Assembly (NCBI RefSeq): GCF_031453615.1 | Contig: NZ_JAVIZT010000001.1 | Coordinates: 1,364,001-1,428,000, forward strand | Direction of reading: 5' to 3' | DNA length: 64,000 nucleotides | DNA from: Microbacterium sp. SORGH_AS_0428 | Lineage (GTDB): Bacteria; Actinomycetota; Actinomycetes; Actinomycetales; Microbacteriaceae | Part shown: one piece after another, positions 1-64,000 of the stretch | How positions within the stretch are numbered: the stretch's first letter is position 1 | How the letters are laid out: the number at the start of each line of letters is the position of its first letter | Translations under genes and position numbers: made by a program | Notes under the pieces: generated by a model | Databases searched by the model: none | The model's input: only the letters and a program-made list of their open reading frames with translations | What the model was told of the DNA's origin: nothing

Positions 1-625
1 CGGGGTCGGCGCCGATCACAGTGACGCGACCCTGGGAGGCCTGCTTGAGGAAGCGGCCCGTGCCGCTGATGGTGCCGCCGGTGCCGATGCCCGCGACGAA
101 GTGGGTGACGGCGCCGTCGGTGTCGGCCCAGATCTCCGGCCCCGTGGTCTCGAAGTGTCCGCGCGGGCCGTTCTGGTTGGCGAACTGGTTCGGCTTGAAC
201 GCCCCGGGGATCTCTCGCGCCAGCCGGTCGGAGACGCTGTAGTACGAGTCCGGATGCTCGGGCGGAACGGAAGTGGGCGTCATCACGACCTCGGCGCCGT
301 AGGCCCGCAGCACCGCGACCTTCTCGCCGGCGAACTTGTCGGGGACGACGAAGATCATCCGGTAGCCGCGCTCGAGCGCGACCAGCGCCAGGCCGACGCC
401 GGTGTTGCCGCTGGTCGGCTCGACGATCGTGCCACCGGGCTGCAGCAGTCCGTCGCGTTCTGCGGCGTCGATGATGTTCTTCGCGATGCGGTCCTTGGCG
501 GAGCCACCGGGGTTGAAGTACTCGACCTTGGCGAGCACCGTCGCGGCGATGCCGTCGGTGACGCGGTTCAGTTTGACGAGGGGGGTGTTGCCGACGAGCG
601 CGGCGACGCTGGATGCGTAACGCAT
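1..625 (-). CDS. cbs: Cystathionine beta-synthase / cysteine synthase (3' end outside window)
   Basis: PLP-dependent beta-replacement enzyme. It condenses serine (or O-acetylserine) with homocysteine or sulfide in cytosolic transsulfuration. About 208 N-terminal residues are present and the gene runs off the left edge. Seen: GNTPLV near residue 12, the PLP-lysine motif GGSAKDRI, the substrate loop [27 protein letters not shown], and the phosphate loop [14 protein letters not shown]. From memory, the order and spacing match Mycobacterium Rv1077-type CBS more closely than CysK, especially the [15 protein letters not shown] block, so I favour CBS. The C-terminal CBS-pair domain that would settle this is not in view. 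The ATG start at 625 has no strong Shine-Dalgarno. The gene is divergent from the metQNI-type transporter, which fits a sulfur-assimilation neighbourhood. Confidence 0.85.
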
Positions 626-843
626 GGAGGTGTCCCTGGGTGCGGCGGGGCCCGGCTGCGGGGAGCCCGCGGGTTGTCGGAGGTTATCGGTGAGGGTGCG
701 CGAGAGGGCGCACGGGATCACTCAGCGACAACAACGACAGGTAAGCACAGTGCGACCCTACCAGAGCCCGCGCACCGCTCGCTCCCCGCATCCGCCCGCG
801 TCCGTGACGGGATGTGACGATGCGCGACGAGGTGTGACGGCTC

Positions 844-940
844 GGATCGGATGCCGCCGACCCGGTGTGGCGCAATGGGGCATCGCGATCCACGGGTCGC
901 CCCGCACAGCACACCGAGCCCTGCGCCACCGGCGCAAGGG
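844..940 (+). promoter_or_regulatory. Candidate structured 5' leader of the metQNI-type operon
   Basis: The leader of metQ can fold strongly. Bases 844-855 pair with 879-891 in a 12-bp stem with one bulged G at 885. Within its loop, 858-863 (CGACCC) is exactly complementary to 894-899 (GGGTCG) just downstream. Only two bases separate the stem from that partner, so the two helices are more likely alternative states than a simultaneous pseudoknot. A third hairpin, 919-927 with 931-940 (one bulged A, ACC loop), ends eight bases before the AAGGAG Shine-Dalgarno. The core of SAM-I/IV, SAM-II or SAH riboswitches is not recognisable. Mutually exclusive helices ahead of a methionine-type importer suggest an RNA switch; this is inference. 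Confidence 0.4.
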
Positions 941-960
941 CCAGAGCAAGGAGACACCCC

Positions 961-1941
961 ATGTCCGAGAAGCCGTCCGAATCCCCCGACCTGCGAACGA
1001 CCCTCGACGCCTCGCGCAGGCGTCGGCGCACCACCTGGCTGAGCGTCGCGGCCATCGCCGTCGTGGCCGTCATCGTCGGCGTCGTCGCGATCGTCGCGAA
1101 CCTCACCCGCTCCGACGAGCCGGCCGCCGCCGCGGGCGGCGACGAGCGTCTCGCCCTGCGCATCGCCGTCAGCGAGGACTCCGACTTCCAGAGCGCCGTC
1201 GCCGACATCGCCGCGGAGAAGGGACTCGACGTGACCTGGGTCAACGTCGACGACTGGGTGCTGCCGAACACGGAGCTCGCCGCCGGGACGGTCGACGGCA
1301 ACGCGTTCCAGCACATCCTCTACCTCTCCAACTTCAACGCCCAGAACGACGAGGACCTGACGCCGGTCTTCTCGACGGTCATCACCCAGTGGGGCATCTT
1401 CTCCGCGACCCTCGGCGACACCGACGAGATCCCCGACGGCGGGCGCATCGCCATCCCCGACGACCCCTCCAACGGCGGTCGCGCACTCGGCATCCTGGCC
1501 TCGGCGGGCCTCATCGAGCTGAGCAAGGATGCGGGCGACTTCCCCTCGGTCGACGACGTCACCGCCAACCCGAAGAACCTGGAGTTCGTGCCGATCGCGG
1601 CGACCACCATCCCGCAGCAGTTCGACGATCCCAGCCTGTCCGCGGTCGTGGTCGGTCTGTCGTACTTCGACCCGTCGCAGGGGATCACCGCGGACAAGGC
1701 CCTGTACCTCGACGACTCGCTCGATGAGAAGAACCTTCCCTACATCAACGTCGTCGCCAGCCGTGCCGACAACGCGGACGACCCGGCGTGGAAGGTCCTC
1801 GAGGAGGCGTACGCCGACCCGCGCGCGGCCGCCGCGCTCGAGAAGGAGGACAAGGGCGCGACGGTGCTCGTGCAGATCCCCGTCGACACCCTGCGCACGA
1901 AGCTCGCCGACCTCGAGAAGTCCGCGGCCGCCAACGGCTGA
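961..1941 (+). CDS. metQ: MetQ-family (NlpA/YaeC) substrate-binding protein with N-terminal membrane anchor
   Basis: Extracytoplasmic binding component of a methionine-type ABC importer, 326 aa, started by ATG with AAGGAG upstream. A basic stretch (RRRRR near residue 20) precedes one hydrophobic helix (about residues 25-47), then the NlpA fold follows (RIAVSEDSDF, a binding region around NAFQHILYL, GGRIAIPDDPSNGGRALGIL). There is no cysteine lipobox, whereas most Gram-positive MetQ proteins are lipoproteins, so this one probably stays anchored by an uncleaved helix or is released by another peptidase. metN, metI and oxygenase genes follow. The substrate may be methionine or, from the context, another organosulfur compound. 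Confidence 0.85.
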   Translation: MSEKPSESPDLRTTLDASRRRRRTTWLSVAAIAVVAVIVGVVAIVANLTRSDEPAAAAGGDERLALRIAVSEDSDFQSAVADIAAEKGLDVTWVNVDDWVLPNTELAAGTVDGNAFQHILYLSNFNAQNDEDLTPVFSTVITQWGIFSATLGDTDEIPDGGRIAIPDDPSNGGRALGILASAGLIELSKDAGDFPSVDDVTANPKNLEFVPIAATTIPQQFDDPSLSAVVVGLSYFDPSQGITADKALYLDDSLDEKNLPYINVVASRADNADDPAWKVLEEAYADPRAAAALEKEDKGATVLVQIPVDTLRTKLADLEKSAAANG

Positions 1942-1962
1942 TCCGCCTCTGCGCGCGCTGCA

Positions 1963-2001
1963 CTCGCTCGGCGACCGACAAGACCCCGGTCGCCGAGCGA
2001 G
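1963..2001. repeat. Perfect 15-bp inverted repeat between metQ and metN (REP-like or intercistronic hairpin)
   Basis: CTCGCTCGGCGACCG (1963-1977) is perfectly complementary to 1987-2001, with a 9-base loop. It lies inside the 110-bp metQ-metN gap and no T-run follows. It could be an mRNA-stabilising or attenuating hairpin that keeps binding-protein mRNA above transporter mRNA, or a dispersed intergenic palindrome. The downstream tail (GCGTAGCGAGACGAGA) resembles repeats I associate with Microbacteriaceae intergenic regions. No second full copy was noticed in this window. Confidence 0.6.
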
Positions 2002-2051
2002 GCCGCGTAGCGAGACGAGACGAGAGCACCCGATCCACTGCCTGGAGGAGC

Positions 2052-3086
2052 ATGAGCACCGCCGTCCGCTTCGAGCACGTCTCGAAGACCTTCACCACAG
2101 CCCGCGGGCGCACCCTCGCCGCGCTCGACGACGTGAACCTCGCCGTCGATGCCGGCGACATCTACGGCATCGTCGGCTACTCCGGCGCCGGCAAGTCCAC
2201 GCTTCTGCGCACCGTCAATGCGCTGGAGCGCCCCACGAGCGGGCGGGTGTTCGTGGGCGACAGCGAGATCACGGCGCTCGACGCGGCGGGACTCCGCCGC
2301 GCCCGCCAGCGGATCGGCATGATCTTCCAGCAGTTCAACCTGCTGCGCTCACGCACCGTGTACAAGAACATCGCGTACCCGCTCCGGCTCGCGGGCGTCT
2401 CCGAGAGCGACACGATCGACCGGGTGGCCGAGCTGCTCGAGTTCGTCGGCCTGTCCGACAAGGCGCTCCAGTACCCCTCGCAGCTCTCGGGCGGGCAGAA
2501 GCAGCGCGTGGGCATCGCCCGCGCGCTCGCGAATCGACCCGATGTGCTCATCAGCGATGAGGCCACGAGCGCGCTGGATCCGCAGACGACAGGAGAGGTG
2601 CTGGATCTGCTCCGCCGCGTGCACGCGGAGTACGGCATCACGATCCTCGTCGTCACCCACGAGATGGAGGTGATCCGCGACGTCTGCAACCGCGTCGCCG
2701 TCATGCAGGAGGGCCGGGTCGTCGAACAGGGCAGTGTCTACGACGTGTTCGCGCATCCGCAGCACCCGACCTCCCGGCGCTTCGTGTCGTCCGTGCTCCA
2801 CCATCTGCCCTCGGCGGAGACCGTCCGCCGCATCCGCACGGTGCACACCGGACGCCTCGTGCAGCTGCACATCGAGAACCGGGAGTCCAACGACCCGTTC
2901 CTCTCGCGCATCTCGCGCGCGCACGACGTGGACGTGAACGTCGTCTACGGGGGTGTCGACGAGCTGCAGGCACGGCTGTTCGGCAGCCTGACGGTCGAGC
3001 TGCTCGGCACCGACGAGAACGTGGCTCGTGCGCTCGCCGATCTGCGGGACGCGGCCGTGATCACCGAGTTGAACGGAGCACACTGA
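2052..3086 (+). CDS. metN: MetN-type ABC importer ATPase
   Basis: Cytoplasmic ATPase of the methionine-type importer, 344 aa. Walker A GYSGAGKST lies at residues 42-50, the signature LSGGQ at 145-149, Walker B LISDEATSALD around 166-176, and the H-loop in VVTHEME. After the ATPase domain come about 100 residues matching the NIL regulatory domain, which in MetN binds methionine and causes trans-inhibition. The ATG at 2052 has GGAGGAG upstream. Its stop overlaps the start of metI (ATGA), so the two are translationally coupled. Confidence 0.93.
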   Translation: MSTAVRFEHVSKTFTTARGRTLAALDDVNLAVDAGDIYGIVGYSGAGKSTLLRTVNALERPTSGRVFVGDSEITALDAAGLRRARQRIGMIFQQFNLLRSRTVYKNIAYPLRLAGVSESDTIDRVAELLEFVGLSDKALQYPSQLSGGQKQRVGIARALANRPDVLISDEATSALDPQTTGEVLDLLRRVHAEYGITILVVTHEMEVIRDVCNRVAVMQEGRVVEQGSVYDVFAHPQHPTSRRFVSSVLHHLPSAETVRRIRTVHTGRLVQLHIENRESNDPFLSRISRAHDVDVNVVYGGVDELQARLFGSLTVELLGTDENVARALADLRDAAVITELNGAH

Positions 3087-3748
3087 TGGATACCGCCTAC
3101 CTGGACGCCCTGCTCCCGCGCATCGGCCGGGCGCTGTTCGAGACCCTGCTCATGGTGACGATCTCTTTCACCCTGGCCACGATCCTCGGGCTCGGCCTGG
3201 GTCTGCTCCTGTACGCGACGCGGCCGGGCAATCTGCTCGCCAACCGGGTCGTGTTCGGCGGGCTGAACCTCGTCATCAACATCGTGCGACCGGTGCCGTT
3301 CATCATCCTCGCCGTGTCGATCATCCCCCTCACACGCTTGCTGATCGGCACGAGCATCGGGCCGCTCGCGGCCACCGTGCCGATCACGATCGTCGCTTCC
3401 ATGGCCATCGCCCGCATCGTCGAGTCGAACCTCGTCGCGGTCGATCCGGGCTCCATCGAAGCGGCCGTCGCGATGGGGGCGAGCCCGGCCCGTGTGCTCT
3501 TCACGGTCGTGCTCCCCGAATCCCTCGGACCGCTGACGCTGGGACTGACCTACATCGTCGTCGCGCTCGTCGACACGACGGCCGTCGCCGGCGCAATCGG
3601 CGGCGGCGGCCTCGGCGACCTCGCACTCAAGTACGGCTATCAGCGCTTCGACTGGTTCGTCGTGCTCGTGATCGTCGTCGTCCTGATCGTCCTCGTCCAG
3701 GCCGCCCAGTTGCTCGGCAACCGGGTCTCGCGAAAGGTGATGCACTGA
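3086..3748 (+). CDS. metI: MetI-type ABC importer permease
   Basis: Integral membrane subunit of the importer, 220 aa, the normal MetI length, with about five to six hydrophobic helices. The EAA loop that contacts the ATPase is visible (EAAVAMGASPARVLF near residues 130-145), followed by the GAIGGGGLGDLALKYGY block typical of MetI. The start overlaps the metN stop by 1 base (ATG within TGATG). Its own stop overlaps the start of the next gene, an acyl-CoA-dehydrogenase-like enzyme, so the enzyme is made from the same transcript as the transporter. That is the main reason to link this importer to organosulfur catabolism rather than to methionine alone. Confidence 0.92.
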   Translation: MDTAYLDALLPRIGRALFETLLMVTISFTLATILGLGLGLLLYATRPGNLLANRVVFGGLNLVINIVRPVPFIILAVSIIPLTRLLIGTSIGPLAATVPITIVASMAIARIVESNLVAVDPGSIEAAVAMGASPARVLFTVVLPESLGPLTLGLTYIVVALVDTTAVAGAIGGGGLGDLALKYGYQRFDWFVVLVIVVVLIVLVQAAQLLGNRVSRKVMH

Positions 3749-4935
3749 TGACCGACGCATGGGACGACCTGCTCGTGAGATGGCGCGCGGGCGCCGCGGA
3801 GCGAGAGCGCGAGCGGGATCTCCCGTTCGCGGCCGTCGACGAGCTGCGGGCGCAGCGCTTCGGCGCCCTCCGCCTGCCGCGGACCGTCGGCGGCGCCGAC
3901 GCCTCGCTGGTCGATGTGCTCGCGCGCATCGTCGAGCTCGCCGAGGTCGACTCGAACCTCGCGCACATCTGGCGCGGGCACATCGCCTTCGTCGAGCAGC
4001 TGCGCTGGGACGGCTGGCACACGGACGCCGCCGCGCGCTGGCTCCCGCGTCTGGCCGCGGGGGATGTCGTGGGAAACGCGTTCAGCGAACGCCAGGAGAC
4101 GGCGCAGCTGACCACCCGGCTCACCGACACCGGCCATGGCGGCCTGCGGGTGACGGGCACCAAGCACTACACGACGGGCTCCCTCTATGCCGATTGGGTC
4201 CACGTGGCGGCCGTCGACCGATCCGGCGAGCGCGTCGCGCTGGCGGTGCGCTCCGATGCACCCGGTGTGAGCATCGCCGACGACTGGGACGGATTCGGGC
4301 AGCCGCTGACCGCCTCCGGCACGACGATCCTGGATGCGGTGGCGGTCGATCCCGGCGACGTGTTCCCTCTGGGCGGGCACGACGAGGATCGTCACCGCGT
4401 CATCGGTGGCGTCTATCAGCTGACCCTTCTGGCCGTGATCGCGGGGATCGCCCGCAGGGCCGTCGCCGACACCGTGGCCTTCGTGCGTCCGCGCCGACGC
4501 ACCTTCGGCTTCGCGGGCGAGACGCGGCCCGTCGACGACCCGCTCGTGCAGGTCGTCGTAGGTGAGATCAGCGCCGCGGCGTCCGCCGCACGGCGGATCG
4601 TGCTCGGCGTTGCGGCAGATCTGGATGCCGCCGCGGCGGCCCATGACGGCGCCGCGCTGCGCGACGTCGAGCTGGAGGTGTACCGCGCACAGCAGACGGT
4701 CATCGAGCTCGTGCTGGCCGCCACCAGCCGCCTGTTCGAGGTCGGCGGCGCGAGCGCGACCTCGCGGACGCTGGGTCTGGATCGGCACTGGCGCAATGTC
4801 CGCACGATCGCCTCCCACAACCCCGTCCTCCAGCGGGTGCGTGCTGTCGGGCGGTTCGAGCTGGACGGGACGCATCCGGTCTGGCAGGCGCCCGGCGCGC
4901 CGACCGGCATCCCTGCGACGGGTTCGGTCGCATGA
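3748..4935 (+). CDS. SfnB/DszC-like flavin-dependent monooxygenase (acyl-CoA dehydrogenase fold)
   Basis: 395-aa flavoprotein of the acyl-CoA dehydrogenase superfamily, in the branch that uses reduced flavin to oxygenate sulfur compounds (DszC, SfnB and relatives). N-terminal helical domain about 1-105, middle beta domain with GTKHYTTGSLYADWV and DWDGFGQPLTASGTT, and C-terminal helical bundle ending in LFEVGGASATSRTLGLDRHWRN-like sequence (residues about 330-352), whose Arg/His/Trp pattern is characteristic of DszC-type members. The catalytic glutamate of true acyl-CoA dehydrogenases is not apparent. The gene is coupled to metI upstream and overlaps a second paralogue downstream. A partner flavin reductase is expected but not seen nearby. 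The exact substrate cannot be read from sequence. Confidence 0.75.
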   Translation: MTDAWDDLLVRWRAGAAERERERDLPFAAVDELRAQRFGALRLPRTVGGADASLVDVLARIVELAEVDSNLAHIWRGHIAFVEQLRWDGWHTDAAARWLPRLAAGDVVGNAFSERQETAQLTTRLTDTGHGGLRVTGTKHYTTGSLYADWVHVAAVDRSGERVALAVRSDAPGVSIADDWDGFGQPLTASGTTILDAVAVDPGDVFPLGGHDEDRHRVIGGVYQLTLLAVIAGIARRAVADTVAFVRPRRRTFGFAGETRPVDDPLVQVVVGEISAAASAARRIVLGVAADLDAAAAAHDGAALRDVELEVYRAQQTVIELVLAATSRLFEVGGASATSRTLGLDRHWRNVRTIASHNPVLQRVRAVGRFELDGTHPVWQAPGAPTGIPATGSVA

Positions 4936-6123
4936 GCGTCGACGCGACCGTTCTGGTGCGCGAGTTCGGCGCGGTCTTCGACGCCGTCGGACAGGAAGCC
5001 GTCGCGCGGGAACGGGGGCGGCGCCTACCGCACGCCGAGGTCGAGGCGCTGCGTGAGGCTGGTTTCACCCGCGTGACGCTTCCCGTCGCCCTCGGCGGGC
5101 GCGGAGCGGGGCCGTCGCAGCTGTTCGAGCTGCTGGCGGAGCTCGCCCGCCGCGACCCGAACCTGGCGCAGCTGCTGCGTTCGCACTTCGCCTTCGTCGA
5201 CAGGACACTGCTCTCACCGCCGGGCGCACGCCGGGACCGCCTGCTGGCGCGGATCGCCGCGGGAGCGATCCACGGCAACGCGACGTTCGAGCGGGGCCCT
5301 GCCTCGGTCGGCCACGTCGCGACAGCCGTCACCCGCGACGGACGCGGCCTGCGTCTGGACGGGCGGAAGTTCTACTCGACCGGCACGTTGTTCGCCGACA
5401 CGGTCGGCGTCCTCGCCGAGTACGAGGGCGAGCAGGTGAGTGTGATGCTCGACACCACCGCTGCCGGCGTCGAGCGCGTCGACGACTGGCGGGGGTTCGG
5501 CCAAGCGCCTCACCGGCAGCGGCACGACGATCTTCCGCGACGTGCGCATCGAGGAGGACGACATCATCGCGCGGGAGCAGGGGCGCGTGAGCCACGCCGG
5601 CGCGTTCGTGCAGCTCGTGCTGCTCGCCGCCGCCGCAGGGATCGGCCGCGCGGTGCTCGACGACGCGAGCGCCTACGTTCGCACGCGCACTCGCGGATTC
5701 AGCCACGGGGCCGCCCGGAGGGCGCAGGACGATCCGCTCGTGCAGGAGGTGGTCGGCGACATCGCCGCGTCCTCCTTCGCTGCCGACGCCGCGTTGGCTG
5801 CCGCGTCCGCCGCCCTCGACGCCTCGACCGACGCCGTGCTGTCGGGCGACGACGAACGCGCCCGCCCCGCGGTCGCCGCGGCGGATCGAGCCGTGACCGC
5901 AGCGCAACTGGTGATCCTCCCCGCCGTCCTGGAGGCCGCGAACCACCTGTTCGAAGTCGGCGGTGCGAGCGCGCTGGATGCCGACCGGGCTCTGGATCGC
6001 CACTGGCGCAACGCACGTACGCTCGCCTCGCACAATCCCCTCCGGTTCAAAGCCCGCGCGCTCGGCGAGCACGAGCTGACCGGCACACCGCTCGCCTCCT
6101 GGTGGACGGTCGGAGAGACCTGA
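4932..6123 (+). pseudogene. Second SfnB/DszC-like monooxygenase, interrupted by a +1 frameshift
   Basis: Tandem paralogue of the preceding gene; its ATG overlaps the preceding stop by 4 bases. The first 191 codons end normally at DDWRGFGQ. Family sequence then continues only in the next frame (RLTGSGTTIFRDVRIEEDD and onward to WWTVGET). One extra A in CCAAGCG at 5502-5504, where CCAGCG would restore the frame, explains the break. Repaired, the protein is about 396 aa, the same size as its neighbour, and keeps the LFEVGGASA...DRHWRN block. No slippery heptamer supports programmed shifting. It is either a recent pseudogene or a sequencing error. If real, the first 191 codons encode no C-terminal bundle and the product should be inactive. 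Confidence 0.8.
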
Positions 6124-6224
6124 ACCGATCCGGGCGTTCTCGTCTGTCGTGTCCCCCTGCAGACGAGAGCCGTGTCCGATAAACGACGACGCCCCCCGCC
6201 GAGAACCCGACCCGAGAGAGATCC

Positions 6225-7568
6225 ATGCCCGAGCCCAAGAAGCTCATCCTCAACCTGTTCGAGATGAACACCGTCAGTCACATCACGCACGGGCTCTGGC
6301 GTCTGCCCGGCAACAACCGGCACCGCCACGGCGAGATCTCGTACTGGCAGGAGCTCGCCCAGCTCGCCGAGGACGGCGGGTTCGATGCGGTCTTCCTCGC
6401 CGATGTCGTGGGCGCCTACGACGTGTTCCGCGGTGGCCCTGAGACGGCGGTCCGCGAGGGGCTGCAGATCCCCTCGCACGACCCGCTGCTCGTCGTGCCA
6501 CTCATGGCTGCGGTGACCAGCCGGCTGGGTTTCGGCGTGACCTTCTCCACGAGTTACGAGCCGCCGTTCACCTTCGCACGACGAATGTCGACACTCGACG
6601 CGCTGACACGGGGGCGCATGGGATGGAACATCGTGACGTCCTACCTGCCCAACGCCGCGCGCAACTTCGGCCTGGACGAGCAGATCCCGCACGACGAGCG
6701 GTACCGGATCGCCGATGAGTTCCTCTCGGTCGTCTACGCCCTGTGGGAGCGCTCGTGGGACGAGGGCGCCGTCGTGTTCGACGCGGAGGGCGCTCTCGTG
6801 ACGGACCCGGCGAAGGTGCATTACATCGACTTCGTCGGGGAGAGGTTCCGCGTCGCGGGCCCGCACCTCGTCGAGCCGACACCGCAGCGCACCCCGGTGC
6901 TGTTCCAGGCCACGGGCTCGCCCGCAGGGATCGCCCTCGCGGGCCGCCATGCCGAGGCGGTCTTCACCGGCGGCAAGAGCGCCGACGATTTCCGGCGCAA
7001 CAGGGCCAGGATGCGGGAGGCCGCGGCCGCTGCGGGCCGCTCCCCCGACGATCTCCGCTTCCTCGTGCAGGCGGGCATCGTCGTGGGGCGGACCGAGGCG
7101 GAGGCGGCGCGGAAGTGGGAGACCTACCGCCGGTTCACGAGTCTCGACGGCATCCTCGCGCACGCTGGCGTAGCCCTCGACCTGACGGCGTTCGACGGAT
7201 ACCTGACGGTCGCGGAGGCGGCGGCGCTGGCGGGCGTGGACGTCGACGGACTGGGCCTCGCCCCCGAGCGGACGGTCGCCGACACCCTCGAGGGGTTCCG
7301 GCGCAGCCGCGAGGATCGATACTTCGTGGTGGGCACCCCCGGAGTCGTGGCCGACGAGATCGAACGGTGGCTCGACGAGGACGGCATCGACGGGATCAAC
7401 CTGCGGCAGTATCACTCCTTCGACACGCTCAGGGACGTCGCGGAGCTCGTCGTTCCAGAGCTCCGCCGGCGCGGCCGGCTCCGCGACGAGGACGAGGCCA
7501 CCACGCTGCGCGGACGTCTCTTCGGCGCAGGCCCCTACCTCCCCGACGCCCACCCCGCCCGTCGCTGA
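6225..7568 (+). CDS. NtaA/SnaA/DszA-family FMN-dependent monooxygenase
   Basis: 447-aa luciferase-like (LLM) enzyme of the DszA/NtaA/DmoA group, which uses FMNH2 and O2 to cleave C-S or C-N bonds. Seen: the N-terminal LILNLFEMNTVSHITHGLWR, the FLADVVGAYDVFRGG loop, SYEPPFTFARRMSTLDALT, GRMGWNIVTSYLPNAARNFG, FQATGSPAGIALAGRHAEAVF and the C-terminal GTPGVVADEIERWLDEDGIDGINL. Length and block order are typical. It lies 101 bp after the DszC-like pair on the same strand. DszC-like plus DszA-like activity would oxidise a sulfur atom and then split the adjacent C-S bond; dimethylsulfide-type substrates are also possible. Confidence 0.82.
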   Translation: MPEPKKLILNLFEMNTVSHITHGLWRLPGNNRHRHGEISYWQELAQLAEDGGFDAVFLADVVGAYDVFRGGPETAVREGLQIPSHDPLLVVPLMAAVTSRLGFGVTFSTSYEPPFTFARRMSTLDALTRGRMGWNIVTSYLPNAARNFGLDEQIPHDERYRIADEFLSVVYALWERSWDEGAVVFDAEGALVTDPAKVHYIDFVGERFRVAGPHLVEPTPQRTPVLFQATGSPAGIALAGRHAEAVFTGGKSADDFRRNRARMREAAAAAGRSPDDLRFLVQAGIVVGRTEAEAARKWETYRRFTSLDGILAHAGVALDLTAFDGYLTVAEAAALAGVDVDGLGLAPERTVADTLEGFRRSREDRYFVVGTPGVVADEIERWLDEDGIDGINLRQYHSFDTLRDVAELVVPELRRRGRLRDEDEATTLRGRLFGAGPYLPDAHPARR

Positions 7569-7580
7569 TCCCGCGCCGCC

Positions 7581-7670
7581 CGCCTCTCGCCGGGGCGCCC
7601 CTCCCCTGCGGGAGCCGAAGCCTGCGCGTGAACCCGGGCACGCGTGTCTCAACCGTTCACGCGAGAGGCG
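7581..7670. terminator. Nested inverted repeats between convergent genes (candidate bidirectional terminator)
   Basis: CGCCTCTCGC (7581-7590) and GCGAGAGGCG (7661-7670) are perfect 10-bp arms. Inside them GCGTGAAC (7626-7633) pairs with GTTCACGC (7655-7662). The element sits between the convergent monooxygenase and sulfurtransferase genes. No U-run is visible, so a termination role is an inference from position. Confidence 0.4.
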
Positions 7671-7678
7671 GAGCAGGC

Positions 7679-8542
7679 TCAGCGGGCGAAGACGTCACCC
7701 CAGGGCGTGGGGCCGACGGCGATCGGCCGTCCGGGCGTGCGCGACCAGCGGCTCCAGCCGCCGGGGAACACCCGCGCGTCGATGCCCGCCGCGGCGAGCG
7801 CGAGCGCGCTGTGGGCGGCAGCGATCCCCGACCCGCAGGCCAGGACGATCCCGGCGGACGCGTCGACACCCGCATCCGCGAGCGTGCGGTGGATCTCCGC
7901 GGCCGGTCGCAGCCGCCCGTCGGCCTGCATGTGGGCGAGGGTGGGCACGTTGATCGCGCCGGGGATGTGGCCGGCCGCGGGATCGGCGGTGGGAGCGACA
8001 CCGCGGTAGTGCTGCGGCGCACGCGCGTCGATGAGGGCGCCGTGCTGCGGGGCGCCGGCGGCCGTCTCGATCGACGCGATCCCCGGGTCGGCGTCGGCGA
8101 GCACGATGTTCCCGGGCTCCGGCCGCACATCGCCGCCCTCCAACAGACCGCCGGATGCGATCCAGGCGCGAAGTCCCCCATCGAGCACGCGCACGTCGAC
8201 GCCTCGGCGACGCAGCAGCCACCATGCCCGGGCCGCAGCCACGCCGTCGTTGTCGTCGTACGCCACGACGAGATCCCCCGCATCCAGACCCCACGCCCGA
8301 GCCGAATGCTCCAGGTCGGCGAGCGTGGGGAGCGGATGCCGGCCCTCCTCCGGGTGTCCGGGACGGGCGAGCTCGCGTTCGAGATCGACGTAGACGGCAC
8401 CCGGCAGATGCCCCGCGAGGTAGGCGGGGCGCCCCTCCGGCAGATCGAGCCGCCAGCGCACGTCGAGCAGCCGCACGGGACGTCGTGCAGCGGCGAGTAC
8501 GCGGCGCAGCTCGTGGGTGTCGATGACGGGTGGCGACGTCAT
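7679..8542 (-). CDS. sseA: 3-Mercaptopyruvate/thiosulfate sulfurtransferase (two rhodanese domains)
   Basis: 287 aa with two rhodanese domains: an inactive N-terminal one (about 5-130) and an active C-terminal one (about 155-287). The active-site loop is CGSGIAA with Cys236. CG-S-G loops are typical of mercaptopyruvate sulfurtransferases, while CRKGVT is typical of thiosulfate-specific enzymes. Other visible blocks are LLDVRWRLDLPEGR, GHLPGAVYVDL, DGGLRAW and GHIPGAINVP. It transfers sulfane sulfur to thiol or cyanide acceptors in the cytosol. An in-frame upstream start at 8566 exists; 8542 (MTSPP) fits the family N-terminus better. It is convergent with the monooxygenase operon and extends the sulfur theme. 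Confidence 0.85.
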   Translation of the reverse strand: MTSPPVIDTHELRRVLAAARRPVRLLDVRWRLDLPEGRPAYLAGHLPGAVYVDLERELARPGHPEEGRHPLPTLADLEHSARAWGLDAGDLVVAYDDNDGVAAARAWWLLRRRGVDVRVLDGGLRAWIASGGLLEGGDVRPEPGNIVLADADPGIASIETAAGAPQHGALIDARAPQHYRGVAPTADPAAGHIPGAINVPTLAHMQADGRLRPAAEIHRTLADAGVDASAGIVLACGSGIAAAHSALALAAAGIDARVFPGGWSRWSRTPGRPIAVGPTPWGDVFAR

Positions 8543-8687
8543 ACCGCGAGCCTGCCCGGCCGGCATCCGGCGTTCACGGCCCGTCGCAACAGCGCGTCAC
8601 CGGACGTCACACCCCGTCACAGACCCCCGACCCCGTCTCGCCACCGGGGCTTGGAGGGGGGACGACGGAGACGTCGACACGCACAGT

Positions 8688-8715
8688 GAATTGCGCACAA
8701 CTGAATTGCGTGCAA
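8688..8715. promoter_or_regulatory. Putative OhrR operator (two direct GAATTGCG repeats)
   Basis: GAATTGCGCACAA (8688-8700) and GAATTGCGTGCAA (8703-8715) are near-identical repeats 15 bp apart. Each contains a small dyad (TTG...CAA). They lie 11 bp upstream of the ohrR ATG and are markedly AT-richer than their surroundings. Position and dyads fit autoregulation by OhrR, a dimeric MarR protein. Confidence 0.6.
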
Positions 8716-8725
8716 TGCTTTTGCC

Positions 8726-9169
8726 ATGACGGAGACGACGGGACCGGCGCTGGATCGGATGCTGTGCTTCTCGCTGTACTCGGCGAGCAGGGCGACGACC
8801 CAGGTGTACCGGCGCCTGCTCGAGCCGTGGCAGCTCACCTACCCGCAGTACCTCGTGCTCGTCGAGCTCTGGGACCGCGGGCCGCGCACCGTCAGCCAGC
8901 TGGGCGAGGGCCTCGGCCTGGACTCGGGCACGCTGTCACCGCTTCTCAAGCGGCTCGAGAAGGCGGGCCTCGTCACCCGGACCCGCGAGGACGCCGACGC
9001 GCGCGTCGTGACCGTCGCACCGACCGAGCGCGGCACGGCCCTGCGCGCCGAGATGTCCGAGCTGCCCTCCCAGATGTGGAACTGCTACGGACTCGAGCCG
9101 GATGCGGCCCGCGCGCTGCTCACGGCGCTCCACTCACTCACGGCCACGCTGCACGCCGACGCCGACTGA
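8726..9169 (+). CDS. ohrR: OhrR-type MarR regulator of organic peroxide stress
   Basis: 147-aa winged-helix repressor. It begins with the OhrR hallmark LCFSLYSASRATTQVYRRLL, in which Cys14 is the peroxide-sensing cysteine. Tyr residues that hold the reactive thiolate are conserved (Y18 and the TYPQYLVL motif). The recognition helix region is LGEGLGLDSGTLSPLLKRLE and the wing is RTREDADARVVTV. It represses until the cysteine is oxidised by organic hydroperoxides. The operator repeats lie immediately upstream. ohr follows after a 37-bp gap on the same strand, the classical ohrR-ohr arrangement. Confidence 0.9.
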   Translation: MTETTGPALDRMLCFSLYSASRATTQVYRRLLEPWQLTYPQYLVLVELWDRGPRTVSQLGEGLGLDSGTLSPLLKRLEKAGLVTRTREDADARVVTVAPTERGTALRAEMSELPSQMWNCYGLEPDAARALLTALHSLTATLHADAD

Positions 9170-9206
9170 GCTCCCTCCCCCGAAGAACCGACGAAAGGTA
9201 TCCCCC

Positions 9207-9629
9207 ATGGACGTCCTCTACACCGCAGAAGCCCTCGCCACCGGAGGCGGCCGCAACGGCCACGTCACCACGAGCGACGGCATCCTCGACGCCGACGTGC
9301 GCGTCCCCAAGGAGATGGGCGGGGCGGGCGAGGCCCTGAACCCCGAGCTGCTGTTCGCCGCCGGCTACTCGGCCTGCTTCCACAGCGCGCTGCAGTCGGT
9401 CGCCCGGATGCAGAAGGTGGCCATCCACGACACGAGCGTCGGCGCGCGGGTCGGCATCGGCCCCAACGGCCAGGGCGGCTTCCAGCTGGCCGTCGAGCTC
9501 GAGGTCGTCATCCCGGACCTCCCCGCCGACCAGGCGCAGGCTCTCGCCGACGCCGCCCACCAGGTCTGCCCCTACTCGAACGCCACCCGCGGCAACATCG
9601 AGGTCACGGTGCGCGTCGTCGAGGACTGA
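9207..9629 (+). CDS. ohr: Organic hydroperoxide resistance protein Ohr (OsmC superfamily)
   Basis: 140-aa thiol peroxidase that reduces organic hydroperoxides. Both catalytic cysteines are present: Cys57 in AAGYSACFHSAL and Cys121 in HQVCPYSNATRGN. The N-terminal region YTAEALATGGGRNGHV and the catalytic Arg in VRVPKEMGG are typical. The length is standard. The start follows GAAAGG at good spacing and lies directly behind ohrR. Confidence 0.94.
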   Translation: MDVLYTAEALATGGGRNGHVTTSDGILDADVRVPKEMGGAGEALNPELLFAAGYSACFHSALQSVARMQKVAIHDTSVGARVGIGPNGQGGFQLAVELEVVIPDLPADQAQALADAAHQVCPYSNATRGNIEVTVRVVED

Positions 9630-9637
9630 CACGATCC

Positions 9638-10309
9638 TCAGAGCTGGAGGCGGTATCCCATCCCGGTCTCGGTGAGCAGATGCACCGGGCGGGCGGGGTC
9701 CGCCTCCAGCTTCTTGCGCAGCTGCGACATGTAGAGGCGCAGATATCCCGAGTCGTTGACGTTCTCGCTCGCCCAGATCTCCTTCAGCAGGCTCTGGCGC
9801 GTCACGAGAGCACCGGGATGGCGCGCGAGGAACTCCAGCATCCGCCACTCCGTCGGCGTCAGATGCACACGCACCCCCGCGCGCGTGACCGTCTTGGTCG
9901 CCAGATCCAGCTCGACGTCCCCGAAGCGCACGACAGGATCGTCGACGGATGCGGCGGCCCGCCGTCCGAGCGCGCGCAACCGCGCCAGCAGCTCGTCGAT
10001 CTGGAACGGCTTGGTCACATAGTCGTCGGCACCCGCATCCAGAGCGTCCACCTTGTCGGCGGAGCCGGTGCGTCCTGACACGACGATGATGGGGGCCCGC
10101 GTCCAGCCGCGCAACGCCTCGATCACCTGCACGCCGTCGAGATGCGGCATGCCGAGATCGAGCAGCACGATGTCGGGATGCGACTGCGCGGCCAGCGTGA
10201 TCGCCGCCGCACCGTCGGCGGCCGCGACCACGTCGTAGCCGTGCGCGGCGAGCGTGATCCGCAGGGCCCGCACGAGCTGCGGATCATCGTCGGCGACCAG
10301 GATCTTCAC
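9638..10309 (-). CDS. kdpE: KdpE response regulator (OmpR family)
   Basis: 223-aa transcription factor activating kdpFABC. The receiver domain has the acidic cluster DDD (7-9), phospho-acceptor Asp51 in LLDLGMPHLDG, and the conserved Thr and Lys in VSGRTG and YVTKPF. A C-terminal OmpR/PhoB winged helix carries HLTPTEWRMLEFLARHPG and ends in the YRLQL typical of KdpE. I choose GTG at 10309 because GGAGGGA lies just upstream and the GTG overlaps the kdpD TGA (GTGA), which implies coupling. The longer start at 10348 would add a non-family leader. Confidence 0.93.
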   Translation of the reverse strand: MKILVADDDPQLVRALRITLAAHGYDVVAAADGAAAITLAAQSHPDIVLLDLGMPHLDGVQVIEALRGWTRAPIIVVSGRTGSADKVDALDAGADDYVTKPFQIDELLARLRALGRRAAASVDDPVVRFGDVELDLATKTVTRAGVRVHLTPTEWRMLEFLARHPGALVTRQSLLKEIWASENVNDSGYLRLYMSQLRKKLEADPARPVHLLTETGMGYRLQL

Positions 10310-12819
10310 GAGTCCCTCCTCTCCTCGGATGCGGCATCCGCCGGCCACAGCGGCAGCGAGACCACCATGGTGAGACCGCCGCCGGGGGTGTCCTCGGCGG
10401 TCAGCGTGCCACCCATCCCCTCCGCGAAGCCGCGCGAGAGTGCGAGCCCGAGGCCGAGCCCCACCGTGTTGTCGGTGTCGCCCAACCGCTGGAAGGGCGC
10501 GAACATGTCATCCCGCCGCTCGGCCGGCACCCCCGCGCCGCGGTCGACGATGCGCAGCTCGGCCCGCTCGCCGAGACTGCTCGTCGCCACCCGCACCCGG
10601 GCGCCGGGCGGCGAGTGGCGCGCGGCGTTCGCGAGCACGTTCACGATGACCCGTTGCAGCAGCACGGGGTCGGCGGCGATCGCGGGCAGCGCCGGATCGA
10701 GCGCGAGCTCGACCCGGTCGGGACCGAGCCCCAGCTCGTCGAGCGCGGCGAGGACCGAGCCCGCGGCATCCACCGGAGCGAGCGCGACGGCGAGCACTCC
10801 GGCCTCCACACGGCTCACGTCGAGCAGATCGGTCACGAGCGTCGACAGGGTCGCAAGGCTCTCCTCGGCGGTGTCGAGCAGCTCGCGCCGGTCGGCGGGG
10901 CTCATGTGCGCTCCCGCCGCGCGGAGGCCCCCGACGGCCGCGACCGCAGCCGCCAGCGGACGGCGGAGGTCATGGCTGACCGCGGAGAGCAGTGCCGTGC
11001 GCACCTGGTCGGTGGCGGCGAGCGCGTCGACCTCTCGCGCCGCCGCCGACAGGTCGGTGTGCTCGAGGGCTGCGGCGAGCTGCGCGACGATCACCTCGAG
11101 CAGGCGACGAGCCGACGCATCCGGGTCGGGGCCGTGCAGCTCGAGCACCGCGTCGCCGACCGGGAGGGTCGTGAAACCGCCGCCGCGCACCGGTTCTCCG
11201 TCGGTGGCGATGACCTCGCCGTCGGCGGCGACCAGGCGGACGCCTGCGAGGCCGAACGCCTCGCGTGTGCGGGTGATGAGGGCGGGCACCGCGCTCTCAC
11301 CGCGCAGCACGGATCCGGCCACCGTGGCCAGCAGCTCCGACTCCGCCGCGGCTCGTTCCGCACGGCGCGTGCGTCGGGCCGCCTGGTCGACGATGTAACT
11401 GACGAGGATCGCGATCACGACGTAGAGACCCAGGGCGAGCGCGTGCAACGGATGCGCGATCGAGACGGTGAAAGTGGGCGCGACGAAGAGGAAGTCCAGT
11501 GTCAGCCCCGACAGGACCGCGGCGAACAGCGCCGGCCAGATGCCGCCCACGAGGGCGACCACCACCACGAGCAGCTGGAAGGCGAGCACGTCGGAGGTGA
11601 TGGACTCGTCGCTGCGGAAGGCGAACAGCGCCGCCGACAGCAGCGGACCCGCGGTCAGCGCGATCACGAAGCCCAGGATGCGGCGCTTCGCGCTCAGCGC
11701 TCCGCGCTGCACCGAGGGCAGCCGCATCCGCCCGCCGGCGGCGGCCGCGTGACTCACGATGTGCACGTCGATGTCACCCGAGAGCCGGATGACGGTGGCC
11801 CCGATGCCGGGGCCCGTGACCGCTGCGGCCCACCGGGAGCGGCGGCTGACGCCGATGACGAGCTGGCTCGCGTTGACGGAGCGGGCGAAGTCGACGAGGG
11901 CGCGGGGGACGTCGTCGCCGACGAGCTGGTGGTACGTGCCGCCGAGGGATTCGACCAGCGCGCGCTGCTGTGCGAGCGCGCCCGGCGTCGCGCGGCGCAG
12001 GCCCTCCGCGCTGGACACGTGCACCGCCAGCAGTTCGCCGCCGGCCGACCGCGCCGCGATCCGGGCGCCTCTGCGAAGCAGCGTCTCCCCCTCCGGCCCC
12101 CCGGTGAGCGCGACGACCACTCGCTCGCGCGTCTGCCACGTGCCGCGGATGTCGTGAGCGCTCCGGTAGTCCTTGAGGGCGCTGTCGACCTCGTCGGCGA
12201 GCCACAGCAGCGCGAGCTCGCGCAGCGCCGTGAGGTTGCCGAGGCGGAAGTAGTTGGACAGCGCCGCATCCACGCGTTCGGCGGGGTAGACGAGCCCGGC
12301 CGACAGACGGTCCCGCAGCGACTGCGGGGCGAGGTCGACCACCTCGACCTGATCGGCGCCGCGCACGACCGTGTCGGGCACGGTTTCGCGCTGCGCGACA
12401 CCGGTGATCTGCTCCACCACGTCGCCGAGCGAGGCGATGTGCTGCACGTTGACCGTGGTGATCACGTCGATGCCCGCGGCGAGCACCTCCTCGACGTCCT
12501 GCCAGCGCTTCTCGTTCCGCGAGCCCGGGGCGTTCGTGTGGGCGAGTTCGTCGATGAGGGCGACGTCGGGATGCCGCGCGATGACCGCATCCACATCCAT
12601 CTCGTCGAGTTGGACGCCCCGATGCGCCCACCGCCGGCGTGGGATGTGCACGAGCGCCTCGGCCTGCTGCGCCGTGGCCGCACGACCGTGGGTCTCGACG
12701 ACGGCGATGACGACGTCGCCGCCCTCCTGGGCGAGTCTCGCCCCCTCGCGCAGCATCTGGAACGTCTTGCCGACGCCCGGCGCCGCGCCCAGCAGCACGC
12801 GCAGCTTCCCGCGCTTCAT
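10306..12819 (-). CDS. kdpD: KdpD sensor histidine kinase
   Basis: 837-aa membrane sensor of K+ limitation. It starts with the KdpD domain (GKLRVLLGAAPGVGKTF, a Walker-A-like site; residues about 1-210). A USP-like domain follows (about 225-350), then four closely spaced membrane helices (about 370-470), a GAF-like region, the HisKA H-box SHDLRRPLAAAVA (phospho-His), and HATPase N/G boxes (NVLANAARHS; DNTVGLGLGLALS). It partners KdpE, with which it overlaps by 4 bp. Its ATG is preceded at 6 bp by TAGGGT, suggesting its own leaderless promoter after the kdpC-kdpD palindrome. Confidence 0.95.
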   Translation of the reverse strand: MKRGKLRVLLGAAPGVGKTFQMLREGARLAQEGGDVVIAVVETHGRAATAQQAEALVHIPRRRWAHRGVQLDEMDVDAVIARHPDVALIDELAHTNAPGSRNEKRWQDVEEVLAAGIDVITTVNVQHIASLGDVVEQITGVAQRETVPDTVVRGADQVEVVDLAPQSLRDRLSAGLVYPAERVDAALSNYFRLGNLTALRELALLWLADEVDSALKDYRSAHDIRGTWQTRERVVVALTGGPEGETLLRRGARIAARSAGGELLAVHVSSAEGLRRATPGALAQQRALVESLGGTYHQLVGDDVPRALVDFARSVNASQLVIGVSRRSRWAAAVTGPGIGATVIRLSGDIDVHIVSHAAAAGGRMRLPSVQRGALSAKRRILGFVIALTAGPLLSAALFAFRSDESITSDVLAFQLLVVVVALVGGIWPALFAAVLSGLTLDFLFVAPTFTVSIAHPLHALALGLYVVIAILVSYIVDQAARRTRRAERAAAESELLATVAGSVLRGESAVPALITRTREAFGLAGVRLVAADGEVIATDGEPVRGGGFTTLPVGDAVLELHGPDPDASARRLLEVIVAQLAAALEHTDLSAAAREVDALAATDQVRTALLSAVSHDLRRPLAAAVAAVGGLRAAGAHMSPADRRELLDTAEESLATLSTLVTDLLDVSRVEAGVLAVALAPVDAAGSVLAALDELGLGPDRVELALDPALPAIAADPVLLQRVIVNVLANAARHSPPGARVRVATSSLGERAELRIVDRGAGVPAERRDDMFAPFQRLGDTDNTVGLGLGLALSRGFAEGMGGTLTAEDTPGGGLTMVVSLPLWPADAASEERRDS

Positions 12820-12825
12820 GCCCTC

Positions 12826-12831
12826 ACCCTA
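12826..12831 (-). promoter_or_regulatory. -10 box (TAGGGT) of a probable leaderless kdpDE promoter
   Basis: Minus-strand TAGGGT ends six bases before the kdpD ATG at 12819. The same hexamer at similar spacing precedes the gene starting at 17865. There is no room for both a Shine-Dalgarno and a leader if transcription starts at the A of ATG, as in actinobacterial leaderless genes. Confidence 0.5.
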
Positions 12832-12882
12832 ATCTTCCCTGCGCGGCCCGCTGATCTCCCCCGCGCTCGGCGAACAGCCGCT

Positions 12883-12928
12883 TCCCCTGTCACAGATCGA
12901 GCCGCGAGCGTCGATCTGTGACAGGGGA
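12883..12928. terminator. Perfect 18-bp palindrome between kdpC and kdpD
   Basis: Bases 12883-12900 pair without mismatch with 12911-12928 around a 10-base loop (core CCCCTGTCACAGATCGA). It lies in the 130-bp gap between kdpC and kdpD. No T-run follows on the minus strand, so it may terminate weakly, block processing, or be a dispersed palindrome. Its position just upstream of the kdpD TAGGGT box fits separation of kdpFABC and kdpDE transcription. Confidence 0.6.
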
Positions 12929-12949
12929 GCAGGACGGCGCACGGCCGGG

Positions 12950-13558
12950 TCACGGCTTCAGCGCGTCGAGGGCGAGGTTCAGCTCGAGCACATTGACCCG
13001 CGGCTCGCCCAGGTACCCGAGGTCGGAACCGGTGGTGTGCGCGGCCACGAGCCGGCGCACCTCGCCCTCGTCGAGGCCGCGCACGCGGGCGACGCGGGCC
13101 ACCTGTAGCGCGGCGTAGGCGGGGCTGATGTGCGGGTCGAGTCCGGACCCGGATGCGGTGAGCGCATCGACCGGCACGGATTCCGGGTCGACACCCTCGA
13201 GCTCGGCGACCGCCTGCCGGCGCTCGGCGATCGAGGCGATCAGGTCGGGGTTCTCGGGACCCAGGTTGGACCCGGAGGAGGCACTCGCGTCGTAGCCGTC
13301 GCCCGCGGCGGACGGGCGTGACTGGAAGTACTGCGGCAGAGCGGCACCGTCGGCATCCGTGAACGACTGGCCGATCAGGGCGCTGCCGACGACCGTGCCC
13401 GCGGCATCCGTCACGAGCGAGCCGTTCGCTTGCGCGGGCAGAGCGAGCTGGCCGATGCCCGTGATGAGCGCGGTGTAGCCGACACCGAGGACGAGGGTCG
13501 CCGCGAGCAGGGTGCGCACGGCGACGCCGGACTGGCGGAGGGCGGAACGAAGGGACAT
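12950..13558 (-). CDS. kdpC: KdpC, K+-ATPase accessory subunit
   Basis: 202-aa subunit with one N-terminal membrane helix (about 14-35) and an extracytoplasmic domain that stabilises the KdpFABC complex and raises nucleotide affinity. Family blocks seen are GSALIGQSFTDADG, YFQSRPSAAGDGYDA, ASSGSNLGPENPDL and SGSGLDPHISPAYA, which are the best conserved parts of KdpC. The start ATG lies 21 bp after the kdpB stop, in the standard order. Confidence 0.95.
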   Translation of the reverse strand: MSLRSALRQSGVAVRTLLAATLVLGVGYTALITGIGQLALPAQANGSLVTDAAGTVVGSALIGQSFTDADGAALPQYFQSRPSAAGDGYDASASSGSNLGPENPDLIASIAERRQAVAELEGVDPESVPVDALTASGSGLDPHISPAYAALQVARVARVRGLDEGEVRRLVAAHTTGSDLGYLGEPRVNVLELNLALDALKP

Positions 13559-13579
13559 GGTGTCGTCTCCAGAGGGGGC

Positions 13580-15754
13580 TCAGAAGCCCGGGATGAGGCT
13601 CACGACGAGGTCGATGAGCTTGATGCCGAGGAACGGGGCGATCACGCCGCCCAGTCCGTAGATGAGGAGGTTGCGGGTCAGCACCTGCGATGCGGATGCG
13701 GGCCGATAGGTCACCCCGCGCAGGGCGAGCGGGATGAGGAAGACGATCACGATCGCGTTGAAGATGATCGCGCTCGTGACGGCGGATGCGGGCGAGCTCA
13801 GCTGCATCACGTTCAGCGCGGCGAGGCCGGGGAAGACCCCCATGAACATCGCCGGGATGATCGCGAAGTACTTGGCGACGTCGTTCGCGAGCGAGAACGT
13901 CGTGAGGGCACCGCGGGTGATGAGCAGCTGCTTGCCGATGCGGACGATGTCGATCAGCTTGGTGGGGTCGCTGTCGAGGTCGACCATGTTGCCGGCCTCC
14001 TTCGCCGCCGACGTGCCGGTGTTCATCGCGACGCCCACATCCGCCTGCGCGAGAGCGGGCGCGTCGTTCGTGCCGTCACCGGTCATGGCGACGAGGTTCC
14101 CGCCGGCCTGCTCCTTGCGGATGAGCGCCAGCTTGTCCTCGGGCGTCGCCTCGGCGAGGTAGTCGTCGACGCCGGCTTCGGCGGCGATCGCCCGGGCGGT
14201 GAGCGGGTTGTCGCCCGTGATCATCACGGTGCGGATGCCCATGGCCCGCAGCTCGTCGAACCGTTCGCGCAGCCCCTCCTTGACGATGTCCTTGAGGTGG
14301 ATGACACCCAGGATGCGGGTGCCCGCCGCATCCGCCACGGCGACGACGAGCGGAGTGCCGCCGGCGGAGGAGATCGTCTCGACCTCGCTGGTCAGCTGCG
14401 CTCTGGTCGCCGTGGCGATGGCGCTCCCCTCCGACTCGGCCCACGCGATGATCGCGGAACCGGCGCCCTTGCGGATGCGGGTGCCGTCGGGAAGGTCGAG
14501 CCCGCTCATCCGGGTCTGCGCGGTGAAGGGGACGACGACCGCCCCTTCGGGTTCGGCGGCGTCGATGCCCTGCGTGCGGGCGAGGTCGACGACGGATGTG
14601 CCTTCGGGCGTCGGGTCGGCGAGCGAGGAGAGCGCGGCCGTCCGGGCCAACTCCTGCGCATCGATCTGCGGCAGCGCGACGAACGCGGTGGCGCGGCGGT
14701 TGCCGTAGGTGATCGTGCCGGTCTTGTCCAGCAGCAGCGTCGTGACGTCGCCCGCCGCCTCGACGGCACGGCCCGACATCGCGAGAACGTTGCGCTGCAC
14801 GAGACGGTCCATGCCGGCGATGCCGATCGCGGAGAGGAGGGCTCCGATCGTGGTGGGGATCAGACAGATCAGCAGCGCCACGAGAACCGGCACCGAGACG
14901 GGGGCTGCCGCGTAGGACGCGATCGGGTTCAGCGTCAGCACGACGACCACGAACACGATCGACAGGCTCGCCAGCAGGATGTTGAGGGCTATCTCGTTGG
15001 GCGTCTTCTGGCGCGAGGCGCCCTCGACGAGCGCGATCATGCGGTCGACGAAGGTCTCGCCGGGGCGGGAGGTGATGCGCACGACGATGCGGTCGCTGAG
15101 CACCCGAGTGCCGCCGGTGACGGCGCTGCGGTCGCCGCCGGATTCGCGCACGACGGGCGCCGATTCGCCCGTGATGGCGGACTCGTCGACGGTCGCGATG
15201 CCCCACACGATGTCGCCGTCGCCGGGGATGAGCTCGCCCGCAGACACCACGACGACGTCGCCGAGGGTCAGCTCGCTCGAGGCCACCTCGGTCGTCGCCG
15301 TCTTCTCGGCCGCGCGGTCGCGGTCGGGGTCGTAGGCGAGGAGCCGGCGGGCCATCGTGCTCGTACGCGTCGAGCGCAGCGCCTGCGCCTGCGCCTTGCC
15401 GCGTCCCTCTGCGACGGCTTCGGCCAGGTTCGCGAAAATCACCGTCAGCCACAGCCAGAGGGCGATGCCCCAGGTGAACCCCGACGGCACGGCCGAGCCG
15501 CCGGTGCTCTCCGGGCCGCCGAGGAAGGGCTCCGCGATCGCGATGACGGTCGTGAGGGCCGCGCCGACCCACACGAGGAACATGACGGGGTTGCGCCAGA
15601 GCGCTGCGGGGTTGAGCTTGGCGAGCGCGCCGGGCAGCGCCGCGGCGATCTGCGCCGTGCCGAACGCGCGACGGGAGCCCTGCGCACCCCCGGGGGTCGC
15701 GGGTTCGGTCGGACGGGTGAGATCGGGGGATGCGGGAAGTCGGGACATGGTCAC
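13580..15754 (-). CDS. kdpB: KdpB, P-type ATPase catalytic subunit
   Basis: 724-aa P-type ATPase that hydrolyses ATP to drive high-affinity K+ uptake through KdpA. Seen: the actuator motif TGES (about 195-198), the phosphorylation motif [11 protein letters not shown] with Asp near 343, the nucleotide-domain hinge [10 protein letters not shown], and [18 protein letters not shown] in the P-domain. The membrane helices are in the expected places. The GTG at 15754 is preferred because GGAAGG lies 6 bp upstream and it overlaps the kdpA TGA (GTGA). ATG at 15748 is an alternative two codons in. Confidence 0.96.
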
Positions 15755-17433
15755 AGAAGCCCTTCCGCCAGGGGACCCAGCGTGAGAACGGGGAAATAGG
15801 TGAGTGCGGTGATGAGCACGCTCACGACCACGAGGAGGCCGACGAACTGCGGCCGGTGGGTCGGAAGGGTGCCGGTCGTACCGGGGATGCGTTCCTGCGC
15901 CGCCAGTGAGCCCGCGAGAGCCAGCACCAGCACGATGGGGATGAAGCGTCCCAGCAGCATCGCAACGCCGAGCGCGGTGTTCAGCCAGGGCGTGTTCGCG
16001 GTGAGGCCCGCGAACGCGGAGCCGTTGTTGTTGGCCGCCGAGGTGAAGGCGTAGAGCACCTCGCTGAGGCCGTGCAGCCCCGGGTTCCAGATCGATGTCG
16101 ACTCGATGTCGTCGCGCACGCCGGGCAGCGCGAAGCTGAGCGCGGTGCCCGACAGAACGAGCACCGGGGTCACGAGGATGTACAGGCTCGCGAGCTTGAT
16201 CTCGCTGGGACCGATCTTCTTGCCCAGGTACTCGGGGGTCCGGCCCACGAGCAGTCCACCGATGAACACGGCGATGACGGCGAGGATCAGCATCCCGTAC
16301 AGGCCCGATCCGACGCCGCCCGGCGCGACTTCCCCGAGCATCATGTTGATCATGGCGACGGCACCGCCGCCCGCCGTGTAGGAGTCGTGCATCGAGTTGA
16401 CCGCTCCCGTAGACGTGAGGGTCGTCGAGCCTGCGAAGAGGGTGGATGCCCAGATGCCGAACCGGGTCTCCTTGCCTTCCATCGCGCCGCCGGCCAGCTG
16501 CGGCGCGGTGCCGAAGCCCTGCACCTCGAACCAGGTGAGCAGCGAGATCGAAGCGGCGAACAGGGTCCCCATCACCGCGAGGATCGCGTAGCCCTGGCGG
16601 TTGTCGCCCACCATCCGACCGAAGGCGCGGGGAAGCGACACGGGGATCACGAGCATCAGGAAGATCTCGAAGAGGTTCGTCCAGGGCGTCGGGTTCTCGA
16701 ACGGATGCGCGGAGTTGACGTTGAAGAAGCCGCCGCCGTTCGTGCCGAGCTCCTTGATGGCCTCCTGCGAGGCCACAGGACCGCCGGGCAGGTTCTGCAC
16801 CGCACCGCCGATGGTGTCGACGGGAGTGAAGCCCGCGACGTTCTGCACGACGCCGCCGATGATGAGCACGATCGCCGCGACAATCGCGAGGGGCAGCAGG
16901 ATGCGACCGACACCGCGGACCAGGTCGACCCAGAAGTTGCCGATCGTGCCGGATCCGCGCCGCGCGAAGCCGCGCACGAGGGCCACGGCGACGGCGAGCC
17001 CGACGGCCGCCGAGAGGAAGTTCTGCACGGCCAGCCCCGCGAGCTGCACGGTGTAGCCGAGGGTGGCCTCGGGTGAGTACGACTGCCAGTTCGTGTTGGT
17101 GACGAAGGACACGGCCGTGTTGAAGGCGAGCCCCTCCGGCACCGCGGGAAGCCCCAGTGCGTAGGGCAGGAACTGCTGCGTGCGCTGCAGGAGGTAGACC
17201 AGCAGCACGCCGGCCGCGGAGAAGATGAGGACGCCGCGTGCGTACGCCTGCCAGCTCTGCTCCGCCTCGGCGTCGACGCCGATCACGCGATAGACACCGC
17301 GTTCGATGCGGGCGTGCCGGGGCGAGGTGAAGACGAAGGCGATCAGGTCGCCGAGCGGCCGGTAGGCGAGCCCCAGCGCCAGCAGCAGGGTCGCGATCTG
17401 GAGGATGCCGAAGGTGATCGATTCCGCATCCAT
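15751..17433 (-). CDS. kdpA: KdpA, K+-translocating subunit
   Basis: 560-aa channel-like subunit of the Kdp complex, with about ten membrane helices in four pore repeats. Selectivity-filter-like motifs are visible: [43 protein letters not shown] and [13 protein letters not shown]. These are hallmarks of KdpA. The length is typical. Its ATG overlaps the kdpF stop by 1 base (TGATG). Confidence 0.96.
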
Positions 17434-17522
17434 CAGAACTTCTCCGGGCGCACGAGCGCGATCACGAGGTAGACGACGGCGGCGACGGCGAGGGCTGCGG
17501 CAACAAGGGAGATGACGATCAT
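17433..17522 (-). CDS. kdpF: KdpF small stabilising subunit (29 aa)
   Basis: 29-residue single-helix peptide: [13 protein letters not shown]..., a continuous hydrophobic helix, then a short basic tail VRPEKF. The RPE(K/R)F ending is characteristic of KdpF. It sits directly before kdpA with a 1-base overlap. It stabilises the KdpABC complex in the membrane. It overlaps the stop of a 46-codon ORF upstream by 4 bases (ATGA), so translation may be coupled to that ORF. Confidence 0.9.
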
Positions 17523-17659
17523 GACCGCTCGCTCCGGGTGGCGCCGGCCGGCCGGGTGGACGCGCGGTCGCCCGCCTGCAGGGCGTCGACCCCCTTCAGC
17601 ACGAGGGCGACGAGCGCGAACAGCGCAAGCGTCGCGAGAACGTAGACGAGATCGAGCAC
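17519..17659 (-). CDS. Small single-pass membrane protein heading the kdp operon
   Basis: 46-aa ORF starting at GTG, with GGAGA six bases upstream. The N-terminal half is a helix ([20 protein letters not shown]) followed by KGVDAL and a polar Arg-rich tail. Its stop overlaps kdpF by ATGA. Shape, strand, Shine-Dalgarno and coupling all support a real gene. I recall similar unnamed peptides ending their helix in KGVE/D upstream of kdpF in other actinobacteria, but cannot verify this here. A role as a second small Kdp subunit or a leader for coupling is inference. Confidence 0.7.
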
Positions 17660-17763
17660 GGGGACTCTCCAGAGAACACGCCGCGCGGTCGGCGCGGGCG
17701 CCCCGCTCGGGGCACTCGTCGATCGAACGCCTCCGCCGGGGCGTTTCCCGCCGTCCTTACGGA

Positions 17764-17786
17764 ATCCGAACGGTCGGCGTTCGGAT
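17764..17786. promoter_or_regulatory. 9-bp inverted repeat in the kdp / YbjQ divergent region
   Basis: ATCCGAACG (17764-17772) and CGTTCGGAT (17778-17786) are perfect arms around GTCGG. The site lies about 105 bp upstream of the first kdp ORF. It could be a regulator site such as a KdpE box, or an RNA hairpin. The rest of 17660-17863 shows only a small GCCCCG/CGGGGC hairpin near 17700. Confidence 0.4.
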
Positions 17787-17820
17787 CCTCACACCCTCCT
17801 CATCACGGCGCGCGCCTGGT

Positions 17821-17857
17821 GGCACCCCTGTCGGGGCGGGACGGGGTGCCCTAGGGT
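17821..17857 (+). promoter_or_regulatory. Hairpin plus TAGGGT -10 box upstream of the YbjQ gene
   Basis: GGCACCCC (17821-17828) and GGGGTGCC (17843-17850) form a perfect 8-bp inverted repeat. TAGGGT (17852-17857) follows and ends 7 bp before the ATG at 17865, so the gene is probably leaderless and the palindrome could be an operator covering the -35 region. Confidence 0.45.
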
Positions 17858-17864
17858 GTGGCGC

Positions 17865-18182
17865 ATGATCATCGTCACGACGAACGACGTCCCCGGTCGC
17901 ACGATCACCGAGGTGCACGGCGAGGTCTTCGGCCTCACCGTGCGCTCACGCCACATCGGCTCGAACATCGGCGCCTCGTTCAAGGCCCTCGCCGGCGGCG
18001 AGCTCAAGGGCATCACCGAGCTGTTGCAACAGACCCGTACCGAGGCGTTGTCGCGCCTCGCGGCGGAGGCGCAGCAGAAGGGCGCGAATGCCGTGGTGGC
18101 GTTCCGGTTCGAGACGAACGACTACGGAGACACGGGCGGCGTCGAGGTCTGTGCGTACGGCACCGCCGTGACGCTCGCCTGA
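17865..18182 (+). CDS. YbjQ/UPF0145 family protein
   Basis: 105-aa cytosolic protein of the YbjQ (heavy-metal-binding domain) family. Family features are visible: the N-terminal beta strand MIIVTTNDVPGRTI, EVHGEVFGLTVRSRHIGSNIGASFKAL, the helix ELLQQTRTEALSRLAAEAQQKGANAVVAFRF, and a C-terminal strand. The family forms pentamers in solved structures and its role is unknown; metal binding is suggested but unproven. The start is set by the TAGGGT box 7 bp upstream. It is divergent from kdp. Confidence 0.82.
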   Translation: MIIVTTNDVPGRTITEVHGEVFGLTVRSRHIGSNIGASFKALAGGELKGITELLQQTRTEALSRLAAEAQQKGANAVVAFRFETNDYGDTGGVEVCAYGTAVTLA

Positions 18183-18186
18183 CGCC

Positions 18187-18411
18187 TCAGATGATCGCGT
18201 CGGCGTAGGCGGCCGCCTCCAGCACCGCCTTGGCGTCGTCGAGGCTCGCGAAGACACCTCGACAGGTGCCGAGACCGTCGACGGCTTCGAAGCCGGTCGC
18301 ATTCTCGGTCACGGTGCCGACGAAGGCGACCGCGGTGCTGGCGACGTGGAGACCGTCTTCGACCTGCACCCACAGCGCCCGCGGAGCCGCGCCGGGCACC
18401 TGCTGGATCAT
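18187..18411 (-). CDS. Small hypothetical protein (74 aa)
   Basis: 74-aa soluble protein of unknown function: MIQQVPGAAPRALWVQVEDG, then VAFVGTVTENATGFEAVDGLG and ASLDDAKAVLEAAAYAD. It reads like a small alpha/beta domain with no cysteine motif or membrane helix. I prefer ATG 18411 because GGGAG lies 8 bp upstream; an in-frame start at 18456 would add 15 residues. It is convergent with the YbjQ gene, with only 4 bp between the stops. Confidence 0.6.
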   Translation of the reverse strand: MIQQVPGAAPRALWVQVEDGLHVASTAVAFVGTVTENATGFEAVDGLGTCRGVFASLDDAKAVLEAAAYADAII

Positions 18412-18517
18412 CGTGTGAGCTCCCACATCGGAGATTCTGCGTCGACCCTCCGACATCCGACCGCCCCTGGCAGGGAGGGGAACGATCTGCTAGTCACGGG
18501 GGCAGGGAGGAGGCGAC

Positions 18518-19015
18518 ATGTCGGAGGACGAGCGGGATGCCGTGCCCGGAGACGGCCGTGACGAGAGCGCGAACGAACGGGCGGATCGTAACTGGGACGA
18601 GCTCGTGCAGGAGCTGCGCGTCATGCAGACCGGCACGCAGATCCTGACCGGGTTCCTGCTCGCCGTCGCCTTCCAGCCCCGCTTCACCGAGCTCGACGCA
18701 CTCCAGGTCGCTCTCTACATCGCGCTCGTCGTGCTCGCGGGCCTCTCGACCCTTCTCGCACTCGCTCCTGTCACGCTGCACCGGACGGTGTTCGCCCGCC
18801 GGATGAAGCCGGCCCTGGTGAGGGTCGCTGCGCGCATCGTCGCGATCGATCTCGCCGTCATCGCCCTGCTCAGCGTCGGCGTCACGGCCCTCATCGTCGA
18901 TGTCGCGATCGGCCGGACGGCAGGAGCAGTGGCACTGATCGTGGGCGCCGTCCTCGTCGTGGGGCTCTGGATCGTGCTGCCGCGCCGGTTCCGGCGCGGG
19001 ACCCACAGTAGTTAA
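18518..19015 (+). CDS. DUF6328 family membrane protein
   Basis: 165-aa integral membrane protein. The acidic N-terminus leads into RNWDELVQELRVMQTGTQIL, the recognisable DUF6328 motif. Four hydrophobic helices follow (about 41-55, 64-85, 107-126 and 133-153), then a basic C-terminus. The function is unknown. It has a strong GGGAGGAGG Shine-Dalgarno. The final codons contain the first of three AGTTAA boxes that precede the next gene. Confidence 0.78.
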   Translation: MSEDERDAVPGDGRDESANERADRNWDELVQELRVMQTGTQILTGFLLAVAFQPRFTELDALQVALYIALVVLAGLSTLLALAPVTLHRTVFARRMKPALVRVAARIVAIDLAVIALLSVGVTALIVDVAIGRTAGAVALIVGAVLVVGLWIVLPRRFRRGTHSS

Positions 19016-19038
19016 GCTAGTTAAACGGAATTAGTTAA
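19010..19038. promoter_or_regulatory. Three AGTTAA boxes upstream of the DUF7882 gene
   Basis: AGTTAA occurs at 19010-19015, 19019-19024 and 19033-19038, an AT-rich island in GC-rich DNA. The same word, as the palindrome AGTTAACT (19832-19839), lies just upstream of the nearby marR gene. This pairing suggests operators for that MarR protein. Confidence 0.5.
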
Positions 19039-19065
19039 GCGCTCTCCCGGGGTTACTTTAGGGCA

Positions 19066-19389
19066 ATGGGCCAATTGCTTTACGACGGCGGGAGCCAGTC
19101 TTTCGATATCGATGACCGAGCCCTCGCACATCTGCGCCTCGTCTTCATGAACAAGCTGCGCCGCGGAGAACCGTTCCTCCTGCACCTCGCCGACACGAGC
19201 GGCATCGGCACCCGCAGTCTCTGGGTGCACCCGGGCATCTCCCTGGTGTTCGCCTTCTACGGCAGCCGCAATCCCGCGCTCAACCGGGAGTGGCTGGACG
19301 CCATGATGGCCGAGGCCAACGGCCCGCACGGCTTGACGCTGTCGCCCGAGCCGGCAGTCAGCGACACTCCGCATCGACAGCCTGCGTGA
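19066..19389 (+). CDS. DUF7882 family protein (often mislabelled DNA ligase-like)
   Basis: 107-aa small cytosolic protein. The block GQLLYDGGSQSFDIDDRALAHLRLVFMNKLRRGEPF matches (in spaced form) a protein family common in Microbacteriaceae, sometimes annotated as an ATP-dependent DNA ligase although it is far too short for one. SLWVHPGISLVFAFYG and NREWLDAMM follow. The molecular function is unknown. Its 3' end overlaps the convergent marR gene by 32 bp, and the AGTTAA boxes in its promoter suggest repression by that MarR. Confidence 0.75.
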   Translation: MGQLLYDGGSQSFDIDDRALAHLRLVFMNKLRRGEPFLLHLADTSGIGTRSLWVHPGISLVFAFYGSRNPALNREWLDAMMAEANGPHGLTLSPEPAVSDTPHRQPA

Positions 19390-19816
19390 TCTTCTCCATC
19401 AGCTGCACCACCGCGGCCGACACCTCCGGGTCGAGCTCCCCGACCGCCTGACGGATGCGGGCACCCACCGGGTCGAGGTCGTCGATGTCGGTGTCGCGAT
19501 CGAACGGCACGACGAGCTTGCTGCGACGGTCGTCGGGATTGGTGCGGAAGGTGACGAGCCCCCCGGCGTGGAGTTTGTCGAGGATGCCGCTGACCGCTGC
19601 GGGCGAGACACCCAGGTGCTCAGCGATGTCGCCGGGGGTGAGGTCCTCTCCCACATCCGCACGCTCGAGGATGAGACGCATCGCGGCGCGCGCGTTCTCG
19701 CTCGGGCCGCACGCGGTCTGACGGCGGCGGCTGAGACTCGCTTCGGCGAGCCTCAGGCGTTCGATGGCCGAGACCGCCGGATCGATCTTGCGTTCCTCTA
19801 CCGTGCTGCCAGCCAT
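19358..19816 (-). CDS. MarR family transcriptional regulator
   Basis: 152-aa winged-helix regulator. The DNA-binding region is DIAEHLGVSPAAVSGILDKLHAGGLV, followed by the wing FRTNPDDRRSKLVVPF. The N- and C-terminal helices form the dimer interface. The start ATG has GGAGC 4 bp upstream. AGTTAACT at 19832-19839 sits 16 bp upstream of the start and recurs in triplicate ahead of the DUF7882 gene, so autoregulation and control of that gene are likely. The effector is unknown. Confidence 0.82.
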   Translation of the reverse strand: MAGSTVEERKIDPAVSAIERLRLAEASLSRRRQTACGPSENARAAMRLILERADVGEDLTPGDIAEHLGVSPAAVSGILDKLHAGGLVTFRTNPDDRRSKLVVPFDRDTDIDDLDPVGARIRQAVGELDPEVSAAVVQLMEKITQAVDAECR

Positions 19817-19964
19817 GTCGCTCCGCTCACGAGTTAACTACTAGTCTGTCTAGCGACCATCCTCGCCGACCGGCGAGACGACCACAACCCGGGGACCGAG
19901 AACGACGACGCGGTTTTGCGCAACCCCTCGGCGCCCCGATATCGCCGCGCGCTATCCTGCCGGG

Positions 19965-20147
19965 ATGTACATGCTGGACGGCGGACCCCGAGCCGGGCAG
20001 CTCGTGGACGATCTCCCCGAAGGTTACGCGCTGGGAGACACGCGCTCCCCCGCTGCCGTCGTGCTCGTGGGTGACATCCCCGCTGCGCGCGCGTCCTGGC
20101 GCGACAGCTTCCCGCGGCTGCGTGCGTTGCGCCGCCAGGACGGCTGA
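19965..20147 (+). CDS. Small hypothetical protein (60 aa)
   Basis: 60-aa ORF: MYMLDGGPRAGQLVDDLPEG, then AVVLVGDIPAARASW and a basic C-terminus. TATCCT at 19953-19958 ends six bases before the ATG, the same leaderless pattern as several neighbours, which supports both the gene and its start. No family is recognised. Confidence 0.55.
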   Translation: MYMLDGGPRAGQLVDDLPEGYALGDTRSPAAVVLVGDIPAARASWRDSFPRLRALRRQDG

Positions 20148-20158
20148 CTCCCCCCACG

Positions 20159-21607
20159 TCACGGCCGCTCCCCGCCCTTCGCGTCGACCAATGAGAGCGG
20201 ATCGGCGATGTCCTCGAGCGACTTGCCTGCGGCACTGACGCCGAAGATGCCGCACACCACGCCGCCGAGCATCATCACGGCCGAGCCGAGAACGTACCCC
20301 CAGAAGAGCGGGCCGCGATCCGAGCCGTCCCCGATCAGGGCCCCGTAGAGGGCGGGCGCACCGGCTCCGACGAGCTGCCCGATCGAGAACACGTACGAGA
20401 TCACCTGGCTTCGCAGCTCCAGCGGGAAGATCTCGCTCACCGTCAGATAGGCCGCCGACGCGCCGGCCGAGGCGAAGAAGAACGACGCGCACCAGAAGAC
20501 GGTGTGCGTCACCGCGTCCAGGGCGCCGACGTGGAACAGGAATGCGCTGGCCAACAGGATGAGACCGGCCAGCACGTACGTGCCGAACAGCATCCGTCGC
20601 CGCCCCCACGTATCGAAGAAGTGCCCCAGCACGAGCGCTCCGGCGAGGTTGCCCAGCGCGAAGACGATGAAGTACTGCGACGCGGATGCGGGCGGCACGT
20701 CGTAGAAGTTCTCGAGCACGAGCGCGTAGGTGAAGAAGATCGCGTTGTACAGGAACGACTGCGTCACCATCATCGTCACCCCGACCAGGGTGCGCCGTGG
20801 GTATTGACGGAAGAGCACCTTGGCGATCACGAGGAACGGCACGCGTCCGTACTCCTTCACGACGATCGCCTTGCTCTCATCGACGGGCGGGATCTGTTTC
20901 CCCTCCTTGCGGATGCGCTCCTCGATCTCGTCGACGCCGCGTTCGGCCTCCTCCTCGCGCCCGTGCGTCATCTGCCAGCGAGGGCTCTCCGGGATGTGGC
21001 GGCGCAGCCAGATGATGAGGATCCCGAGCACGGGACCCACGAAGAAGCTCAGCCGCCAGCCGAGGTCCTCCGCGAAGATGTCCTGGTTCAGGAAGAAGGA
21101 GCTGGCCACGGCACCGAGGGCCGCGCCACCCCAGTAGGTGCCGTTGATGGCGATGTCGACGCGTCCGCGGTACTTCGCGGGGATGATCTCGTCGATGGCC
21201 GAGTTGATCGCCGCGTACTCTCCGCCGATGCCGGCACCTGCGACGAAGCGCCAGATGTAGAAGAACCAGGGCGCGAAGGCGAGACCGGCGACAGCGCTTC
21301 CGACGAGGTAGATCGCGAGGGAGATGAGAAAGAGGTTCTTGCGCCCGAGCTTGTCGGTCAAGCGTCCGAAGACGAGCGCGCCGGTGACCTGCCCCAGCAG
21401 GTAGAAGGTGGCGGCCAGCCCCACTTCGAACGAGCCCATGCCGAGGGTCGCCGCATAACCGGTCGCCGCGACGATCTGCACTTCGAGTCCGTCGAGGATC
21501 CAGGAGAAGCCGAGACCCACGACGATCATCCAGTGGAATCTCGACCACGGCAGGCGATCCATGCGGGCGGGAACGAGGGATCTGATCTCGGCGGGTTGCA
21601 GCGACAT
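20159..21607 (-). CDS. MFS transporter (sugar/aromatic-acid porter type)
   Basis: 482-aa major facilitator with 12 predicted helices. Seen: the helix 2-3 loop motif GRLTDKLGRKNL, the helix 4 motif RFVAGAGIGGEYAAINSAIDE typical of sugar and metabolite:H+ symporters, a central hydrophilic loop (about 220-265), and the repeat loop GHFFDTWGRRRM. The N-terminal block DRLPWSRFHWMIVVGLGFSW is common in actinobacterial porters. The substrate is not readable. AAGGAG lies 7 bp upstream of the ATG. It stands alone on the strand. Confidence 0.85.
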   Translation of the reverse strand: MSLQPAEIRSLVPARMDRLPWSRFHWMIVVGLGFSWILDGLEVQIVAATGYAATLGMGSFEVGLAATFYLLGQVTGALVFGRLTDKLGRKNLFLISLAIYLVGSAVAGLAFAPWFFYIWRFVAGAGIGGEYAAINSAIDEIIPAKYRGRVDIAINGTYWGGAALGAVASSFFLNQDIFAEDLGWRLSFFVGPVLGILIIWLRRHIPESPRWQMTHGREEEAERGVDEIEERIRKEGKQIPPVDESKAIVVKEYGRVPFLVIAKVLFRQYPRRTLVGVTMMVTQSFLYNAIFFTYALVLENFYDVPPASASQYFIVFALGNLAGALVLGHFFDTWGRRRMLFGTYVLAGLILLASAFLFHVGALDAVTHTVFWCASFFFASAGASAAYLTVSEIFPLELRSQVISYVFSIGQLVGAGAPALYGALIGDGSDRGPLFWGYVLGSAVMMLGGVVCGIFGVSAAGKSLEDIADPLSLVDAKGGERP

Positions 21608-21734
21608 GACTCACTCCTTCTGCAGGAGGCTCCGCTGCCCCTGCCGCCGACCTTCCTACTCCCGCACCGCGCACCGCGACCGAAGCTTGACCCGGGCGGC
21701 ACCGAGGAGTACGCGCATCGCCTACCGTCGAGGG

Positions 21735-22286
21735 ATGAGCCCGCTCCTGGCATCCGTGACCACCGCCGTCGTCGAATGGCGCACCCGCGACGGTGCGGAG
21801 GAGACGACACGCACGGACTTCGTGGAGGCGCTTCGCGATCACGGCCAGGCGGCGCTCGAGCGCTCGGGCCCGCCGACGCACGTCACCGCCAGCGCCTTCG
21901 TGTTCGACGAGGACGCGGCGCACGTGCTGCTGTGCTTCCACGGCAAGGGCCGGTTCTGGGTGCAGCCCGGCGGGCACCTCGAGGCGGGCGACACCTCCGT
22001 GGAGGGCGCCGCGCTGCGCGAGCTGCGGGAGGAGACCGGGGTCTCTCCCGCGCAGCTCGGCGGCGTCGCGGTGGCGGATCTCGATCATCACGCGCTCGGC
22101 GGCGGGTTCGGCCGATGCGCGTCGCACCTCGACATCGGCGTCGTGGGCCGCGTCTCCGACCTGAACGCGCCGCTCGTGGTCAGCGACGAATCGGATGCGG
22201 TGGCGTGGTGGCCGGTGGCGGCGCTGCCGCCCGACTCGGCACCGGGCCTCGCCGATCGCCTCGCCCGCGTGCTCGCGGCGCGCTGA
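21735..22286 (+). CDS. NUDIX hydrolase
   Basis: 183-aa hydrolase. The Nudix box is complete (GGHLEAGDTS, seven residues, then RELREETGV), giving the divalent-metal site that cleaves a nucleoside diphosphate-X bond. The flanking GKGRFWVQPGG and CASHLDIGVVGRV are consistent. TACCGT at 21723-21728 ends 6 bp before the ATG, suggesting a leaderless transcript. The substrate is not identifiable. Confidence 0.85.
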   Translation: MSPLLASVTTAVVEWRTRDGAEETTRTDFVEALRDHGQAALERSGPPTHVTASAFVFDEDAAHVLLCFHGKGRFWVQPGGHLEAGDTSVEGAALRELREETGVSPAQLGGVAVADLDHHALGGGFGRCASHLDIGVVGRVSDLNAPLVVSDESDAVAWWPVAALPPDSAPGLADRLARVLAAR

Positions 22287-22292
22287 GCGGCT

Positions 22293-22832
22293 CTACTGCG
22301 CGGGCTGCACGAGCAGCTCGGCGTCGACAGACGTGCCGTTCAGCTCGAGGTAGAGCCGGGACTCCACGACGGAGACCGTCACGGTGTTGCGCCGCTCGAG
22401 GGAGGGACGCGCCTGGTCGATGAACCCGGGCGTGAAGCTGACGAGGCGGATCGCATCGCCCCGGTGGATCTTCTTGCCGTCCCACGAGGCGGCGACCTTC
22501 GCCGGGTCGCGATGGGTGTAGACGACCACACGGTCGGCGAGCTTGCTGCCGAAGTGCAGACGCGCCGCATCCGGCGCCCCGACCTCGATCCACGCGGTGA
22601 TCGCACCCGTCGCATCCCGCACGAGCACCGCGGGCTCCTCCGCCTGCGAGATCCCCTCGCTGAAGGCGATCCCTTCTTCGTACTCCAGACAGAATGCGAG
22701 CACCCGGGTGAGCATGAACGCATCCGTCTCGGAGGGATGGCGCGCCGCCCGGAGCGTGAACTGCTCGTACACCCCGCGGTCCACATCCGACAGCGTCACA
22801 TCGAACGTGTACATCGTCGCGCCGGCAGCCAT
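22293..22832 (-). CDS. YaeQ family protein
   Basis: 179-aa protein of the YaeQ family (PD-(D/E)XK nuclease-like fold, function unproven). Family blocks seen are MYTFDVTLSDVDRGVYEQF, LRAARHPSETDAFMLTRVLAF, AFSEGISQAEEPAVLVRD, AWIEVGAPDAARL and VVVYTHRD. TAGGCT at minus 22846-22841 lies 8 bp before the ATG, another leaderless candidate. It is convergent with the NUDIX gene. Confidence 0.88.
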   Translation of the reverse strand: MAAGATMYTFDVTLSDVDRGVYEQFTLRAARHPSETDAFMLTRVLAFCLEYEEGIAFSEGISQAEEPAVLVRDATGAITAWIEVGAPDAARLHFGSKLADRVVVYTHRDPAKVAASWDGKKIHRGDAIRLVSFTPGFIDQARPSLERRNTVTVSVVESRLYLELNGTSVDAELLVQPAQ

Positions 22833-22950
22833 AGCTCTCGAGCCTACGCGCCCGTCGCCGCTCGCCGAGCGCGCATCCGTTCACCCAGTGAGCATCTGAT
22901 CGCGTGCTCGCCGGATGACACCGCGCTCACTCGACGGGCAGGTGGTCGGT

Positions 22951-24444
22951 TCAGCGCCGACCGCGCCAGCGCGCCGCGATCGTGGCGGTGACCACACCCG
23001 CCACCGCGCAGGTCGCGAGCGGAACCGCGGGAAGGAGCACGATCGCCGCCCCCGATGCCGCGGCCAGCACGACTGCGTCCAGCGCCCACACGAGCCGCAC
23101 GCCCGCCATCGGGTCGCCCATCGGCGTCGGCACCGGCGCGAGCAGGGCGGGAGGCATCGGGCCCTTCAGCGCGCTCGCCAGCCGAAGTGCCAGCGCCATC
23201 AGCGCCCCCAGCACTGCCACCAGGACGGCCGAGGCCCCGTTCGCGACGGGGACGACGGTCACGGCGAGCCCGGCCGCGAGCGTCGCCAGAGCGACGGCGA
23301 CCACGAGCGGGAACAGTGCGTGCCACGCGACGAGCGTCGCATCCGCCACACCGTACAGCGGCACATCGGCCGCAGCGCTCGCGGCGTGACGGATGCCGTC
23401 GGTCACCGGCCCGAGGCCCGCGAAGGAGAGGAGGCCGGCGACGGCGCCGAGCAGAAGCGTCGGCGTACCGGGTACGAGCGCGAGCACCGCCAGGACGCCG
23501 GCGAGCGCCAGCGCCGTCGCCCCGAGCGCAAGACGCAGCGGTGTGCGCAGGGACCCGACGGCATCCCGGCGCAGGACGACCGACCAGAGCGGGCCGCGAG
23601 AAGCGAGGGCGCGCAGGCGACGACCGTGCGCCGGTCGGGCACGGTAGAGCTCCGATGCCTGTCCGAGATCGAGCCCCGCTATCGATGTCTGTGCCGCATC
23701 CGCGCGCGAGGCCTGCGCGAGCAGATCGTCCGTGCGCAGCCGGTCCAGCAGCCACGGGACCGACGCCGCGAGGGCGAGCGCGAGGACCGTCAGCGGGATG
23801 AGGCCGCCCGTCGCGCCGCCGAGCGGGTAGACCGCGGCCACCCAGCCCATCGGCGTGGCGACGCCCGCGGCAGGAACGGCGACTGCGAGCGCCCCGAGGC
23901 AGAGCACGAAGGCCGCGGCCGGGAGCGCGAGGCGCGGGAGGGCCTGTCCGAGCAGCCAGGCGCAGACCGTGACCGCTCCGCCCAGCGCACCGGCCGCAAC
24001 GAAGCCGGCGACGGCGGTCGCGGAGGCCATCCCGTTCGCCGCGAGGCTCCCACCCGCCAGCACCGCCGCCGCGGTCCACAGCCCGATCGAGAGGATCCCC
24101 GCGGTCAGCACGGGCCCCAGGAAGGCTCTCGAGCGCGGGATGGCGCTGGCTCCCAGCGCATAGCTGAGTGCGGGCGGGCGAAGAGCCGGACCGCGCGAGG
24201 GTCCCGCCGCCAACGCCGCCGCCCAGATGACCGCGGCGACCAGTGCGATGACGCGGGGCGCGCGCGGGTCGGCGAACAGCGCCAGCCCGCCGGGTCCTGC
24301 AGCCCCCAGCCAGACGGCTCGCACGACCGGCGCCACCGCCACGAGGGCGACCATCGCGAGCAGGTACACGGTGAAGGCCAGCTCGCCGCTCCTGGCGCCC
24401 CGCTGCCGCCACAGGGCGACGGCGGTGCGCACGCCGCCGCTCAC
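22951..24444 (-). CDS. Predicted ABC exporter membrane subunit, unusual Ala-rich polytopic protein
   Basis: 497-aa protein with about 12 hydrophobic helices and an extreme Ala/Leu/Val/Gly composition. A soluble stretch (about 235-290) lies in the middle, so it resembles two six-helix halves. I recognise no permease family signature. Its ATG overlaps the stop of the ABC ATPase gene (ATGA), which makes it the likely membrane partner. The marR-ATPase-permease order suggests export of a toxic or signalling compound sensed by the MarR protein. The substrate is unknown. Confidence 0.65.
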   Translation of the reverse strand: MSGGVRTAVALWRQRGARSGELAFTVYLLAMVALVAVAPVVRAVWLGAAGPGGLALFADPRAPRVIALVAAVIWAAALAAGPSRGPALRPPALSYALGASAIPRSRAFLGPVLTAGILSIGLWTAAAVLAGGSLAANGMASATAVAGFVAAGALGGAVTVCAWLLGQALPRLALPAAAFVLCLGALAVAVPAAGVATPMGWVAAVYPLGGATGGLIPLTVLALALAASVPWLLDRLRTDDLLAQASRADAAQTSIAGLDLGQASELYRARPAHGRRLRALASRGPLWSVVLRRDAVGSLRTPLRLALGATALALAGVLAVLALVPGTPTLLLGAVAGLLSFAGLGPVTDGIRHAASAAADVPLYGVADATLVAWHALFPLVVAVALATLAAGLAVTVVPVANGASAVLVAVLGALMALALRLASALKGPMPPALLAPVPTPMGDPMAGVRLVWALDAVVLAAASGAAIVLLPAVPLATCAVAGVVTATIAARWRGRR

Positions 24445-25067
24445 GCGACACGCTCCAGGTACACCGTCTCGTCGGCGACGATCTGCGCAAGCCGCGGATG
24501 GTGCGTCGCGACGACGAGGGTGACGCCCGCGTCGCGTCGCGCCCGCAGCGCCGCGATGACCGCATCAACGTGCTCGGGGTCGAGACGCTGCTCGGGTTCG
24601 TCGAGCAGAAGCACATCGCACGGACGCACGAGCACGAGCGCGAGGCCGAAGAGCTGCGTCTGCCCCGACGACAGCTCATGGGGGAACCGCTCGTGCAGCG
24701 TCTGCAGACCGAGCTCGCTCAGCACGGCGCGCGCACGGGTCTCGGCCTCAGCCGGCGCGAACCACGTCACCGCGACGAGGCGGACATGCTCGAGCACGGT
24801 GAGATCGGGCGCGAACGGCGGCAGCCCGATCATCGCGGCGACCCGTCGCCGATAGCGGCGATCACGCTGCGAGATCGCGGCCCCGGCGATGCGCGCCGAT
24901 CCGGCGGACGGCGCTTGCATACCGGCGAGCACGCGCAGGAGGGTCGTCTTCCCCGAACCGTTCCCTCCCCGCACGGCCAGCGCCGTGCCCGCATCCACAC
25001 GCCGGGTGATCGTGTCGAGCAGCGTGACATCACCGGAGACGACGCGCACGGCATCGACCTCGATCAT
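24441..25067 (-). CDS. ABC transporter ATP-binding protein
   Basis: 208-aa compact ATPase. Walker A is GGNGSGKTT (about 34-42), the signature is the variant LSSGQTQ, Walker B is DVLLLDEPEQRLD, and the H-loop His is in VATHHPRL. The small size and single domain are typical of drug/antibiotic-type exporters. It overlaps marR upstream and the permease downstream, each by ATGA, so all three are one translational unit. Confidence 0.88.
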   Translation of the reverse strand: MIEVDAVRVVSGDVTLLDTITRRVDAGTALAVRGGNGSGKTTLLRVLAGMQAPSAGSARIAGAAISQRDRRYRRRVAAMIGLPPFAPDLTVLEHVRLVAVTWFAPAEAETRARAVLSELGLQTLHERFPHELSSGQTQLFGLALVLVRPCDVLLLDEPEQRLDPEHVDAVIAALRARRDAGVTLVVATHHPRLAQIVADETVYLERVA

Positions 25068-25582
25068 GCGACATCCCCCTCGGACACGGCGCGCCGACGC
25101 CGGGCGGCTGCAGAGCGCGGCGACGTGTGCCTCATATGGTCACGCACCCGGCCGAGGATGTCAGCGAGGGCATCGACGTCGCCGGCCGAGAGCCGCGCGA
25201 AGAGGAGATCTTCCAGGATCGCGATGTGCCCGGGGAAGACCCGTCCGAGCACCTCGCTGCCCTGCGCGGTCAGGGTCACCGCAACGCTGCGCTCATCGTC
25301 TGGCGCGGTCGATCGGGCGAGAAGCCCTCGTTTCTCGAGAACCTGAGCCTGGTAGGTCAGGCCGCTGCGGCTGTAGACGACTCCGTCGGCGAGATCCGTC
25401 ATCCGCAGGGAACCTTCCGGGGCATCACCGAGCGTCGCGAGCAGCTGGAACTGGACATAGCTCAGATCGCCGGCCTCTTTGAGCTGCTGCTCGACGGCAT
25501 GGCGCAGAAGACTGCTGACCTCGATCAGGCCGAAGTATGCGGCGAGCTGGACGGCGCTCGGACCCGGCTGAGAAGAACCCAT
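25064..25582 (-). CDS. MarR family regulator of the adjacent ABC exporter
   Basis: 172-aa winged-helix protein. The recognition region is MTDLADGVVYSRSGLTYQAQVLEKRG, the wing is RSTAPDDERSVAVTL, and the C-terminus is basic (RSAAARRRRAV). It is the first gene of a three-gene operon. TACGCT at minus 25594-25589 lies 6 bp before the ATG, so it is probably leaderless. A cluster of TTCGAA dyads in the 108-bp divergent region is the likely operator, controlling both this operon and the oxidoreductase gene. Confidence 0.85.
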   Translation of the reverse strand: MGSSQPGPSAVQLAAYFGLIEVSSLLRHAVEQQLKEAGDLSYVQFQLLATLGDAPEGSLRMTDLADGVVYSRSGLTYQAQVLEKRGLLARSTAPDDERSVAVTLTAQGSEVLGRVFPGHIAILEDLLFARLSAGDVDALADILGRVRDHMRHTSPRSAAARRRRAVSEGDVA

Positions 25583-25607
25583 GTCGCGAGCGTAACAGTG
25601 CTACCGA

Positions 25608-25671
25608 TTCGAAACAGTTGCTTCGAACTCGAATCACTGTTATCGTCGGCGACATGCTTCGAATCCGAAGC
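25608..25671. promoter_or_regulatory. Cluster of TTCGAA dyads between marR and the oxidoreductase gene
   Basis: TTCGAA lies at 25608-25613, 25622-25627 and 25658-25663. GATTCGA (25606-25612) and TCGAATC (25629-25635) form one inverted repeat, and GCTTCG/CGAAGC (25656-25661 with 25666-25671) another. A -10-like TATCGT (25641-25646) of the rightward gene lies between them. This is a strong candidate MarR operator serving both divergent promoters. Confidence 0.65.
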
Positions 25672-25690
25672 ACCTATCTGAGGAGACATC

Positions 25691-26632
25691 ATGAAGGCAG
25701 TACGGTTCCACGAGACGGGCGGCCCCGAGGTGCTGCGCTACGAGGATGTGCCGGCGCCCGCGCCCGGCAACGGCCAGGTACGCATCCGCGTCGCCGGCGT
25801 CGCCTACAACCCGGCCGACGGCGGGATGCGCGGAGGCTTCCTCCCCATCCCGATCACGCTTCCGCACACCCCGGGCTACGACGTCGCGGGCACCGTCGAT
25901 GCGCTGGGCGAGGGCGTCGACGATCTGGAGATCGGCGACAGCGTCATCGGGCTGATCCCCATGGAAGCGGACGGCGCGGCCGCCGAATACGTGGTGGCAC
26001 CGGCAGCCGTCCTCGTGAAGGCCCCGCTCGCCATTCCGCTGGCGGATGCGGCGGGCCTGCCCTCCGTGGGACTCACCGCGTCCCAGGCCCTGTTCGAGGC
26101 GGCAGGTCTCGGCGCCGGGCAGCGCGTGCTGATCAACGGGGCCGGTGGGCCGGTCGGCGGCTATGCCGTTCAGCTCGCCCGACGCTCCGGAGCGCACGTG
26201 ATCGCCACCGCGAGCGGACGCAGCCGCGAGCGGGTCGAGGCTGCCGGCGCCCACGAGATCGTGGATCACACCGTCACGACACTGCGGAACGCCGTGACCG
26301 AGCCGGTCGACGTGCTGCTGAACCTCGCGCCCGTGACGGCGGAGGGCTTCGCGTCGCTCGTCCCGCTGGTGCGCGACGGCGGCGTCGTGGTCTCGACCAC
26401 GCCGACGGTGCCGACCCCCGGTGACGAGGCGCGCGGCGTCCGGGCCGTGACGATCTTCGTCCGCTCCGATGCCGACGAGCTCGCGGGCCTGGTGTCGCTC
26501 GTCGATCGCGGCGAGCTCCGCGTGGACATCGCCGAGCGTCTCCCGCTCGAGGATCTGCCGCGGGTGCACGAACGCGCCGAGGTCGGTGACGTGCACGGGA
26601 AGATCGTGTTCCTCCCGTCGGCGGGCGACTGA
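25691..26632 (+). CDS. Zinc-independent NADP-dependent quinone oxidoreductase-like protein (MDR superfamily)
   Basis: 313-aa medium-chain reductase. The N-terminal GroES-like domain begins MKAVRFHETGGPEVLRYEDV. The Rossmann domain (about 120-260) carries a Gly-rich loop, INGAGGPVGGYAVQLARR. No structural zinc cysteines are seen, which marks the quinone oxidoreductase branch. It reduces quinones or enones with NADPH in the cytosol. GAGGAG precedes the ATG. It shares TTCGAA boxes with the divergent marR-ABC operon, so both may respond to the same electrophile or drug. Confidence 0.85.
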   Translation: MKAVRFHETGGPEVLRYEDVPAPAPGNGQVRIRVAGVAYNPADGGMRGGFLPIPITLPHTPGYDVAGTVDALGEGVDDLEIGDSVIGLIPMEADGAAAEYVVAPAAVLVKAPLAIPLADAAGLPSVGLTASQALFEAAGLGAGQRVLINGAGGPVGGYAVQLARRSGAHVIATASGRSRERVEAAGAHEIVDHTVTTLRNAVTEPVDVLLNLAPVTAEGFASLVPLVRDGGVVVSTTPTVPTPGDEARGVRAVTIFVRSDADELAGLVSLVDRGELRVDIAERLPLEDLPRVHERAEVGDVHGKIVFLPSAGD

Positions 26633-26654
26633 GCCCGGCCTCCGCGAGCGCGCA

Positions 26655-27092
26655 TCACTCGGCGGAGCGCACCCACCGCCGCCACTCGTGCTGAGGGCTG
26701 AATCCCGCAGTGGCCCAGAACGACTGCCCCAGCCCGTTCTGCTCCAGCACCATGGCATCGAGCCGCCGCGCCCCCAGACGCACCAGCCGGTCCTCCGCGC
26801 GACGAAGCAGCTCACCCGCGACCCCGCGACCTCGCAGCTCGGGGTGGACGGCGAGGCGGTAGAGGTGCGCCCGCCATCCGTCCCAGCCGGAGATCAGCGT
26901 GCCCACCACGCGGTCCTGCTGCACGGCGATGTCGAGAGCTGTCGCGTCCCGGAGGACCAGCGTCTCCACCGTCGCGGCGTCGTCGGCCGGACGGGCCTCG
27001 TTCTCGGCGGCCTCCGCCCAGAACGCGAGGATGCGGGCAGCGTCCTCGACACGGGCCGGACGGAAGACGAGGTCGTCGAGGATCGCGCTCAC
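26655..27092 (-). CDS. GNAT family N-acetyltransferase
   Basis: 145-aa acetyl-CoA-dependent transferase. The V/I strand is followed by the acetyl-CoA pyrophosphate loop LRGRGVAGELL (Q/R-x-x-G-x-G/A form) in RLAVHPELRGRGVAG, and C-terminal NGLGQSFWATAGF is typical of the last strands. The GTG start at 27092 is chosen because TACGAT lies 4 bp upstream (leaderless pattern) and the family fold starts there; the ORF is open further upstream. The substrate is unknown. Confidence 0.8.
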   Translation of the reverse strand: MSAILDDLVFRPARVEDAARILAFWAEAAENEARPADDAATVETLVLRDATALDIAVQQDRVVGTLISGWDGWRAHLYRLAVHPELRGRGVAGELLRRAEDRLVRLGARRLDAMVLEQNGLGQSFWATAGFSPQHEWRRWVRSAE

Positions 27093-27138
27093 ACGGTGAT
27101 CGTAATCTCGTGACCGGACCCCATCGTCGTCGCCGGGG

Positions 27139-28548
27139 TCAGTGATGGAAACCGGAACCCGTGGTGCGCTCGCGGGGCAACGGCGCATCGAGGCGGTCGA
27201 GGAAGTCCACCTCGGCGCGGATGTCCGCGATGAGCGACGCCGCGAGATCTCTGCTGAGACCGACCTTCACCACGATCCGCTGCAGCACCGTATCGCTCAT
27301 GTCGTCGGCCATCGGATACGCCGGAACGAGCCACCCCTTCATCCGCAGACGGTCCGCCAGGTCGTAGAGATTCCAGACGTCCGTGTGGCCGGGCTTCAGG
27401 GTCCAAGCGAAGACCGGGATGGTGTCTCCTCGGCTCACCAGATCGAACGGTCCCATCCGTCCGATCTCACCCGAGAGGAACTGCGCCACATCGAGCGAGT
27501 TCTGCTGCACGGCCCGATAGCCCTCACGCCCGAGCCGGAGGAACTGGTAGTACTGCAGCAGCACCTGCGCGCCCGGTCGGGAGAAGTTGAGGGCGAGGGT
27601 GGGCATGTCCCCGCCGAGGTAGCTGACGTGGAACACGAGGCTCTCCGGAAGCACCGACGGATCCCGCCAGACGACCCAGCCGACTCCGGGATAGACGAGT
27701 CCGTACTTGTGCCCCGAGGTGCTGATCGAGTTGACGCGCGGGATGCGGAAGTCCCAGTTCAGCTCGGGCTGGCAGAAGGGGGCGATCATGGCGCCGGAGG
27801 CGCCGTCGACATGGATGCGGACGTCGAAGCCGGTCGCGGCCTCGATCTCGTCGAGCTTCGCCGCAATGGCCGCGACCGGGTCGTACAGCCCGGTGAAGGT
27901 CTGCCCCAGCACCGCGACGAGGCCGATCGTGTTCTCGTCGACGTACTGCTCCAGACCTTCGCCGTCCAGCACCAGGTGTTCCGGGGAGACCGGCACGTAC
28001 CGCGGTTCGATCTCCCAGTAGTTGCAGAACTTCTCCCACACCACCTGGACCGCGGCCGACATGACCAGGTTGGGCCGATCGGTCGGCTGCCCCTGAGCCC
28101 GCCGACGCTCCTGCCACAGCCGCTTGAGCGCGAGCCCGCCCAGCATGCAGGCCTCCGACGAGCCGATCGTGGAGGTACCGATCGCCTCGGCGTCTTCCGG
28201 TGCATGCCAGAGGTCTGCCAGCATCCTCCAGCAGCGCTCCTCGATCTCGGCGGTCGCCGGGTACTCATCCTTGTCGATCATGTTCTTGTCGAAGGCCTCG
28301 CGATACAGCCGCTGCCCGTGATCGTCCATCCACGTCGTGACGAAGGTGGCGAGGTTCAGACGCGAGTTGCCGTCGAGGATCGCCTCGTCGTGCACGATCT
28401 GGTACGCGGTCTCGGGCAGGCTCGGTCCTGACGGGAGCCGATAGCGGTCGAACTCGGTGGCCTCCCCCGGCCGCACGAAGACCGGATTGATGCTCAGCCG
28501 GTCCTCACTTCCGGCGGACGGACGGTGGGGACCTCGACGAGCGTTCAT
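27139..28548 (-). CDS. gadB: Glutamate decarboxylase
   Basis: 469-aa PLP enzyme converting glutamate to GABA and CO2, consuming a proton (acid resistance). Seen: HVDGASGAMIAPF (about 246-258), the PLP lysine in SISTSGHKYGL (Lys281, close to Lys276 of E. coli GadB), YLGGDMPTLALNFSRPG, and the C-terminal FHH, comparable to the His-containing tail that closes the active site at neutral pH in E. coli. The ATG has GGAGG upstream. No glutamate/GABA antiporter gene is adjacent. Confidence 0.93.
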   Translation of the reverse strand: MNARRGPHRPSAGSEDRLSINPVFVRPGEATEFDRYRLPSGPSLPETAYQIVHDEAILDGNSRLNLATFVTTWMDDHGQRLYREAFDKNMIDKDEYPATAEIEERCWRMLADLWHAPEDAEAIGTSTIGSSEACMLGGLALKRLWQERRRAQGQPTDRPNLVMSAAVQVVWEKFCNYWEIEPRYVPVSPEHLVLDGEGLEQYVDENTIGLVAVLGQTFTGLYDPVAAIAAKLDEIEAATGFDVRIHVDGASGAMIAPFCQPELNWDFRIPRVNSISTSGHKYGLVYPGVGWVVWRDPSVLPESLVFHVSYLGGDMPTLALNFSRPGAQVLLQYYQFLRLGREGYRAVQQNSLDVAQFLSGEIGRMGPFDLVSRGDTIPVFAWTLKPGHTDVWNLYDLADRLRMKGWLVPAYPMADDMSDTVLQRIVVKVGLSRDLAASLIADIRAEVDFLDRLDAPLPRERTTGSGFHH

Positions 28549-28616
28549 TGCTGCCTCCGGGCGTGGGTTCGCGTGCGCCCACACAATCACGACCGGCCGG
28601 TCGAGGGCGAGGGTTC

Positions 28617-29360
28617 TCAGCGCGCCGTCGGATCCGAGGCGTGCGCCGGCGCGAGCCGATAGAGGACTTCGGGACGGCCTCGCCTGCCGTAGCGATGGGC
28701 GCGATCGACGAGCCCCAGGTCGACGAGATGCGTCAGATAGCGGTGCGCCGTCGCTCGCGACAGATCGCACGTGGCAGCGACGTCGGCGCCCGACCGCGCG
28801 ATGACGGGGTCAAGGGCTGCCGCCACCCGATCGAGCGTGGGCTGCGCGAGACCCTTCGGCAGTGCGGGCGCGGTAGCGGGCGCCACGGCGGCGTGCACCC
28901 CGGTACGGATGCCTCCCGTCGCCAGCAGCCGGTCGATCTCACCCTGACTCAGCGGGCGCTCGCGCGCATCCTGCTGCGCCTGCTGACGTCGCGTCCGGTA
29001 CTGCTCGAGCTGGGCGCGCAGCGCAGACTCGGTGAAGGGCTTGATCAGATACCCCACCACGTGCGCGGCGAGGGCCTGACGCACGGTCGTCTGGTCCTGT
29101 GAGGAGCTGATGACGAGCACATCCACCTCCGACCCGCCGATCGTACGAAGGCGGTGCAGCACCTCGATGCCGCTGATGTCGGGCAGTCGCATGTCGAGCA
29201 GGATGAGATCGACCGCGCCGACCTCGAAGCCCAGCGCCTCCCGCCCGCTCGCCGCCGTGCCGACGACCGTGAAGCCGCTCGTCGCTGCGACGAAGCCGCT
29301 GTGCAGCGCGCGGGCTCCCCTGTCGTCGTCGACGACGAGGACGCGGATGTTCCCGTTCAC
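28617..29360 (-). CDS. CitB/DcuR-type response regulator
   Basis: 247-aa regulator. The receiver domain carries the acidic DDD (11-13), phospho-acceptor Asp56 in ILLDMRLPDISG, and IKPF. The C-terminal HTH includes VAATCDLSRATAHRYLTHLVDLGLVDR, typical of regulators paired with carboxylate sensors. Its ATG overlaps the stop of the sensor kinase gene (ATGA). The tct operon is divergent from the pair, so control of tricarboxylate uptake is likely. Confidence 0.88.
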   Translation of the reverse strand: MNGNIRVLVVDDDRGARALHSGFVAATSGFTVVGTAASGREALGFEVGAVDLILLDMRLPDISGIEVLHRLRTIGGSEVDVLVISSSQDQTTVRQALAAHVVGYLIKPFTESALRAQLEQYRTRRQQAQQDARERPLSQGEIDRLLATGGIRTGVHAAVAPATAPALPKGLAQPTLDRVAAALDPVIARSGADVAATCDLSRATAHRYLTHLVDLGLVDRAHRYGRRGRPEVLYRLAPAHASDPTAR

Positions 29361-30625
29361 GGATGCCTCGCCATCTCGAAGGAGAACCGGGCGCCGCCGA
29401 GCGCCGCGGCGCCCACTTCGATCGTTCCCCCGCGGGCGGTGACCAGGCGGCGCACCAGGTCGAGACCGATGCCCCGTCCGCCGCCCGAGTCATCCGGTTT
29501 CGAGGAGAACCCGAGGGCGAAGATGCGCGTCGCCTGGCGCGGATCGACGCCCGGCCCGTCGTCCTCGACCGCCCCGACGAGCAGGTCGCCGCGCTCGCGG
29601 AGGATGCAGCGGATGCGGCCGGCCCCCGCCTCCGCGGCGTTGCGGCACAGGTTGGTGAGGACGGTGACGACCTCGTCATCGATGTCGCGCGCGACGGCGA
29701 TGTCGAACTCGACCTGCGCACCGTGCGCGAGGACGTCGGAGCGCACCGCGTGGACGGCGGCATCGCGCAGCGGCATGCCCGCATCCCGTTCGTCGTGCCG
29801 AGCGCCTGAGACCGGCACGAGATCCTCGATGTAGGCGAGCGCCTCGTCCGCATCGCCCCGGGAGACGAGCCCGTGCACGACGTGCAGGCGTGTCGTGAAC
29901 TCGTGGGACTGCTCGCGAAGCGCCGCCGTCGTGCGCCCCATCTGCGCATGCTCGAGTGCCAGCTCGTCGAGCCGGCGGAAGCGGCGTTCGACCGCCGCCG
30001 TGAGCGCGGAGCTGGCGAGCGTCGCGACGATGAGCGCCCCCACCGCCCAGGGCAGCAGTGCACCCAAGGCCTGCTCGCGTTCGGCGGCGATGTCGGACTC
30101 GAGCACCCCGACCGCGACCATGCCCACCACGCGGTCTCCGTCGACGACCGGCACCTTCGCGCGCAACGACGGCCCCGACGGGCCCGTCTCGGTACCGAGG
30201 AACGGGGTGCCCGCGAGCACCGAGGCGTTCGTGGTCGACACCTGCACGCCACGCTCGGACGCGAGCGGATGCGTGATGCGCACGCCCTCGTCGTCCGTCA
30301 CGACCACGTAGTACACGCCCGCAGCGCGGGCGACCAGTTCCGCGATCGGCTGCAGCGCCGCCGTCGCGGGAGCGAGATCCGCCGCATCGGCGAGGTCATC
30401 CGGTGATCCCGCGTCGGAGACGGCTGCGACGGTCTGCCGCACCTCGCTCAGGGCGGCGAGACTGGTGGCCACCTCCTGCACGCGCTCCGCCGTCGCGTCA
30501 CGGATGCGGCTCTCCTGCAGCGCGAGGGCGACTGCCGTCGTGACCCCGAGAGCGGCGAGGGTGACGATCGAGGGCAGCACGAGCATGGCGAGCCGGACGG
30601 CGCGCTGCCGGTGCCCGAACGCCAT
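29357..30625 (-). CDS. CitA/DcuS-type sensor histidine kinase
   Basis: 422-aa membrane kinase. An N-terminal helix (about 14-35), an extracytoplasmic PAS-like (CACHE) domain (about 36-170, with VYYVVVTDDEGVRITHPLA and GPSLRAKVPVVDGDRVVGMVAVGV), and a second helix (about 180-205) are followed by the H-box REQSHEFTTRLHVVHGLV and HATPase boxes NLCRNAAEAG and GRGIGLDLVRR. This architecture senses di- or tricarboxylates outside the cell. The ATG at 30625 has GAGGAAG upstream; the ORF is open 47 codons further up, but that leader does not look coding. Confidence 0.88.
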   Translation of the reverse strand: MAFGHRQRAVRLAMLVLPSIVTLAALGVTTAVALALQESRIRDATAERVQEVATSLAALSEVRQTVAAVSDAGSPDDLADAADLAPATAALQPIAELVARAAGVYYVVVTDDEGVRITHPLASERGVQVSTTNASVLAGTPFLGTETGPSGPSLRAKVPVVDGDRVVGMVAVGVLESDIAAEREQALGALLPWAVGALIVATLASSALTAAVERRFRRLDELALEHAQMGRTTAALREQSHEFTTRLHVVHGLVSRGDADEALAYIEDLVPVSGARHDERDAGMPLRDAAVHAVRSDVLAHGAQVEFDIAVARDIDDEVVTVLTNLCRNAAEAGAGRIRCILRERGDLLVGAVEDDGPGVDPRQATRIFALGFSSKPDDSGGGRGIGLDLVRRLVTARGGTIEVGAAALGGARFSFEMARHP

Positions 30626-30765
30626 CGTGCTCGCTTCCTCGCCGCGCGGCCACGTCGCCGCGTGCGCGTTTATGGGAACAAATCGGCGCGACCGGCCCGG
30701 CCGTCTCGCGCGCTGCCATCCTAGGTCGATCTCGCGGCGACGACGATGTCCGCGCGAATGGAGCA

Positions 30766-31791
30766 ATGATGACCACCCCCTCGGACGAGTCCGCCCCCCG
30801 GACGAAGACCACCACCAGGACTGTGATCGGCCGCGTGATCGGCGGCGTCGTGACCGCCGCCGCGGTCGGCATCGCCGCGTTCGGCTCGATCAGCTCGGCC
30901 GCCGCCGGACAGGAGATCAGCGCCTCGATGACCATCGTCGCCCCCGCCGCCGCCGGCGGCGGATGGGACGGGGTCGCGCGCGAGCTGCAGCAGGCGCAGA
31001 AGGCGAACGGCCTCGTCAACAACGTGCAGGTCGTGAACATGCCAGGAGCCGGCGGCACGATCGCCCTCGGCAACGTGTCGGTGCTCAACGGCCAGGCGAA
31101 CAATCTGCTCGTCGGCGGCACGGGGCTGCTGGCCGCGACGATCCAGTTCAACTCCGCCGCGACCCTCGCCGACGTCACGCCGCTGGCCGTCGTCGTGGAG
31201 GAATACGACGTCATCGTCGTTCCCGCGGACTCCCCCTACGAGAGCCTCGACGATCTGGTCGAGGCGTGGCAGGAGAACCCGAAGGCGCTGCCGTGGACGG
31301 GCGGCGGCTCGTTCGACCAGCTCGTCGTGACCGACCTCGCCCTCGCCGCGGGGATCGACCCCGTCGAGACGACCTACATCTCGTCCGACGGCGGCGGCGA
31401 GGCTATCCAGGCGCTGCTCAACGGCACGGCGAAAGCCGCGGCGGGCGGATACCCCGACAACATCGACCAGATCGAGGCCGGACGCCTCCGTGCACTCGCC
31501 CTCGTCGCCAAGGAGCCGGTCGAGGGGATCGACATCCCCACCGCGTCCGAGCAGGGCTACGACATCTCGCTCACCAACTGGCGCATGCTCGCCGCCCCCG
31601 CAGGGCTCACCGACGACGAGGTGGATCAGCTCACCGAGCTCATCCTCGACTCCGTCGAGACCCCGCAGTGGCAGGACGCCGTCGACCGCTACCGCTGGAC
31701 CGAGCGCGTCATCACCGGGGACGAGCTCACCGGCTTCCTCGACGACGAGGAGTCCCGCATCCGCACGCTCTACGAGGAGATGGGCCTGTGA
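30766..31791 (+). CDS. tctC: TctC-type tricarboxylate-binding protein
   Basis: 341-aa (340 if the second of two adjacent ATGs is used; GGAG spacing favours the second). Secreted receptor of a tripartite tricarboxylate transporter. A Tat/Sec-like N-terminus with basic residues and a hydrophobic segment (about 22-47) ends near SSAAAG. TctC blocks follow: VAPAAAGGGWDGVARELQQ, VNMPGAGGTIALGN, PWTGGGSFDQLV and the ligand loop. The family binds citrate or related carboxylates. No lipobox is seen. It is divergent from the CitA/B-type pair, 140 bp away. Confidence 0.88.
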   Translation: MMTTPSDESAPRTKTTTRTVIGRVIGGVVTAAAVGIAAFGSISSAAAGQEISASMTIVAPAAAGGGWDGVARELQQAQKANGLVNNVQVVNMPGAGGTIALGNVSVLNGQANNLLVGGTGLLAATIQFNSAATLADVTPLAVVVEEYDVIVVPADSPYESLDDLVEAWQENPKALPWTGGGSFDQLVVTDLALAAGIDPVETTYISSDGGGEAIQALLNGTAKAAAGGYPDNIDQIEAGRLRALALVAKEPVEGIDIPTASEQGYDISLTNWRMLAAPAGLTDDEVDQLTELILDSVETPQWQDAVDRYRWTERVITGDELTGFLDDEESRIRTLYEEMGL

Positions 31792-32381
31792 CCTTTCCCG
31801 CCAATCCCACCGCCACCTCCGCCGTCCTCGGCGAGCGTCTGCGACTCGTCTCCGGACCCGGCATCGCAGCGCTGCTGAAGGGTCTGACGATGCCCATCAT
31901 CGTGGCGGCGTTCGCGACGTACCTGCTGATCGGCATCCTGACGATGCGGGTGCCCGAGGGCGCCGCCTTCCCCGGGCCGCAGTTCTTCCCCGGCATCGTC
32001 ACCGCCGGCCTCTACGTTTTCGCCGTCTCGCTCGCCATCACGGCGGTGCGGGAGGTCCGCGCCATGCCCGACCCGCTCACGGCGGAGCTGCTGGCGGCCG
32101 AGGCCGCCGACGACGATCCGCCGCCACCGCGGCCGGTGCGCGTGGACGTCCGCTCGCTCGCGTGGGTGCTCGTGTCGTTCTTCGCTTTCGCGGTGCTGCT
32201 CGATCTGCTCGGCTGGCTCATCGCGGCGACCCTGCTGTTCTGGTGCATCGCCCGCGGATTCGGGGCGTCCAAGCCCATCCAGATGCTCGCGGTCGGCGCG
32301 ACCCTGAGCTCGCTCGCCTACATCGGATTCGACATGCTGCTCGGGATGCCGCTCCCGTCCGGCATCCTCGGGGGGTTCTGA
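31788..32381 (+). CDS. tctB: TctB-type small membrane subunit
   Basis: 197-aa, four membrane helices (about 36-55, 70-92, 125-146 and 150-185), with an acidic/proline-rich loop near 108-120. It starts at GTG overlapping the tctC stop (GTGA). TctB is the poorly conserved small permease of the TTT family. Position between tctC and tctA, topology and size identify it more than sequence does. Confidence 0.85.
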   Translation: MTFPANPTATSAVLGERLRLVSGPGIAALLKGLTMPIIVAAFATYLLIGILTMRVPEGAAFPGPQFFPGIVTAGLYVFAVSLAITAVREVRAMPDPLTAELLAAEAADDDPPPPRPVRVDVRSLAWVLVSFFAFAVLLDLLGWLIAATLLFWCIARGFGASKPIQMLAVGATLSSLAYIGFDMLLGMPLPSGILGGF

Positions 32382-32382
32382 C

Positions 32383-33924
32383 ATGGATGCTCTGCAACTT
32401 CTGGCACAGGGATTCGCGGGCGCCTTCACCCCGGAGAATCTGCTCTGGGTTCTCGTCGGCTGCCTCCTCGGCACGGCCGTGGGCGTCCTGCCCGGCCTCG
32501 GCTCCTCGATGGCCGTCGCCCTCCTGCTGCCGATCACGTTCTCGCTCGATCCCACCGCCGCGTTCATCATGTTCGCCGGCGTCTACTTCGGCGGGTTGTT
32601 CGGAGACTCGACCATGGGCATCCTCATGAACACTCCGGGGCAGGCGTCCGCCATCGCCTCCACGTTCGAGGGTCACAAGATGGCGCTGAGCGGCCGAGCC
32701 GCCCAGGCCCTGGCCACCGCAGCCATCGGTGCCTTCATCGGCGGTTTCATCGCGTCGATCGTCGTGGTGTTCCTCGCCCCCGCCCTCGCGGACTTCTCGA
32801 GCAGGTTCGGGCCGGCGGAGTTCTTCGCCCTGGCCGTCTTCGCGTTCGCCGCGACGTCGTCCGTCGTCACGGACAACGTCATCAAGGGACTGACGTCGCT
32901 GTTCATCGGCCTCGGCATCGCCGTGATCGGTATCGACGGGGTGTCGGGTGCACCGCGCTTCACGATGGAGTCGCCGCAGCTGTTCGACGGCATCTCGCTG
33001 GTCACCGTGACCGTGGCCATCCTCGCGCTCGGCGAGGTCATCTTCGTCGCGTGCCTCGCGCGCCACGACACCGCGAAGAAGATCATCAAGCCCACGGGCC
33101 GGCCATGGCTCAGCCGGAAGGAGCTGAAGGAGGCGACGCCGGCGTGGCTGCGCGGCACCGCGATCGGCCTGCCGTTCGGCGTCGTGCCCGCGGGGGGATC
33201 CGAGATCCCGACATTCCTCGCCTACGGATTGGAGAAGCGACTGGACGCTCGGCGCAAGAAGCCGCAGTTCGGGCGCGGAGCCATCCGCGGCCTCGCCGCC
33301 CCGGAGGCGGCGGGAAACGCCACGACCGGCATGGCCATGGGCGCCCTGCTCGCCCTGGGCCTGCCGATCTCCGCGACGGCGGCGATCATGCTCGCGGCGT
33401 TCCGCCAATACGGCCTGCAGCCCGGCCCGCTGCTCTTCGACCGCGCCCCCGAGCTCGTCTGGGCGCTGCTGGCGAGCTTCTTCATCGCGATGGTCGTGCT
33501 GCTGATCCTCAACCTGCCGTTCGCGATGCTGTGGGCGAAGCTGCTGCTGATCCCCCGCCCCTACCTGTACGCCGGCATCACGGTGTTCTGCGCGCTGGGC
33601 ATCTACGCCACCTCCGGGTCGACGTTCGATCTGCTCATGCTGCTCGGCATCGGCATCCTGGGTTTCCTGATGCGGGCGATGGACTTCCCGCTCGCCCCGC
33701 TGATCATCGGGATGGTGCTGGGACCGCTGGCCGAGACGAGCCTGCGGGATGCGGCGATGAGCGCGAACGGCGACTTCTCGGTGCTCGTGCACAGCCCGAT
33801 CACCATCACGCTCTACGTGCTGCTGGCCGCCGTCCTGGTGTTCTCGGTGCGTGGACGCGTCGTCGCCCGCCGGCGGGCTCGCCGCGCGGTCACCGAGACG
33901 GAGAAGGAGTCGGTCACCCGCTGA
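32383..33924 (+). CDS. tctA: TctA-type large membrane subunit
   Basis: 513-aa, about 11-12 helices. TctA signatures are clear: GVLPGLGSSMAVALLLPITF near the N-terminus and YFGGLFGDSTMGILMNTPGQ, the repeat GVVPAGGSEIPTFLAYGLEK, and APEAAGNATTGMAMGALLAL. It forms the secondary-transport pore driven by the ion gradient. The gene starts one base after tctB. Its last 11 bp overlap the convergent LuxR-type gene. Confidence 0.93.
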   Translation: MDALQLLAQGFAGAFTPENLLWVLVGCLLGTAVGVLPGLGSSMAVALLLPITFSLDPTAAFIMFAGVYFGGLFGDSTMGILMNTPGQASAIASTFEGHKMALSGRAAQALATAAIGAFIGGFIASIVVVFLAPALADFSSRFGPAEFFALAVFAFAATSSVVTDNVIKGLTSLFIGLGIAVIGIDGVSGAPRFTMESPQLFDGISLVTVTVAILALGEVIFVACLARHDTAKKIIKPTGRPWLSRKELKEATPAWLRGTAIGLPFGVVPAGGSEIPTFLAYGLEKRLDARRKKPQFGRGAIRGLAAPEAAGNATTGMAMGALLALGLPISATAAIMLAAFRQYGLQPGPLLFDRAPELVWALLASFFIAMVVLLILNLPFAMLWAKLLLIPRPYLYAGITVFCALGIYATSGSTFDLLMLLGIGILGFLMRAMDFPLAPLIIGMVLGPLAETSLRDAAMSANGDFSVLVHSPITITLYVLLAAVLVFSVRGRVVARRRARRAVTETEKESVTR

Positions 33925-35602
33925 GGTCGGCCGGCTCCGGCTCGAGAGGCTCGAAGGCCACCGTGGCGAGCCCCGCTCGGGACGGCAGGCCGAGCCGGTG
34001 CAGAGCCTCGGCGAGGTGGTGTTCGACGGTCTTCACGCTGAGCCCGACGGATGCGGCGATCTCGGCGTTGCGGCGTCCCGCCGCCGCGAGAGCGGCGATC
34101 TGGCGCTGACGCGGGCTCAGCTGTCCCAGATCCAGCCCCCGCCGCGGACCGAGGAGGGCTGCCGCGCGACCGCGCGTCGGCGCTCCCGTGATGCGCAGGA
34201 TGTCCTCGACGTGGCTCTGGACGGTACGCGGCGAGAGGTAGAGCACCTGCGCGATGGCGGCGTTCGTGTTCCCCTCCGCGAGGAGCACCGCCACCGCGCG
34301 CTGCTTCTCGGTCATGACGGCCAGGTCGCCCCGCGCGCCGCTGACGCGTCCGGCGAGTTCGCGCCAGCGACGGGCGGCGAGCAGGCGATGGCGCTCGTAG
34401 CCCACCGCATCCGCTTGCCGCGCAAGGCGCAGCAACAGCTCCAGTGCCGCCGCGGGTTCGGAGGCGGCGAGCGCGTCCGCGCGCACGAGCTCGCCGCGCA
34501 GCACCTCGGTCGCCGCTCCCGCCGCCTCGTCGATGCGCACGGATGCCGCGGCCAGCGCCTCCGCGTCCGCCACCTGACCCTGCGACAGTGCCAGCGCACC
34601 GCGCGCGCGAGTCAGCGACGAGGCCGCCACACGATGGCGGGCCAAAGCGCCGCTGCGACGCAGCAGGACGCCCGCGCGGTAGGTGTCGCCGCGCGACAGC
34701 GCCGCCTCGACGAGCACTTCCGTGGCGAACGCACGGTCCCACACTTTGCAGCGCGACAGGTCGGCGCCCGCCGCCGACACGAGCAGCGCGGCGGCGCGCT
34801 GCAGCTGTCCGACCGCGCGGAAGCCCCACGCGACGTACAGGGACGATCCGACGGAGAGGTAGTTCTCGTCCCGGCGCGTGCGCGCGATCACCGCATCCGC
34901 GAGGGTGAAGAAGCGCTCCCGGTCGCCGGCGACCGCGGCACCGTAGCTTCCGATGGCCTGCAGCACCACGAGCGCCCGCGGCGGCACGATCGCGGCACTG
35001 CGGAAGAGCCCTTCGGCGATCGCCCTGACGTCGTCGCGGCGCCCGTGGAACGCGCCGCTGCGCGCGGCGAGCAGCTGCAGGGCCACCGCGGCCGGGTCGG
35101 CGTGCTGGGCGCCGTCCGTCACCACCTGTCCGGGAGCGAGCGCCGCCCCGCGAATCAGCGCGTCGGCGGCGTCGAAGCCGCCCGAGCTGAGCGCAGCCTC
35201 GGCCAGCAGATATCGCGTCAGCAGCGCCCCCTCGTCCGTTTGCGTGAGGGCAGCGGTGACGGCCGCCGCATCCACGCCGAGGCGGTGGGCGTGATCGGTG
35301 CCCGCCATGGCATCCGCGGTCAGCATCGCCGCCGATGCCAGGCGCGCGACGGGAGGCGAGCAGCCCTCGCTCTCGTCCAGTGCGCGACGAGCGTGCGCAG
35401 CCGCATCCGGAAACCGGCAGGCGATCACCGCGGCGATCGTGGCGGCGACACGGCAGAGCGCGCGGTCGGCACGGTTCGGCGCCGCATCCGCGCGCGCACA
35501 CGCACCCGCGAGTTCGACGGCCGCGTCACCGCCGAAGACGCGCAGCAGGATGCCCGTGGCGAACCGCCACGCTTCGGCGCTGCCGTCGACGTCGTCGCCC
35601 AC
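33914..35602 (-). CDS. LuxR-type regulator with two C-terminal HTH domains
   Basis: 562-aa protein. The first about 420 residues are Ala/Arg-rich helical repeats, TPR-like and similar in style to MalT/LAL regulators, but without a Walker A site. Two LuxR HTH domains follow in tandem: MTEKQRAVAVLLAEGNTN...LSPRTVQSHVEDIL (about 420-475) and LSPRQRQIAALAAAGRRN...LSVKTVEHHLAEALHRL (about 490-545). LuxR proteins normally carry one. It is convergent with tctA (11-bp overlap). It could read a paired operator or bind two sites; the target and signal are unknown. It starts at GTG. Confidence 0.8.
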   Translation of the reverse strand: MGDDVDGSAEAWRFATGILLRVFGGDAAVELAGACARADAAPNRADRALCRVAATIAAVIACRFPDAAAHARRALDESEGCSPPVARLASAAMLTADAMAGTDHAHRLGVDAAAVTAALTQTDEGALLTRYLLAEAALSSGGFDAADALIRGAALAPGQVVTDGAQHADPAAVALQLLAARSGAFHGRRDDVRAIAEGLFRSAAIVPPRALVVLQAIGSYGAAVAGDRERFFTLADAVIARTRRDENYLSVGSSLYVAWGFRAVGQLQRAAALLVSAAGADLSRCKVWDRAFATEVLVEAALSRGDTYRAGVLLRRSGALARHRVAASSLTRARGALALSQGQVADAEALAAASVRIDEAAGAATEVLRGELVRADALAASEPAAALELLLRLARQADAVGYERHRLLAARRWRELAGRVSGARGDLAVMTEKQRAVAVLLAEGNTNAAIAQVLYLSPRTVQSHVEDILRITGAPTRGRAAALLGPRRGLDLGQLSPRQRQIAALAAAGRRNAEIAASVGLSVKTVEHHLAEALHRLGLPSRAGLATVAFEPLEPEPADLSG

Positions 35603-35705
35603 GCGATCCGCCCCTCTGCCGGTTTCGGGGGAATCGTGCCACGCCCGGGACCCGTCGCGATACGAACCGGATGCGGAATCCGCCGAAACCCGCAGCAGAC
35701 CAGCG

Positions 35706-36233
35706 TCAGAAGCGGCTCGCGATGGTCTCCCCGAGGCTCGTCCACAGGGTCGGGTCGGCTCCGGAGCCGCCCGGGTCGATGTCGACGAGCAGCAGGCCCT
35801 CGTTACCCTTCACGACCAGGATCGTGCCGATCGAGGCATCGGCCCAGCCGCGGGTGACGCCGGGGATCGGCTGCGCGTTCTCACCCTGCGGATAGAGCTC
35901 TGCGGGAAGGAAGGCATCGGCGTCGGCGGTGTACTGGGCGATGGCGCTGTGCGTGTCGGCATAGGCCCAGGTGCACTGCTGCAGACCCTGCTGCCCCTCT
36001 GCGGCCACCCCCTCGATCGCGTCGACACCGAGCGCTGCGGCGATGTCGGCGGAGGGCACGAGCGCGCAGGCGTCGCCCGTGCCCGACCCCGCCTCGGGCG
36101 CGGGCGCCGAACCCGAATCGGCGCCCGCCGCGGCCGAGCTCCCCGCGGGCTCGGCCGTGTCCGTCGCGGTCTGCGAACAGCCGGTGAGCACCAGGGCTGC
36201 CGCGACCAGGACGAGCGGCTTGAGAGATTTCAC
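35706..36233 (-). CDS. Secreted lipoprotein, DUF3558-like
   Basis: 175-aa lipoprotein. Signal peptide with lipobox LTGC (Cys about 19), then a low-complexity Ser/Ala/Gly/Pro linker to about 50, and a globular part beginning GDACALVPSADIAAALG, with CTWAY further on. Two cysteines, a LVPxADIAxALG segment and a CxW pair resemble actinobacterial DUF3558-type lipoproteins; this is a tentative match. The GTG at 36233 is chosen because the lipoprotein signal starts there. The role is unknown. Confidence 0.7.
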   Translation of the reverse strand: MKSLKPLVLVAAALVLTGCSQTATDTAEPAGSSAAAGADSGSAPAPEAGSGTGDACALVPSADIAAALGVDAIEGVAAEGQQGLQQCTWAYADTHSAIAQYTADADAFLPAELYPQGENAQPIPGVTRGWADASIGTILVVKGNEGLLLVDIDPGGSGADPTLWTSLGETIASRF

Positions 36234-36316
36234 GCCGCGATCATGACAGTCGGCGCCGTGCCGCGATACGGCGCGCGGCGCAAACCCGCCGGAACCCGCA
36301 GTGGCGTCCTCAGAGC

Positions 36317-37213
36317 TCAGTGGCCCGCATCCGCGCGGGTGCCGCGCGTGGTCAGACGGGAGATTCCGGTGACGACGGCCACGATCACGAGTCCGAGCGC
36401 GAGCCCGAAGACGGCGGACAGCGCCGTCTCGATGAGCCACTCCACGACGGGGCCGGCCGCCTCCACGAGGTGCGTGACCGCGTGTACCAGGTGCTCGGGT
36501 CCGTCCCAGAGCGTCTCGGCCAGATTGCCCACGACCAGGTGACCGCCGACCCAGAGCATGGCGACGGTGCCGACGACGCTGATGACCCGGAACACGGCCG
36601 GCATCGACGCGACGACGCGCACACCGAAACGGCGGATGCGGCGGGCGTCGCTCTTCATGAGGCGCAGCCCGATGTCGTCGATCTTCACCAGCAGCGCGAC
36701 CGCGCCGTAGACCAGGGCGGTCATGGCGAGGCCGATGACCAGAAGCGCGCCGAGGGTCATCCAGATGCCGAAATCGGGGTCGAGGCTCGAGAGCGCGATC
36801 AGCATGATCTCGGTGCTGAGGATGAGGTCGGTGCGGACGGCGCCGAACACGAGCTTCTTCTCGTCGCGCGGGGAGTCGTCATCCGCATCCTCGTGGTGCG
36901 CACCGAACCACTCGAGGACCTTCTCTGCGCCCTCGAAGCAGAGGAACCCGCCGCCCAGGATCAGCAGGAAAGGCAGGACCCACGGCGCGAACGCGGTCAG
37001 CAGCAGCGCGATCGGGATGATGATGACGAACTTGTTGATGAGGCTGCCGAGCGCGATCTTCCACACCACCGGCAGCTCCCGTGCCGGCGTGATGCCCTGC
37101 ACGTACTGCGGGGTGACGGCGGCGTCGTCGATCACGACGCCTGCGGTCTTCGCGCTCGCCTTGATGGCGGCGGTCAGGATGTCATCGACGACGGCGAGCA
37201 GGCCGACCGACAT
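36317..37213 (-). CDS. DUF808 (YedI) family inner-membrane protein
   Basis: 298-aa protein beginning MSVGLLAVVDDILTAAIKAS, then KTAGVVIDDAAVTPQYVQG, the signature N-terminus of DUF808/YedI. About eight hydrophobic helices follow, with a soluble acidic loop (HHEDADDDSPRDEKK) after the third. The function is unknown. An in-frame start two codons upstream (37219) is possible. Confidence 0.88.
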   Translation of the reverse strand: MSVGLLAVVDDILTAAIKASAKTAGVVIDDAAVTPQYVQGITPARELPVVWKIALGSLINKFVIIIPIALLLTAFAPWVLPFLLILGGGFLCFEGAEKVLEWFGAHHEDADDDSPRDEKKLVFGAVRTDLILSTEIMLIALSSLDPDFGIWMTLGALLVIGLAMTALVYGAVALLVKIDDIGLRLMKSDARRIRRFGVRVVASMPAVFRVISVVGTVAMLWVGGHLVVGNLAETLWDGPEHLVHAVTHLVEAAGPVVEWLIETALSAVFGLALGLVIVAVVTGISRLTTRGTRADAGH

Positions 37214-37330
37214 ACGCACTCTCCCGGATGCGAGGGCCGCAGCCGAACGGCTGCAGGGGCGGATGCCCTCAGCGAGGATATCGGCCCCGGAAGAGGCGGG
37301 ATCGCGGGTTGCGCGAATCGCGGCGCCGGA

Positions 37331-38431
37331 TCACGCGCCGGCGCGCACCGGGCCCGTGCTGCCACGCATGATGAACTCGACGGGGGGCAGTTCGATCGGG
37401 GCGGGTTCCCGCCCCTCCACGAGGGAGATGAGCACCCGCGCGCTCGCCCGCCCCCACTGGATGACGTCCTGCCGGACGGTGGTCAACGGAGGCACCACGT
37501 AGGGCGCGAGCGGGATGTCGTCGAAGCCCACGACGGACAGGTCGGCGGGCACACGCAGACCACGGTCGATCGCGGCCGACATCCCGGCGATCGCCATCAG
37601 GTCGTTGGCGTAGATGATCGCGGTGGGCGCCGCCGCCAGATCGAGCAGCTCATGTGTGGCCCTGGCACCTGCCGCTCCGGTGAAGTCGGCGACGACCGTG
37701 GCGCCCGGCTCGAGCCCGAGTTCGGCCATCTCGTCTTCCCATGCCCGGCGACGCACCGCGGAATGGACGTAACGATCGGAGCCCCCGACGTGCGCGATGC
37801 GCCGGTGTCCGAGCGCATGAAGGTGACGCACGGCCCGACGCACCCCCGCGGCGTCGTCGAGGCCGATGGGATCCGGGCCCGCGCCGGAGGGCGCGTCCGG
37901 TCCGACGAGAACGTAGGGCAGACCGAGCTCTGCCAGCTCGACGGGCCGCTGGTCGCCGATCCGCAGATCACCGAGGAAGACCCCGTCCACGCGCGCCTCG
38001 TTGGCAAAACTCGCGTACGCCGCGCGCTCGGTCTCCTCGCTGTCGACGACCTGCAGCACGAGAGCGTAACCCTCGCCGGACAGCGTGCTCTCGACACCGG
38101 CGATGAACTGCGGGAAGAACGGGTCGGTGCTGAAGAGCTCCGGCTCGCGCCGCACGATGTAACCGAGCGCCTGCGCCCGGCTGCGCGAGAGGGCGCGGGC
38201 ACGGGCATCCGGCTTCCAGTTGAGGGCCGCGGCCGCATCCAGGATCCGCGCCCGCGCCTCCTCGCCCACACCGCCGCGACCGTTGAAGACGAAGGAGACC
38301 GCGCTCTTGGAGACACGGGCCATCGCGGCCACGTCTCCGATCGTGGCCTTGCGGGTCTCGCCCTTGCGCTTGCCCCGAGCGGGAGCAGCACCGGCGCTCG
38401 CACCGCTGGGAAGGGAAGGCTCGTTCTGCAC
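37331..38431 (-). CDS. LacI family repressor of the split glycan locus
   Basis: 366-aa. After an N-terminal tail rich in Gly/Ala/Arg/Lys, the HTH reads ATIGDVAAMARVSKSAVSFVFNGRGGVGEEARARI, with the hinge around LNWKPDARARAL. A periplasmic-binding-like effector domain follows (GVFLGDLRIGD, VGFDDIPLAPYVVPPLTTV). It represses sugar-use genes until its sugar binds. The GTG start has TATGAT six bases upstream, and an operator-like ACTAAATCGG/TTTAGT site covers the promoter (autoregulation). The same words recur ahead of the permease operon and far away ahead of the binding-protein gene near 58 kb. Confidence 0.88.
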   Translation of the reverse strand: MQNEPSLPSGASAGAAPARGKRKGETRKATIGDVAAMARVSKSAVSFVFNGRGGVGEEARARILDAAAALNWKPDARARALSRSRAQALGYIVRREPELFSTDPFFPQFIAGVESTLSGEGYALVLQVVDSEETERAAYASFANEARVDGVFLGDLRIGDQRPVELAELGLPYVLVGPDAPSGAGPDPIGLDDAAGVRRAVRHLHALGHRRIAHVGGSDRYVHSAVRRRAWEDEMAELGLEPGATVVADFTGAAGARATHELLDLAAAPTAIIYANDLMAIAGMSAAIDRGLRVPADLSVVGFDDIPLAPYVVPPLTTVRQDVIQWGRASARVLISLVEGREPAPIELPPVEFIMRGSTGPVRAGA

Positions 38432-38437
38432 CTCAGA

Positions 38438-38465
38438 ATCATAGCGTCGTTTAGTCCGATTTAGT
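38438..38465 (-). promoter_or_regulatory. lacI-type gene promoter (TATGAT) and overlapping operator
   Basis: Minus-strand TATGAT (38443-38438) lies six bases before the GTG. Immediately upstream, TTTAGT occurs at 38450-38455 and 38460-38465 around TCCGA. On the minus strand this contains ACTAAATCGG (38465-38456), identical to 58165-58174. Confidence 0.6.
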
Positions 38466-38541
38466 TGAATGCTCTCCCTCTCGAACCTCGCCATACCGCG
38501 GAATCATGCGCGATGCCAACGCGAGTTGATCTCTTGAACAA

Positions 38542-38554
38542 AAACCGGTTTACT
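38542..38554. promoter_or_regulatory. LacI-type operator upstream of the ABC permease operon
   Basis: AAACCGGTTT (38542-38551) is a perfect palindrome centred on CCGG, the layout typical of LacI-family operators. The minus strand of 38543-38554 reads AGTAAACCGGTT, identical to 58108-58119 upstream of the sugar-binding protein gene. It lies about 105 bp before the first permease start. Confidence 0.7.
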
Positions 38555-38657
38555 CGTGTGACGTGCACAGCACACCCGGGGTCGCGACGTCGCCGCCCCC
38601 GGAGCGAGACGAGGGAGTACGCGAGATGTCGCGACCAGGGCGAAAGGCCGGACAGCA

Positions 38658-39584
38658 GTGACTGCGCTCATCAGCCGACGCGACGGGTCACCGCGCCGCC
38701 GCCGACGCCTCCAGCGGTGGCTGGGCGAGAACCCCCTCGGGATGCTGCTGAGCGCGCCGTACGTGGCGTTCGTCGTCGTGGTCTTCCTCGTGCCCTTCGG
38801 CTTCGGCATCTGGATGTCGTTCCACGACTTCTTCTTCACGGCGCCCGGCGTGCAGGTTCCCCAGCCGTTCGTCGGCCTCGACAACTTCGCACAGGTGCTG
38901 GCCGACCCGCAGGTGCACCAGGCGTTCCTGAACCTGCTCGTGTTCCTCGTGATCAACGTGCCGCTGACCGTCGTGCTGGGTCTGCTCCTGTCCAGCGGCC
39001 TGAACGCGGTCGTGCATTGGAAGGGCTTCTTCCGCGTCGCGTACTACATCCCCTACGTGACGGCGTCGGTGGCGACCATCGCCGTGTGGATCTTCCTCTT
39101 CAACGGCAACGGCGTGGTGAACACGCTGCTGGGTGAGCTCGCACCGAACCCGACCTGGCTCGCCAACCCCGCGATCATCATGCCGCTGATCGCGGTCTAC
39201 GTGACCTGGAAGAACCTCGGCTTCTACATCCTGCTGTATCTCGCAGCTCTCCAGAATGTGCCCCAGGAGCAGTACGAGGCGGCTCAGCTCGACGGCGCCG
39301 GCCGGTGGCAGCGCTTCCGCTCGGTGACCCTGCCCGGGGTGGCGCCGGTGACCTCGCTCGTCATCCTGTTGTCGATCATCACGACGGGGCAGATCTTCAC
39401 CGAGCCCTACCTGCTCACCGGTGGCGGACCCAACGGCGCCTCCCTCACCCCCGCGCTGTTGATGTACCAGAAGGGCATCCAGCAGGGGCAGCCGGACATC
39501 GCGGCCGCGATCGGCATGATCCTCGTGCTGCTCGTGATGATCGTGTCGCTCGTGTCGCGTCGCCTCACCGAGAGGAAGAACTGA
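38658..39584 (+). CDS. Sugar ABC transporter permease (MalF/UgpA type)
   Basis: 308-aa membrane subunit with six helices. The N-terminal tail is basic, followed by LGMLLSAPYVAFVVVVFLVP-type helix 1. The EAA loop EAAQLDGAGRWQRFRSVTLPG lies near residue 215. It belongs to the CUT1 (oligosaccharide) family. It starts at GTG. It is the first gene of the LacI-controlled operon and its stop overlaps the next permease start (TGATG). No ATPase gene is nearby, so a shared MsiK-like ATPase elsewhere is expected. Confidence 0.9.
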   Translation: MTALISRRDGSPRRRRRLQRWLGENPLGMLLSAPYVAFVVVVFLVPFGFGIWMSFHDFFFTAPGVQVPQPFVGLDNFAQVLADPQVHQAFLNLLVFLVINVPLTVVLGLLLSSGLNAVVHWKGFFRVAYYIPYVTASVATIAVWIFLFNGNGVVNTLLGELAPNPTWLANPAIIMPLIAVYVTWKNLGFYILLYLAALQNVPQEQYEAAQLDGAGRWQRFRSVTLPGVAPVTSLVILLSIITTGQIFTEPYLLTGGGPNGASLTPALLMYQKGIQQGQPDIAAAIGMILVLLVMIVSLVSRRLTERKN

Positions 39585-40474
39585 TGGCCTCGATCGCTCC
39601 GCGCACCCGTCGTGCGAAGGAACAGCCCCGCTCGGTCGGCACCTCCCGCGCCCTCGCGGCGCTTCGCTTCGCTGCGCTGGGCCTGGGCGCCCTCGCCGCG
39701 CTCGTGCCGTTCTACTACATGGTGCTCGGCGCGTTGCAGCGCCAGCGCGACACGACCCTGTTCGGGCTGCTCCCCCTCCCGGGAAACCTGACGCTCGACA
39801 ACTTCGTCGAGGTCAACGAGTCGATCAACCTGTTCCGGTCGCTGCTGAACTCGCTGATCATGACGGCGGGCGTCGTGGGCTGCACGCTCGTGTTCGGGCT
39901 GCTCGTGGGCTACGCGCTTTCGGTGCTGCAGTTCCGCGGCCAGGGGCTGGTGTTCGCCCTCGTGCTGCTCGTGCAGGCCATTCCGTTCCAGTTGCTCATG
40001 ATCCCGCTGTACGTGATGGTCGTGCGCTACTTCAACCTGGCCGACAGCTACCTGGGCATGATCCTCCCGTTCGCGATCAACTCCGTCGCCGTGCTGATCT
40101 TCCGGCAGTACTTCCTCCAGATCCCGAAGGAGATCTTCGACGCGGCGCGCATCGACGGAGCCGGTGAGCTGCGGATCCTCCGCTCGATCGCCGTACCGCT
40201 GGTTCGTCCCGCCGTGCTGACCGCGATGCTCGTCACCTTCATCGGCCCGTGGAACGAGTTCCTGTGGCCGTTCCTGGTCACGAAGGACGCCAACCTGCAG
40301 ACCCTGGCGGTGAGCCTCGCGAACTTCTCGCAGTCGAACGGCTCCTTCCTCGCGAACCCGATGGGGGCGGTGCTCGCCGGTGCGTGCGTGCTCGCCGTTC
40401 CTGTCGTCGTGCTCTTCCTCGCCTTCCAGCGGCACTTCACCTCGGCGAACCTCGGTTCGGCCGTGAAGGGCTGA
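39584..40474 (+). CDS. Sugar ABC transporter permease (MalG/UgpE type)
   Basis: 296-aa second permease of the CUT1 importer, six helices. The EAA loop reads DAARIDGAGELRILRSIAVPL (about 187-207). Downstream GPWNEFLWPFLVTKD is typical of MalG-type subunits, as is the C-terminal FLAFQRHFTSANLGSAVKG. It is translationally coupled to the first permease. Confidence 0.92.
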   Translation: MASIAPRTRRAKEQPRSVGTSRALAALRFAALGLGALAALVPFYYMVLGALQRQRDTTLFGLLPLPGNLTLDNFVEVNESINLFRSLLNSLIMTAGVVGCTLVFGLLVGYALSVLQFRGQGLVFALVLLVQAIPFQLLMIPLYVMVVRYFNLADSYLGMILPFAINSVAVLIFRQYFLQIPKEIFDAARIDGAGELRILRSIAVPLVRPAVLTAMLVTFIGPWNEFLWPFLVTKDANLQTLAVSLANFSQSNGSFLANPMGAVLAGACVLAVPVVVLFLAFQRHFTSANLGSAVKG

Positions 40475-40523
40475 TCGCCGCGGCACCCGCATCCTCGACC
40501 CGTCCCTCGACAAGGCAAGGCAG

Positions 40524-41612
40524 ATGACCCAGACCGACGAACTCGAACCCGACGCCACCATCGCGTACGCACTGCGCCGGGTCGGCAACCTCATGGAAGC
40601 CGACACGAACGACCCCTACGAGGTGGAGGGCGTGCTCAACCCCGGAACGGCGTGGGGCCCCGACGGCGAGCTCTACCTCTATCCGCGCATCGTCGCGGAG
40701 GGCAACGTCTCGCGCATCGCCCGGGCACGCGTGGTGATCGAGGACGGTGTGCCCACGGGAGTCGAACGCCTCGGGGTGGTGCTCTCCCCCGACGAGGGGT
40801 GGGAGCACGGACGTCAGAACGCGGGTGTCGAAGACCCTCGGATCACCTTCGTCGAGCCGCTGGGCCTCCATGTGATGACGTACGTGGCGTACGGCCCGCT
40901 CGGACCCAAGTCCGCGATCGCCGTCTCGACGGACACGATCACGTGGCGGCGATTGGGTCCCATCCGCTTCGCCTATCAGCCCGAGCTCGACTCGGATCTG
41001 AATCTCTTCCCCAACAAGGACATCGTCTTCTTCCCCGAAGCGGTGCCGGGGCCGGACGGGCATCCGTCGCTGGCGTTGCTGCATCGCCCCATGTGGGACC
41101 TGGACTGGCTGCGACCCGGCGAGGGTGCGCGGCCGCCGGCCGGCATCGCCGACGACCGCCCGTCGATCTGGATCGGCTATGTCGATCTCGAAGCCGCGAC
41201 GCGTGACGTCAACGCGCTCACCCTGGTCGAGAACTCGTCGCAGATCGTCGCCCCCGAGGCGGCGTACGAGTCGGCCAAGATCGGCGCCGGCCCCTCGCCG
41301 CTGCGCGTTCCCGAGGGCTGGCTGCTCCTGCACCACGGCGTCTCCGGTACGACGCCGCGCGGATTCGAGCTGGCACACGGGTCGAAGTACAGCGCCGGCG
41401 CGATCCTGTTGGATGCGGCCGACCCGCGCCGCGTGCTCGCGCGCACACCCGAGCCGCTGCTCGCGCCCGAGACCGCAGAGGAGCTCTCGGGCACCCTCGG
41501 CAATGTCGTCTTCCCCACGGCTATCGAGAAGATCGGCGAGCGCTGGTTCGTGTTCTACGGCATGGCCGACTCCTCGATCGGCGTCGCCGAGTTGGAGCGC
41601 GCCGAAGGCTGA
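40524..41612 (+). CDS. GH130 family glycosidase / beta-mannoside phosphorylase
   Basis: 362-aa five-bladed beta-propeller enzyme. Seen: NPGTAWGPDGELYLYPRI, then AGVEDPRITFVE with the catalytic-type Asp of GH130, YVAYGPLGPKSAIAVS, DIVFFPE, SAKIGAGPSPLRVPEGWLLL (GH130 has a conserved G-x-GxPP/S-P region), HGVSG and FPTAIEKIGERWFVFYGMAD. GH130 enzymes phosphorolyse or hydrolyse beta-1,2 or beta-1,4 mannosides in the cytosol. It sits directly after the permeases and ends in a strong terminator. It probably processes imported oligosaccharides released by the PL8 lyase. Confidence 0.85.
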   Translation: MTQTDELEPDATIAYALRRVGNLMEADTNDPYEVEGVLNPGTAWGPDGELYLYPRIVAEGNVSRIARARVVIEDGVPTGVERLGVVLSPDEGWEHGRQNAGVEDPRITFVEPLGLHVMTYVAYGPLGPKSAIAVSTDTITWRRLGPIRFAYQPELDSDLNLFPNKDIVFFPEAVPGPDGHPSLALLHRPMWDLDWLRPGEGARPPAGIADDRPSIWIGYVDLEAATRDVNALTLVENSSQIVAPEAAYESAKIGAGPSPLRVPEGWLLLHHGVSGTTPRGFELAHGSKYSAGAILLDAADPRRVLARTPEPLLAPETAEELSGTLGNVVFPTAIEKIGERWFVFYGMADSSIGVAELERAEG

Positions 41613-41629
41613 GCGCGACGAAGCGTTCG

Positions 41630-41667
41630 CACGGATGCGGCGGGGCTTCGGCCTCGCCGCATCCGTG
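41630..41667 (+). terminator. Stable hairpin terminator after the GH130 gene
   Basis: A 17-bp stem (41630-41646 with 41651-41667, one G-T pair) closes on a TTCG tetraloop, 18 bp after the stop codon. Only TCTCAT follows instead of a U-run, which is usual in high-GC actinobacteria. It marks the right end of the left half of the glycan locus. Confidence 0.75.
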
Positions 41668-41774
41668 TCTCATCGACTGAGCCCGGCGGGATCTTCGACG
41701 ATCGCGCGTGAGGGCGGTCGACCTAGCATGATCGCGCCTGACCCGTTCGAGATGGCTTCCAGGTGGGTATCGGG

Positions 41775-41969
41775 CTACATCCCATATCCGCCCACGTATC
41801 CGTCCGGGGGTTCCGTGAGATCACCCATCCGCCTCGCCCGCCGAAAGGCTTCGGATGCGGAGTCCATATCACCGAGCTCATGGTGGAGGAGTCCCAGGTT
41901 GAACGCGGAGAAGCCGTCGCCATGGTGGACGCTGCCGCCAATTCTGACTCCCGGCTCGGCGTCATGAGC
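41775..41969 (-). pseudogene. C-terminal remnant of a TPR/Sel1-repeat protein
   Basis: A 64-codon open stretch with no start codon at its head. It reads HHGDGFSAFNLGLLHHELGD, then MDSASEAFRRARRMGDL, a Sel1/TPR repeat, and ends GYVGGYGM-stop. It begins immediately after, and in frame with, the TAG of the adjacent lipoprotein gene. It is most simply the surviving 3' end of a deleted gene at the edge of the RHS island. The rest of 41668-41774 shows nothing. Confidence 0.6.
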
Positions 41970-42425
41970 CTAATTGACTGGTTCACAAGGCTGAGGACGC
42001 GTGGCGCCGTCAGGATGAAGCCACTCGTTGGCCGGCAATCCCGTAGTCGGAACTTTGAAGACCGCACTGGCGACCGGTGAATCGTTGAGGTAGAGGGCGA
42101 CGTCCATCTCCGTGCCCGCCGGCAGCTCGGGAAGCGCAAACCTCCCGATCGGTGCGCCAGCGATAGCGCCATTGACAAAGACGTCTCCTCGCGAGACGTC
42201 TAGAGGCGCTTTCACTTCCCAGAAGTGAACCCAGTCAAGGTCCGTAGAGAGGTTTCGATAGCTCGCAACGATCTCATCGATCGGACCTGACGTACAGACG
42301 GCGATCTCCAGCGACTGGTCGGACCCGCGGACGGCTAGTGGACCCTGCCAAAGGTTGTTGTCACATGCTGAGAGCCCCAGAGGGGCAAGCACAATGAGCC
42401 CGAAGGCCAGCAGCCATCTCGACAT
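41970..42425 (-). CDS. Small secreted lipoprotein, unknown family
   Basis: 151-aa. The signal peptide MSRWLLAFGLIVLAPLGLSAC has lipobox LSAC (Cys21). The mature part carries QSLEIAVCTSGPIDEIV, DLDWVHFWEV and LPAGTEMDVALYLNDSP, suggesting a beta-sandwich. GAGGGG lies 8 bp before the ATG at 42425; an upstream GTG at 42434 is possible. It lies at the distal end of the gene chain behind the RHS gene. No function is recognised. Confidence 0.7.
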   Translation of the reverse strand: MSRWLLAFGLIVLAPLGLSACDNNLWQGPLAVRGSDQSLEIAVCTSGPIDEIVASYRNLSTDLDWVHFWEVKAPLDVSRGDVFVNGAIAGAPIGRFALPELPAGTEMDVALYLNDSPVASAVFKVPTTGLPANEWLHPDGATRPQPCEPVN

Positions 42426-42505
42426 CCGCCGCACCCCTCATACCTCCCATATCCTGACGACGCGATGGGCCCGGCCGCGCGTTGCAGCATCCTGCCGTGC
42501 GGCCG

Positions 42506-43507
42506 TCACGGCTTGTGAAAGGTGACGGTGTGTTCGAGCGGGTGGGTTAGCCCGGCGAAGAGTTCACGAACGAACCGCCGGACGTCAGCCCTCGAGTTCG
42601 TTCCCAGCCTCCATTCGTACCATCCATCGCTCTCTTCTCCGTCGGGCTCCCACTCCAGCCCGTCGGAGACGTCAAGGGCCATCAGCTCTGCTTCGATCCT
42701 CTCGAGCTCGGCATGGATGCCCTCTCGCGGGACGCCCGTCGCCGGATCCAACAGGTTCACCCGAAACACAGCCTCGAGCGGCCAGGACGCGACATCGCTC
42801 AGGTCCTTGAGCTCAACTCCGAGAGGCCCCAAACCGTTGGCTTCGACGTACTCATCGACGCTCATGCTCGACCGCTCGGAAAGGACCCAAACCTCGTCCC
42901 GCTCGTAGACACCATCCAAAACCGGACAGAAGAGGTCGACACGAAGCACTCGACCGTCTGCCACGTGCCACGCGTAAAAGGCGCTCCCTGGGACGCTGTC
43001 GGCGTCATCACCGTTGAACAAGACAATCGCCTCTCGAAGCGACGCGTCGCGACCCTCCCACACCACTCTCAAGGACCACATCGTGACAGGGAGATACTGG
43101 CCAACCTCGGCGTTTGAGTCCTGACGCGCCACACTGAAGGGGCCGGGCCACCGCTTATGTGCAGCATCCGCCTCCGGAATCACCGAACCGGTGGACTTGC
43201 GGGCAAGCCGTGATGCTGCAGATGCCGGGAGCTCACCCCTCCACACGACGGTGATCTCCTCCTCCGGAGAGATGGGAAACTCTTGTTCCCCCACCAGTCG
43301 CCAGCCTGCCCAGCGCGCACTCAGGTACTCGAGGGAGAGCGGCCGAAACAGAATCACCACGACCTGCTCAAACTTCGTCGAGCGCTTACCGGGAATCGCT
43401 CGAAACAGTCTCACGGCGCGGGCAGAGGTCACCGTGCGTGCATCGAATCCCTGCGCCTGAACCACCCGCTCGATCCTCCGCGCCGCACCCGGAACTCGTG
43501 CGTTCAC
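42506..43507 (-). CDS. Hypothetical protein (333 aa) in the RHS island
   Basis: 333-aa soluble protein with no signal or membrane helix. Distinct parts: an N-terminal RRIERVVQAQGFDARTVTSA segment, two beta-rich sections (GWRLVGEQEFPISPEEEITV; YLPVTMWSLRVVWEGR), and an acidic C-terminus (WEPDGEESDGWYEWRLGTN). I recognise no family. Base use is less GC-biased than in flanking genes. Its place in the same-strand chain behind the RHS gene makes an immunity or island-specific role possible. Confidence 0.7.
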   Translation of the reverse strand: MNARVPGAARRIERVVQAQGFDARTVTSARAVRLFRAIPGKRSTKFEQVVVILFRPLSLEYLSARWAGWRLVGEQEFPISPEEEITVVWRGELPASAASRLARKSTGSVIPEADAAHKRWPGPFSVARQDSNAEVGQYLPVTMWSLRVVWEGRDASLREAIVLFNGDDADSVPGSAFYAWHVADGRVLRVDLFCPVLDGVYERDEVWVLSERSSMSVDEYVEANGLGPLGVELKDLSDVASWPLEAVFRVNLLDPATGVPREGIHAELERIEAELMALDVSDGLEWEPDGEESDGWYEWRLGTNSRADVRRFVRELFAGLTHPLEHTVTFHKP

Positions 43508-43660
43508 TTACAGCTCCATCGTCGTCTAGGCGTACAGAAGGTCCCGTCGCATCGGCACAACAGCTCGGCGTGATGAGCGCGGAAACTCAGTACACCGCTC
43601 GGAGGCGGCAGAACCGTGCTGGCTCGCTGGAGGGATGGACGACAACTTCTCGCTTCTGTC

Positions 43661-44035
43661 TTACCTGATGCCGGTCAGCCGCAACAGCTCTTGCCAGAGA
43701 GCATCGTCCGAGAGCGCCTTGATCCGGGCCTCTTGTTCGACGGTCGCTCTCTTGACTCGGAATCGGGTCGTTCGCCACATTCGCGATAACGCCTTCTCGC
43801 CCCATTCACGGAAGGATGCGTCGTCCCGAACCGAAACCACCGACAGCACAGCCGGTTCGGTCGTATGCCACACTTCTACTCGCCTGCATTGGGCATCGAA
43901 AGCCGCGGCGACCTCATCCCAATAGTCATCTTCATAAAGGCCCGGTACATCGGCGGGAGATGGTACCTGCTGGCAGAATCCGTCGGATTCGAAGACGAGC
44001 ACCGGCCAAGCCGGATCGATGTTCGACGGCGTCAC
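43661..44035 (-). CDS. Hypothetical protein (124 aa), possible immunity protein
   Basis: 124-aa acidic protein, TPSNIDPAWPVLVFESDGFC to the C-terminus DDALWQELLRLTGIR. GTG at 44035 overlaps the stop of the 61-codon gene upstream (GTGA), which sets this start although the ORF is open to 44245. No family is recognised. Small acidic cytosolic proteins coupled behind an RHS gene are often immunity proteins; this is inference. Confidence 0.65.
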   Translation of the reverse strand: MTPSNIDPAWPVLVFESDGFCQQVPSPADVPGLYEDDYWDEVAAAFDAQCRRVEVWHTTEPAVLSVVSVRDDASFREWGEKALSRMWRTTRFRVKRATVEQEARIKALSDDALWQELLRLTGIR

Positions 44036-44217
44036 CAGCGCCCCTGCCAAGGCCGAACAGCGGTGGGAATCCGGTCGAGGTGAAAGGTGACGACAGCAAA
44101 GACCGCGAACCCAAGGAATCCGAACGGAGGAGTCGACCCCGCGATCAACCGCTGGCCGCGAACCTGCGTCGGCGCAAAGGTGTAGGTCTCGTCCTCGACG
44201 ATATGTGGGTCTCTCAC
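44032..44217 (-). CDS. Truncated paralogue of the RHS-adjacent membrane protein (61 aa)
   Basis: 61-aa protein beginning at GTG with GGAGG upstream. Its YTFAPTQVRGQRLIAG segment is nearly the same as [15 protein letters not shown] in the 207-aa protein just upstream on the strand, and a hydrophobic helix follows (FGFLGFAVFAVVTF). The sequence then stops after 61 residues. It is a shortened duplicate that keeps only the N-terminal helix. It is coupled to the next gene by GTGA. Confidence 0.6.
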   Translation of the reverse strand: MRDPHIVEDETYTFAPTQVRGQRLIAGSTPPFGFLGFAVFAVVTFHLDRIPTAVRPWQGRW

Positions 44218-44242
44218 CGGGCCTCCAGTCCCCCTGCCCGCC

Positions 44243-44272
44243 CAACGATGGACTGCAGTATGTCCATCGTTG
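44243..44272. promoter_or_regulatory. 11-bp perfect inverted repeat in the immunity-like gene chain
   Basis: CAACGATGGAC (44243-44253) pairs with GTCCATCGTTG (44262-44272) across 8 bases. It lies between the two paralogous membrane-protein genes. It could be a terminator, processing hairpin or operator; no T-run is present. Confidence 0.45.
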
Positions 44273-44337
44273 AAGTGCTCAGGGCGCGGAGGCCCGGAGT
44301 GAGGTGTCAGTCAGAATCTGATTGGCGCTCGAGCTTG

Positions 44338-44961
44338 TCAATCTGCGGCGTCGGACGATCCGAGCGCTGCCCGGGTGTCCGCGATGAACCTTTCGAGCTC
44401 GCTTCGTCGAATTGGAAGAAGACCCCGCGGGCCGGCGTGATCGAGCATGATGTCGTAGCTCTTACCGTCGGTGAACGTGAGTCGGACCGGGGGCTCCAAG
44501 AGACCCCACATCACCCGCAGGGCCACAGCTCGTTCAAGCTGACCCGCCTCGTACCGCGCGACGAGCTTCGCTTCGCCTCCCGTGCGGATCTCCAACTCCC
44601 CCGGAACGATCCGCACGAAGCCCTGCCCGAACTTCTCGCCGTCATACGGCTCCTGACCCGCCGTCCAGTTGCATCCACCGAACATCAAGTACGTCACGCC
44701 GTCGAACCCACGCGCAGCACGTCGAACCACACGAAGGTGATTTGACCACGTGAAGACCACGGCACTGCCGATGAGGGCCGCGAGGGCCAGGAATACGACT
44801 GACTCGCCCACTTGTCCGCGTGAGGCGAAGATCATTCCGAATACGACGAAGAACACGAACATCAGGGGCCCCAGCGTCCCCGGAAGTAGTCGTTGCCCCC
44901 GGAACTGAGTGGGCGCGAACGACATGGGCACGCTCTCTACTGGCTCACGACGATTCACCAT
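44338..44961 (-). CDS. Membrane protein coupled to the RHS gene, candidate immunity protein
   Basis: 207-aa with two N-terminal membrane helices (about 28-48 and 55-72) preceded by [14 protein letters not shown], then a cytosolic beta-rich domain ([40 protein letters not shown]) that resembles a PH-like barrel. Its ATG lies inside the last codons of the RHS gene (7-bp overlap), the tight coupling expected of an immunity protein, and a truncated paralogue follows. A membrane immunity protein would fit a membrane-acting toxin tip. No family is recognised. Confidence 0.7.
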
Positions 44962-47900
44962 GGCTCCATCTTCCTGGGGGTTCCTGCCATCCCCTGCAGT
45001 AGATCCGCTATTGCCAGGTGGACGTCCGTGATCGCCCCAGTTAACGCGGCCGTGCCGGGAATAGTGCCCATTCCAGCCGTGATGTTCATAAGCAGCGTGA
45101 CTCCCCCAACTATGCCACTAGCCACACACTGTTTATCGCCGTTATAGGCGATGCAGTCCGCAGCGATCGACGCTACACCCAGATATGTTGCGAAGTTCCC
45201 GGCAATGTCAGCGATCTTGAGCCCCGCCGCCCGCACGAGGGGATGCCCCCCGAACACCGCGAGAGCGCCACCAACCCCTCCGAGAATAGACATCGAGTAC
45301 GCCGCTCCCTTGAGGTAATTGGCTGCCACCGCGACTAGCCCCTGCGTCAGCCCAGGGGTGCGGATTCGTTCCCCCGTGACGCTGCCGTTCTTGCCGATGA
45401 CCAAACCTCGGCACTCTTCGTTGACGCACGCCCGCTTGCCCGAGAGATCATGCGCATTGATCGGATCGCTGGGCCAAACATACGAGTTCTCACCTCCTCC
45501 CTCGATCGGGTCGACCTGCAGAAAGCGCCCAAGCTCTGGGACGTACGTCCGAGCTCCCATCTCGGTCAGGGAAGCAGAGCCCTCATCTTCAACAATCTTC
45601 TCGGCGCCCTGGTGCCAACCGGAAGTCTCATTGGCTACTCCGCTCTCGTTTGCGGGTTTCGTTCCGATCGCGAGGGTCATGGGGTCCAGCGGTTGCCCGT
45701 AAGGGTCGTAGAGTCTCAGCCCTGTCACGGACGTGCCATCACCTAGCGTCAGCGTGTGCCCTAGAAGCGAAGCGTACGCCCACGTAGCGGCTCCTCCCGC
45801 GGCGACGTCAACCGTGACCCCTCCCGGTAGGCCCAGCGAAACGGTGGCCGCCCCTGAACTATCCAAAGTCGCCCATGGTGCAGTACTGGTGCCCAGATAG
45901 AGGAACCGCACCGAGTGCAGGGGCTGGTCGCCGGCAGGGTCGGTCGAGCGCGCTACCACGCGTCCGAGAGGATCCCGGACGATCGCGACACTCGTGCCGT
46001 TGTCATAGATGGTCCCAACATGGCGATTGTTAGCGTCATATGAGAGAGCCGAATCAGCGAACCGAATGGTGTTTCCGTGAGCGTCGTACGCGATCTCCGA
46101 GGGCGTCAGCCCATCGCTCATCGCGCCTGATCCGTTGAACGCTCCGTTGATCGTTGAGGAAGTGAGTCGGTCCGCCCAGTCGTAGCAGTACTGAGCGCTG
46201 GTGGTGACCGGCGTCGACGTGCCGGGTGCAGTGTAGACGTCGGTGTACCCGGTGCGATTTCCGGAGGCACCGGCCGCCGTGTTGACTCCGCAGCCGCCGT
46301 TGCCGGCGAACTGGTAGGACAACTGGTGCCCCGGAATCGTCGCCGAAGTGAGCCGCCCGGCCGCGTCATATCCGTACGTTGAGGCGTAGGTCGTGGAGCC
46401 CTGAACGAGGCTTTCCTGCACGATGCGCCCTGCGACGGATCGGGCGACGGTGTCGGTGATCGGACTCGACCCGGGGAACGACCAGGTGTTGGTTTGGATC
46501 GTCCCTCGCTTCGGATCCCAGGTCACGGCGAGCGAGGCGCCCCCGAGATACGAGATCTGTGAGATGCGTTGCTTCGCGTCGTACGTCGGTGTGGCGTACA
46601 CCTGGCCTGCGTACTTCACTTGCGTCGTCTTGCCGTCTTTGTCGTAGGCGTACTCCGTTTCGGTCGCCGGAATGCCTGCTCCCGAGGTCGCGGTCTTCAG
46701 CACACGGCCTGTGAGGTTCTCGTAGGTCGTCGTGGTTACCGCACCCCACACGTCGGTTGTGGATGTTGCTCGCCCCAGGAAGTCAGCGGTCGTCGACACC
46801 GCGGAGGTGGAGGACCCGACGATCGCTGGGCCGCTGACAACGACGGTTTGTCCGGTCGACGTCGCCGTGTACGAGGTGTTCACGGTTTTGGCCGCGACTC
46901 CTGCGCGCGCAGCCGACACCTGCTTGGTGACGCGTCCACGTGCGTCATAGGTGATGCACGACCATGCGTCGTCGCCCGTTGTTGCAGTCCCGACGACACG
47001 TCCCATGACGTCGTAGGCGTATGAGGTGACGACCGCCGCACCTGAGGCGGGAGTCGGAGAGGTGGTGGACTTCAGCATTCCGAATTGCCGCGCGTTTGCG
47101 GGCAGCCCACAGGGGGGCTCCGCCCATTGTCCGGTGTCCGAGTAGTACTCACGGATTGTTGCGGCAGTTGCAGGAGCCCCGCTGGTGGTGGCGGCGGGGA
47201 GTCTGCGAGTGAGCTGTCTCAGCCACCCGGTGCCGTTCACCGGCTCGTAGGTCGCGGCTGTCTTGAGGTCGAGCGAGCCGGGGGCAACCGTCACGTCACT
47301 GACCTGCCCGACCGCGAGGTCTTGATAGGCGGTGTTCGTTGTAATGGATGGCGCTGCAGCCCCTGCGACGGTGGTGGAGTCTTCGACCGTCGACTGGGTG
47401 ACGAGTCCGTAGTCGGGGCGAAGTTGGGCGCCGGGAACGACGCCGAATCCTGTCATGCCGGGGGCTTGCCATTGGAGATTGAGTTTTGCTCCCCCGACGT
47501 TGTCGAAGTATTCGATACGGATGCGCCGGCTTTCTCCGGCGGCTGCGTTGAAGGTGAAGCTGTCGGCGTCAACTCCTGACTGGTCCGCCCACCTGTCGAT
47601 GTAGAGGACGTCGTTCACCCAGACGCGCACGCCGTCATCGCTGTTCGTGCGGAGCTTGTATTCGCCCGCGCTGGGAAAGGTGATGAGCCCGGTGAGGCGA
47701 AGGGAGAATGTGTCAGCGCTCACTCCGGCGATGGGCGCAGCGGTTCCCCAGTCGCGGTTCACTGTGCCGTCAGTGGTGCCGATCCCGAGTGCGTAGACGG
47801 CCGGTTTACCCGTGAGCTTTGTGGTGTTCGTGTAGTACGCGGCTTGAAGGCCCTGGAGTCCACCGTCGTACGTGGTCGCGCGCCTCGCTGGGGTGATCTC

Positions 47901-50900
47901 GCACGCACTCACGGCAGAGGGGTTGGCGATCGGTCTTCTGTCGGTGCCGTAGCAGGCGGCGGCAGCGGGTCCGAACGACTCGATTGCTCGATCGGTGGCA
48001 TCGTAGATCGTCGTCGACACCAACCCGATCTGGTCGGTAGCCGAGAGCACGAGATCCTTGCTGCCGTGCCAGGCTTGGCTGGTCGTCACGCCCATCGCGC
48101 TCGTCGCGGAGGTTTGACGCCAGGCGGAGTCGAAGGCGACGGTCTTCGCGACGCCGTCGATTCCTGCCACGCTGACGGTTGTCTGTTCGGATGATACGTA
48201 CGCGTAGGTCGTCGTGGGACGGTTGGCGGCGGTCAGCCCGTCCGGGGCGGGGAGCTTGACCTTTGACACCTTCGTGCCGGCGTACTCGATGCCGACACCG
48301 GCGGGGTCGCTGGCGGGCGCGGTGGTGGAGACGGGAAGGCTGTCGTTCGACGAGGCGCCGCGGATCTGGCTGAGCAGTCCGAGGTCGCTGCTGTAGCCGA
48401 AGAGGGTGAGCGCGTTGCCCGGGTCGACGAGGGCAGCGAGCTGACCGTTGGTGTTGTAGAAGAGTTCTGTCTTCGTCCCGTCGGGGTATGCGATCGTGCA
48501 GAGCATGTCGACGGGCGTTTTCGCGAACCCCGTACCGCTTCGTTCGGGGCAGGCGGTGCGTGCCCCGTTCTGGTAGGTGAAAGAAACCTTCCGCAGGTAG
48601 GTGCTTCCGCTGAGCGAGACGGGGTCGACGATCTCTGTCGCGACGCCGTTGCTGTTCAGGATGGGCTGTGGAGCGGCGGACTTCCGGACGTCTTCGGGCG
48701 CGGTCGCGGAGGCGACTTTCCCTTCCTTCGTGAACTGATAGACGGTGCCGTCCTCGTCAGTGAAGACGACCCAGCCGTTGCCGTCCAGTGCCAGCACGCC
48801 GTACTCGCCCTGTGGAGGCGTGTAGCCGCCGGTGGATGTGCGTGAGTAGGTGTGGGCCTTGCCCGCTACGTCGGTGAGGATCACGGCGGAGTCGATGATC
48901 TGAGCTCCCACCCAGTTCGTTGCGGCTCCCGCGATCGGCGTTGATGCACCCCATCCCTGGGGCAAGGTCTGGACCTTCTTGGTGAACCAGTCGGGCGGGA
49001 TGATGAACTGCGTCGAGCCGATCTTCACCCATGCTTCTGCGACCGCGGTGACGCCGTTCTCGTAATACTCGAACCGGAACGGCACCGCGTTGCCTGAGTA
49101 GCTCTGCGCGGGACCCCAGCTGAGGGTCGGTGACGTGTCACTCCACCGGTCTACGGCGAGGGAGTTGTTGATCCAGAGTTTCGCGCCGTCGTCTTGTCGA
49201 ACGCCGAACTGCACTTGCTGGCCCACATACTCTGCGGGGAGGGTGACGAAGCCGGACCAGCGGGCCATGAACCAATCGTTCGGCACCGCGTCGGCCGGCG
49301 CGTTCGTGCCCCAGTCGAAGGAGACCGCAGGGTCGGTCCGCACGAGGACGGGTGTCTTGCCGTCCATGCTGTAGCTCGTCGGCGCGCCGCCATTCAGGCG
49401 TGCGTCGAAGTACTCGCCGACGAGACCGCGGTTGCTGTTCGCGACTTCCTGCGAGTTGTACGTGAACGACATTCCCATGGGGCCACCGACGGTTTGCACG
49501 GTGGGCGACGCGAACGAGACGGTCGCGTTTCCGTTCGCGAGGTTCGTCGTCACCGGGCCGACCGTGTCGAACGGTGATGGTCCTGTCGCCCCGAGCCGCA
49601 GATCCGCCCGGATGCGTTTGACCCACGTGTTGAACCTGTTGGTGTCCTGTCCGTCGTTGGTGAGCACGGTCCAGGTGTAAACGCCACCGTCCTGCAGCGT
49701 GCCCGCCGGCACACTCCATGACGCCAGCCCGTTTGCGGCCGTGATCCATCCGGAGGTCACGACGGCGCCCGACTTCGCGTCCGAGCCCGTGGCGATCTTG
49801 AACTGATACTTCATCGATCCGCCGACAGCGTCCGCGTCGTTGATCGCACCTACCTGAAGCGTGGGAGTCAACGTCGTGACGGTCTGCGGGGCCTGCGTCG
49901 CATCGCTTCCCGGCGCCGCAGTCTCTGCCGCAGGCAGCGGAACGTTGTTCGTCGTGAACTTGTACGAGCCCGCCTGCCTGAACGTGGACTGACCGTAAAG
50001 ACCGTGGAGATCGTCGACGACCGATGCGCGCCAGTAATAGTCGGTTCCCGGCCGCAGAACCCCCTCAGGAACCACCCACGTTCCGCTCGTGATCCACTGC
50101 GACGAGGCGACGATGTTCGACATTCCTGCATCCGTCGCGACCTCGAACGCGAACTGCTGCGGCCTGCCGCCCGCGTTCGTCGTGGTGAGGCTGAGCGTCG
50201 GCGTCAGGCTCGCTCCGGTGCTCCCGTTCCACGGGCCGGTGCCCGCCACCGTCGGGAAGTTCCAGTACGCGACCCCGATCTGGGCGTACAGCTCCTTGAA
50301 GGAGTAGACAGCTGCTTCGTTGCCGACCAGCATCCACTTGACCGGGTCGCCCACGGCGAACTGGCTCACGAGCTTCTGCGGTACAGCAGAGCCCTGCGTC
50401 TGCGTCCACCCGGAGCCGACCGTGTAGTCCGTGACGTAGGAGCCCGCACACACGAAGTTGTAGTTGCACGGGTGCCAGATAGACCCCGACTGGGTCGTGT
50501 TCGTTCCACGGTTTCCGTATCCCAGCAGAATCTGAGCATCGGCGATGAACTGGCCCGAAGGGATGCCGGAGTAGTCGAATCCGACGATGGAACGCCAGTA
50601 CTTGTTCGTGTTGTTCTCGCGGGTGTTGCCCACGTACAGAACGTTCGACAGCGATGCGCCGTCGGACTTGTACGACTGGGCGAAGTTCGCGCCCGCCTGG
50701 ATCGTCGGATCGATGAGCACCGGGTAAACGCGGTCGGGGTCCGAGATCCACTTCTCGTCCGCCTTCACCGTGTACCACCACACCCCGGACTGCGCGCTCT
50801 GAGCGATCGTCGCGATCAGCGACGTCGTCGCCGACTCCCGCTGACCATCGATCCCGGAGGAATCCTCCGCGATCGGGCTCGGCACGGTGAACACGATGAC

Positions 50901-51734
50901 CCCGTCGTCATCGACGAGATCGACCGCGTACGTCTCGGGGTCGAGAATCGGCGTGAGCGAGCCCACGTCAAGGCGCCACGTCCACTTCGGACGCGAGGTC
51001 GGAGGCGCGTCGAGCACGAGCGTCTCCTTCACCGCCGCCTCGGAGATGTCGTATCTCATATCGACGCCAGGCTTCACGTCTTTGTACGTCAGCGACTCCC
51101 AGTCGTCCCACCACCAGAACGCGGACTCGACGTCCCCGGCCGCGGCGCCCACCAACGAGAACGACACGTCATGCCCCTGCCGCGACAGCGTCACCGCGTC
51201 GTCCACATCAGCTGCGTCCGCAAACGACGGGTTCAGGGGGTGGTTCTCAACGACCCACCCCTCGTCCGTCGAAGACAGCGAGGTGTTCGGGTCAACCCAT
51301 CCCCCCTCGGTCTCCACTCCGCTGGGCATGTTCGACAGCTGCGTCACGCGACGCCCGCTCTCGTCCCCGTATGTCGTGACCGTCTCGGATCGAGACTCCA
51401 CCGACATGCCGTCGGTCGAGATCGCGCCCGGATCAGCTGCGTTGCTCATGGCCGGCGGCACGACCGCATCCGTCGACACCGGCACCTCGGATGTCACCGT
51501 TGTCGCATTCTGCGGGACCTCGAAGTCCCCCTCAGGAACCTCTGGCGCGGCAGTCGGCTCATCCGTCGCAGGAAGAGCCGGCGAGTCTTCCGACGATGCG
51601 GCGATCGGCGCTGTCTCGCGCGGCGATGCGAACACCGGCTGAGCAGGGAGCCCCAACCCCAGCACGACCGCCGTGATCGTCCCCAACCCGACGATCAGCG
51701 AACCTTTTGAAAACGGCACACCACCACGCGACAT
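44955..51734 (-). CDS. Giant secreted RHS/YD-repeat protein, putative polymorphic toxin
   Basis: 2259-aa from ATG 51734 (the ORF is open 5 codons further, to a TTG). Signal peptide, about 1-37. A DNRLRE-like domain follows ([31 protein letters not shown]), then fibronectin-like regions, two PA14-like domains ([14 protein letters not shown]...; [15 protein letters not shown]...), YD repeats ([23 protein letters not shown]), and the RHS core ending [36 protein letters not shown]. The last about 159 residues after the core are variable-type and hydrophobic/Gly-rich ([29 protein letters not shown]). No nuclease or deaminase motif is visible there. It probably acts on neighbouring cells or membranes. 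Codon use is less GC-biased than in flanking genes. Confidence 0.85.
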
Positions 51735-51903
51735 CGCACGCCCCCACAAGCACGCTCAACGTAAGCACCCCCCAGTGAGCGCACACGGCCGCGGTTCGCT
51801 TGCAATCCCGCGGTCATTCGCAGCATATCCACCTGGGAGTCTCCTCAGCGAGCACTTTGATAACGCTTCGTCTTCTTTGAATGCCCGGCTTGCTCAAAAC
51901 CAC

Positions 51904-51939
51904 GACGGATGGCCGGGTCCGAAGACCCGGCCATCCGTC
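51904..51939 (-). terminator. Rho-independent terminator of the PL8 gene
   Basis: A perfect 16-bp stem (51904-51919 with 51924-51939) with a CGAA loop, starting 19 bp after the PL8 stop. On the minus strand it is followed by GTGGTTTTG, a short U-run. It also separates the PL8 transcript from the RHS gene, whose ATG is about 170 bp further on. Confidence 0.85.
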
Positions 51940-51957
51940 TCCATATCCCCGCTGGAT

Positions 51958-54900
51958 TCAGTCGCCCGCGCGGCGCCGGCGCCGGTCGAGCACGAGCGCA
52001 CCGCCCAGGGTGAGCATGAGCAGTGCCGCCGCCGCGGTCCACGGCACCCAGGCGAGGTCGGCTCCCGTGCTCGGGAGCGCTCCGTCCGCCGGGTTCTGCG
52101 GGCTCTGCGGGTTCTGCGGATCCGTTCCACCACCGGCCGCGGCCTCGATCTGCACCGCCACGGAGGCGATGTCGACGCCGTCGCGCATCACGACGATCGT
52201 GTGCGCACCACCGGGGACGTCGGCGGGGATGTCCCCGGTGAGCGTGAACGCTCCGGCCGCATCCGCCGTGACGGTGCCGAGGTCCCGCGGACTCGAGCGC
52301 AGCTGCACGAGGTACTGCGCGCCGGGCGTGAACTCCGCGCCCGTCACCGTCACCGTGCCTCCGGCCCGCAGTCCGTCCGAGGCGGTCACGGTCGGCGTCC
52401 GATCCGACTGCTCGACGACCTCCACCGACACCGGCGTGGTCGCCGGTGACCAACCGGCCTCGTTCTGCGCACGCACCGACACCGCGTACGTACCGGGAGC
52501 GAGCCCGTCGGCACGCCCGGTCAGCACGTCGCCGCCGACGGGGATCACCCGGTCACCGATCGTGAGCTCGTACGCCGAGACCGCGGCCCCGCCGTCGTCC
52601 TCCGGCGCCAGCCATGTCGCGATGACCGCGGAGCCTTCGGCAGCCGCCGTGAGCGAGGCGGGCGCCGAAGGCACCGTGACCTCGGGCTCCTGACCGATCT
52701 CGACGAGGCCGTCCAGCGCGGCGCGAAGAGCCTCGGCCCGCTGGTCGATCACCGGCTGTCCGATCCCGCTCGTGCGCAGCGCATCCTTGGCCGCCTCCAG
52801 TGCGGGCAGCACCGGGCGCCAGCTCTCAGCGGTGTAGATGTTGCTGTCGAGCGCGTTGCCGCGGTCGACGAGTTCCTGCAGCGCGGCGGTGTCGACGGCG
52901 ACGTTGACCGTGCACCAGCTGATCTCGTCGCCCTTCGCGTGAGTGAGAAGCACTCGCGTCGAGCCCGACTCCCCCGCCCGCAGGTCGAAGGCGACCGAAC
53001 CCTCCGCACCGACGCGCGGCACGCCCTCGACGCGGGCGACGGCCGCATCCACCGGATAGGCGGTGAAGGCGTCGTCTGCGTCGAGCGGGGCGATGGATGC
53101 GGTCACGGTGGCGATGTCGCCATGGGCCGCGCTCACGTCCGGCGAGGTGCACGAGAAGTTGTAGCCGCCGTACAGCTCGAACTCGAACAACGAGATGCCG
53201 TACTTCGTCACCGGCAGACCGGCGACCCGCACGTAACGCACCTCGGCGTCGGCGAAGTCCACCGTGTTCTTCAGCTCCGCCGAGGTCTTCTGCACTCGGG
53301 CCAGCTCCTGCCACGTCTGACCGTCGAGCGAGCCCTCCAGCCGGAAGTCGTTCGAGGTCGCCGACTCCCACGTCAGCACCGCCTGGTTGACGGTCCTCGG
53401 CCCTTCCAGGTCGACCTGCAGCCAGCGCTCCGTCTTGTACGGTGCGTCCTCGCGGCGCGACGCCCAGCGGGTCGTCCCGATCCCGTCGGTGGCGAAGCGC
53501 GGCTCGAGCGTGGCGTTGTACGACGACTCTGCGGTCGTGGGCCGACCGAGCGCGAGGTTCTCCCGCCCGACGGGTGTCGTGGGCGCCGAGGCGATCGCGT
53601 CGCCCTCGAACACCTCCATCTCCCAGATCGAGACGCCGTACTGCGTCGTGCTGCGCTGGATCGACTGCATCCGCACATAGCGGGCGTTCTCCTGCACCGC
53701 GATCACGTCGAGTCCGCCGTCGCTGCCGCCCGAGGGCGTCACATAGGCGTCGCGCCAGTTGCTCTGATCGTCGGACACCTGGATGCGGTACTGCTTCGCG
53801 TACGAGGCCTCCCACCACAGCCGGACGGTGCCGATCGACTGCACCGAGCCGAGGTCCACCTGGGTCCACGCCGTGTCAGAGAGGTTGGCGCTCCAGCGGC
53901 TGGCCATGTTTCCGTCGGTGATGCTGCCGGCTGCGGACCCGCCCGACGCCGTCACCGATCGGCCGAGCGCCAGGTTGCGACTGGCCTCGACCGACATCTC
54001 GGCGATCGAGTAGCCGCTTCCTCCGGTGCTCTCGAGAAGCAGCACCCGCAGGTAGGTCGCCGCCGTGGGCGGGAACTCGAGCGTCTCGGTGCCCCCTTCC
54101 GCATCCTGCACGAAGCGCAGATCGCTCCAGTTGGCGCCGTCCTGCGAGGTCTGCACGAGGTAGCGCGTGGCTGCCTGGGCGCCCCACTCGAGGGTCAGTC
54201 CCGTCACGAAGGCGCCGGCGCCCAGATCCTTGGCCACCCACTGCACCCCGCCGTCGGCGGACGCCCAGGAGGTGGCGGCATCGCCGTCGCCGGCGAGCGC
54301 GGCACCGCGCCCCTCGGCGGAGCTGCTCGCCGAGTAGGCCGACGCCTGGGCGCCGTCGGTCGGCGTCAAGGACGCCGTGACGGTCTTGCCCAGGTTCGGT
54401 CCCGACCCCAGAGCGAAGGTTCCGGCGTGCACCGCGTCCGGCCCCCGGAGGGTGACGGCCACGACCAGCCCCGGCTTGTCGGGGTTCGCGATGCTGACGA
54501 CGGGCTCCGCACCCGACTCGTCGAGAATGACGATCGCGGGCTGATTGACCTCGAGCGTGCGTCCGTCGCCGAGATCGAGGGCATCGGCCTGGAAGAACGT
54601 CGCCATCGTGCGCTGAAGGCCCGCATGCTGCACGGCCTGCACGCTCGCGTCGTTCTGCAGGATGCGTACCGCCGGAGCGGCGGCGTAGCGCTCGACCTCA
54701 GCCGGGGATGCGGCGGGCAGCACGATGTACTCGTAGCCCGCGTCCGTCGGCTTCGTGCCGTGGTCGAAGTACAGGGTGAAGGCGTCGCGGCTCACCGCAT
54801 CCTCGCCCACCCAGCTTCCGGTCTGCGCCTTGTTGGAGACGGTGACCGGCGCATCGGACGGGAAGACGTATCCGACCTCGTCGTTGTAGGCCCATGCCGG

Positions 54901-56511
54901 GTCGTCCACGACGACACCGTCGGCACCGTCGGCGACGGGCTTGCCGTCCACCGTCGCGTTGTCCTTGGCAGCGGCCTGGTTGACGACGCTGTGCACGGCC
55001 GCATCCGCCGTCGAGCCGATGCCCGTTCCCAGCGCCACCATCTCGTCGTCGAAGAGGAAGGTGCTCTTCAGACCCTTCGTCTTCGCGCGGTCGAGCGTGT
55101 AGACGTTCGCGCCGTAGCGCCCGTCGGAGACGCCCCCCGTGAAGCTGCCGCCGTTGCCGACGCGGCCGTTCGTTCCTCGCGTCTGCTCCTTCAGGTAGGG
55201 AGCCGTGACACCCGGGTAGTGGAACCAGTCGAAGGCGGGACCGAGGTCGAGGTACTCACGGTTGTTCACCTGGATGGCGGTGGCCGACGCCGAGTTCCAG
55301 AAGACCTCGTTGCCGACCTCGGGACGGAACGTGGAACGATACTCCGCGCCGACCGTGCGGCTGGAGTTCAGACGCGTGAAGACGGCGTACTCGTCGCGGA
55401 TGTGGGAGGAGAACTCCGACCGCCAGAAGTACTTGTCGCCCGTGACGCCGTTGCCGGGGGTCTTGCCGCGGATGTTGTCGGCGAGTGCGCGGTACTGCGT
55501 GGCGTAGAGGGCATCGGTGCGCGCCATCTCGTCGAGCGGTTCGAGGAACTCCGATGCGTAGCTCGTGACGCCATCGATCGTCTTGGGCGGTCGGTAGCCC
55601 AGGTAGAGCATCCCCACCTCGCCGCGGATCATCCAGCGCGTGCCGTTGATGATGTAGAACGCGATGTCGTCGAGCTGCGCGCGGGTGAAACCGAGGCTCG
55701 TGCCCCGCGCCGCATCCGCCCACAGCGCGACGTTGGTGAACAGCGCCATGCCGTAGCCCTCGCTGTAGAGCTGCGCCTCGTGGGCCCAGAAGCTGGCGTC
55801 GGGCTGCACGGCCTCGTTGACGTTCCCGGAGTTGTCGACGGCGACCGTCGCGGCCATCGTGTCGAACCCGGAGGCGATGTTCTCGAAGTTGCGCGAGGCC
55901 ACCGCCTCGAACAGGTAGTTCGTCGTACGCCATGCACCGTTGGCACCGACCGGGTCGAGCTTTCCGGTGTTGTGCTTCAGGCTGGCGGCGAACGCCTCGT
56001 CGCTGAGCACTCCGCCGAGGAAGATCGAGATGCGCCCCATGGCCATGGACTCGCCGATCTCGGTCTCCCACCAGTTCTGATTGCCGGGATCGACCGCATC
56101 CCAGTACGTCAGGGCGCGGTCGACCGCGGTCACGAGGGCGGGATCCTCGAAGCCCTTCGCGTCGGAGTCGCGGTACGCGTAGGCCATCGCGAGCATGCGG
56201 TACAGCGCGATGTAGGCGGACCAGGTCGCGCCGTTCGCCGAGCTCGTACGGTCGGCGTAGTTCACGTCGGACCAGGAGCCGTCGGCGTTCTGGGATGCGG
56301 CGTACTCCTGCGCTTCGGACACACGCGCCAGGTAGATGCCGTTGGCGATGATGATCTCATCGCCCTGCGCCAGGTAGTACTCCTGCAGACGCGCCACGAT
56401 CGTGTCGACGTCGTCGTCAGGGGTGGCTGCCGTCGCGGGCACGGTGGCGAGCCCTGTGAAGGCGAGCACCAGGGCGACGACGAGAGCCAGCGAGGCCCTG
56501 ATTCTTCTCAT
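51958..56511 (-). CDS. Cell-wall-anchored polysaccharide lyase family 8 (xanthan/hyaluronate lyase-like)
   Basis: 1517-aa surface enzyme. Signal peptide 1-29. The PL8 alpha-toroid holds NWWETEIGE (146-154) and a catalytic set aligned with xanthan lyase: Asn191 (VGANGAW), His244 (FWAHEAQLY), Tyr253 (SEGYG). Spacing 53/9 compares with 52/9 (Asn194/His246/Tyr255) known in Bacillus xanthan lyase. PL8 beta domains follow (NSSRTVGAEYRSTFRPE; FDWFHYPGVTAPYL), then three F5/8 type C (discoidin) carbohydrate-binding domains (about 760-1175), a FIVAR-like helical region, FN3, an Ig-like domain, and a sortase signal LPSTG with membrane helix and RRRRR tail. It cleaves an acidic polysaccharide by beta-elimination outside the cell. 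ATG 56511 has AAGGAG upstream. Confidence 0.88.
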   Translation of the reverse strand: MRRIRASLALVVALVLAFTGLATVPATAATPDDDVDTIVARLQEYYLAQGDEIIIANGIYLARVSEAQEYAASQNADGSWSDVNYADRTSSANGATWSAYIALYRMLAMAYAYRDSDAKGFEDPALVTAVDRALTYWDAVDPGNQNWWETEIGESMAMGRISIFLGGVLSDEAFAASLKHNTGKLDPVGANGAWRTTNYLFEAVASRNFENIASGFDTMAATVAVDNSGNVNEAVQPDASFWAHEAQLYSEGYGMALFTNVALWADAARGTSLGFTRAQLDDIAFYIINGTRWMIRGEVGMLYLGYRPPKTIDGVTSYASEFLEPLDEMARTDALYATQYRALADNIRGKTPGNGVTGDKYFWRSEFSSHIRDEYAVFTRLNSSRTVGAEYRSTFRPEVGNEVFWNSASATAIQVNNREYLDLGPAFDWFHYPGVTAPYLKEQTRGTNGRVGNGGSFTGGVSDGRYGANVYTLDRAKTKGLKSTFLFDDEMVALGTGIGSTADAAVHSVVNQAAAKDNATVDGKPVADGADGVVVDDPAWAYNDEVGYVFPSDAPVTVSNKAQTGSWVGEDAVSRDAFTLYFDHGTKPTDAGYEYIVLPAASPAEVERYAAAPAVRILQNDASVQAVQHAGLQRTMATFFQADALDLGDGRTLEVNQPAIVILDESGAEPVVSIANPDKPGLVVAVTLRGPDAVHAGTFALGSGPNLGKTVTASLTPTDGAQASAYSASSSAEGRGAALAGDGDAATSWASADGGVQWVAKDLGAGAFVTGLTLEWGAQAATRYLVQTSQDGANWSDLRFVQDAEGGTETLEFPPTAATYLRVLLLESTGGSGYSIAEMSVEASRNLALGRSVTASGGSAAGSITDGNMASRWSANLSDTAWTQVDLGSVQSIGTVRLWWEASYAKQYRIQVSDDQSNWRDAYVTPSGGSDGGLDVIAVQENARYVRMQSIQRSTTQYGVSIWEMEVFEGDAIASAPTTPVGRENLALGRPTTAESSYNATLEPRFATDGIGTTRWASRREDAPYKTERWLQVDLEGPRTVNQAVLTWESATSNDFRLEGSLDGQTWQELARVQKTSAELKNTVDFADAEVRYVRVAGLPVTKYGISLFEFELYGGYNFSCTSPDVSAAHGDIATVTASIAPLDADDAFTAYPVDAAVARVEGVPRVGAEGSVAFDLRAGESGSTRVLLTHAKGDEISWCTVNVAVDTAALQELVDRGNALDSNIYTAESWRPVLPALEAAKDALRTSGIGQPVIDQRAEALRAALDGLVEIGQEPEVTVPSAPASLTAAAEGSAVIATWLAPEDDGGAAVSAYELTIGDRVIPVGGDVLTGRADGLAPGTYAVSVRAQNEAGWSPATTPVSVEVVEQSDRTPTVTASDGLRAGGTVTVTGAEFTPGAQYLVQLRSSPRDLGTVTADAAGAFTLTGDIPADVPGGAHTIVVMRDGVDIASVAVQIEAAAGGGTDPQNPQSPQNPADGALPSTGADLAWVPWTAAAALLMLTLGGALVLDRRRRRAGD

Positions 56512-56609
56512 GACGGGCTCCTTCGGCCGGTTGAGAGATGCGCGCATGCGTGCGCGAAGAGAGGATGCGGGCGCTGAGCCCGACGCGCCGCGCGTCGACG
56601 CGGACGAGA

Positions 56610-56644
56610 GAGGGGCCGGGGAGCATCACGCTCCCCGGCCCCTC
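56610..56644 (-). terminator. Intercistronic hairpin between the sugar-binding protein and PL8 genes
   Basis: A 15-bp perfect stem (56610-56624 with 56630-56644) with a 5-base loop starts 4 bp after the stop of the binding-protein gene. No U-run follows. Such hairpins commonly cause partial termination or protect upstream mRNA, giving more binding protein than the downstream product. Confidence 0.65.
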
Positions 56645-56648
56645 GTGA

Positions 56649-57950
56649 TCAGCCCTGGGCTGCGAGCGAGTCGATCTTGTCGGCGGCGCTCTTCATCTGC
56701 TCGGCGAGGTCTCCCTGGCCGGACTGCACCGCGGCACCCCAGGTGTCGCGGAAGGTCTGCCAGATCTCCGTCGCGTTGGCGATGTTCGGCACGTCGACCG
56801 TCAGCGGGACGGCCTGGGCGAAGGTCGCGAGCAGCGGGTTCGCGGCGAGGTAGTCGCCCGCCACCTCGGTGAGGTCGGTGCGGATCGGGAACTGACCGGT
56901 GGTCTCGAGCAGAGCGAGGTCGTTGTCGGCATCCATCGAGAACTTCGCGAAGTCCCACGCGGTCTGCTTGTTCTGGCACGAGGTGTACAGACCGACGTTC
57001 TTCGAGTCGCCGAACGTGTAGGTCTCTTCGAGCGTCTTGCCGTCGGCGGTCGGAAGCGGCACGACGCCGTACTCGACCTTGCCGTCGAACTGCGCGGCAC
57101 CCCACGGACCGGCGATGCCCATCGCGGCGACACCGTCGGCGAACGGGCCCGCCCAGGCGTCGCCGCTGTACGCCTCGGCCGACGAGTAGCCGTCGGCGTA
57201 GAGCGTCTTCCAGAACTCGAGCGTCTGCATGCCCGCGTCGCTCGTGAACGTCGCCGTACCGTCGGCCACCAGCTGCGTGCCGTCGGAGTTGGCGAGGTAG
57301 AACGGGTAGAAGTCAAACAGCGCGTTCGTGTAATCGCCGGATGCCGGCGGGTACAGCGCGTAGTCGGCGGCGCCCGCATCCTTGATCGCCTTCGCGGCGG
57401 CGAGCACGTCATCGTAGGTCGAGAGCTTCGGGGCTTCGGCGTCGAGCCCGGCCTCGGCGAAGGCGGTCTTGTTGTAGTAGAGCATGAAGGGGTTGGCCTT
57501 CCACGGCACCTGGTACAGGTCGCCGTCGGGCGAACGGAACCCGTCCGCCGCGTCGCCCGAGCGCTCGGTGATGAACGACTCGCCGTCGTCGAACGTCTTC
57601 GAGATGTTGACCAGGCCGCCCTGTTTCTGGAACGAGGGCACCGCGGCAGGTGCGGTGTTGTAGACGAGGCAGGCGGTGTTGCCCGCGGTGATCGCGGCCG
57701 AGATCGCATCCTCGGAGGACTTGCCGGCCGGGATGGCCTCCGCCGTCACCTGCTCGTCCGGGTGGTCGGCGTTCCACGCCTCGACGACGGCCTTGCCCCA
57801 GGCGATCTCCTGCTCGTTCGTCGAGTACCAGATCGTGATCGGACCGGACGTGAGTTCTGTGCTCGCTGCGTCGCCGCCCCCCGAGCTGCACGCTGCCAAC
57901 GGAACGGCAACGGCGACGAGGGCGACAGCAGCGCTGATGGAACGCTTCAT
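56649..57950 (-). CDS. Sugar ABC transporter substrate-binding lipoprotein (family 1)
   Basis: 433-aa receptor lipoprotein. Signal peptide with lipobox LAAC (Cys about 21), then a Ser/Gly linker. The solute-binding family 1 fold follows (ITIWYSTNEQEIAWGKAVVE, YQVPWKANPFMLYYNKTAF, ADGVAAMGIAGPWGAAQ, AWDFAKFSM). It is the missing receptor for the two CUT1 permeases at 38.7-40.5 kb, since both promoters share LacI operator words. AGGAG precedes the ATG at 57950. PL8 follows on the same strand, 137 bp later, so lyase and receptor are co-transcribed. Confidence 0.92.
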   Translation of the reverse strand: MKRSISAAVALVAVAVPLAACSSGGGDAASTELTSGPITIWYSTNEQEIAWGKAVVEAWNADHPDEQVTAEAIPAGKSSEDAISAAITAGNTACLVYNTAPAAVPSFQKQGGLVNISKTFDDGESFITERSGDAADGFRSPDGDLYQVPWKANPFMLYYNKTAFAEAGLDAEAPKLSTYDDVLAAAKAIKDAGAADYALYPPASGDYTNALFDFYPFYLANSDGTQLVADGTATFTSDAGMQTLEFWKTLYADGYSSAEAYSGDAWAGPFADGVAAMGIAGPWGAAQFDGKVEYGVVPLPTADGKTLEETYTFGDSKNVGLYTSCQNKQTAWDFAKFSMDADNDLALLETTGQFPIRTDLTEVAGDYLAANPLLATFAQAVPLTVDVPNIANATEIWQTFRDTWGAAVQSGQGDLAEQMKSAADKIDSLAAQG

Positions 57951-58107
57951 TGCGCGGACTCCTTCTCGCAATACTGCCCACGCCAGCCATTGCGTTTCTG
58001 TGATTCGGACCTTCGGAGAACGTCCACACGCACGGGTCGCGCGTGGTCGCACTGATCCACGCCCGCGGGTGGCGCTCTCAGTCGTCTCGTCGAGTGGTTG
58101 CAGCCTT

Positions 58108-58174
58108 AGTAAACCGGTTCTTGCCTACCGCGTCAATACTCGAAGCTCTCGCTAGTTGCACGTTACTAAATCGG
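58108..58174. promoter_or_regulatory. Two LacI-type operators upstream of the sugar-binding protein gene
   Basis: AGTAAACCGGTT (58108-58119) is identical to the minus strand of 38554-38543. ACTAAATCGG (58165-58174) is identical to the minus strand of 38465-38456. Both lie in the 272-bp region 57951-58222, about 160 and 215 bp upstream of the ATG at 57950. The rest of that region shows no gene. Confidence 0.75.
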
Positions 58175-58222
58175 TATATCTGGACGATGCGCGGACTGAC
58201 GGGCGCAGAGGCGCAGAACGAG

Positions 58223-58810
58223 TCATGCACCCTTGCGGGCCGCATGGCGCGCAACGCGGTTGCGGTTGCCGCACCCCGCAGCCGTGCACCAGATCCGGTT
58301 GTGTCGCGGCGATGTGTCCAGATAGACCCAGCCACATGCATCGTCGGCGCATTGACGGGCGGCGTGCAGGTCCGAGGTGATCAGGTCGTGGGCGAGAACG
58401 GCGATCGCCGCACGGGGCGCCGAGACGTCTCCCGGTACCCGCCACCGCCAGGACGCAGATCCCGCGTCGCGCTGGAGCGTCGAGCGACCACGGGCGGCGA
58501 CGTACTCCTCGGCGATGAGGTGCGCCGCCGACTCGGATGAGGTGAAGACCGCCTCGTAGATCGCCTCGCGCAGCGCGACGATCGCTCGGAACTCGCGTGC
58601 CGCCGCATCCGGATCCGCCGCAGTCACGGCCGCGAGAGCGCCATCATCCACGACCCCCATCTGGGCGCACCACGCCACGACGTCGTCGAAGTCGGCGAGG
58701 GTGTCGATCGCCCGGCTCGAGTCGAGCCGCCAGTGAACCGTGTCGACGAGGTCGAAGCCCGGGTGACCGCCCACCGCGGGAAACGGCGACCTCTCCCGCG
58801 ACTCACTCAT
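58223..58810 (-). CDS. CGNR zinc-finger / ABATE-domain regulator
   Basis: 195-aa. The N-terminal ABATE domain includes GHPGFDLVDTVHWR. The C-terminal CGNR zinc finger reads CADDACGWVYLDTSPRHNRIW then CTAAGCGNRNRVARH; four cysteines bind zinc and NRxRVARH contacts DNA. It is probably a stress-responsive transcription factor. TAAGCT at minus 58822-58817 lies six bases before the ATG, so it is probably leaderless. It is divergent from the MFS exporter and may regulate it. Confidence 0.88.
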   Translation of the reverse strand: MSESRERSPFPAVGGHPGFDLVDTVHWRLDSSRAIDTLADFDDVVAWCAQMGVVDDGALAAVTAADPDAAAREFRAIVALREAIYEAVFTSSESAAHLIAEEYVAARGRSTLQRDAGSASWRWRVPGDVSAPRAAIAVLAHDLITSDLHAARQCADDACGWVYLDTSPRHNRIWCTAAGCGNRNRVARHAARKGA

Positions 58811-58874
58811 GGTCCGAGCTTAATGCGCGATCCCGGGTTGTGCCGTTAGTTGAGTTCATGCCAGGGTCTAATGC

Positions 58875-60164
58875 ATGTTCAGCCGCTTATCCATTAGGCC
58901 ACATCGCGCGGGTCTCGGCCGCGACTTCGGTCGGTTCTGGCTGGCGCAGGGCGCCTCGTCGGTCGGCGCGCAGATCAGCGAGCTGGCGGTTCCGATGCTG
59001 GCGGTGCTGGCGCTCCACGCCTCCGCCGGCGAAGCGGGGCTTCTCGGAGCGGCACGGTGGGTGCCCTTTCTGCTGCTCGCGCTGCCGCTCGGGGTGCTGG
59101 TCGATCGCTCCCGACGGCGCCGCATCCTGATCACGTCAGACCTTGCCCGCGCGGCGGTGACCGCGGTGATCGTCGCGCTCGCTCTCGCGGCGGTGCTGAC
59201 TCTGCCCGTCCTCGTCGTGCTCGTCGGGGTGCTCGGCGCCTTCACCGTCGCCTTCGAAGTGGCCTATCAGTCGTTCCTGCCGACGGTCGCCGGGCGCGAC
59301 CAGCTCGAGCGGGCGAACGGCAGGCTCCAGGCGACGGTCGCCGCCACCGAGATCGGCGGACCGGGGCTGGCGGGCTTGCTGATCCAAGCCCTCTCGGCCG
59401 CGGGGGCGCTCGCGGTGCACGCCGTTGCGTACGTCGTCTCCGCCGCCGCACTCCTCCGCATCCGCACGCCCGAGGCCATCCCCGCCTCATCCGGGCGCAG
59501 CGCCATGGCCGACCTGCGCGAGGGACTCGCGTTCGTCCGCCGCGACGGCTACCTCGTCGCCTTGCTCGGCTTCTCGGCGATCTACAACCTCTTCGCGCAG
59601 TGGATCATGGTGCTCTTCACCGTGCACGCAGTGCGTGAGCTCGGGCTCGAGGCCGGCCACCTCGGCCTGGTGTTCGGACTCGGCGCGATCGGGGCCGTGA
59701 TCGGCGCCGCCTGTGCACCGGCGAGCGTGGCGCGATTCGGAGCCGGCCCCGTGCTGGTGGCATGCGCTGCCGCGGAGAGCGCCGTGCTCGCTGCGCTTCC
59801 GTTCCTCCCCGGCGCGTGGGGCGGGACCGCACTGGTCGCAGTCCTCGTCGTCGTGTTCGCTGTCAACGGCGCGGGCACGTCGCTGTCGAGCGTCGCGGCG
59901 GTGACGCTGCGTCAGCTGCGCACGCCGGACCACCTGCTGGGCCGCGTCAACGCCACGATGCGGTGGATCTCGTACGGCGTCGTAGCGATCGGCGCGGCGG
60001 CCGGGGGTGCGGTGGGCGAGATCATCGGCACACGATGGGGCATGGCGATCGGCTGCGCGGGGGTGCTGCTCACGGTGATCTGGGTGGGCGCATCACCGCT
60101 TCGCCGCATCCGGGATCCGCGTTCGCTCGCTCGTGACGTCACCGAGGCGAAAGCGTCCGCCTGA
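58875..60164 (+). CDS. MFS exporter (MFS_3 / enterobactin-exporter-like)
   Basis: 429-aa with 12 helices. The block LGRDFGRFWLAQGASSVGAQIS is the typical N-terminus of MFS_3-type exporters, followed by LPLGVLVDRSRRRRILI (A-motif-like loop) and GHLGLVFGLGAIGAVIGA. C-terminal TLRQLRTPDHLLGRVNATMRW is also characteristic. It likely exports small molecules such as siderophores or drugs. The true start may lie a few codons after 58875, because the family begins near LGRDF. It shares a 64-bp gap with the divergent CGNR regulator. Confidence 0.83.
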   Translation: MFSRLSIRPHRAGLGRDFGRFWLAQGASSVGAQISELAVPMLAVLALHASAGEAGLLGAARWVPFLLLALPLGVLVDRSRRRRILITSDLARAAVTAVIVALALAAVLTLPVLVVLVGVLGAFTVAFEVAYQSFLPTVAGRDQLERANGRLQATVAATEIGGPGLAGLLIQALSAAGALAVHAVAYVVSAAALLRIRTPEAIPASSGRSAMADLREGLAFVRRDGYLVALLGFSAIYNLFAQWIMVLFTVHAVRELGLEAGHLGLVFGLGAIGAVIGAACAPASVARFGAGPVLVACAAAESAVLAALPFLPGAWGGTALVAVLVVVFAVNGAGTSLSSVAAVTLRQLRTPDHLLGRVNATMRWISYGVVAIGAAAGGAVGEIIGTRWGMAIGCAGVLLTVIWVGASPLRRIRDPRSLARDVTEAKASA

Positions 60165-60191
60165 TCGCCGTGACCTCCCGCAGCGGGTTCG

Positions 60192-60461
60192 TCACCAGAT
60201 GGTGCCGCCGCCGACGGAGATGCCACCCCAGGTGAGAAGGATGAAGATGATCGCGAACACCACGGGCGCGATGCCCTGTCCGCTGCGCGCGAGCCCCTTC
60301 AACAGGCCGATCACCGTGAACACGGCCGCGACGATGGAGAGCCCACCGCCCAGGATGAGCCCGATGAACAGCGGGATGGGCATGAGCACGAGCCCCGCGA
60401 GGCCGAACCAGAATCCAGCCCAGGCGCTCGGGTTGCGGCGACGTTCGACGGTGTAGGACAC
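60192..60461 (-). CDS. Small membrane protein (DUF4190-like)
   Basis: 89-aa with two to three hydrophobic helices: a basic N-terminus (SYTVERRRNPSAWAGFWFGL), then LVLMPIPLFIGLILGG, AVFTVIGLLKGL and APVVFAIIFILLTW. Arrangement and length resemble DUF4190 proteins, and the function is unknown. The GTG start has CATAAT six bases upstream (leaderless pattern). Confidence 0.72.
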   Translation of the reverse strand: MSYTVERRRNPSAWAGFWFGLAGLVLMPIPLFIGLILGGGLSIVAAVFTVIGLLKGLARSGQGIAPVVFAIIFILLTWGGISVGGGTIW

Positions 60462-60499
60462 GTGCCCATTATGCGGGGCGGGGCCCGATAGAACACAAA

Positions 60500-60519
60500 A
60501 GCCCCGGCGTACCGGGGCT
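60500..60519 (-). terminator. Terminator of the tRNA-Ser gene
   Basis: AGCCCCGG (60500-60507) and CCGGGGCT (60512-60519) form an 8-bp stem with a four-base loop, followed on the minus strand by TTTTGTG. It lies two bases after the tRNA CCA end. Confidence 0.85.
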
Positions 60520-60521
60520 CA

Positions 60522-60613
60522 TGGCGGAGACGGAGGGATTTGAACCCTCGGTCCCCTTACGGGGACTCCACCTTAGCAGGGTGGTGCACTAGGCCTGACT
60601 ATGCGACGTCTCC
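60522..60613 (-). tRNA. tRNA-Ser (anticodon GCU)
   Basis: A type II tRNA with a long variable arm. Acceptor arms are GGAGACG (60613-60607) and CGTCTCC (60532-60526). Anticodon stem CCACC/GGTGG holds the loop CTGCTAA, giving anticodon GCT for AGC/AGU serine codons. Variable arm GTCCCC/GGGGAC and T-loop GAGGGTTCAAATCCCTC are present. Discriminator G and CCA are encoded (60525-60522). Confidence 0.97.
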
Positions 60614-60730
60614 AGTGGCGGCTTGCGCCGAACACACCCGTCCATCATAACCGGTCGGTTCGTCCCCACCGAACAGGTCCCGGATACTCGATAGCGGATG
60701 CGGTAGGCACCGCATCCGGAAGGGGATGCG

Positions 60731-61390
60731 GTGGACCCGAAACACCTCGTCAGTTCGGCGGCGCTTGCGCTGCTGGCCGGTTTCGTCGACGGCTTCGCCT
60801 TCGTCATGCTCGGGGGCTTCTTCGTGTCGTTCATGAGCGGCAACACGACGCAGGCCTCCGCAGAACTGACAGGCGGCGCGTGGGGCGCGGCCGCATACGC
60901 AGGTCTGCTCGTGGCCGCCTTCGTCGTCGGCGGGGTGACCGGAACGGCCGTGTCCATCCGCGCCCGATCGCGCGGTGTGATGACGCTCGTCGCGGCCATG
61001 CTCCTCGCGGCCGCCGCGCTCGCGGGGCTCGGCGTGGTTCTCGCGGCGGGGCCGGTGCTCGCGGCCGCGATGGGCGCCACCAACGCCGTGCACTCACGCG
61101 ACGGCGCCGCCCCCTTCGGCATCACGTACATGACGGGGCAGCTCATGAAGCTCGCCGAGAACATCGTCGCGGCCTTCCGCGGCGGCGACCGGCGCGCGTG
61201 GATGCGGCACCTCGCGCTGTGGCTCGCCATCGCGATCGGTGCTGTGGGCGGTGCCGCTGCGGCGCGCCTGGTCGGCCCCGTGGCGCTGTGGTTGCCGGCC
61301 GCGGCCGCGGGCGCGACCGCGATCACGCTCTTCCTCCGTCGGAGACGGCCCTCTTCGGCGGCCGTCGCCCCGCACCGCTCGGACGCGTAG
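60731..61390 (+). CDS. DUF1275 (YoaK) family membrane protein
   Basis: 219-aa with about six helices. The family motif FVDGFAFVMLGGFFVSFMSGN lies near residues 18-38 and the repeat AMGATNAVHSRDG...GITYMTGQLMKLAE around 113-142; both are diagnostic of DUF1275. The GTG start has AAGGGG 5 bp upstream. It is proposed to be a permease and the substrate is unknown. It ends 4-27 bp from the convergent LCP gene. Confidence 0.9.
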   Translation: MDPKHLVSSAALALLAGFVDGFAFVMLGGFFVSFMSGNTTQASAELTGGAWGAAAYAGLLVAAFVVGGVTGTAVSIRARSRGVMTLVAAMLLAAAALAGLGVVLAAGPVLAAAMGATNAVHSRDGAAPFGITYMTGQLMKLAENIVAAFRGGDRRAWMRHLALWLAIAIGAVGGAAAARLVGPVALWLPAAAAGATAITLFLRRRRPSSAAVAPHRSDA

Positions 61391-61417
61391 CGCGCTACTT
61401 CTGCGGAACGGTGCAGG

Positions 61418-62656
61418 TCACCTGATTCGCCGTCTGCCCCGGAATCGACGACGGCAGCTCAACCGCCGTGTCCGACGGCAGTGCCTCGCCGCCCTCGGTC
61501 GCGCGCCGGGGGTCGGCTCAGATGTCGTTGCGCCGGGCGCCTCGCCCGTGACCTCGACGCCGAACCCGCCGCTGGCCTCGCCCGTGAGCTGCAGCGGCCG
61601 GTTCTCGCGCAGCGCCGCGAACAGCGCGTCTGCGGCATCCGAGATGGGCACCAGTCCATCGCCCTCGTACGCCGTCGGGTACTGCACGAACAGGATGTCC
61701 TCGAACGGCACATCCTTCAGCGCCATCGCGATCTGCACCATCCTGGTCGGGTTCGCGAGCTGCTTGTCGAGCACGAGCTGCTTGTCACGCAGCTGCGTCA
61801 TGGCGACGTTGGCGAAGTTCAGCAGCTTGCCCGCATCCCCGAACACCGCATCGCCTTGCAGCTTGCGCACGAGCGACGACATGAACTGCTGCTGGTTCGA
61901 GATGCGGCCGAGGTCGGTCCCGTCGCCGATGCCGTGGCGGATGCGCAGGAACTGCAGAGCCTCGATGCCCTGGAGCGTGTGCGTGCCGGCCGAGAGCGCG
62001 AGTCCGGTGTGCCGGTCGGAGATGTCGCCCTGCAGGCATACGTCGACGCCTCCGACGGCGTCCGAGAGATTGATCACACCGGTCCAACGGATCGCGGCCG
62101 CGAACTGGATGTCCTCGCCCGTGAGCTCCTCCACGGTGCGTACCGTGCACCCGAGACCGCCGTACATGTACGACGCATTGATCTTCTCCGTGCCGCCGCC
62201 GACCGTGTTGCCGTCGGCGTCCTGGCATTCGGCGATCGGCACGTAGGTGTCGCGCGGGAACGAGACGACGGTGACCCGACGCGGCTCGTCGCTGATGTGC
62301 ACGAGCATCGTGACGTCGTTGCGCTCGCCCCCGTCGTCGTCGATGCCGCAGCGCGGGAACATCCGCAGATCCTGGCCCTCGCACGAGTCGGTGCCGGCGA
62401 GCAGCAGGTTCACGCCGCCTTCGATCTCACCGAGCCCGGGAGGCAGGGCCGGATCGCCCTCGTTGCCGATCTCGACGGCGTTGTTGCCGATGGTCGCCGC
62501 GGCATCCCACACGTGGAACCCGACGACGCCCGCGGCGGAGACGATCGCCACGGCCACCGCGACCCCGGCGACGGCCAGCGCCTGCATCAGCGGATGCGGC
62601 GAGCGGAGCCGTCCGTGCCGGGCGACCGTTCCGCGGCGGCGGGGACGCGTTGCCAT
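61418..62656 (-). CDS. LytR-CpsA-Psr family cell-wall ligase, C-terminus frameshifted
   Basis: 412-aa as read. N-terminal basic tail, one membrane helix (about 25-48), then the LCP domain: GGVNLLLAGTDSCEG, NDVTMLVHISDEPRRVTVVSFPRDTYVPI (catalytic-type Arg/Asp), DAVGGVDVCL, LQFLRIRHGIGDGTDLGRISNQQQF. It attaches glycopolymers to peptidoglycan outside the membrane. The last about 30 residues become Arg-rich nonsense. The -1 frame instead reads ALPSDTAVELPSSIPGQTANQVTC to a stop at 61395, matching the paralogue's tail (ALPSSIAGQTAAEETC). A base lost near GGGGG 61508-61512 would explain it. The catalytic domain is unaffected. Its start overlaps the upstream LCP stop. Confidence 0.85.
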   Translation of the reverse strand: MATRPRRRGTVARHGRLRSPHPLMQALAVAGVAVAVAIVSAAGVVGFHVWDAAATIGNNAVEIGNEGDPALPPGLGEIEGGVNLLLAGTDSCEGQDLRMFPRCGIDDDGGERNDVTMLVHISDEPRRVTVVSFPRDTYVPIAECQDADGNTVGGGTEKINASYMYGGLGCTVRTVEELTGEDIQFAAAIRWTGVINLSDAVGGVDVCLQGDISDRHTGLALSAGTHTLQGIEALQFLRIRHGIGDGTDLGRISNQQQFMSSLVRKLQGDAVFGDAGKLLNFANVAMTQLRDKQLVLDKQLANPTRMVQIAMALKDVPFEDILFVQYPTAYEGDGLVPISDAADALFAALRENRPLQLTGEASGGFGVEVTGEAPGATTSEPTPGARPRAARHCRRTRRLSCRRRFRGRRRIR

Positions 62657-63909
62657 CAGCGGAGGTTTCCGTTCGAGCACGTCTCCTCGGCCGCGGTCTG
62701 TCCTGCGATCGAGGAGGGCAGCGCGACGCTGTCGGCGGGAGTGGTGGGCTGAGCGACGTCGGCCGACTCCGTGGGCTCGGGGGTCGGCGACTGGGTGGGG
62801 TCGGCGGCGACGGTGCCGTCGCCCTGGCTCGTCTTGCCGGTCAGCACGAGCTGCTGGTTGGCCTCGATCGCCGCGAAGAGCGCATCGGCGGCGTCGCGGT
62901 TCGGGACGACGCGGTTCGCGTCGGCGGGATCGGTGACGGTCGGGTACTGCACGAAGACGATCTCGTCGAACGGCACCTCCTTGACGGCCAGCGCGATCTG
63001 CACCAGCGTCATCGGATTGGTCAGGCTCTGACTCGGCGTGACGTTCTCGACGCCGACGGTCGCCAGCTTGTAGAGCGTGGCCGGGTCGCTGAGCACACCC
63101 TCGCCCACGAGCTTGCGCGCGAGCCGCGACATATACTGCTGCTGGTTCGAGATACGGCCGAGGTCGCCGCCGTCACCGACGCCGTGCCGGGTGCGCAGGA
63201 ACTGCAGGGCGTCCAGACCCTGGACGTTGCGCGTTCCGGCCGGCCAGTCGATCCCCGTGTAGGGGTCGCGGATGCCGTTCGCGATGCAGACGTCCACGCC
63301 GCCGATGGCATCGGTGATCTGGATCACACCACCGAACGTGACGGATGCCGCAAACGGAATGTTCTGGCCGGTGAGCTGGGAGATGGTCTTCACGGCGCAG
63401 CTCAGACCACCGTACGAGAAGGTCGAGTTGAGCTGCTGCTTGCTCATCGCGGACACCGCCGAGCCGTCCTCGCGGGTGCAGGAGGGGATCGGGATCATGA
63501 GGTCCCGCGGGAAGGAGATGACCGTCACGCGGCGAGGGTTGTCGGAGATGTGGAGCAGGAGGTTGACGTCGTTGAGGTCGCCCTCGGAGTCGGCACCCGT
63601 GCACCGGTCTCCGAAGAGCGCGGCGTAGTCGGGCTCGCAGGCGTCGGTGCCGGCGAGGAAGAGGTTCACGCCGCCCTCGATCGCGCCGATGTCCGGCGGC
63701 ACCGCGCTCTGGCCCTCCAGCGCGACCGCGTCCTCGTTCAGGTTGGTCGCAAAGCTCCACACGTTGTATCCCACGATGCCGATGCCTGCGACGAGGACGA
63801 CGGCGAGGGAGACCGCGACGAGTTTGAAGAACTGTGCGACGGGATGCGGCGAGCGCAATCGGCCGTGGCGCGCCACCGTCTGGCGGCGCCCGCTTCGGGT
63901 CGGGCTCAC
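62656..63909 (-). CDS. LytR-CpsA-Psr family cell-wall ligase
   Basis: 417-aa type II membrane protein. Basic N-terminus (TVARHGRLRSPHP, shared with the paralogue), one helix (about 30-52), LCP domain with GGVNLFLAGTDACEPD, NDVNLLLHISDNPRRVTVISFPRD, DAIGGVDVCI and LQFLRTRHGVGDGGDLGRISNQQQY. A Pro/Thr/Ser-rich linker (about 365-395) and a conserved tail ALPSSIAGQTAAEETC follow. It transfers teichoic-acid-like or arabinogalactan-like polymers to peptidoglycan. GTG 63909 has GAGGA 5 bp upstream; the ORF is open to 63984. Tandem paralogues suggest different polymers. Nothing else is seen in 63910-64000. Confidence 0.9.
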   Translation of the reverse strand: MSPTRSGRRQTVARHGRLRSPHPVAQFFKLVAVSLAVVLVAGIGIVGYNVWSFATNLNEDAVALEGQSAVPPDIGAIEGGVNLFLAGTDACEPDYAALFGDRCTGADSEGDLNDVNLLLHISDNPRRVTVISFPRDLMIPIPSCTREDGSAVSAMSKQQLNSTFSYGGLSCAVKTISQLTGQNIPFAASVTFGGVIQITDAIGGVDVCIANGIRDPYTGIDWPAGTRNVQGLDALQFLRTRHGVGDGGDLGRISNQQQYMSRLARKLVGEGVLSDPATLYKLATVGVENVTPSQSLTNPMTLVQIALAVKEVPFDEIVFVQYPTVTDPADANRVVPNRDAADALFAAIEANQQLVLTGKTSQGDGTVAADPTQSPTPEPTESADVAQPTTPADSVALPSSIAGQTAAEETCSNGNLR

Positions 63910-64000
63910 GCGGGTCCTCTCGTACACAGAAACGGCAGGTGCGGCAGGACGTGCACGCACTGCTCCCCGTAGATCGTCGCCCATCCTACGAGCCGAGACC

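Follow-up and report, generated by a model that had tools for sequence, protein, structure and literature searches.

The lyase, transport and GH130 genes for one sugar polymer in Microbacterium sp. SORGH_AS_0428 look like one unit under one LacI-type switch. We consider it very probable that they form a single glycan locus in which one LacI repressor serves two promoters, a distal element acts with a proximal site, and an RHS island has been inserted between the two units. Computation on the 64,000-nucleotide stretch of DNA analysed here (the window) and on its relatives established which genes are present, that the operators are shared exactly, that the halves are contiguous in relatives, where the island ends, and a spacing pattern. 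A sequence-only reading of the window had called genes for LacI, two permeases, GH130, PL8, a sugar-binding protein (SBP) and RHS, and these calls were borne out, with Pfam matches to LacI, BPD_transp_1 (twice), Glyco_hydro_130 and the N-terminal, middle and C-terminal domains of Lyase_8. The genes of the locus are as follows:

37331–38431, minus strand: lacI-family regulator gene (Pfam LacI PF00356 and Peripla_BP_3 PF13377, both above cut-off), start GTG 38431
38658–39584, plus strand: CUT1-type permease 1 (Pfam PF00528)
39581–40474, plus strand: CUT1-type permease 2 (Pfam PF00528)
40524–41612, plus strand: enzyme of the GH130 beta-mannoside phosphorylase/mannosidase family (Pfam PF04041)
51958–56547, minus strand: PL8 lyase, 1529 aa, with discoidin domains, FN3 and an LPxTG-like wall anchor
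56649–57950, minus strand: extracellular SBP, start taken at ATG 57950

It had been proposed that a 12-mer (AGTAAACCGGTT) and a 10-mer (ACTAAATCGG), shared only by the two promoters, define one regulon. Both words are present, the 12-mer at 38543–38554 and 58108–58119 and the 10-mer at 38456–38465 and 58165–58174, and each has two matches in the 3.3-Mb genome, all at these promoters and none at unrelated ones. For the 12-mer this is far above chance (~0.07 matches expected in 3.3 Mb at the window's base composition), whereas for the 10-mer, with 1.26 expected, two matches are what chance would give; taken by itself it does not allow chance to be rejected, and it gains weight only from its position. 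In a genus sample of 295 genomes, 11 carry the PL8 lyase (E <= 1e-60), the window's own included; the exact 12-mer occurs twice in each of the 11, once per promoter and in the same place relative to the -35 and -10 boxes, and is found in four of the 284 genomes without PL8. Chance sharing of the 12-mer was ruled out by these genome-wide and genus-wide counts. In the four genomes without PL8 (G004, G075, G214 and G249) the 12-mer has five copies, each close to other LacI genes; we treated these as a small exception and not as a wider regulon. The case for one regulon, with LacI as its likely binder, is thus stronger than when it was first put forward.

New is the nature of the 12-mer: a LacI-type palindrome merged with the -10 box. 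Its core ACCGGT lies inside AACCGGTTTACT at all 22 promoters of the 11 genomes, and the gap between the -35 TTGA and TTTACT is 17 bp in 21 of these and 18 bp in one. The proximal operator is an even palindrome with a central CG, placed at the promoters presumed to be regulated, and LacI-family motifs are described as palindromes, the even ones with a central CG, in PMC4052901. The SBP promoter of the Pseudokineococcus locus (L180) has AACCGATTTACT in place of the 12-mer. The two promoters of the window and their distal elements are:

38526–38554, plus strand: permease promoter, -35 TTGATC, 17 bp, -10 TTTACT; proximal operator AACCGGTTTACT at 38543–38554
58108–58136, minus strand: SBP–PL8 promoter, -35 TTGACG (58136–58131), 17 bp, -10 TTTACT; proximal operator AACCGGTTTACT (58119–58108)
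38450–38465, plus strand: distal direct-repeat element TTTAGTCCGATTTAG(T) of the lacI promoter, holding the 10-mer (38456–38465)
58165–58174, minus strand: distal element of the SBP promoter (CCGATTTAGT), with only one repeat half intact

A lacI start at GTG 38431 is more likely than one at 38494. The start codon comes 6 nt after a -10-like hexamer, read by eye, in the window as well as in G211, G196, G260 and G142, a spacing that places the 10-mer at 38456–38465 in the lacI promoter and not in coding sequence. The lacI transcript is probably leaderless.

That the locus was split by an RHS island of about 10 kb agrees with alignments to relatives. The lacI–permease–permease–GH130 and SBP–PL8 halves are contiguous, with no RHS island, in all ten other PL8 genomes and in six further named loci in full, which makes 16 other SBP–PL8 loci in which they stand together; a 17th (L114) runs SBP–PL8–GH130 to the end of its contig, lacI and the permeases lying beyond that end. 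Some of the 16 undisrupted relatives are near copies of each other. All six genes were found by tblastn in each of the ten relatives; apart from these six, genes common to at least three of the 11 loci occur almost only in the window, G136 and G284. The named orthologous loci, mostly from Microbacterium, number 79, one of which was not sorted by PL8 presence (SBP match below the script's 150-bit limit). G175 has a 1148-aa protein where PL8 would stand, with no Pfam or PDB match.

It is very improbable that the halves belong to two independent sugar systems with promoters that are alike because related LacI proteins share operators. GH130 without PL8 is indeed common (58 of 295 genomes; GH130 at E <= 1e-40, PL8 at E <= 1e-60), but SBP–PL8 stands beside lacI–permeases–GH130 in 11 of 11 PL8 genomes (10 kb apart in the window) and in two arrangements, SBP, permeases and GH130 occur together in related loci, and no genome with SBP–PL8 but lacking lacI–permease–GH130 was seen among the PL8 genomes of the genus and the named loci. 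The two arrangements are convergent and, in G161 and G271, collinear. Where the arrangement is convergent, each half already forms a transcription unit of its own in the relatives, and in both collinear ones the SBP gene retains its own full promoter module, so the island separates the halves in distance only. The split SBP–PL8 unit probably arose once, from an operon with the SBP gene ahead of the permeases.

The 10-mer, in turn, belongs to a distal direct repeat, TTTAG-N4-6-TTTAG, located 51–107 bp upstream. This element is a direct repeat and not a palindrome in 18 of the 22 promoters of the 11 genomes, so that, if LacI binds it, the regulon would depart from a rule by which all LacI-family sites are palindromic. 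CCGGTTTACT and CCGATTTAGT are identical at eight of ten positions, and the 12-mer and the 10-mer look like variants of one element. The SBP distal element lies 32 bp, about three helical turns, nearer its operator than the lacI/permease one, and the spacing classes overall (51–52, 72, 83–86, 92–96 and 105–107 bp) cluster on a 10.5–11-bp ladder. With one value per class, p is 0.013 at 10.5 bp and 0.005 for the best period in 10–11.25, a statistic drawn from 24 promoters that are not independent and made after the ladder had been seen. It left out G136 and G284 as near copies of the window, L108–L112 and L120 (taken as G140, G142, G197, G196, G211 and G271), L119 (near G140), L163 (near G260), the L118 permease promoter, at which the script found no -35, and the Kineosporia (L113) permease promoter and both Pseudokineococcus (L180) promoters, which carry no TTTAG repeat. 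The ladder might reflect common descent of a few promoter forms rather than helical constraint, as would fit the relatedness of many of the 24 promoters, the roughly five spacing classes and the post hoc test. This is unlikely, since the pattern is unusual even with one value per class and the steps between classes come close to whole multiples of a turn, also in loci outside the split group (G175, 72; L115, 83).

From these data we infer LacI binding, repression and looping, which might proceed as follows. One LacI-family repressor would act at the lacI/permease–permease–GH130 and SBP–PL8 promoters, covering the -10 box through the palindrome AAACCGGTTT, while the second, upstream element, whole helical turns away, would act with the proximal site by protein contact or a DNA loop; such a locus-specific contact or loop is likely, and LacI is presumed to bind the distal site as well. 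The E. coli Lac repressor uses a C-terminal tetramer helix for looping. The best match of this LacI to that full-length repressor (360 aa) ends at residue 329, so that the tetramer helix is not seen in the match. The distal direct repeat is also unlike the LacI-family palindromes in PMC4052901, which was counted against this account.

A global regulon for the distal repeat was rejected, as TTTAG-N4-7-TTTAG has three matches in the genome, one at this locus and the other two a different repeat (TTTAGATCATTTAG). A second regulator, e.g. an activator or response regulator encoded elsewhere, could nevertheless bind the TTTAG repeat and leave only the palindrome to LacI, a possibility of some weight that we do not favour. 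Direct repeats with a one-turn period misfit the palindrome rule, as given in PMC4052901, and in the 63 named loci sorted as lacking PL8 the repeat is never found (up to 350 bases upstream of SBP or lacI) while the core palindrome stands upstream of lacI in 25. However, the three genome matches reveal no wider regulon, no other regulator gene among the partly annotated genes in at least three of the 11 loci is spread more widely than the two relatives nearest to the window, the window's distal word CCGATTTAGT agrees with the operator at 8 of 10 positions, and two copies of ACCGATTTACTGC stand in the SBP promoter region of Pseudokineococcus. A wider proposal, tentative and rather doubtful as a whole, is that the auxiliary site of a LacI-family repressor devoid of the E. 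coli tetramer helix is a direct repeat and not a palindrome, helically phased with the palindromic operator over five to ten turns, that the module became duplicated as the SBP gene moved out of the permease operon to join the PL8 lyase, and that the pathway handles a beta-mannosyl-uronate glycan with no need for a GH88 enzyme.

The features of the island and of the hairpins that flank it are:

41630–41667, plus strand: hairpin after GH130, likely terminator, no T-run; kept in G136 and G284
41699–51901, no strand assigned: RHS island, the stretch absent from G284 by alignment; 63.7% GC vs 69.2% for the window
41699–41938, minus strand: left part of the island, also in G136; 3' end of a gene that we take to be TPR-like
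41970–42434, minus strand: ORF without a family match (Pfam, NCBIfam; E <= 0.001)
42506–43507, minus strand: ORF without a family match (Pfam, NCBIfam; E <= 0.001)
44338–44961, minus strand: candidate immunity gene, overlapping the RHS stop codon
44955–51749, minus strand: RHS protein of 2264 aa carrying PA14 domains and an RHS core; C-terminal tip without family match
51904–51939, minus strand: terminator hairpin after PL8, called by a terminator scan; kept in G136 and G284

The RHS repeat and Rhs_assc_core models score above cut-off, and neither the C-terminal tip nor the small ORFs match a family in Pfam or NCBIfam, with no known toxin domain at the tip. Position and overlap suggest that the 44338–44961 product is an immunity protein; close to it the island has a second, partial stretch homologous to this gene (42 aa at 48% identity). 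The placement of the island between two terminators, as the sequence-only reading had it, holds for the hairpin called by the scan at 51904–51939 and less firmly for that at 41630–41667, which is strong (-39.7 kcal/mol) but lacks a T-run and was not called. An RHS toxin–immunity island would have entered the gap between convergent unit ends, beyond their terminators, and put the units 10 kb apart with no gene or promoter cut; the two convergent genes keep their conserved hairpins on either side of it, so both units are expected to remain functional. G136 matches both island ends (41699–41938, and 51836–51901 just upstream of the RHS start), which is most simply read as a deletion scar. It is conceivable, if less probable, that the island was never in the G136 lineage and entered an older spacer in that of the window: with no island sequence at the locus in G284 and eight more distant relatives of the same genus, gain in the window lineage alone takes one event, against which G136 keeps both ends, one with the 3' TPR-like piece.

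As for the pathway, transport and the enzyme reactions are inferred. A wall-anchored PL8 lyase would cleave the polymer extracellularly, a product would be imported by the SBP with the two permeases, and GH130 would split a beta-mannoside inside the cell. All three PL8 domains were matched (PF08124, PF02278, PF02884); the wall anchor was read by eye, the NCBIfam LAVTG model falling below its cut-off. The closest solved relatives are chondroitinase AC (PDB 1cb8, 206 bits) and xanthan lyase (6f2p and 2e22, 98 bits). Three residues, presumably the catalytic ones of PL8, are invariant in 18 of 18 sequences: a His and a Tyr, which align with chondroitinase AC, and the GAN-motif Asn, which does so only when the gap is shifted to fit that motif. 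The AlphaFold model of the PL8 domain has a mean pLDDT of 69.3, with 190 of 690 residues under 50. GH130 scores 114.5 bits against PF04041 (cut-off 26), and its PDB relatives are beta-1,2-mannobiose phosphorylase and 1,2-beta-oligomannan phosphorylase, at low similarity and below NCBIfam cut-offs. GH88/GH105 (PF07470), the unsaturated glucuronyl hydrolase of uronate-lyase pathways, has no match in the genome (three of 14 control genomes were positive). Our best guess at the substrate is a beta-mannose/uronate glycan; xanthan was considered and left open because the companion enzymes of the Microbacterium sp. XT11 xanthan cluster are absent from the locus.

The locus is a clean natural example of regulon halves that keep the same control sequences when pushed apart, with sixteen relatives showing the undisrupted form in full, a seventeenth to its contig end and one with a likely deletion scar. 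With its conserved two-part promoter, helical phasing in LacI control can readily be tested by comparison in bacteria other than E. coli, and the pairing of PL8 and GH130 without GH88 points to a glycan pathway not found described among the literature matches listed.

Gram-positive CUT1/LacI glycan-utilisation loci are the general kind of system to which this one belongs, with an SBP, two permeases, an intracellular enzyme, an extracellular lyase, one local LacI regulator and a CG-centred palindrome over the promoter. Unlike in those loci, the SBP gene is split from the permeases and read from another promoter, in which the control module is repeated, and there is a distal direct repeat. The XT11 xanthan cluster, as described in the review PMC10881899, likewise combines a PL8 lyase with ABC transporter genes in Microbacterium, together with a GH9 endoxanthanase, GH38 and GH3, whereas the present locus has GH130, and GH9, GH38 and GH3 are not among its six conserved genes. 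The PL8 protein is distant from chondroitinase AC (244.5 bits against an NCBIfam cut-off of 1000), too distant for the match to assign a substrate. The island resembles Rhs polymorphic toxin loci in its long RHS protein with core, overlapping small downstream gene and partial second copy, but differs from them in being inserted between the two units of a catabolic locus.

The proposal made by the sequence-only reading, that a single locus with shared operators is parted by an RHS island, turned out to be right in the main. Pfam confirmed LacI, two permeases, GH130, RHS, PL8 and the extracellular sugar-binding protein (SBP), the regulator gene lying as follows.

37331-38431, LacI gene (Pfam)

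A PL8 protein, called at E ≤ 1e-60, is encoded in 11 genomes, the window's own included, of a 295-genome Microbacterium sample of a larger group, and the two halves are indeed together in relatives, since lacI, the permease genes and the GH130 gene adjoin SBP-PL8 in 10/10 of the others. All six genes were found in each of these ten by tblastn, and ORF clustering over the 11 loci recovered lacI, permease 1, GH130 and PL8 in all 11 and SBP in nine; permease 2, overlooked by the simple ORF caller, formed no cluster across them. The permease-GH130 and SBP-PL8 units are convergent, as in the window, in eight relatives and collinear in two (G161 and G271). Other genes common to at least three of the 11 loci are mostly limited to the window and its two closest relatives, G136 and G284. 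The exceptions are a gene at 36317-37219 (additionally in G196), one gene common to G136, G271 and G284, and an ORF set in six loci that spans, on the opposite strand, the permease 2/GH130 junction and is probably spurious. On the right, a tRNA-Ser gene (60522-60613) lies about 2.3 kb from the SBP promoter, and the genes in between (58223-58810 and 58875-60164) have no match in the searched G136 region.

GH130 and PL8 are 10.3 kb apart in the window, but approximately 0.22 kb apart in G284 and 0.47 kb in G136. None of the ten PL8 relatives has an RHS match (E ≤ 1e-15) in the 34-39 kb around the locus. Aligned to G284, where the island's place is taken by that genome's own short spacer, the window diverges at 41699 and rejoins at 51902, so that the island lies within the stretch bounded by the hairpins at the convergent ends of the two units. 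These hairpins fold at -39.7 and -38.1 kcal/mol (0/200 shuffles equally stable for each) and are both kept in G136 and G284. G136 also matches the island's ends (41699-41938 and 51836-51901), which would most simply be a deletion scar; these matches might possibly represent an older spacer instead. The GC content of the island is 63.7% vs 69.2% for the window. An RHS core match (E ≤ 1e-40) occurs in 35/295 genus genomes but, among those with PL8, only in the window's genome and in G161, where it is far from the locus. Two features expected of immunity genes are seen in a small gene (44338-44961): overlap with the RHS stop and the presence of a partial second copy.

The 12-mer AGTAAACCGGTT and the 10-mer ACTAAATCGG were correctly placed, and a whole-genome search (3,300,177 bases, one contig) gave two matches to each, confining both, as claimed, to the lacI/permease promoter region and the SBP-PL8 promoter. 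At window composition 0.07 and 1.26 matches, respectively, would be expected by chance; the sharing of AGTAAACCGGTT is a true signal, and ACTAAATCGG is credible because of its position. The exact 12-mer is found in 15/295 genus genomes (its reversed control word has one match): 11/11 PL8 genomes have exactly two apiece, one per promoter, and the remaining four hold five copies in total, close to other LacI genes. Two copies in G075 (L107:8860-8938), 67 bp apart, are flanked on one side by a divergent LacI gene and on the other by a sugar-transport operon, each of weak similarity. TTGA-to-TTTACT spacing is 17 bp in 21 of the 22 promoters of PL8 genomes and 18 bp in one, and hence the palindrome AAACCGGTTT or a near form overlaps the -10 region. 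As for gene starts, the GTG that opens permease 1 shares GTGA with an 11-codon reading frame (38626-38661), and in G211 an upstream ATG seems, by eye, to share the permease's frame. The lacI start codon is preceded, at a distance of six bases, by a -10-like hexamer (38429-38443), seen by eye in the window and four relatives, whose position suggests that lacI mRNA may be leaderless.

Upstream of the proximal site is a repeat, TTTAG-N4-6-TTTAG, intact in 18 of these 22 promoters and reduced to a single half in the SBP promoters of the window, G136, G284 and G140; ACTAAATCGG is its second half with CCG preceding. The last TTTAG lies 51-52, 72, 83-86, 92-96 or 105-107 bp from the operator, the window's two promoters differing by 32 bp, or about three turns. 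The Rayleigh length over 24 selected promoters was 0.75 at 10.5 bp, reached by 0/20,000 uniform draws, and 0.81 at the best period; with one value per spacing class, p was 0.013, falling to 0.005 when the best period within 10-11.25 was taken. Because these promoters are related and the pattern was seen before the test was made, only the smaller claim is to be trusted, i.e. that spacing is probably kept at whole helical turns.

When SBP was used to scan named genomes, 79 loci were obtained, none listed with an RHS match above 60 bits. The split unit with PL8 is in 12; L114 reads SBP-PL8-GH130 with contig ends on both sides, in L116 and L117 PL8 adjoins lacI with SBP still ahead of the permeases, 63 were sorted as without PL8 in the sequence available (some on short contigs) and one was unsorted. 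Six split loci duplicate genus-sample loci, and seven are additional (L113, L114, L118, L119, L121, L163, very near G260, and L180). The 12-mer is present in 12/12 permease promoters and 11/12 SBP promoters of the split loci, L180 being the exception. Among the 63 sorted as without PL8, none has the TTTAG repeat and 25 have the core palindrome before lacI; G175, outside this set and also without PL8, has one TTTAG module, before its SBP gene. Split loci occur outside Microbacterium, in Kineosporia, Agromyces and Pseudokineococcus (L113, L121 and L180); movement between genera is suggested.

A maximum-likelihood tree built from 83 SBP proteins, its root drawn at midpoint, unites the 18 loci regarded as split, L114 included, in one group (98/94) beside G175, L115 and two Streptomyces-type loci. 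SBP is followed by both permeases in L115, L116 and L117, and by permease 2 and GH130 in G175, with space for a permease 1 not picked by the ORF caller. Read most simply, these arrangements would reflect a single event in which the SBP gene departed from the permease operon and came to stand ahead of the lyase gene, with a control-module copy of its own. The Streptomyces-type L116 and L117 have, besides a closer PL8 relative, a second PL8 protein after GH130 (L116:14501-16360, L117:14356-16350), 38% identical to the window's. In G175, GH130 is followed, where PL8 might be expected, by an apparently wall-anchored 1148-aa protein (L100:10750-14196) that matches nothing in Pfam or PDB.

The 1529-aa PL8 lyase has discoidin and FN3 domains (Pfam) and, by eye, an LPxTG-like end, scored by the NCBIfam model at 23.1 bits, below the cut-off of 27. 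Among solved structures it is related to chondroitinase AC and, less strongly, to xanthan lyase; the relatives of GH130 are β-mannoside phosphorylases. PF07470 (GH88/GH105) has no match in the own genome, the same search being positive in 3/14 control genomes. A guess that fits is that the lyase releases a β-mannosyl sugar attached at the 4-position of a uronate; the product could then be imported and would have no unsaturated end, which would account for the pathway doing without GH88. A glycosaminoglycan-class substrate is also possible, since glycosaminoglycan-active PL8 lyases are on record from Microbacterium (PMC12666371). The system is a variant of a well-known kind, its more interesting part being the conserved two-part promoter.
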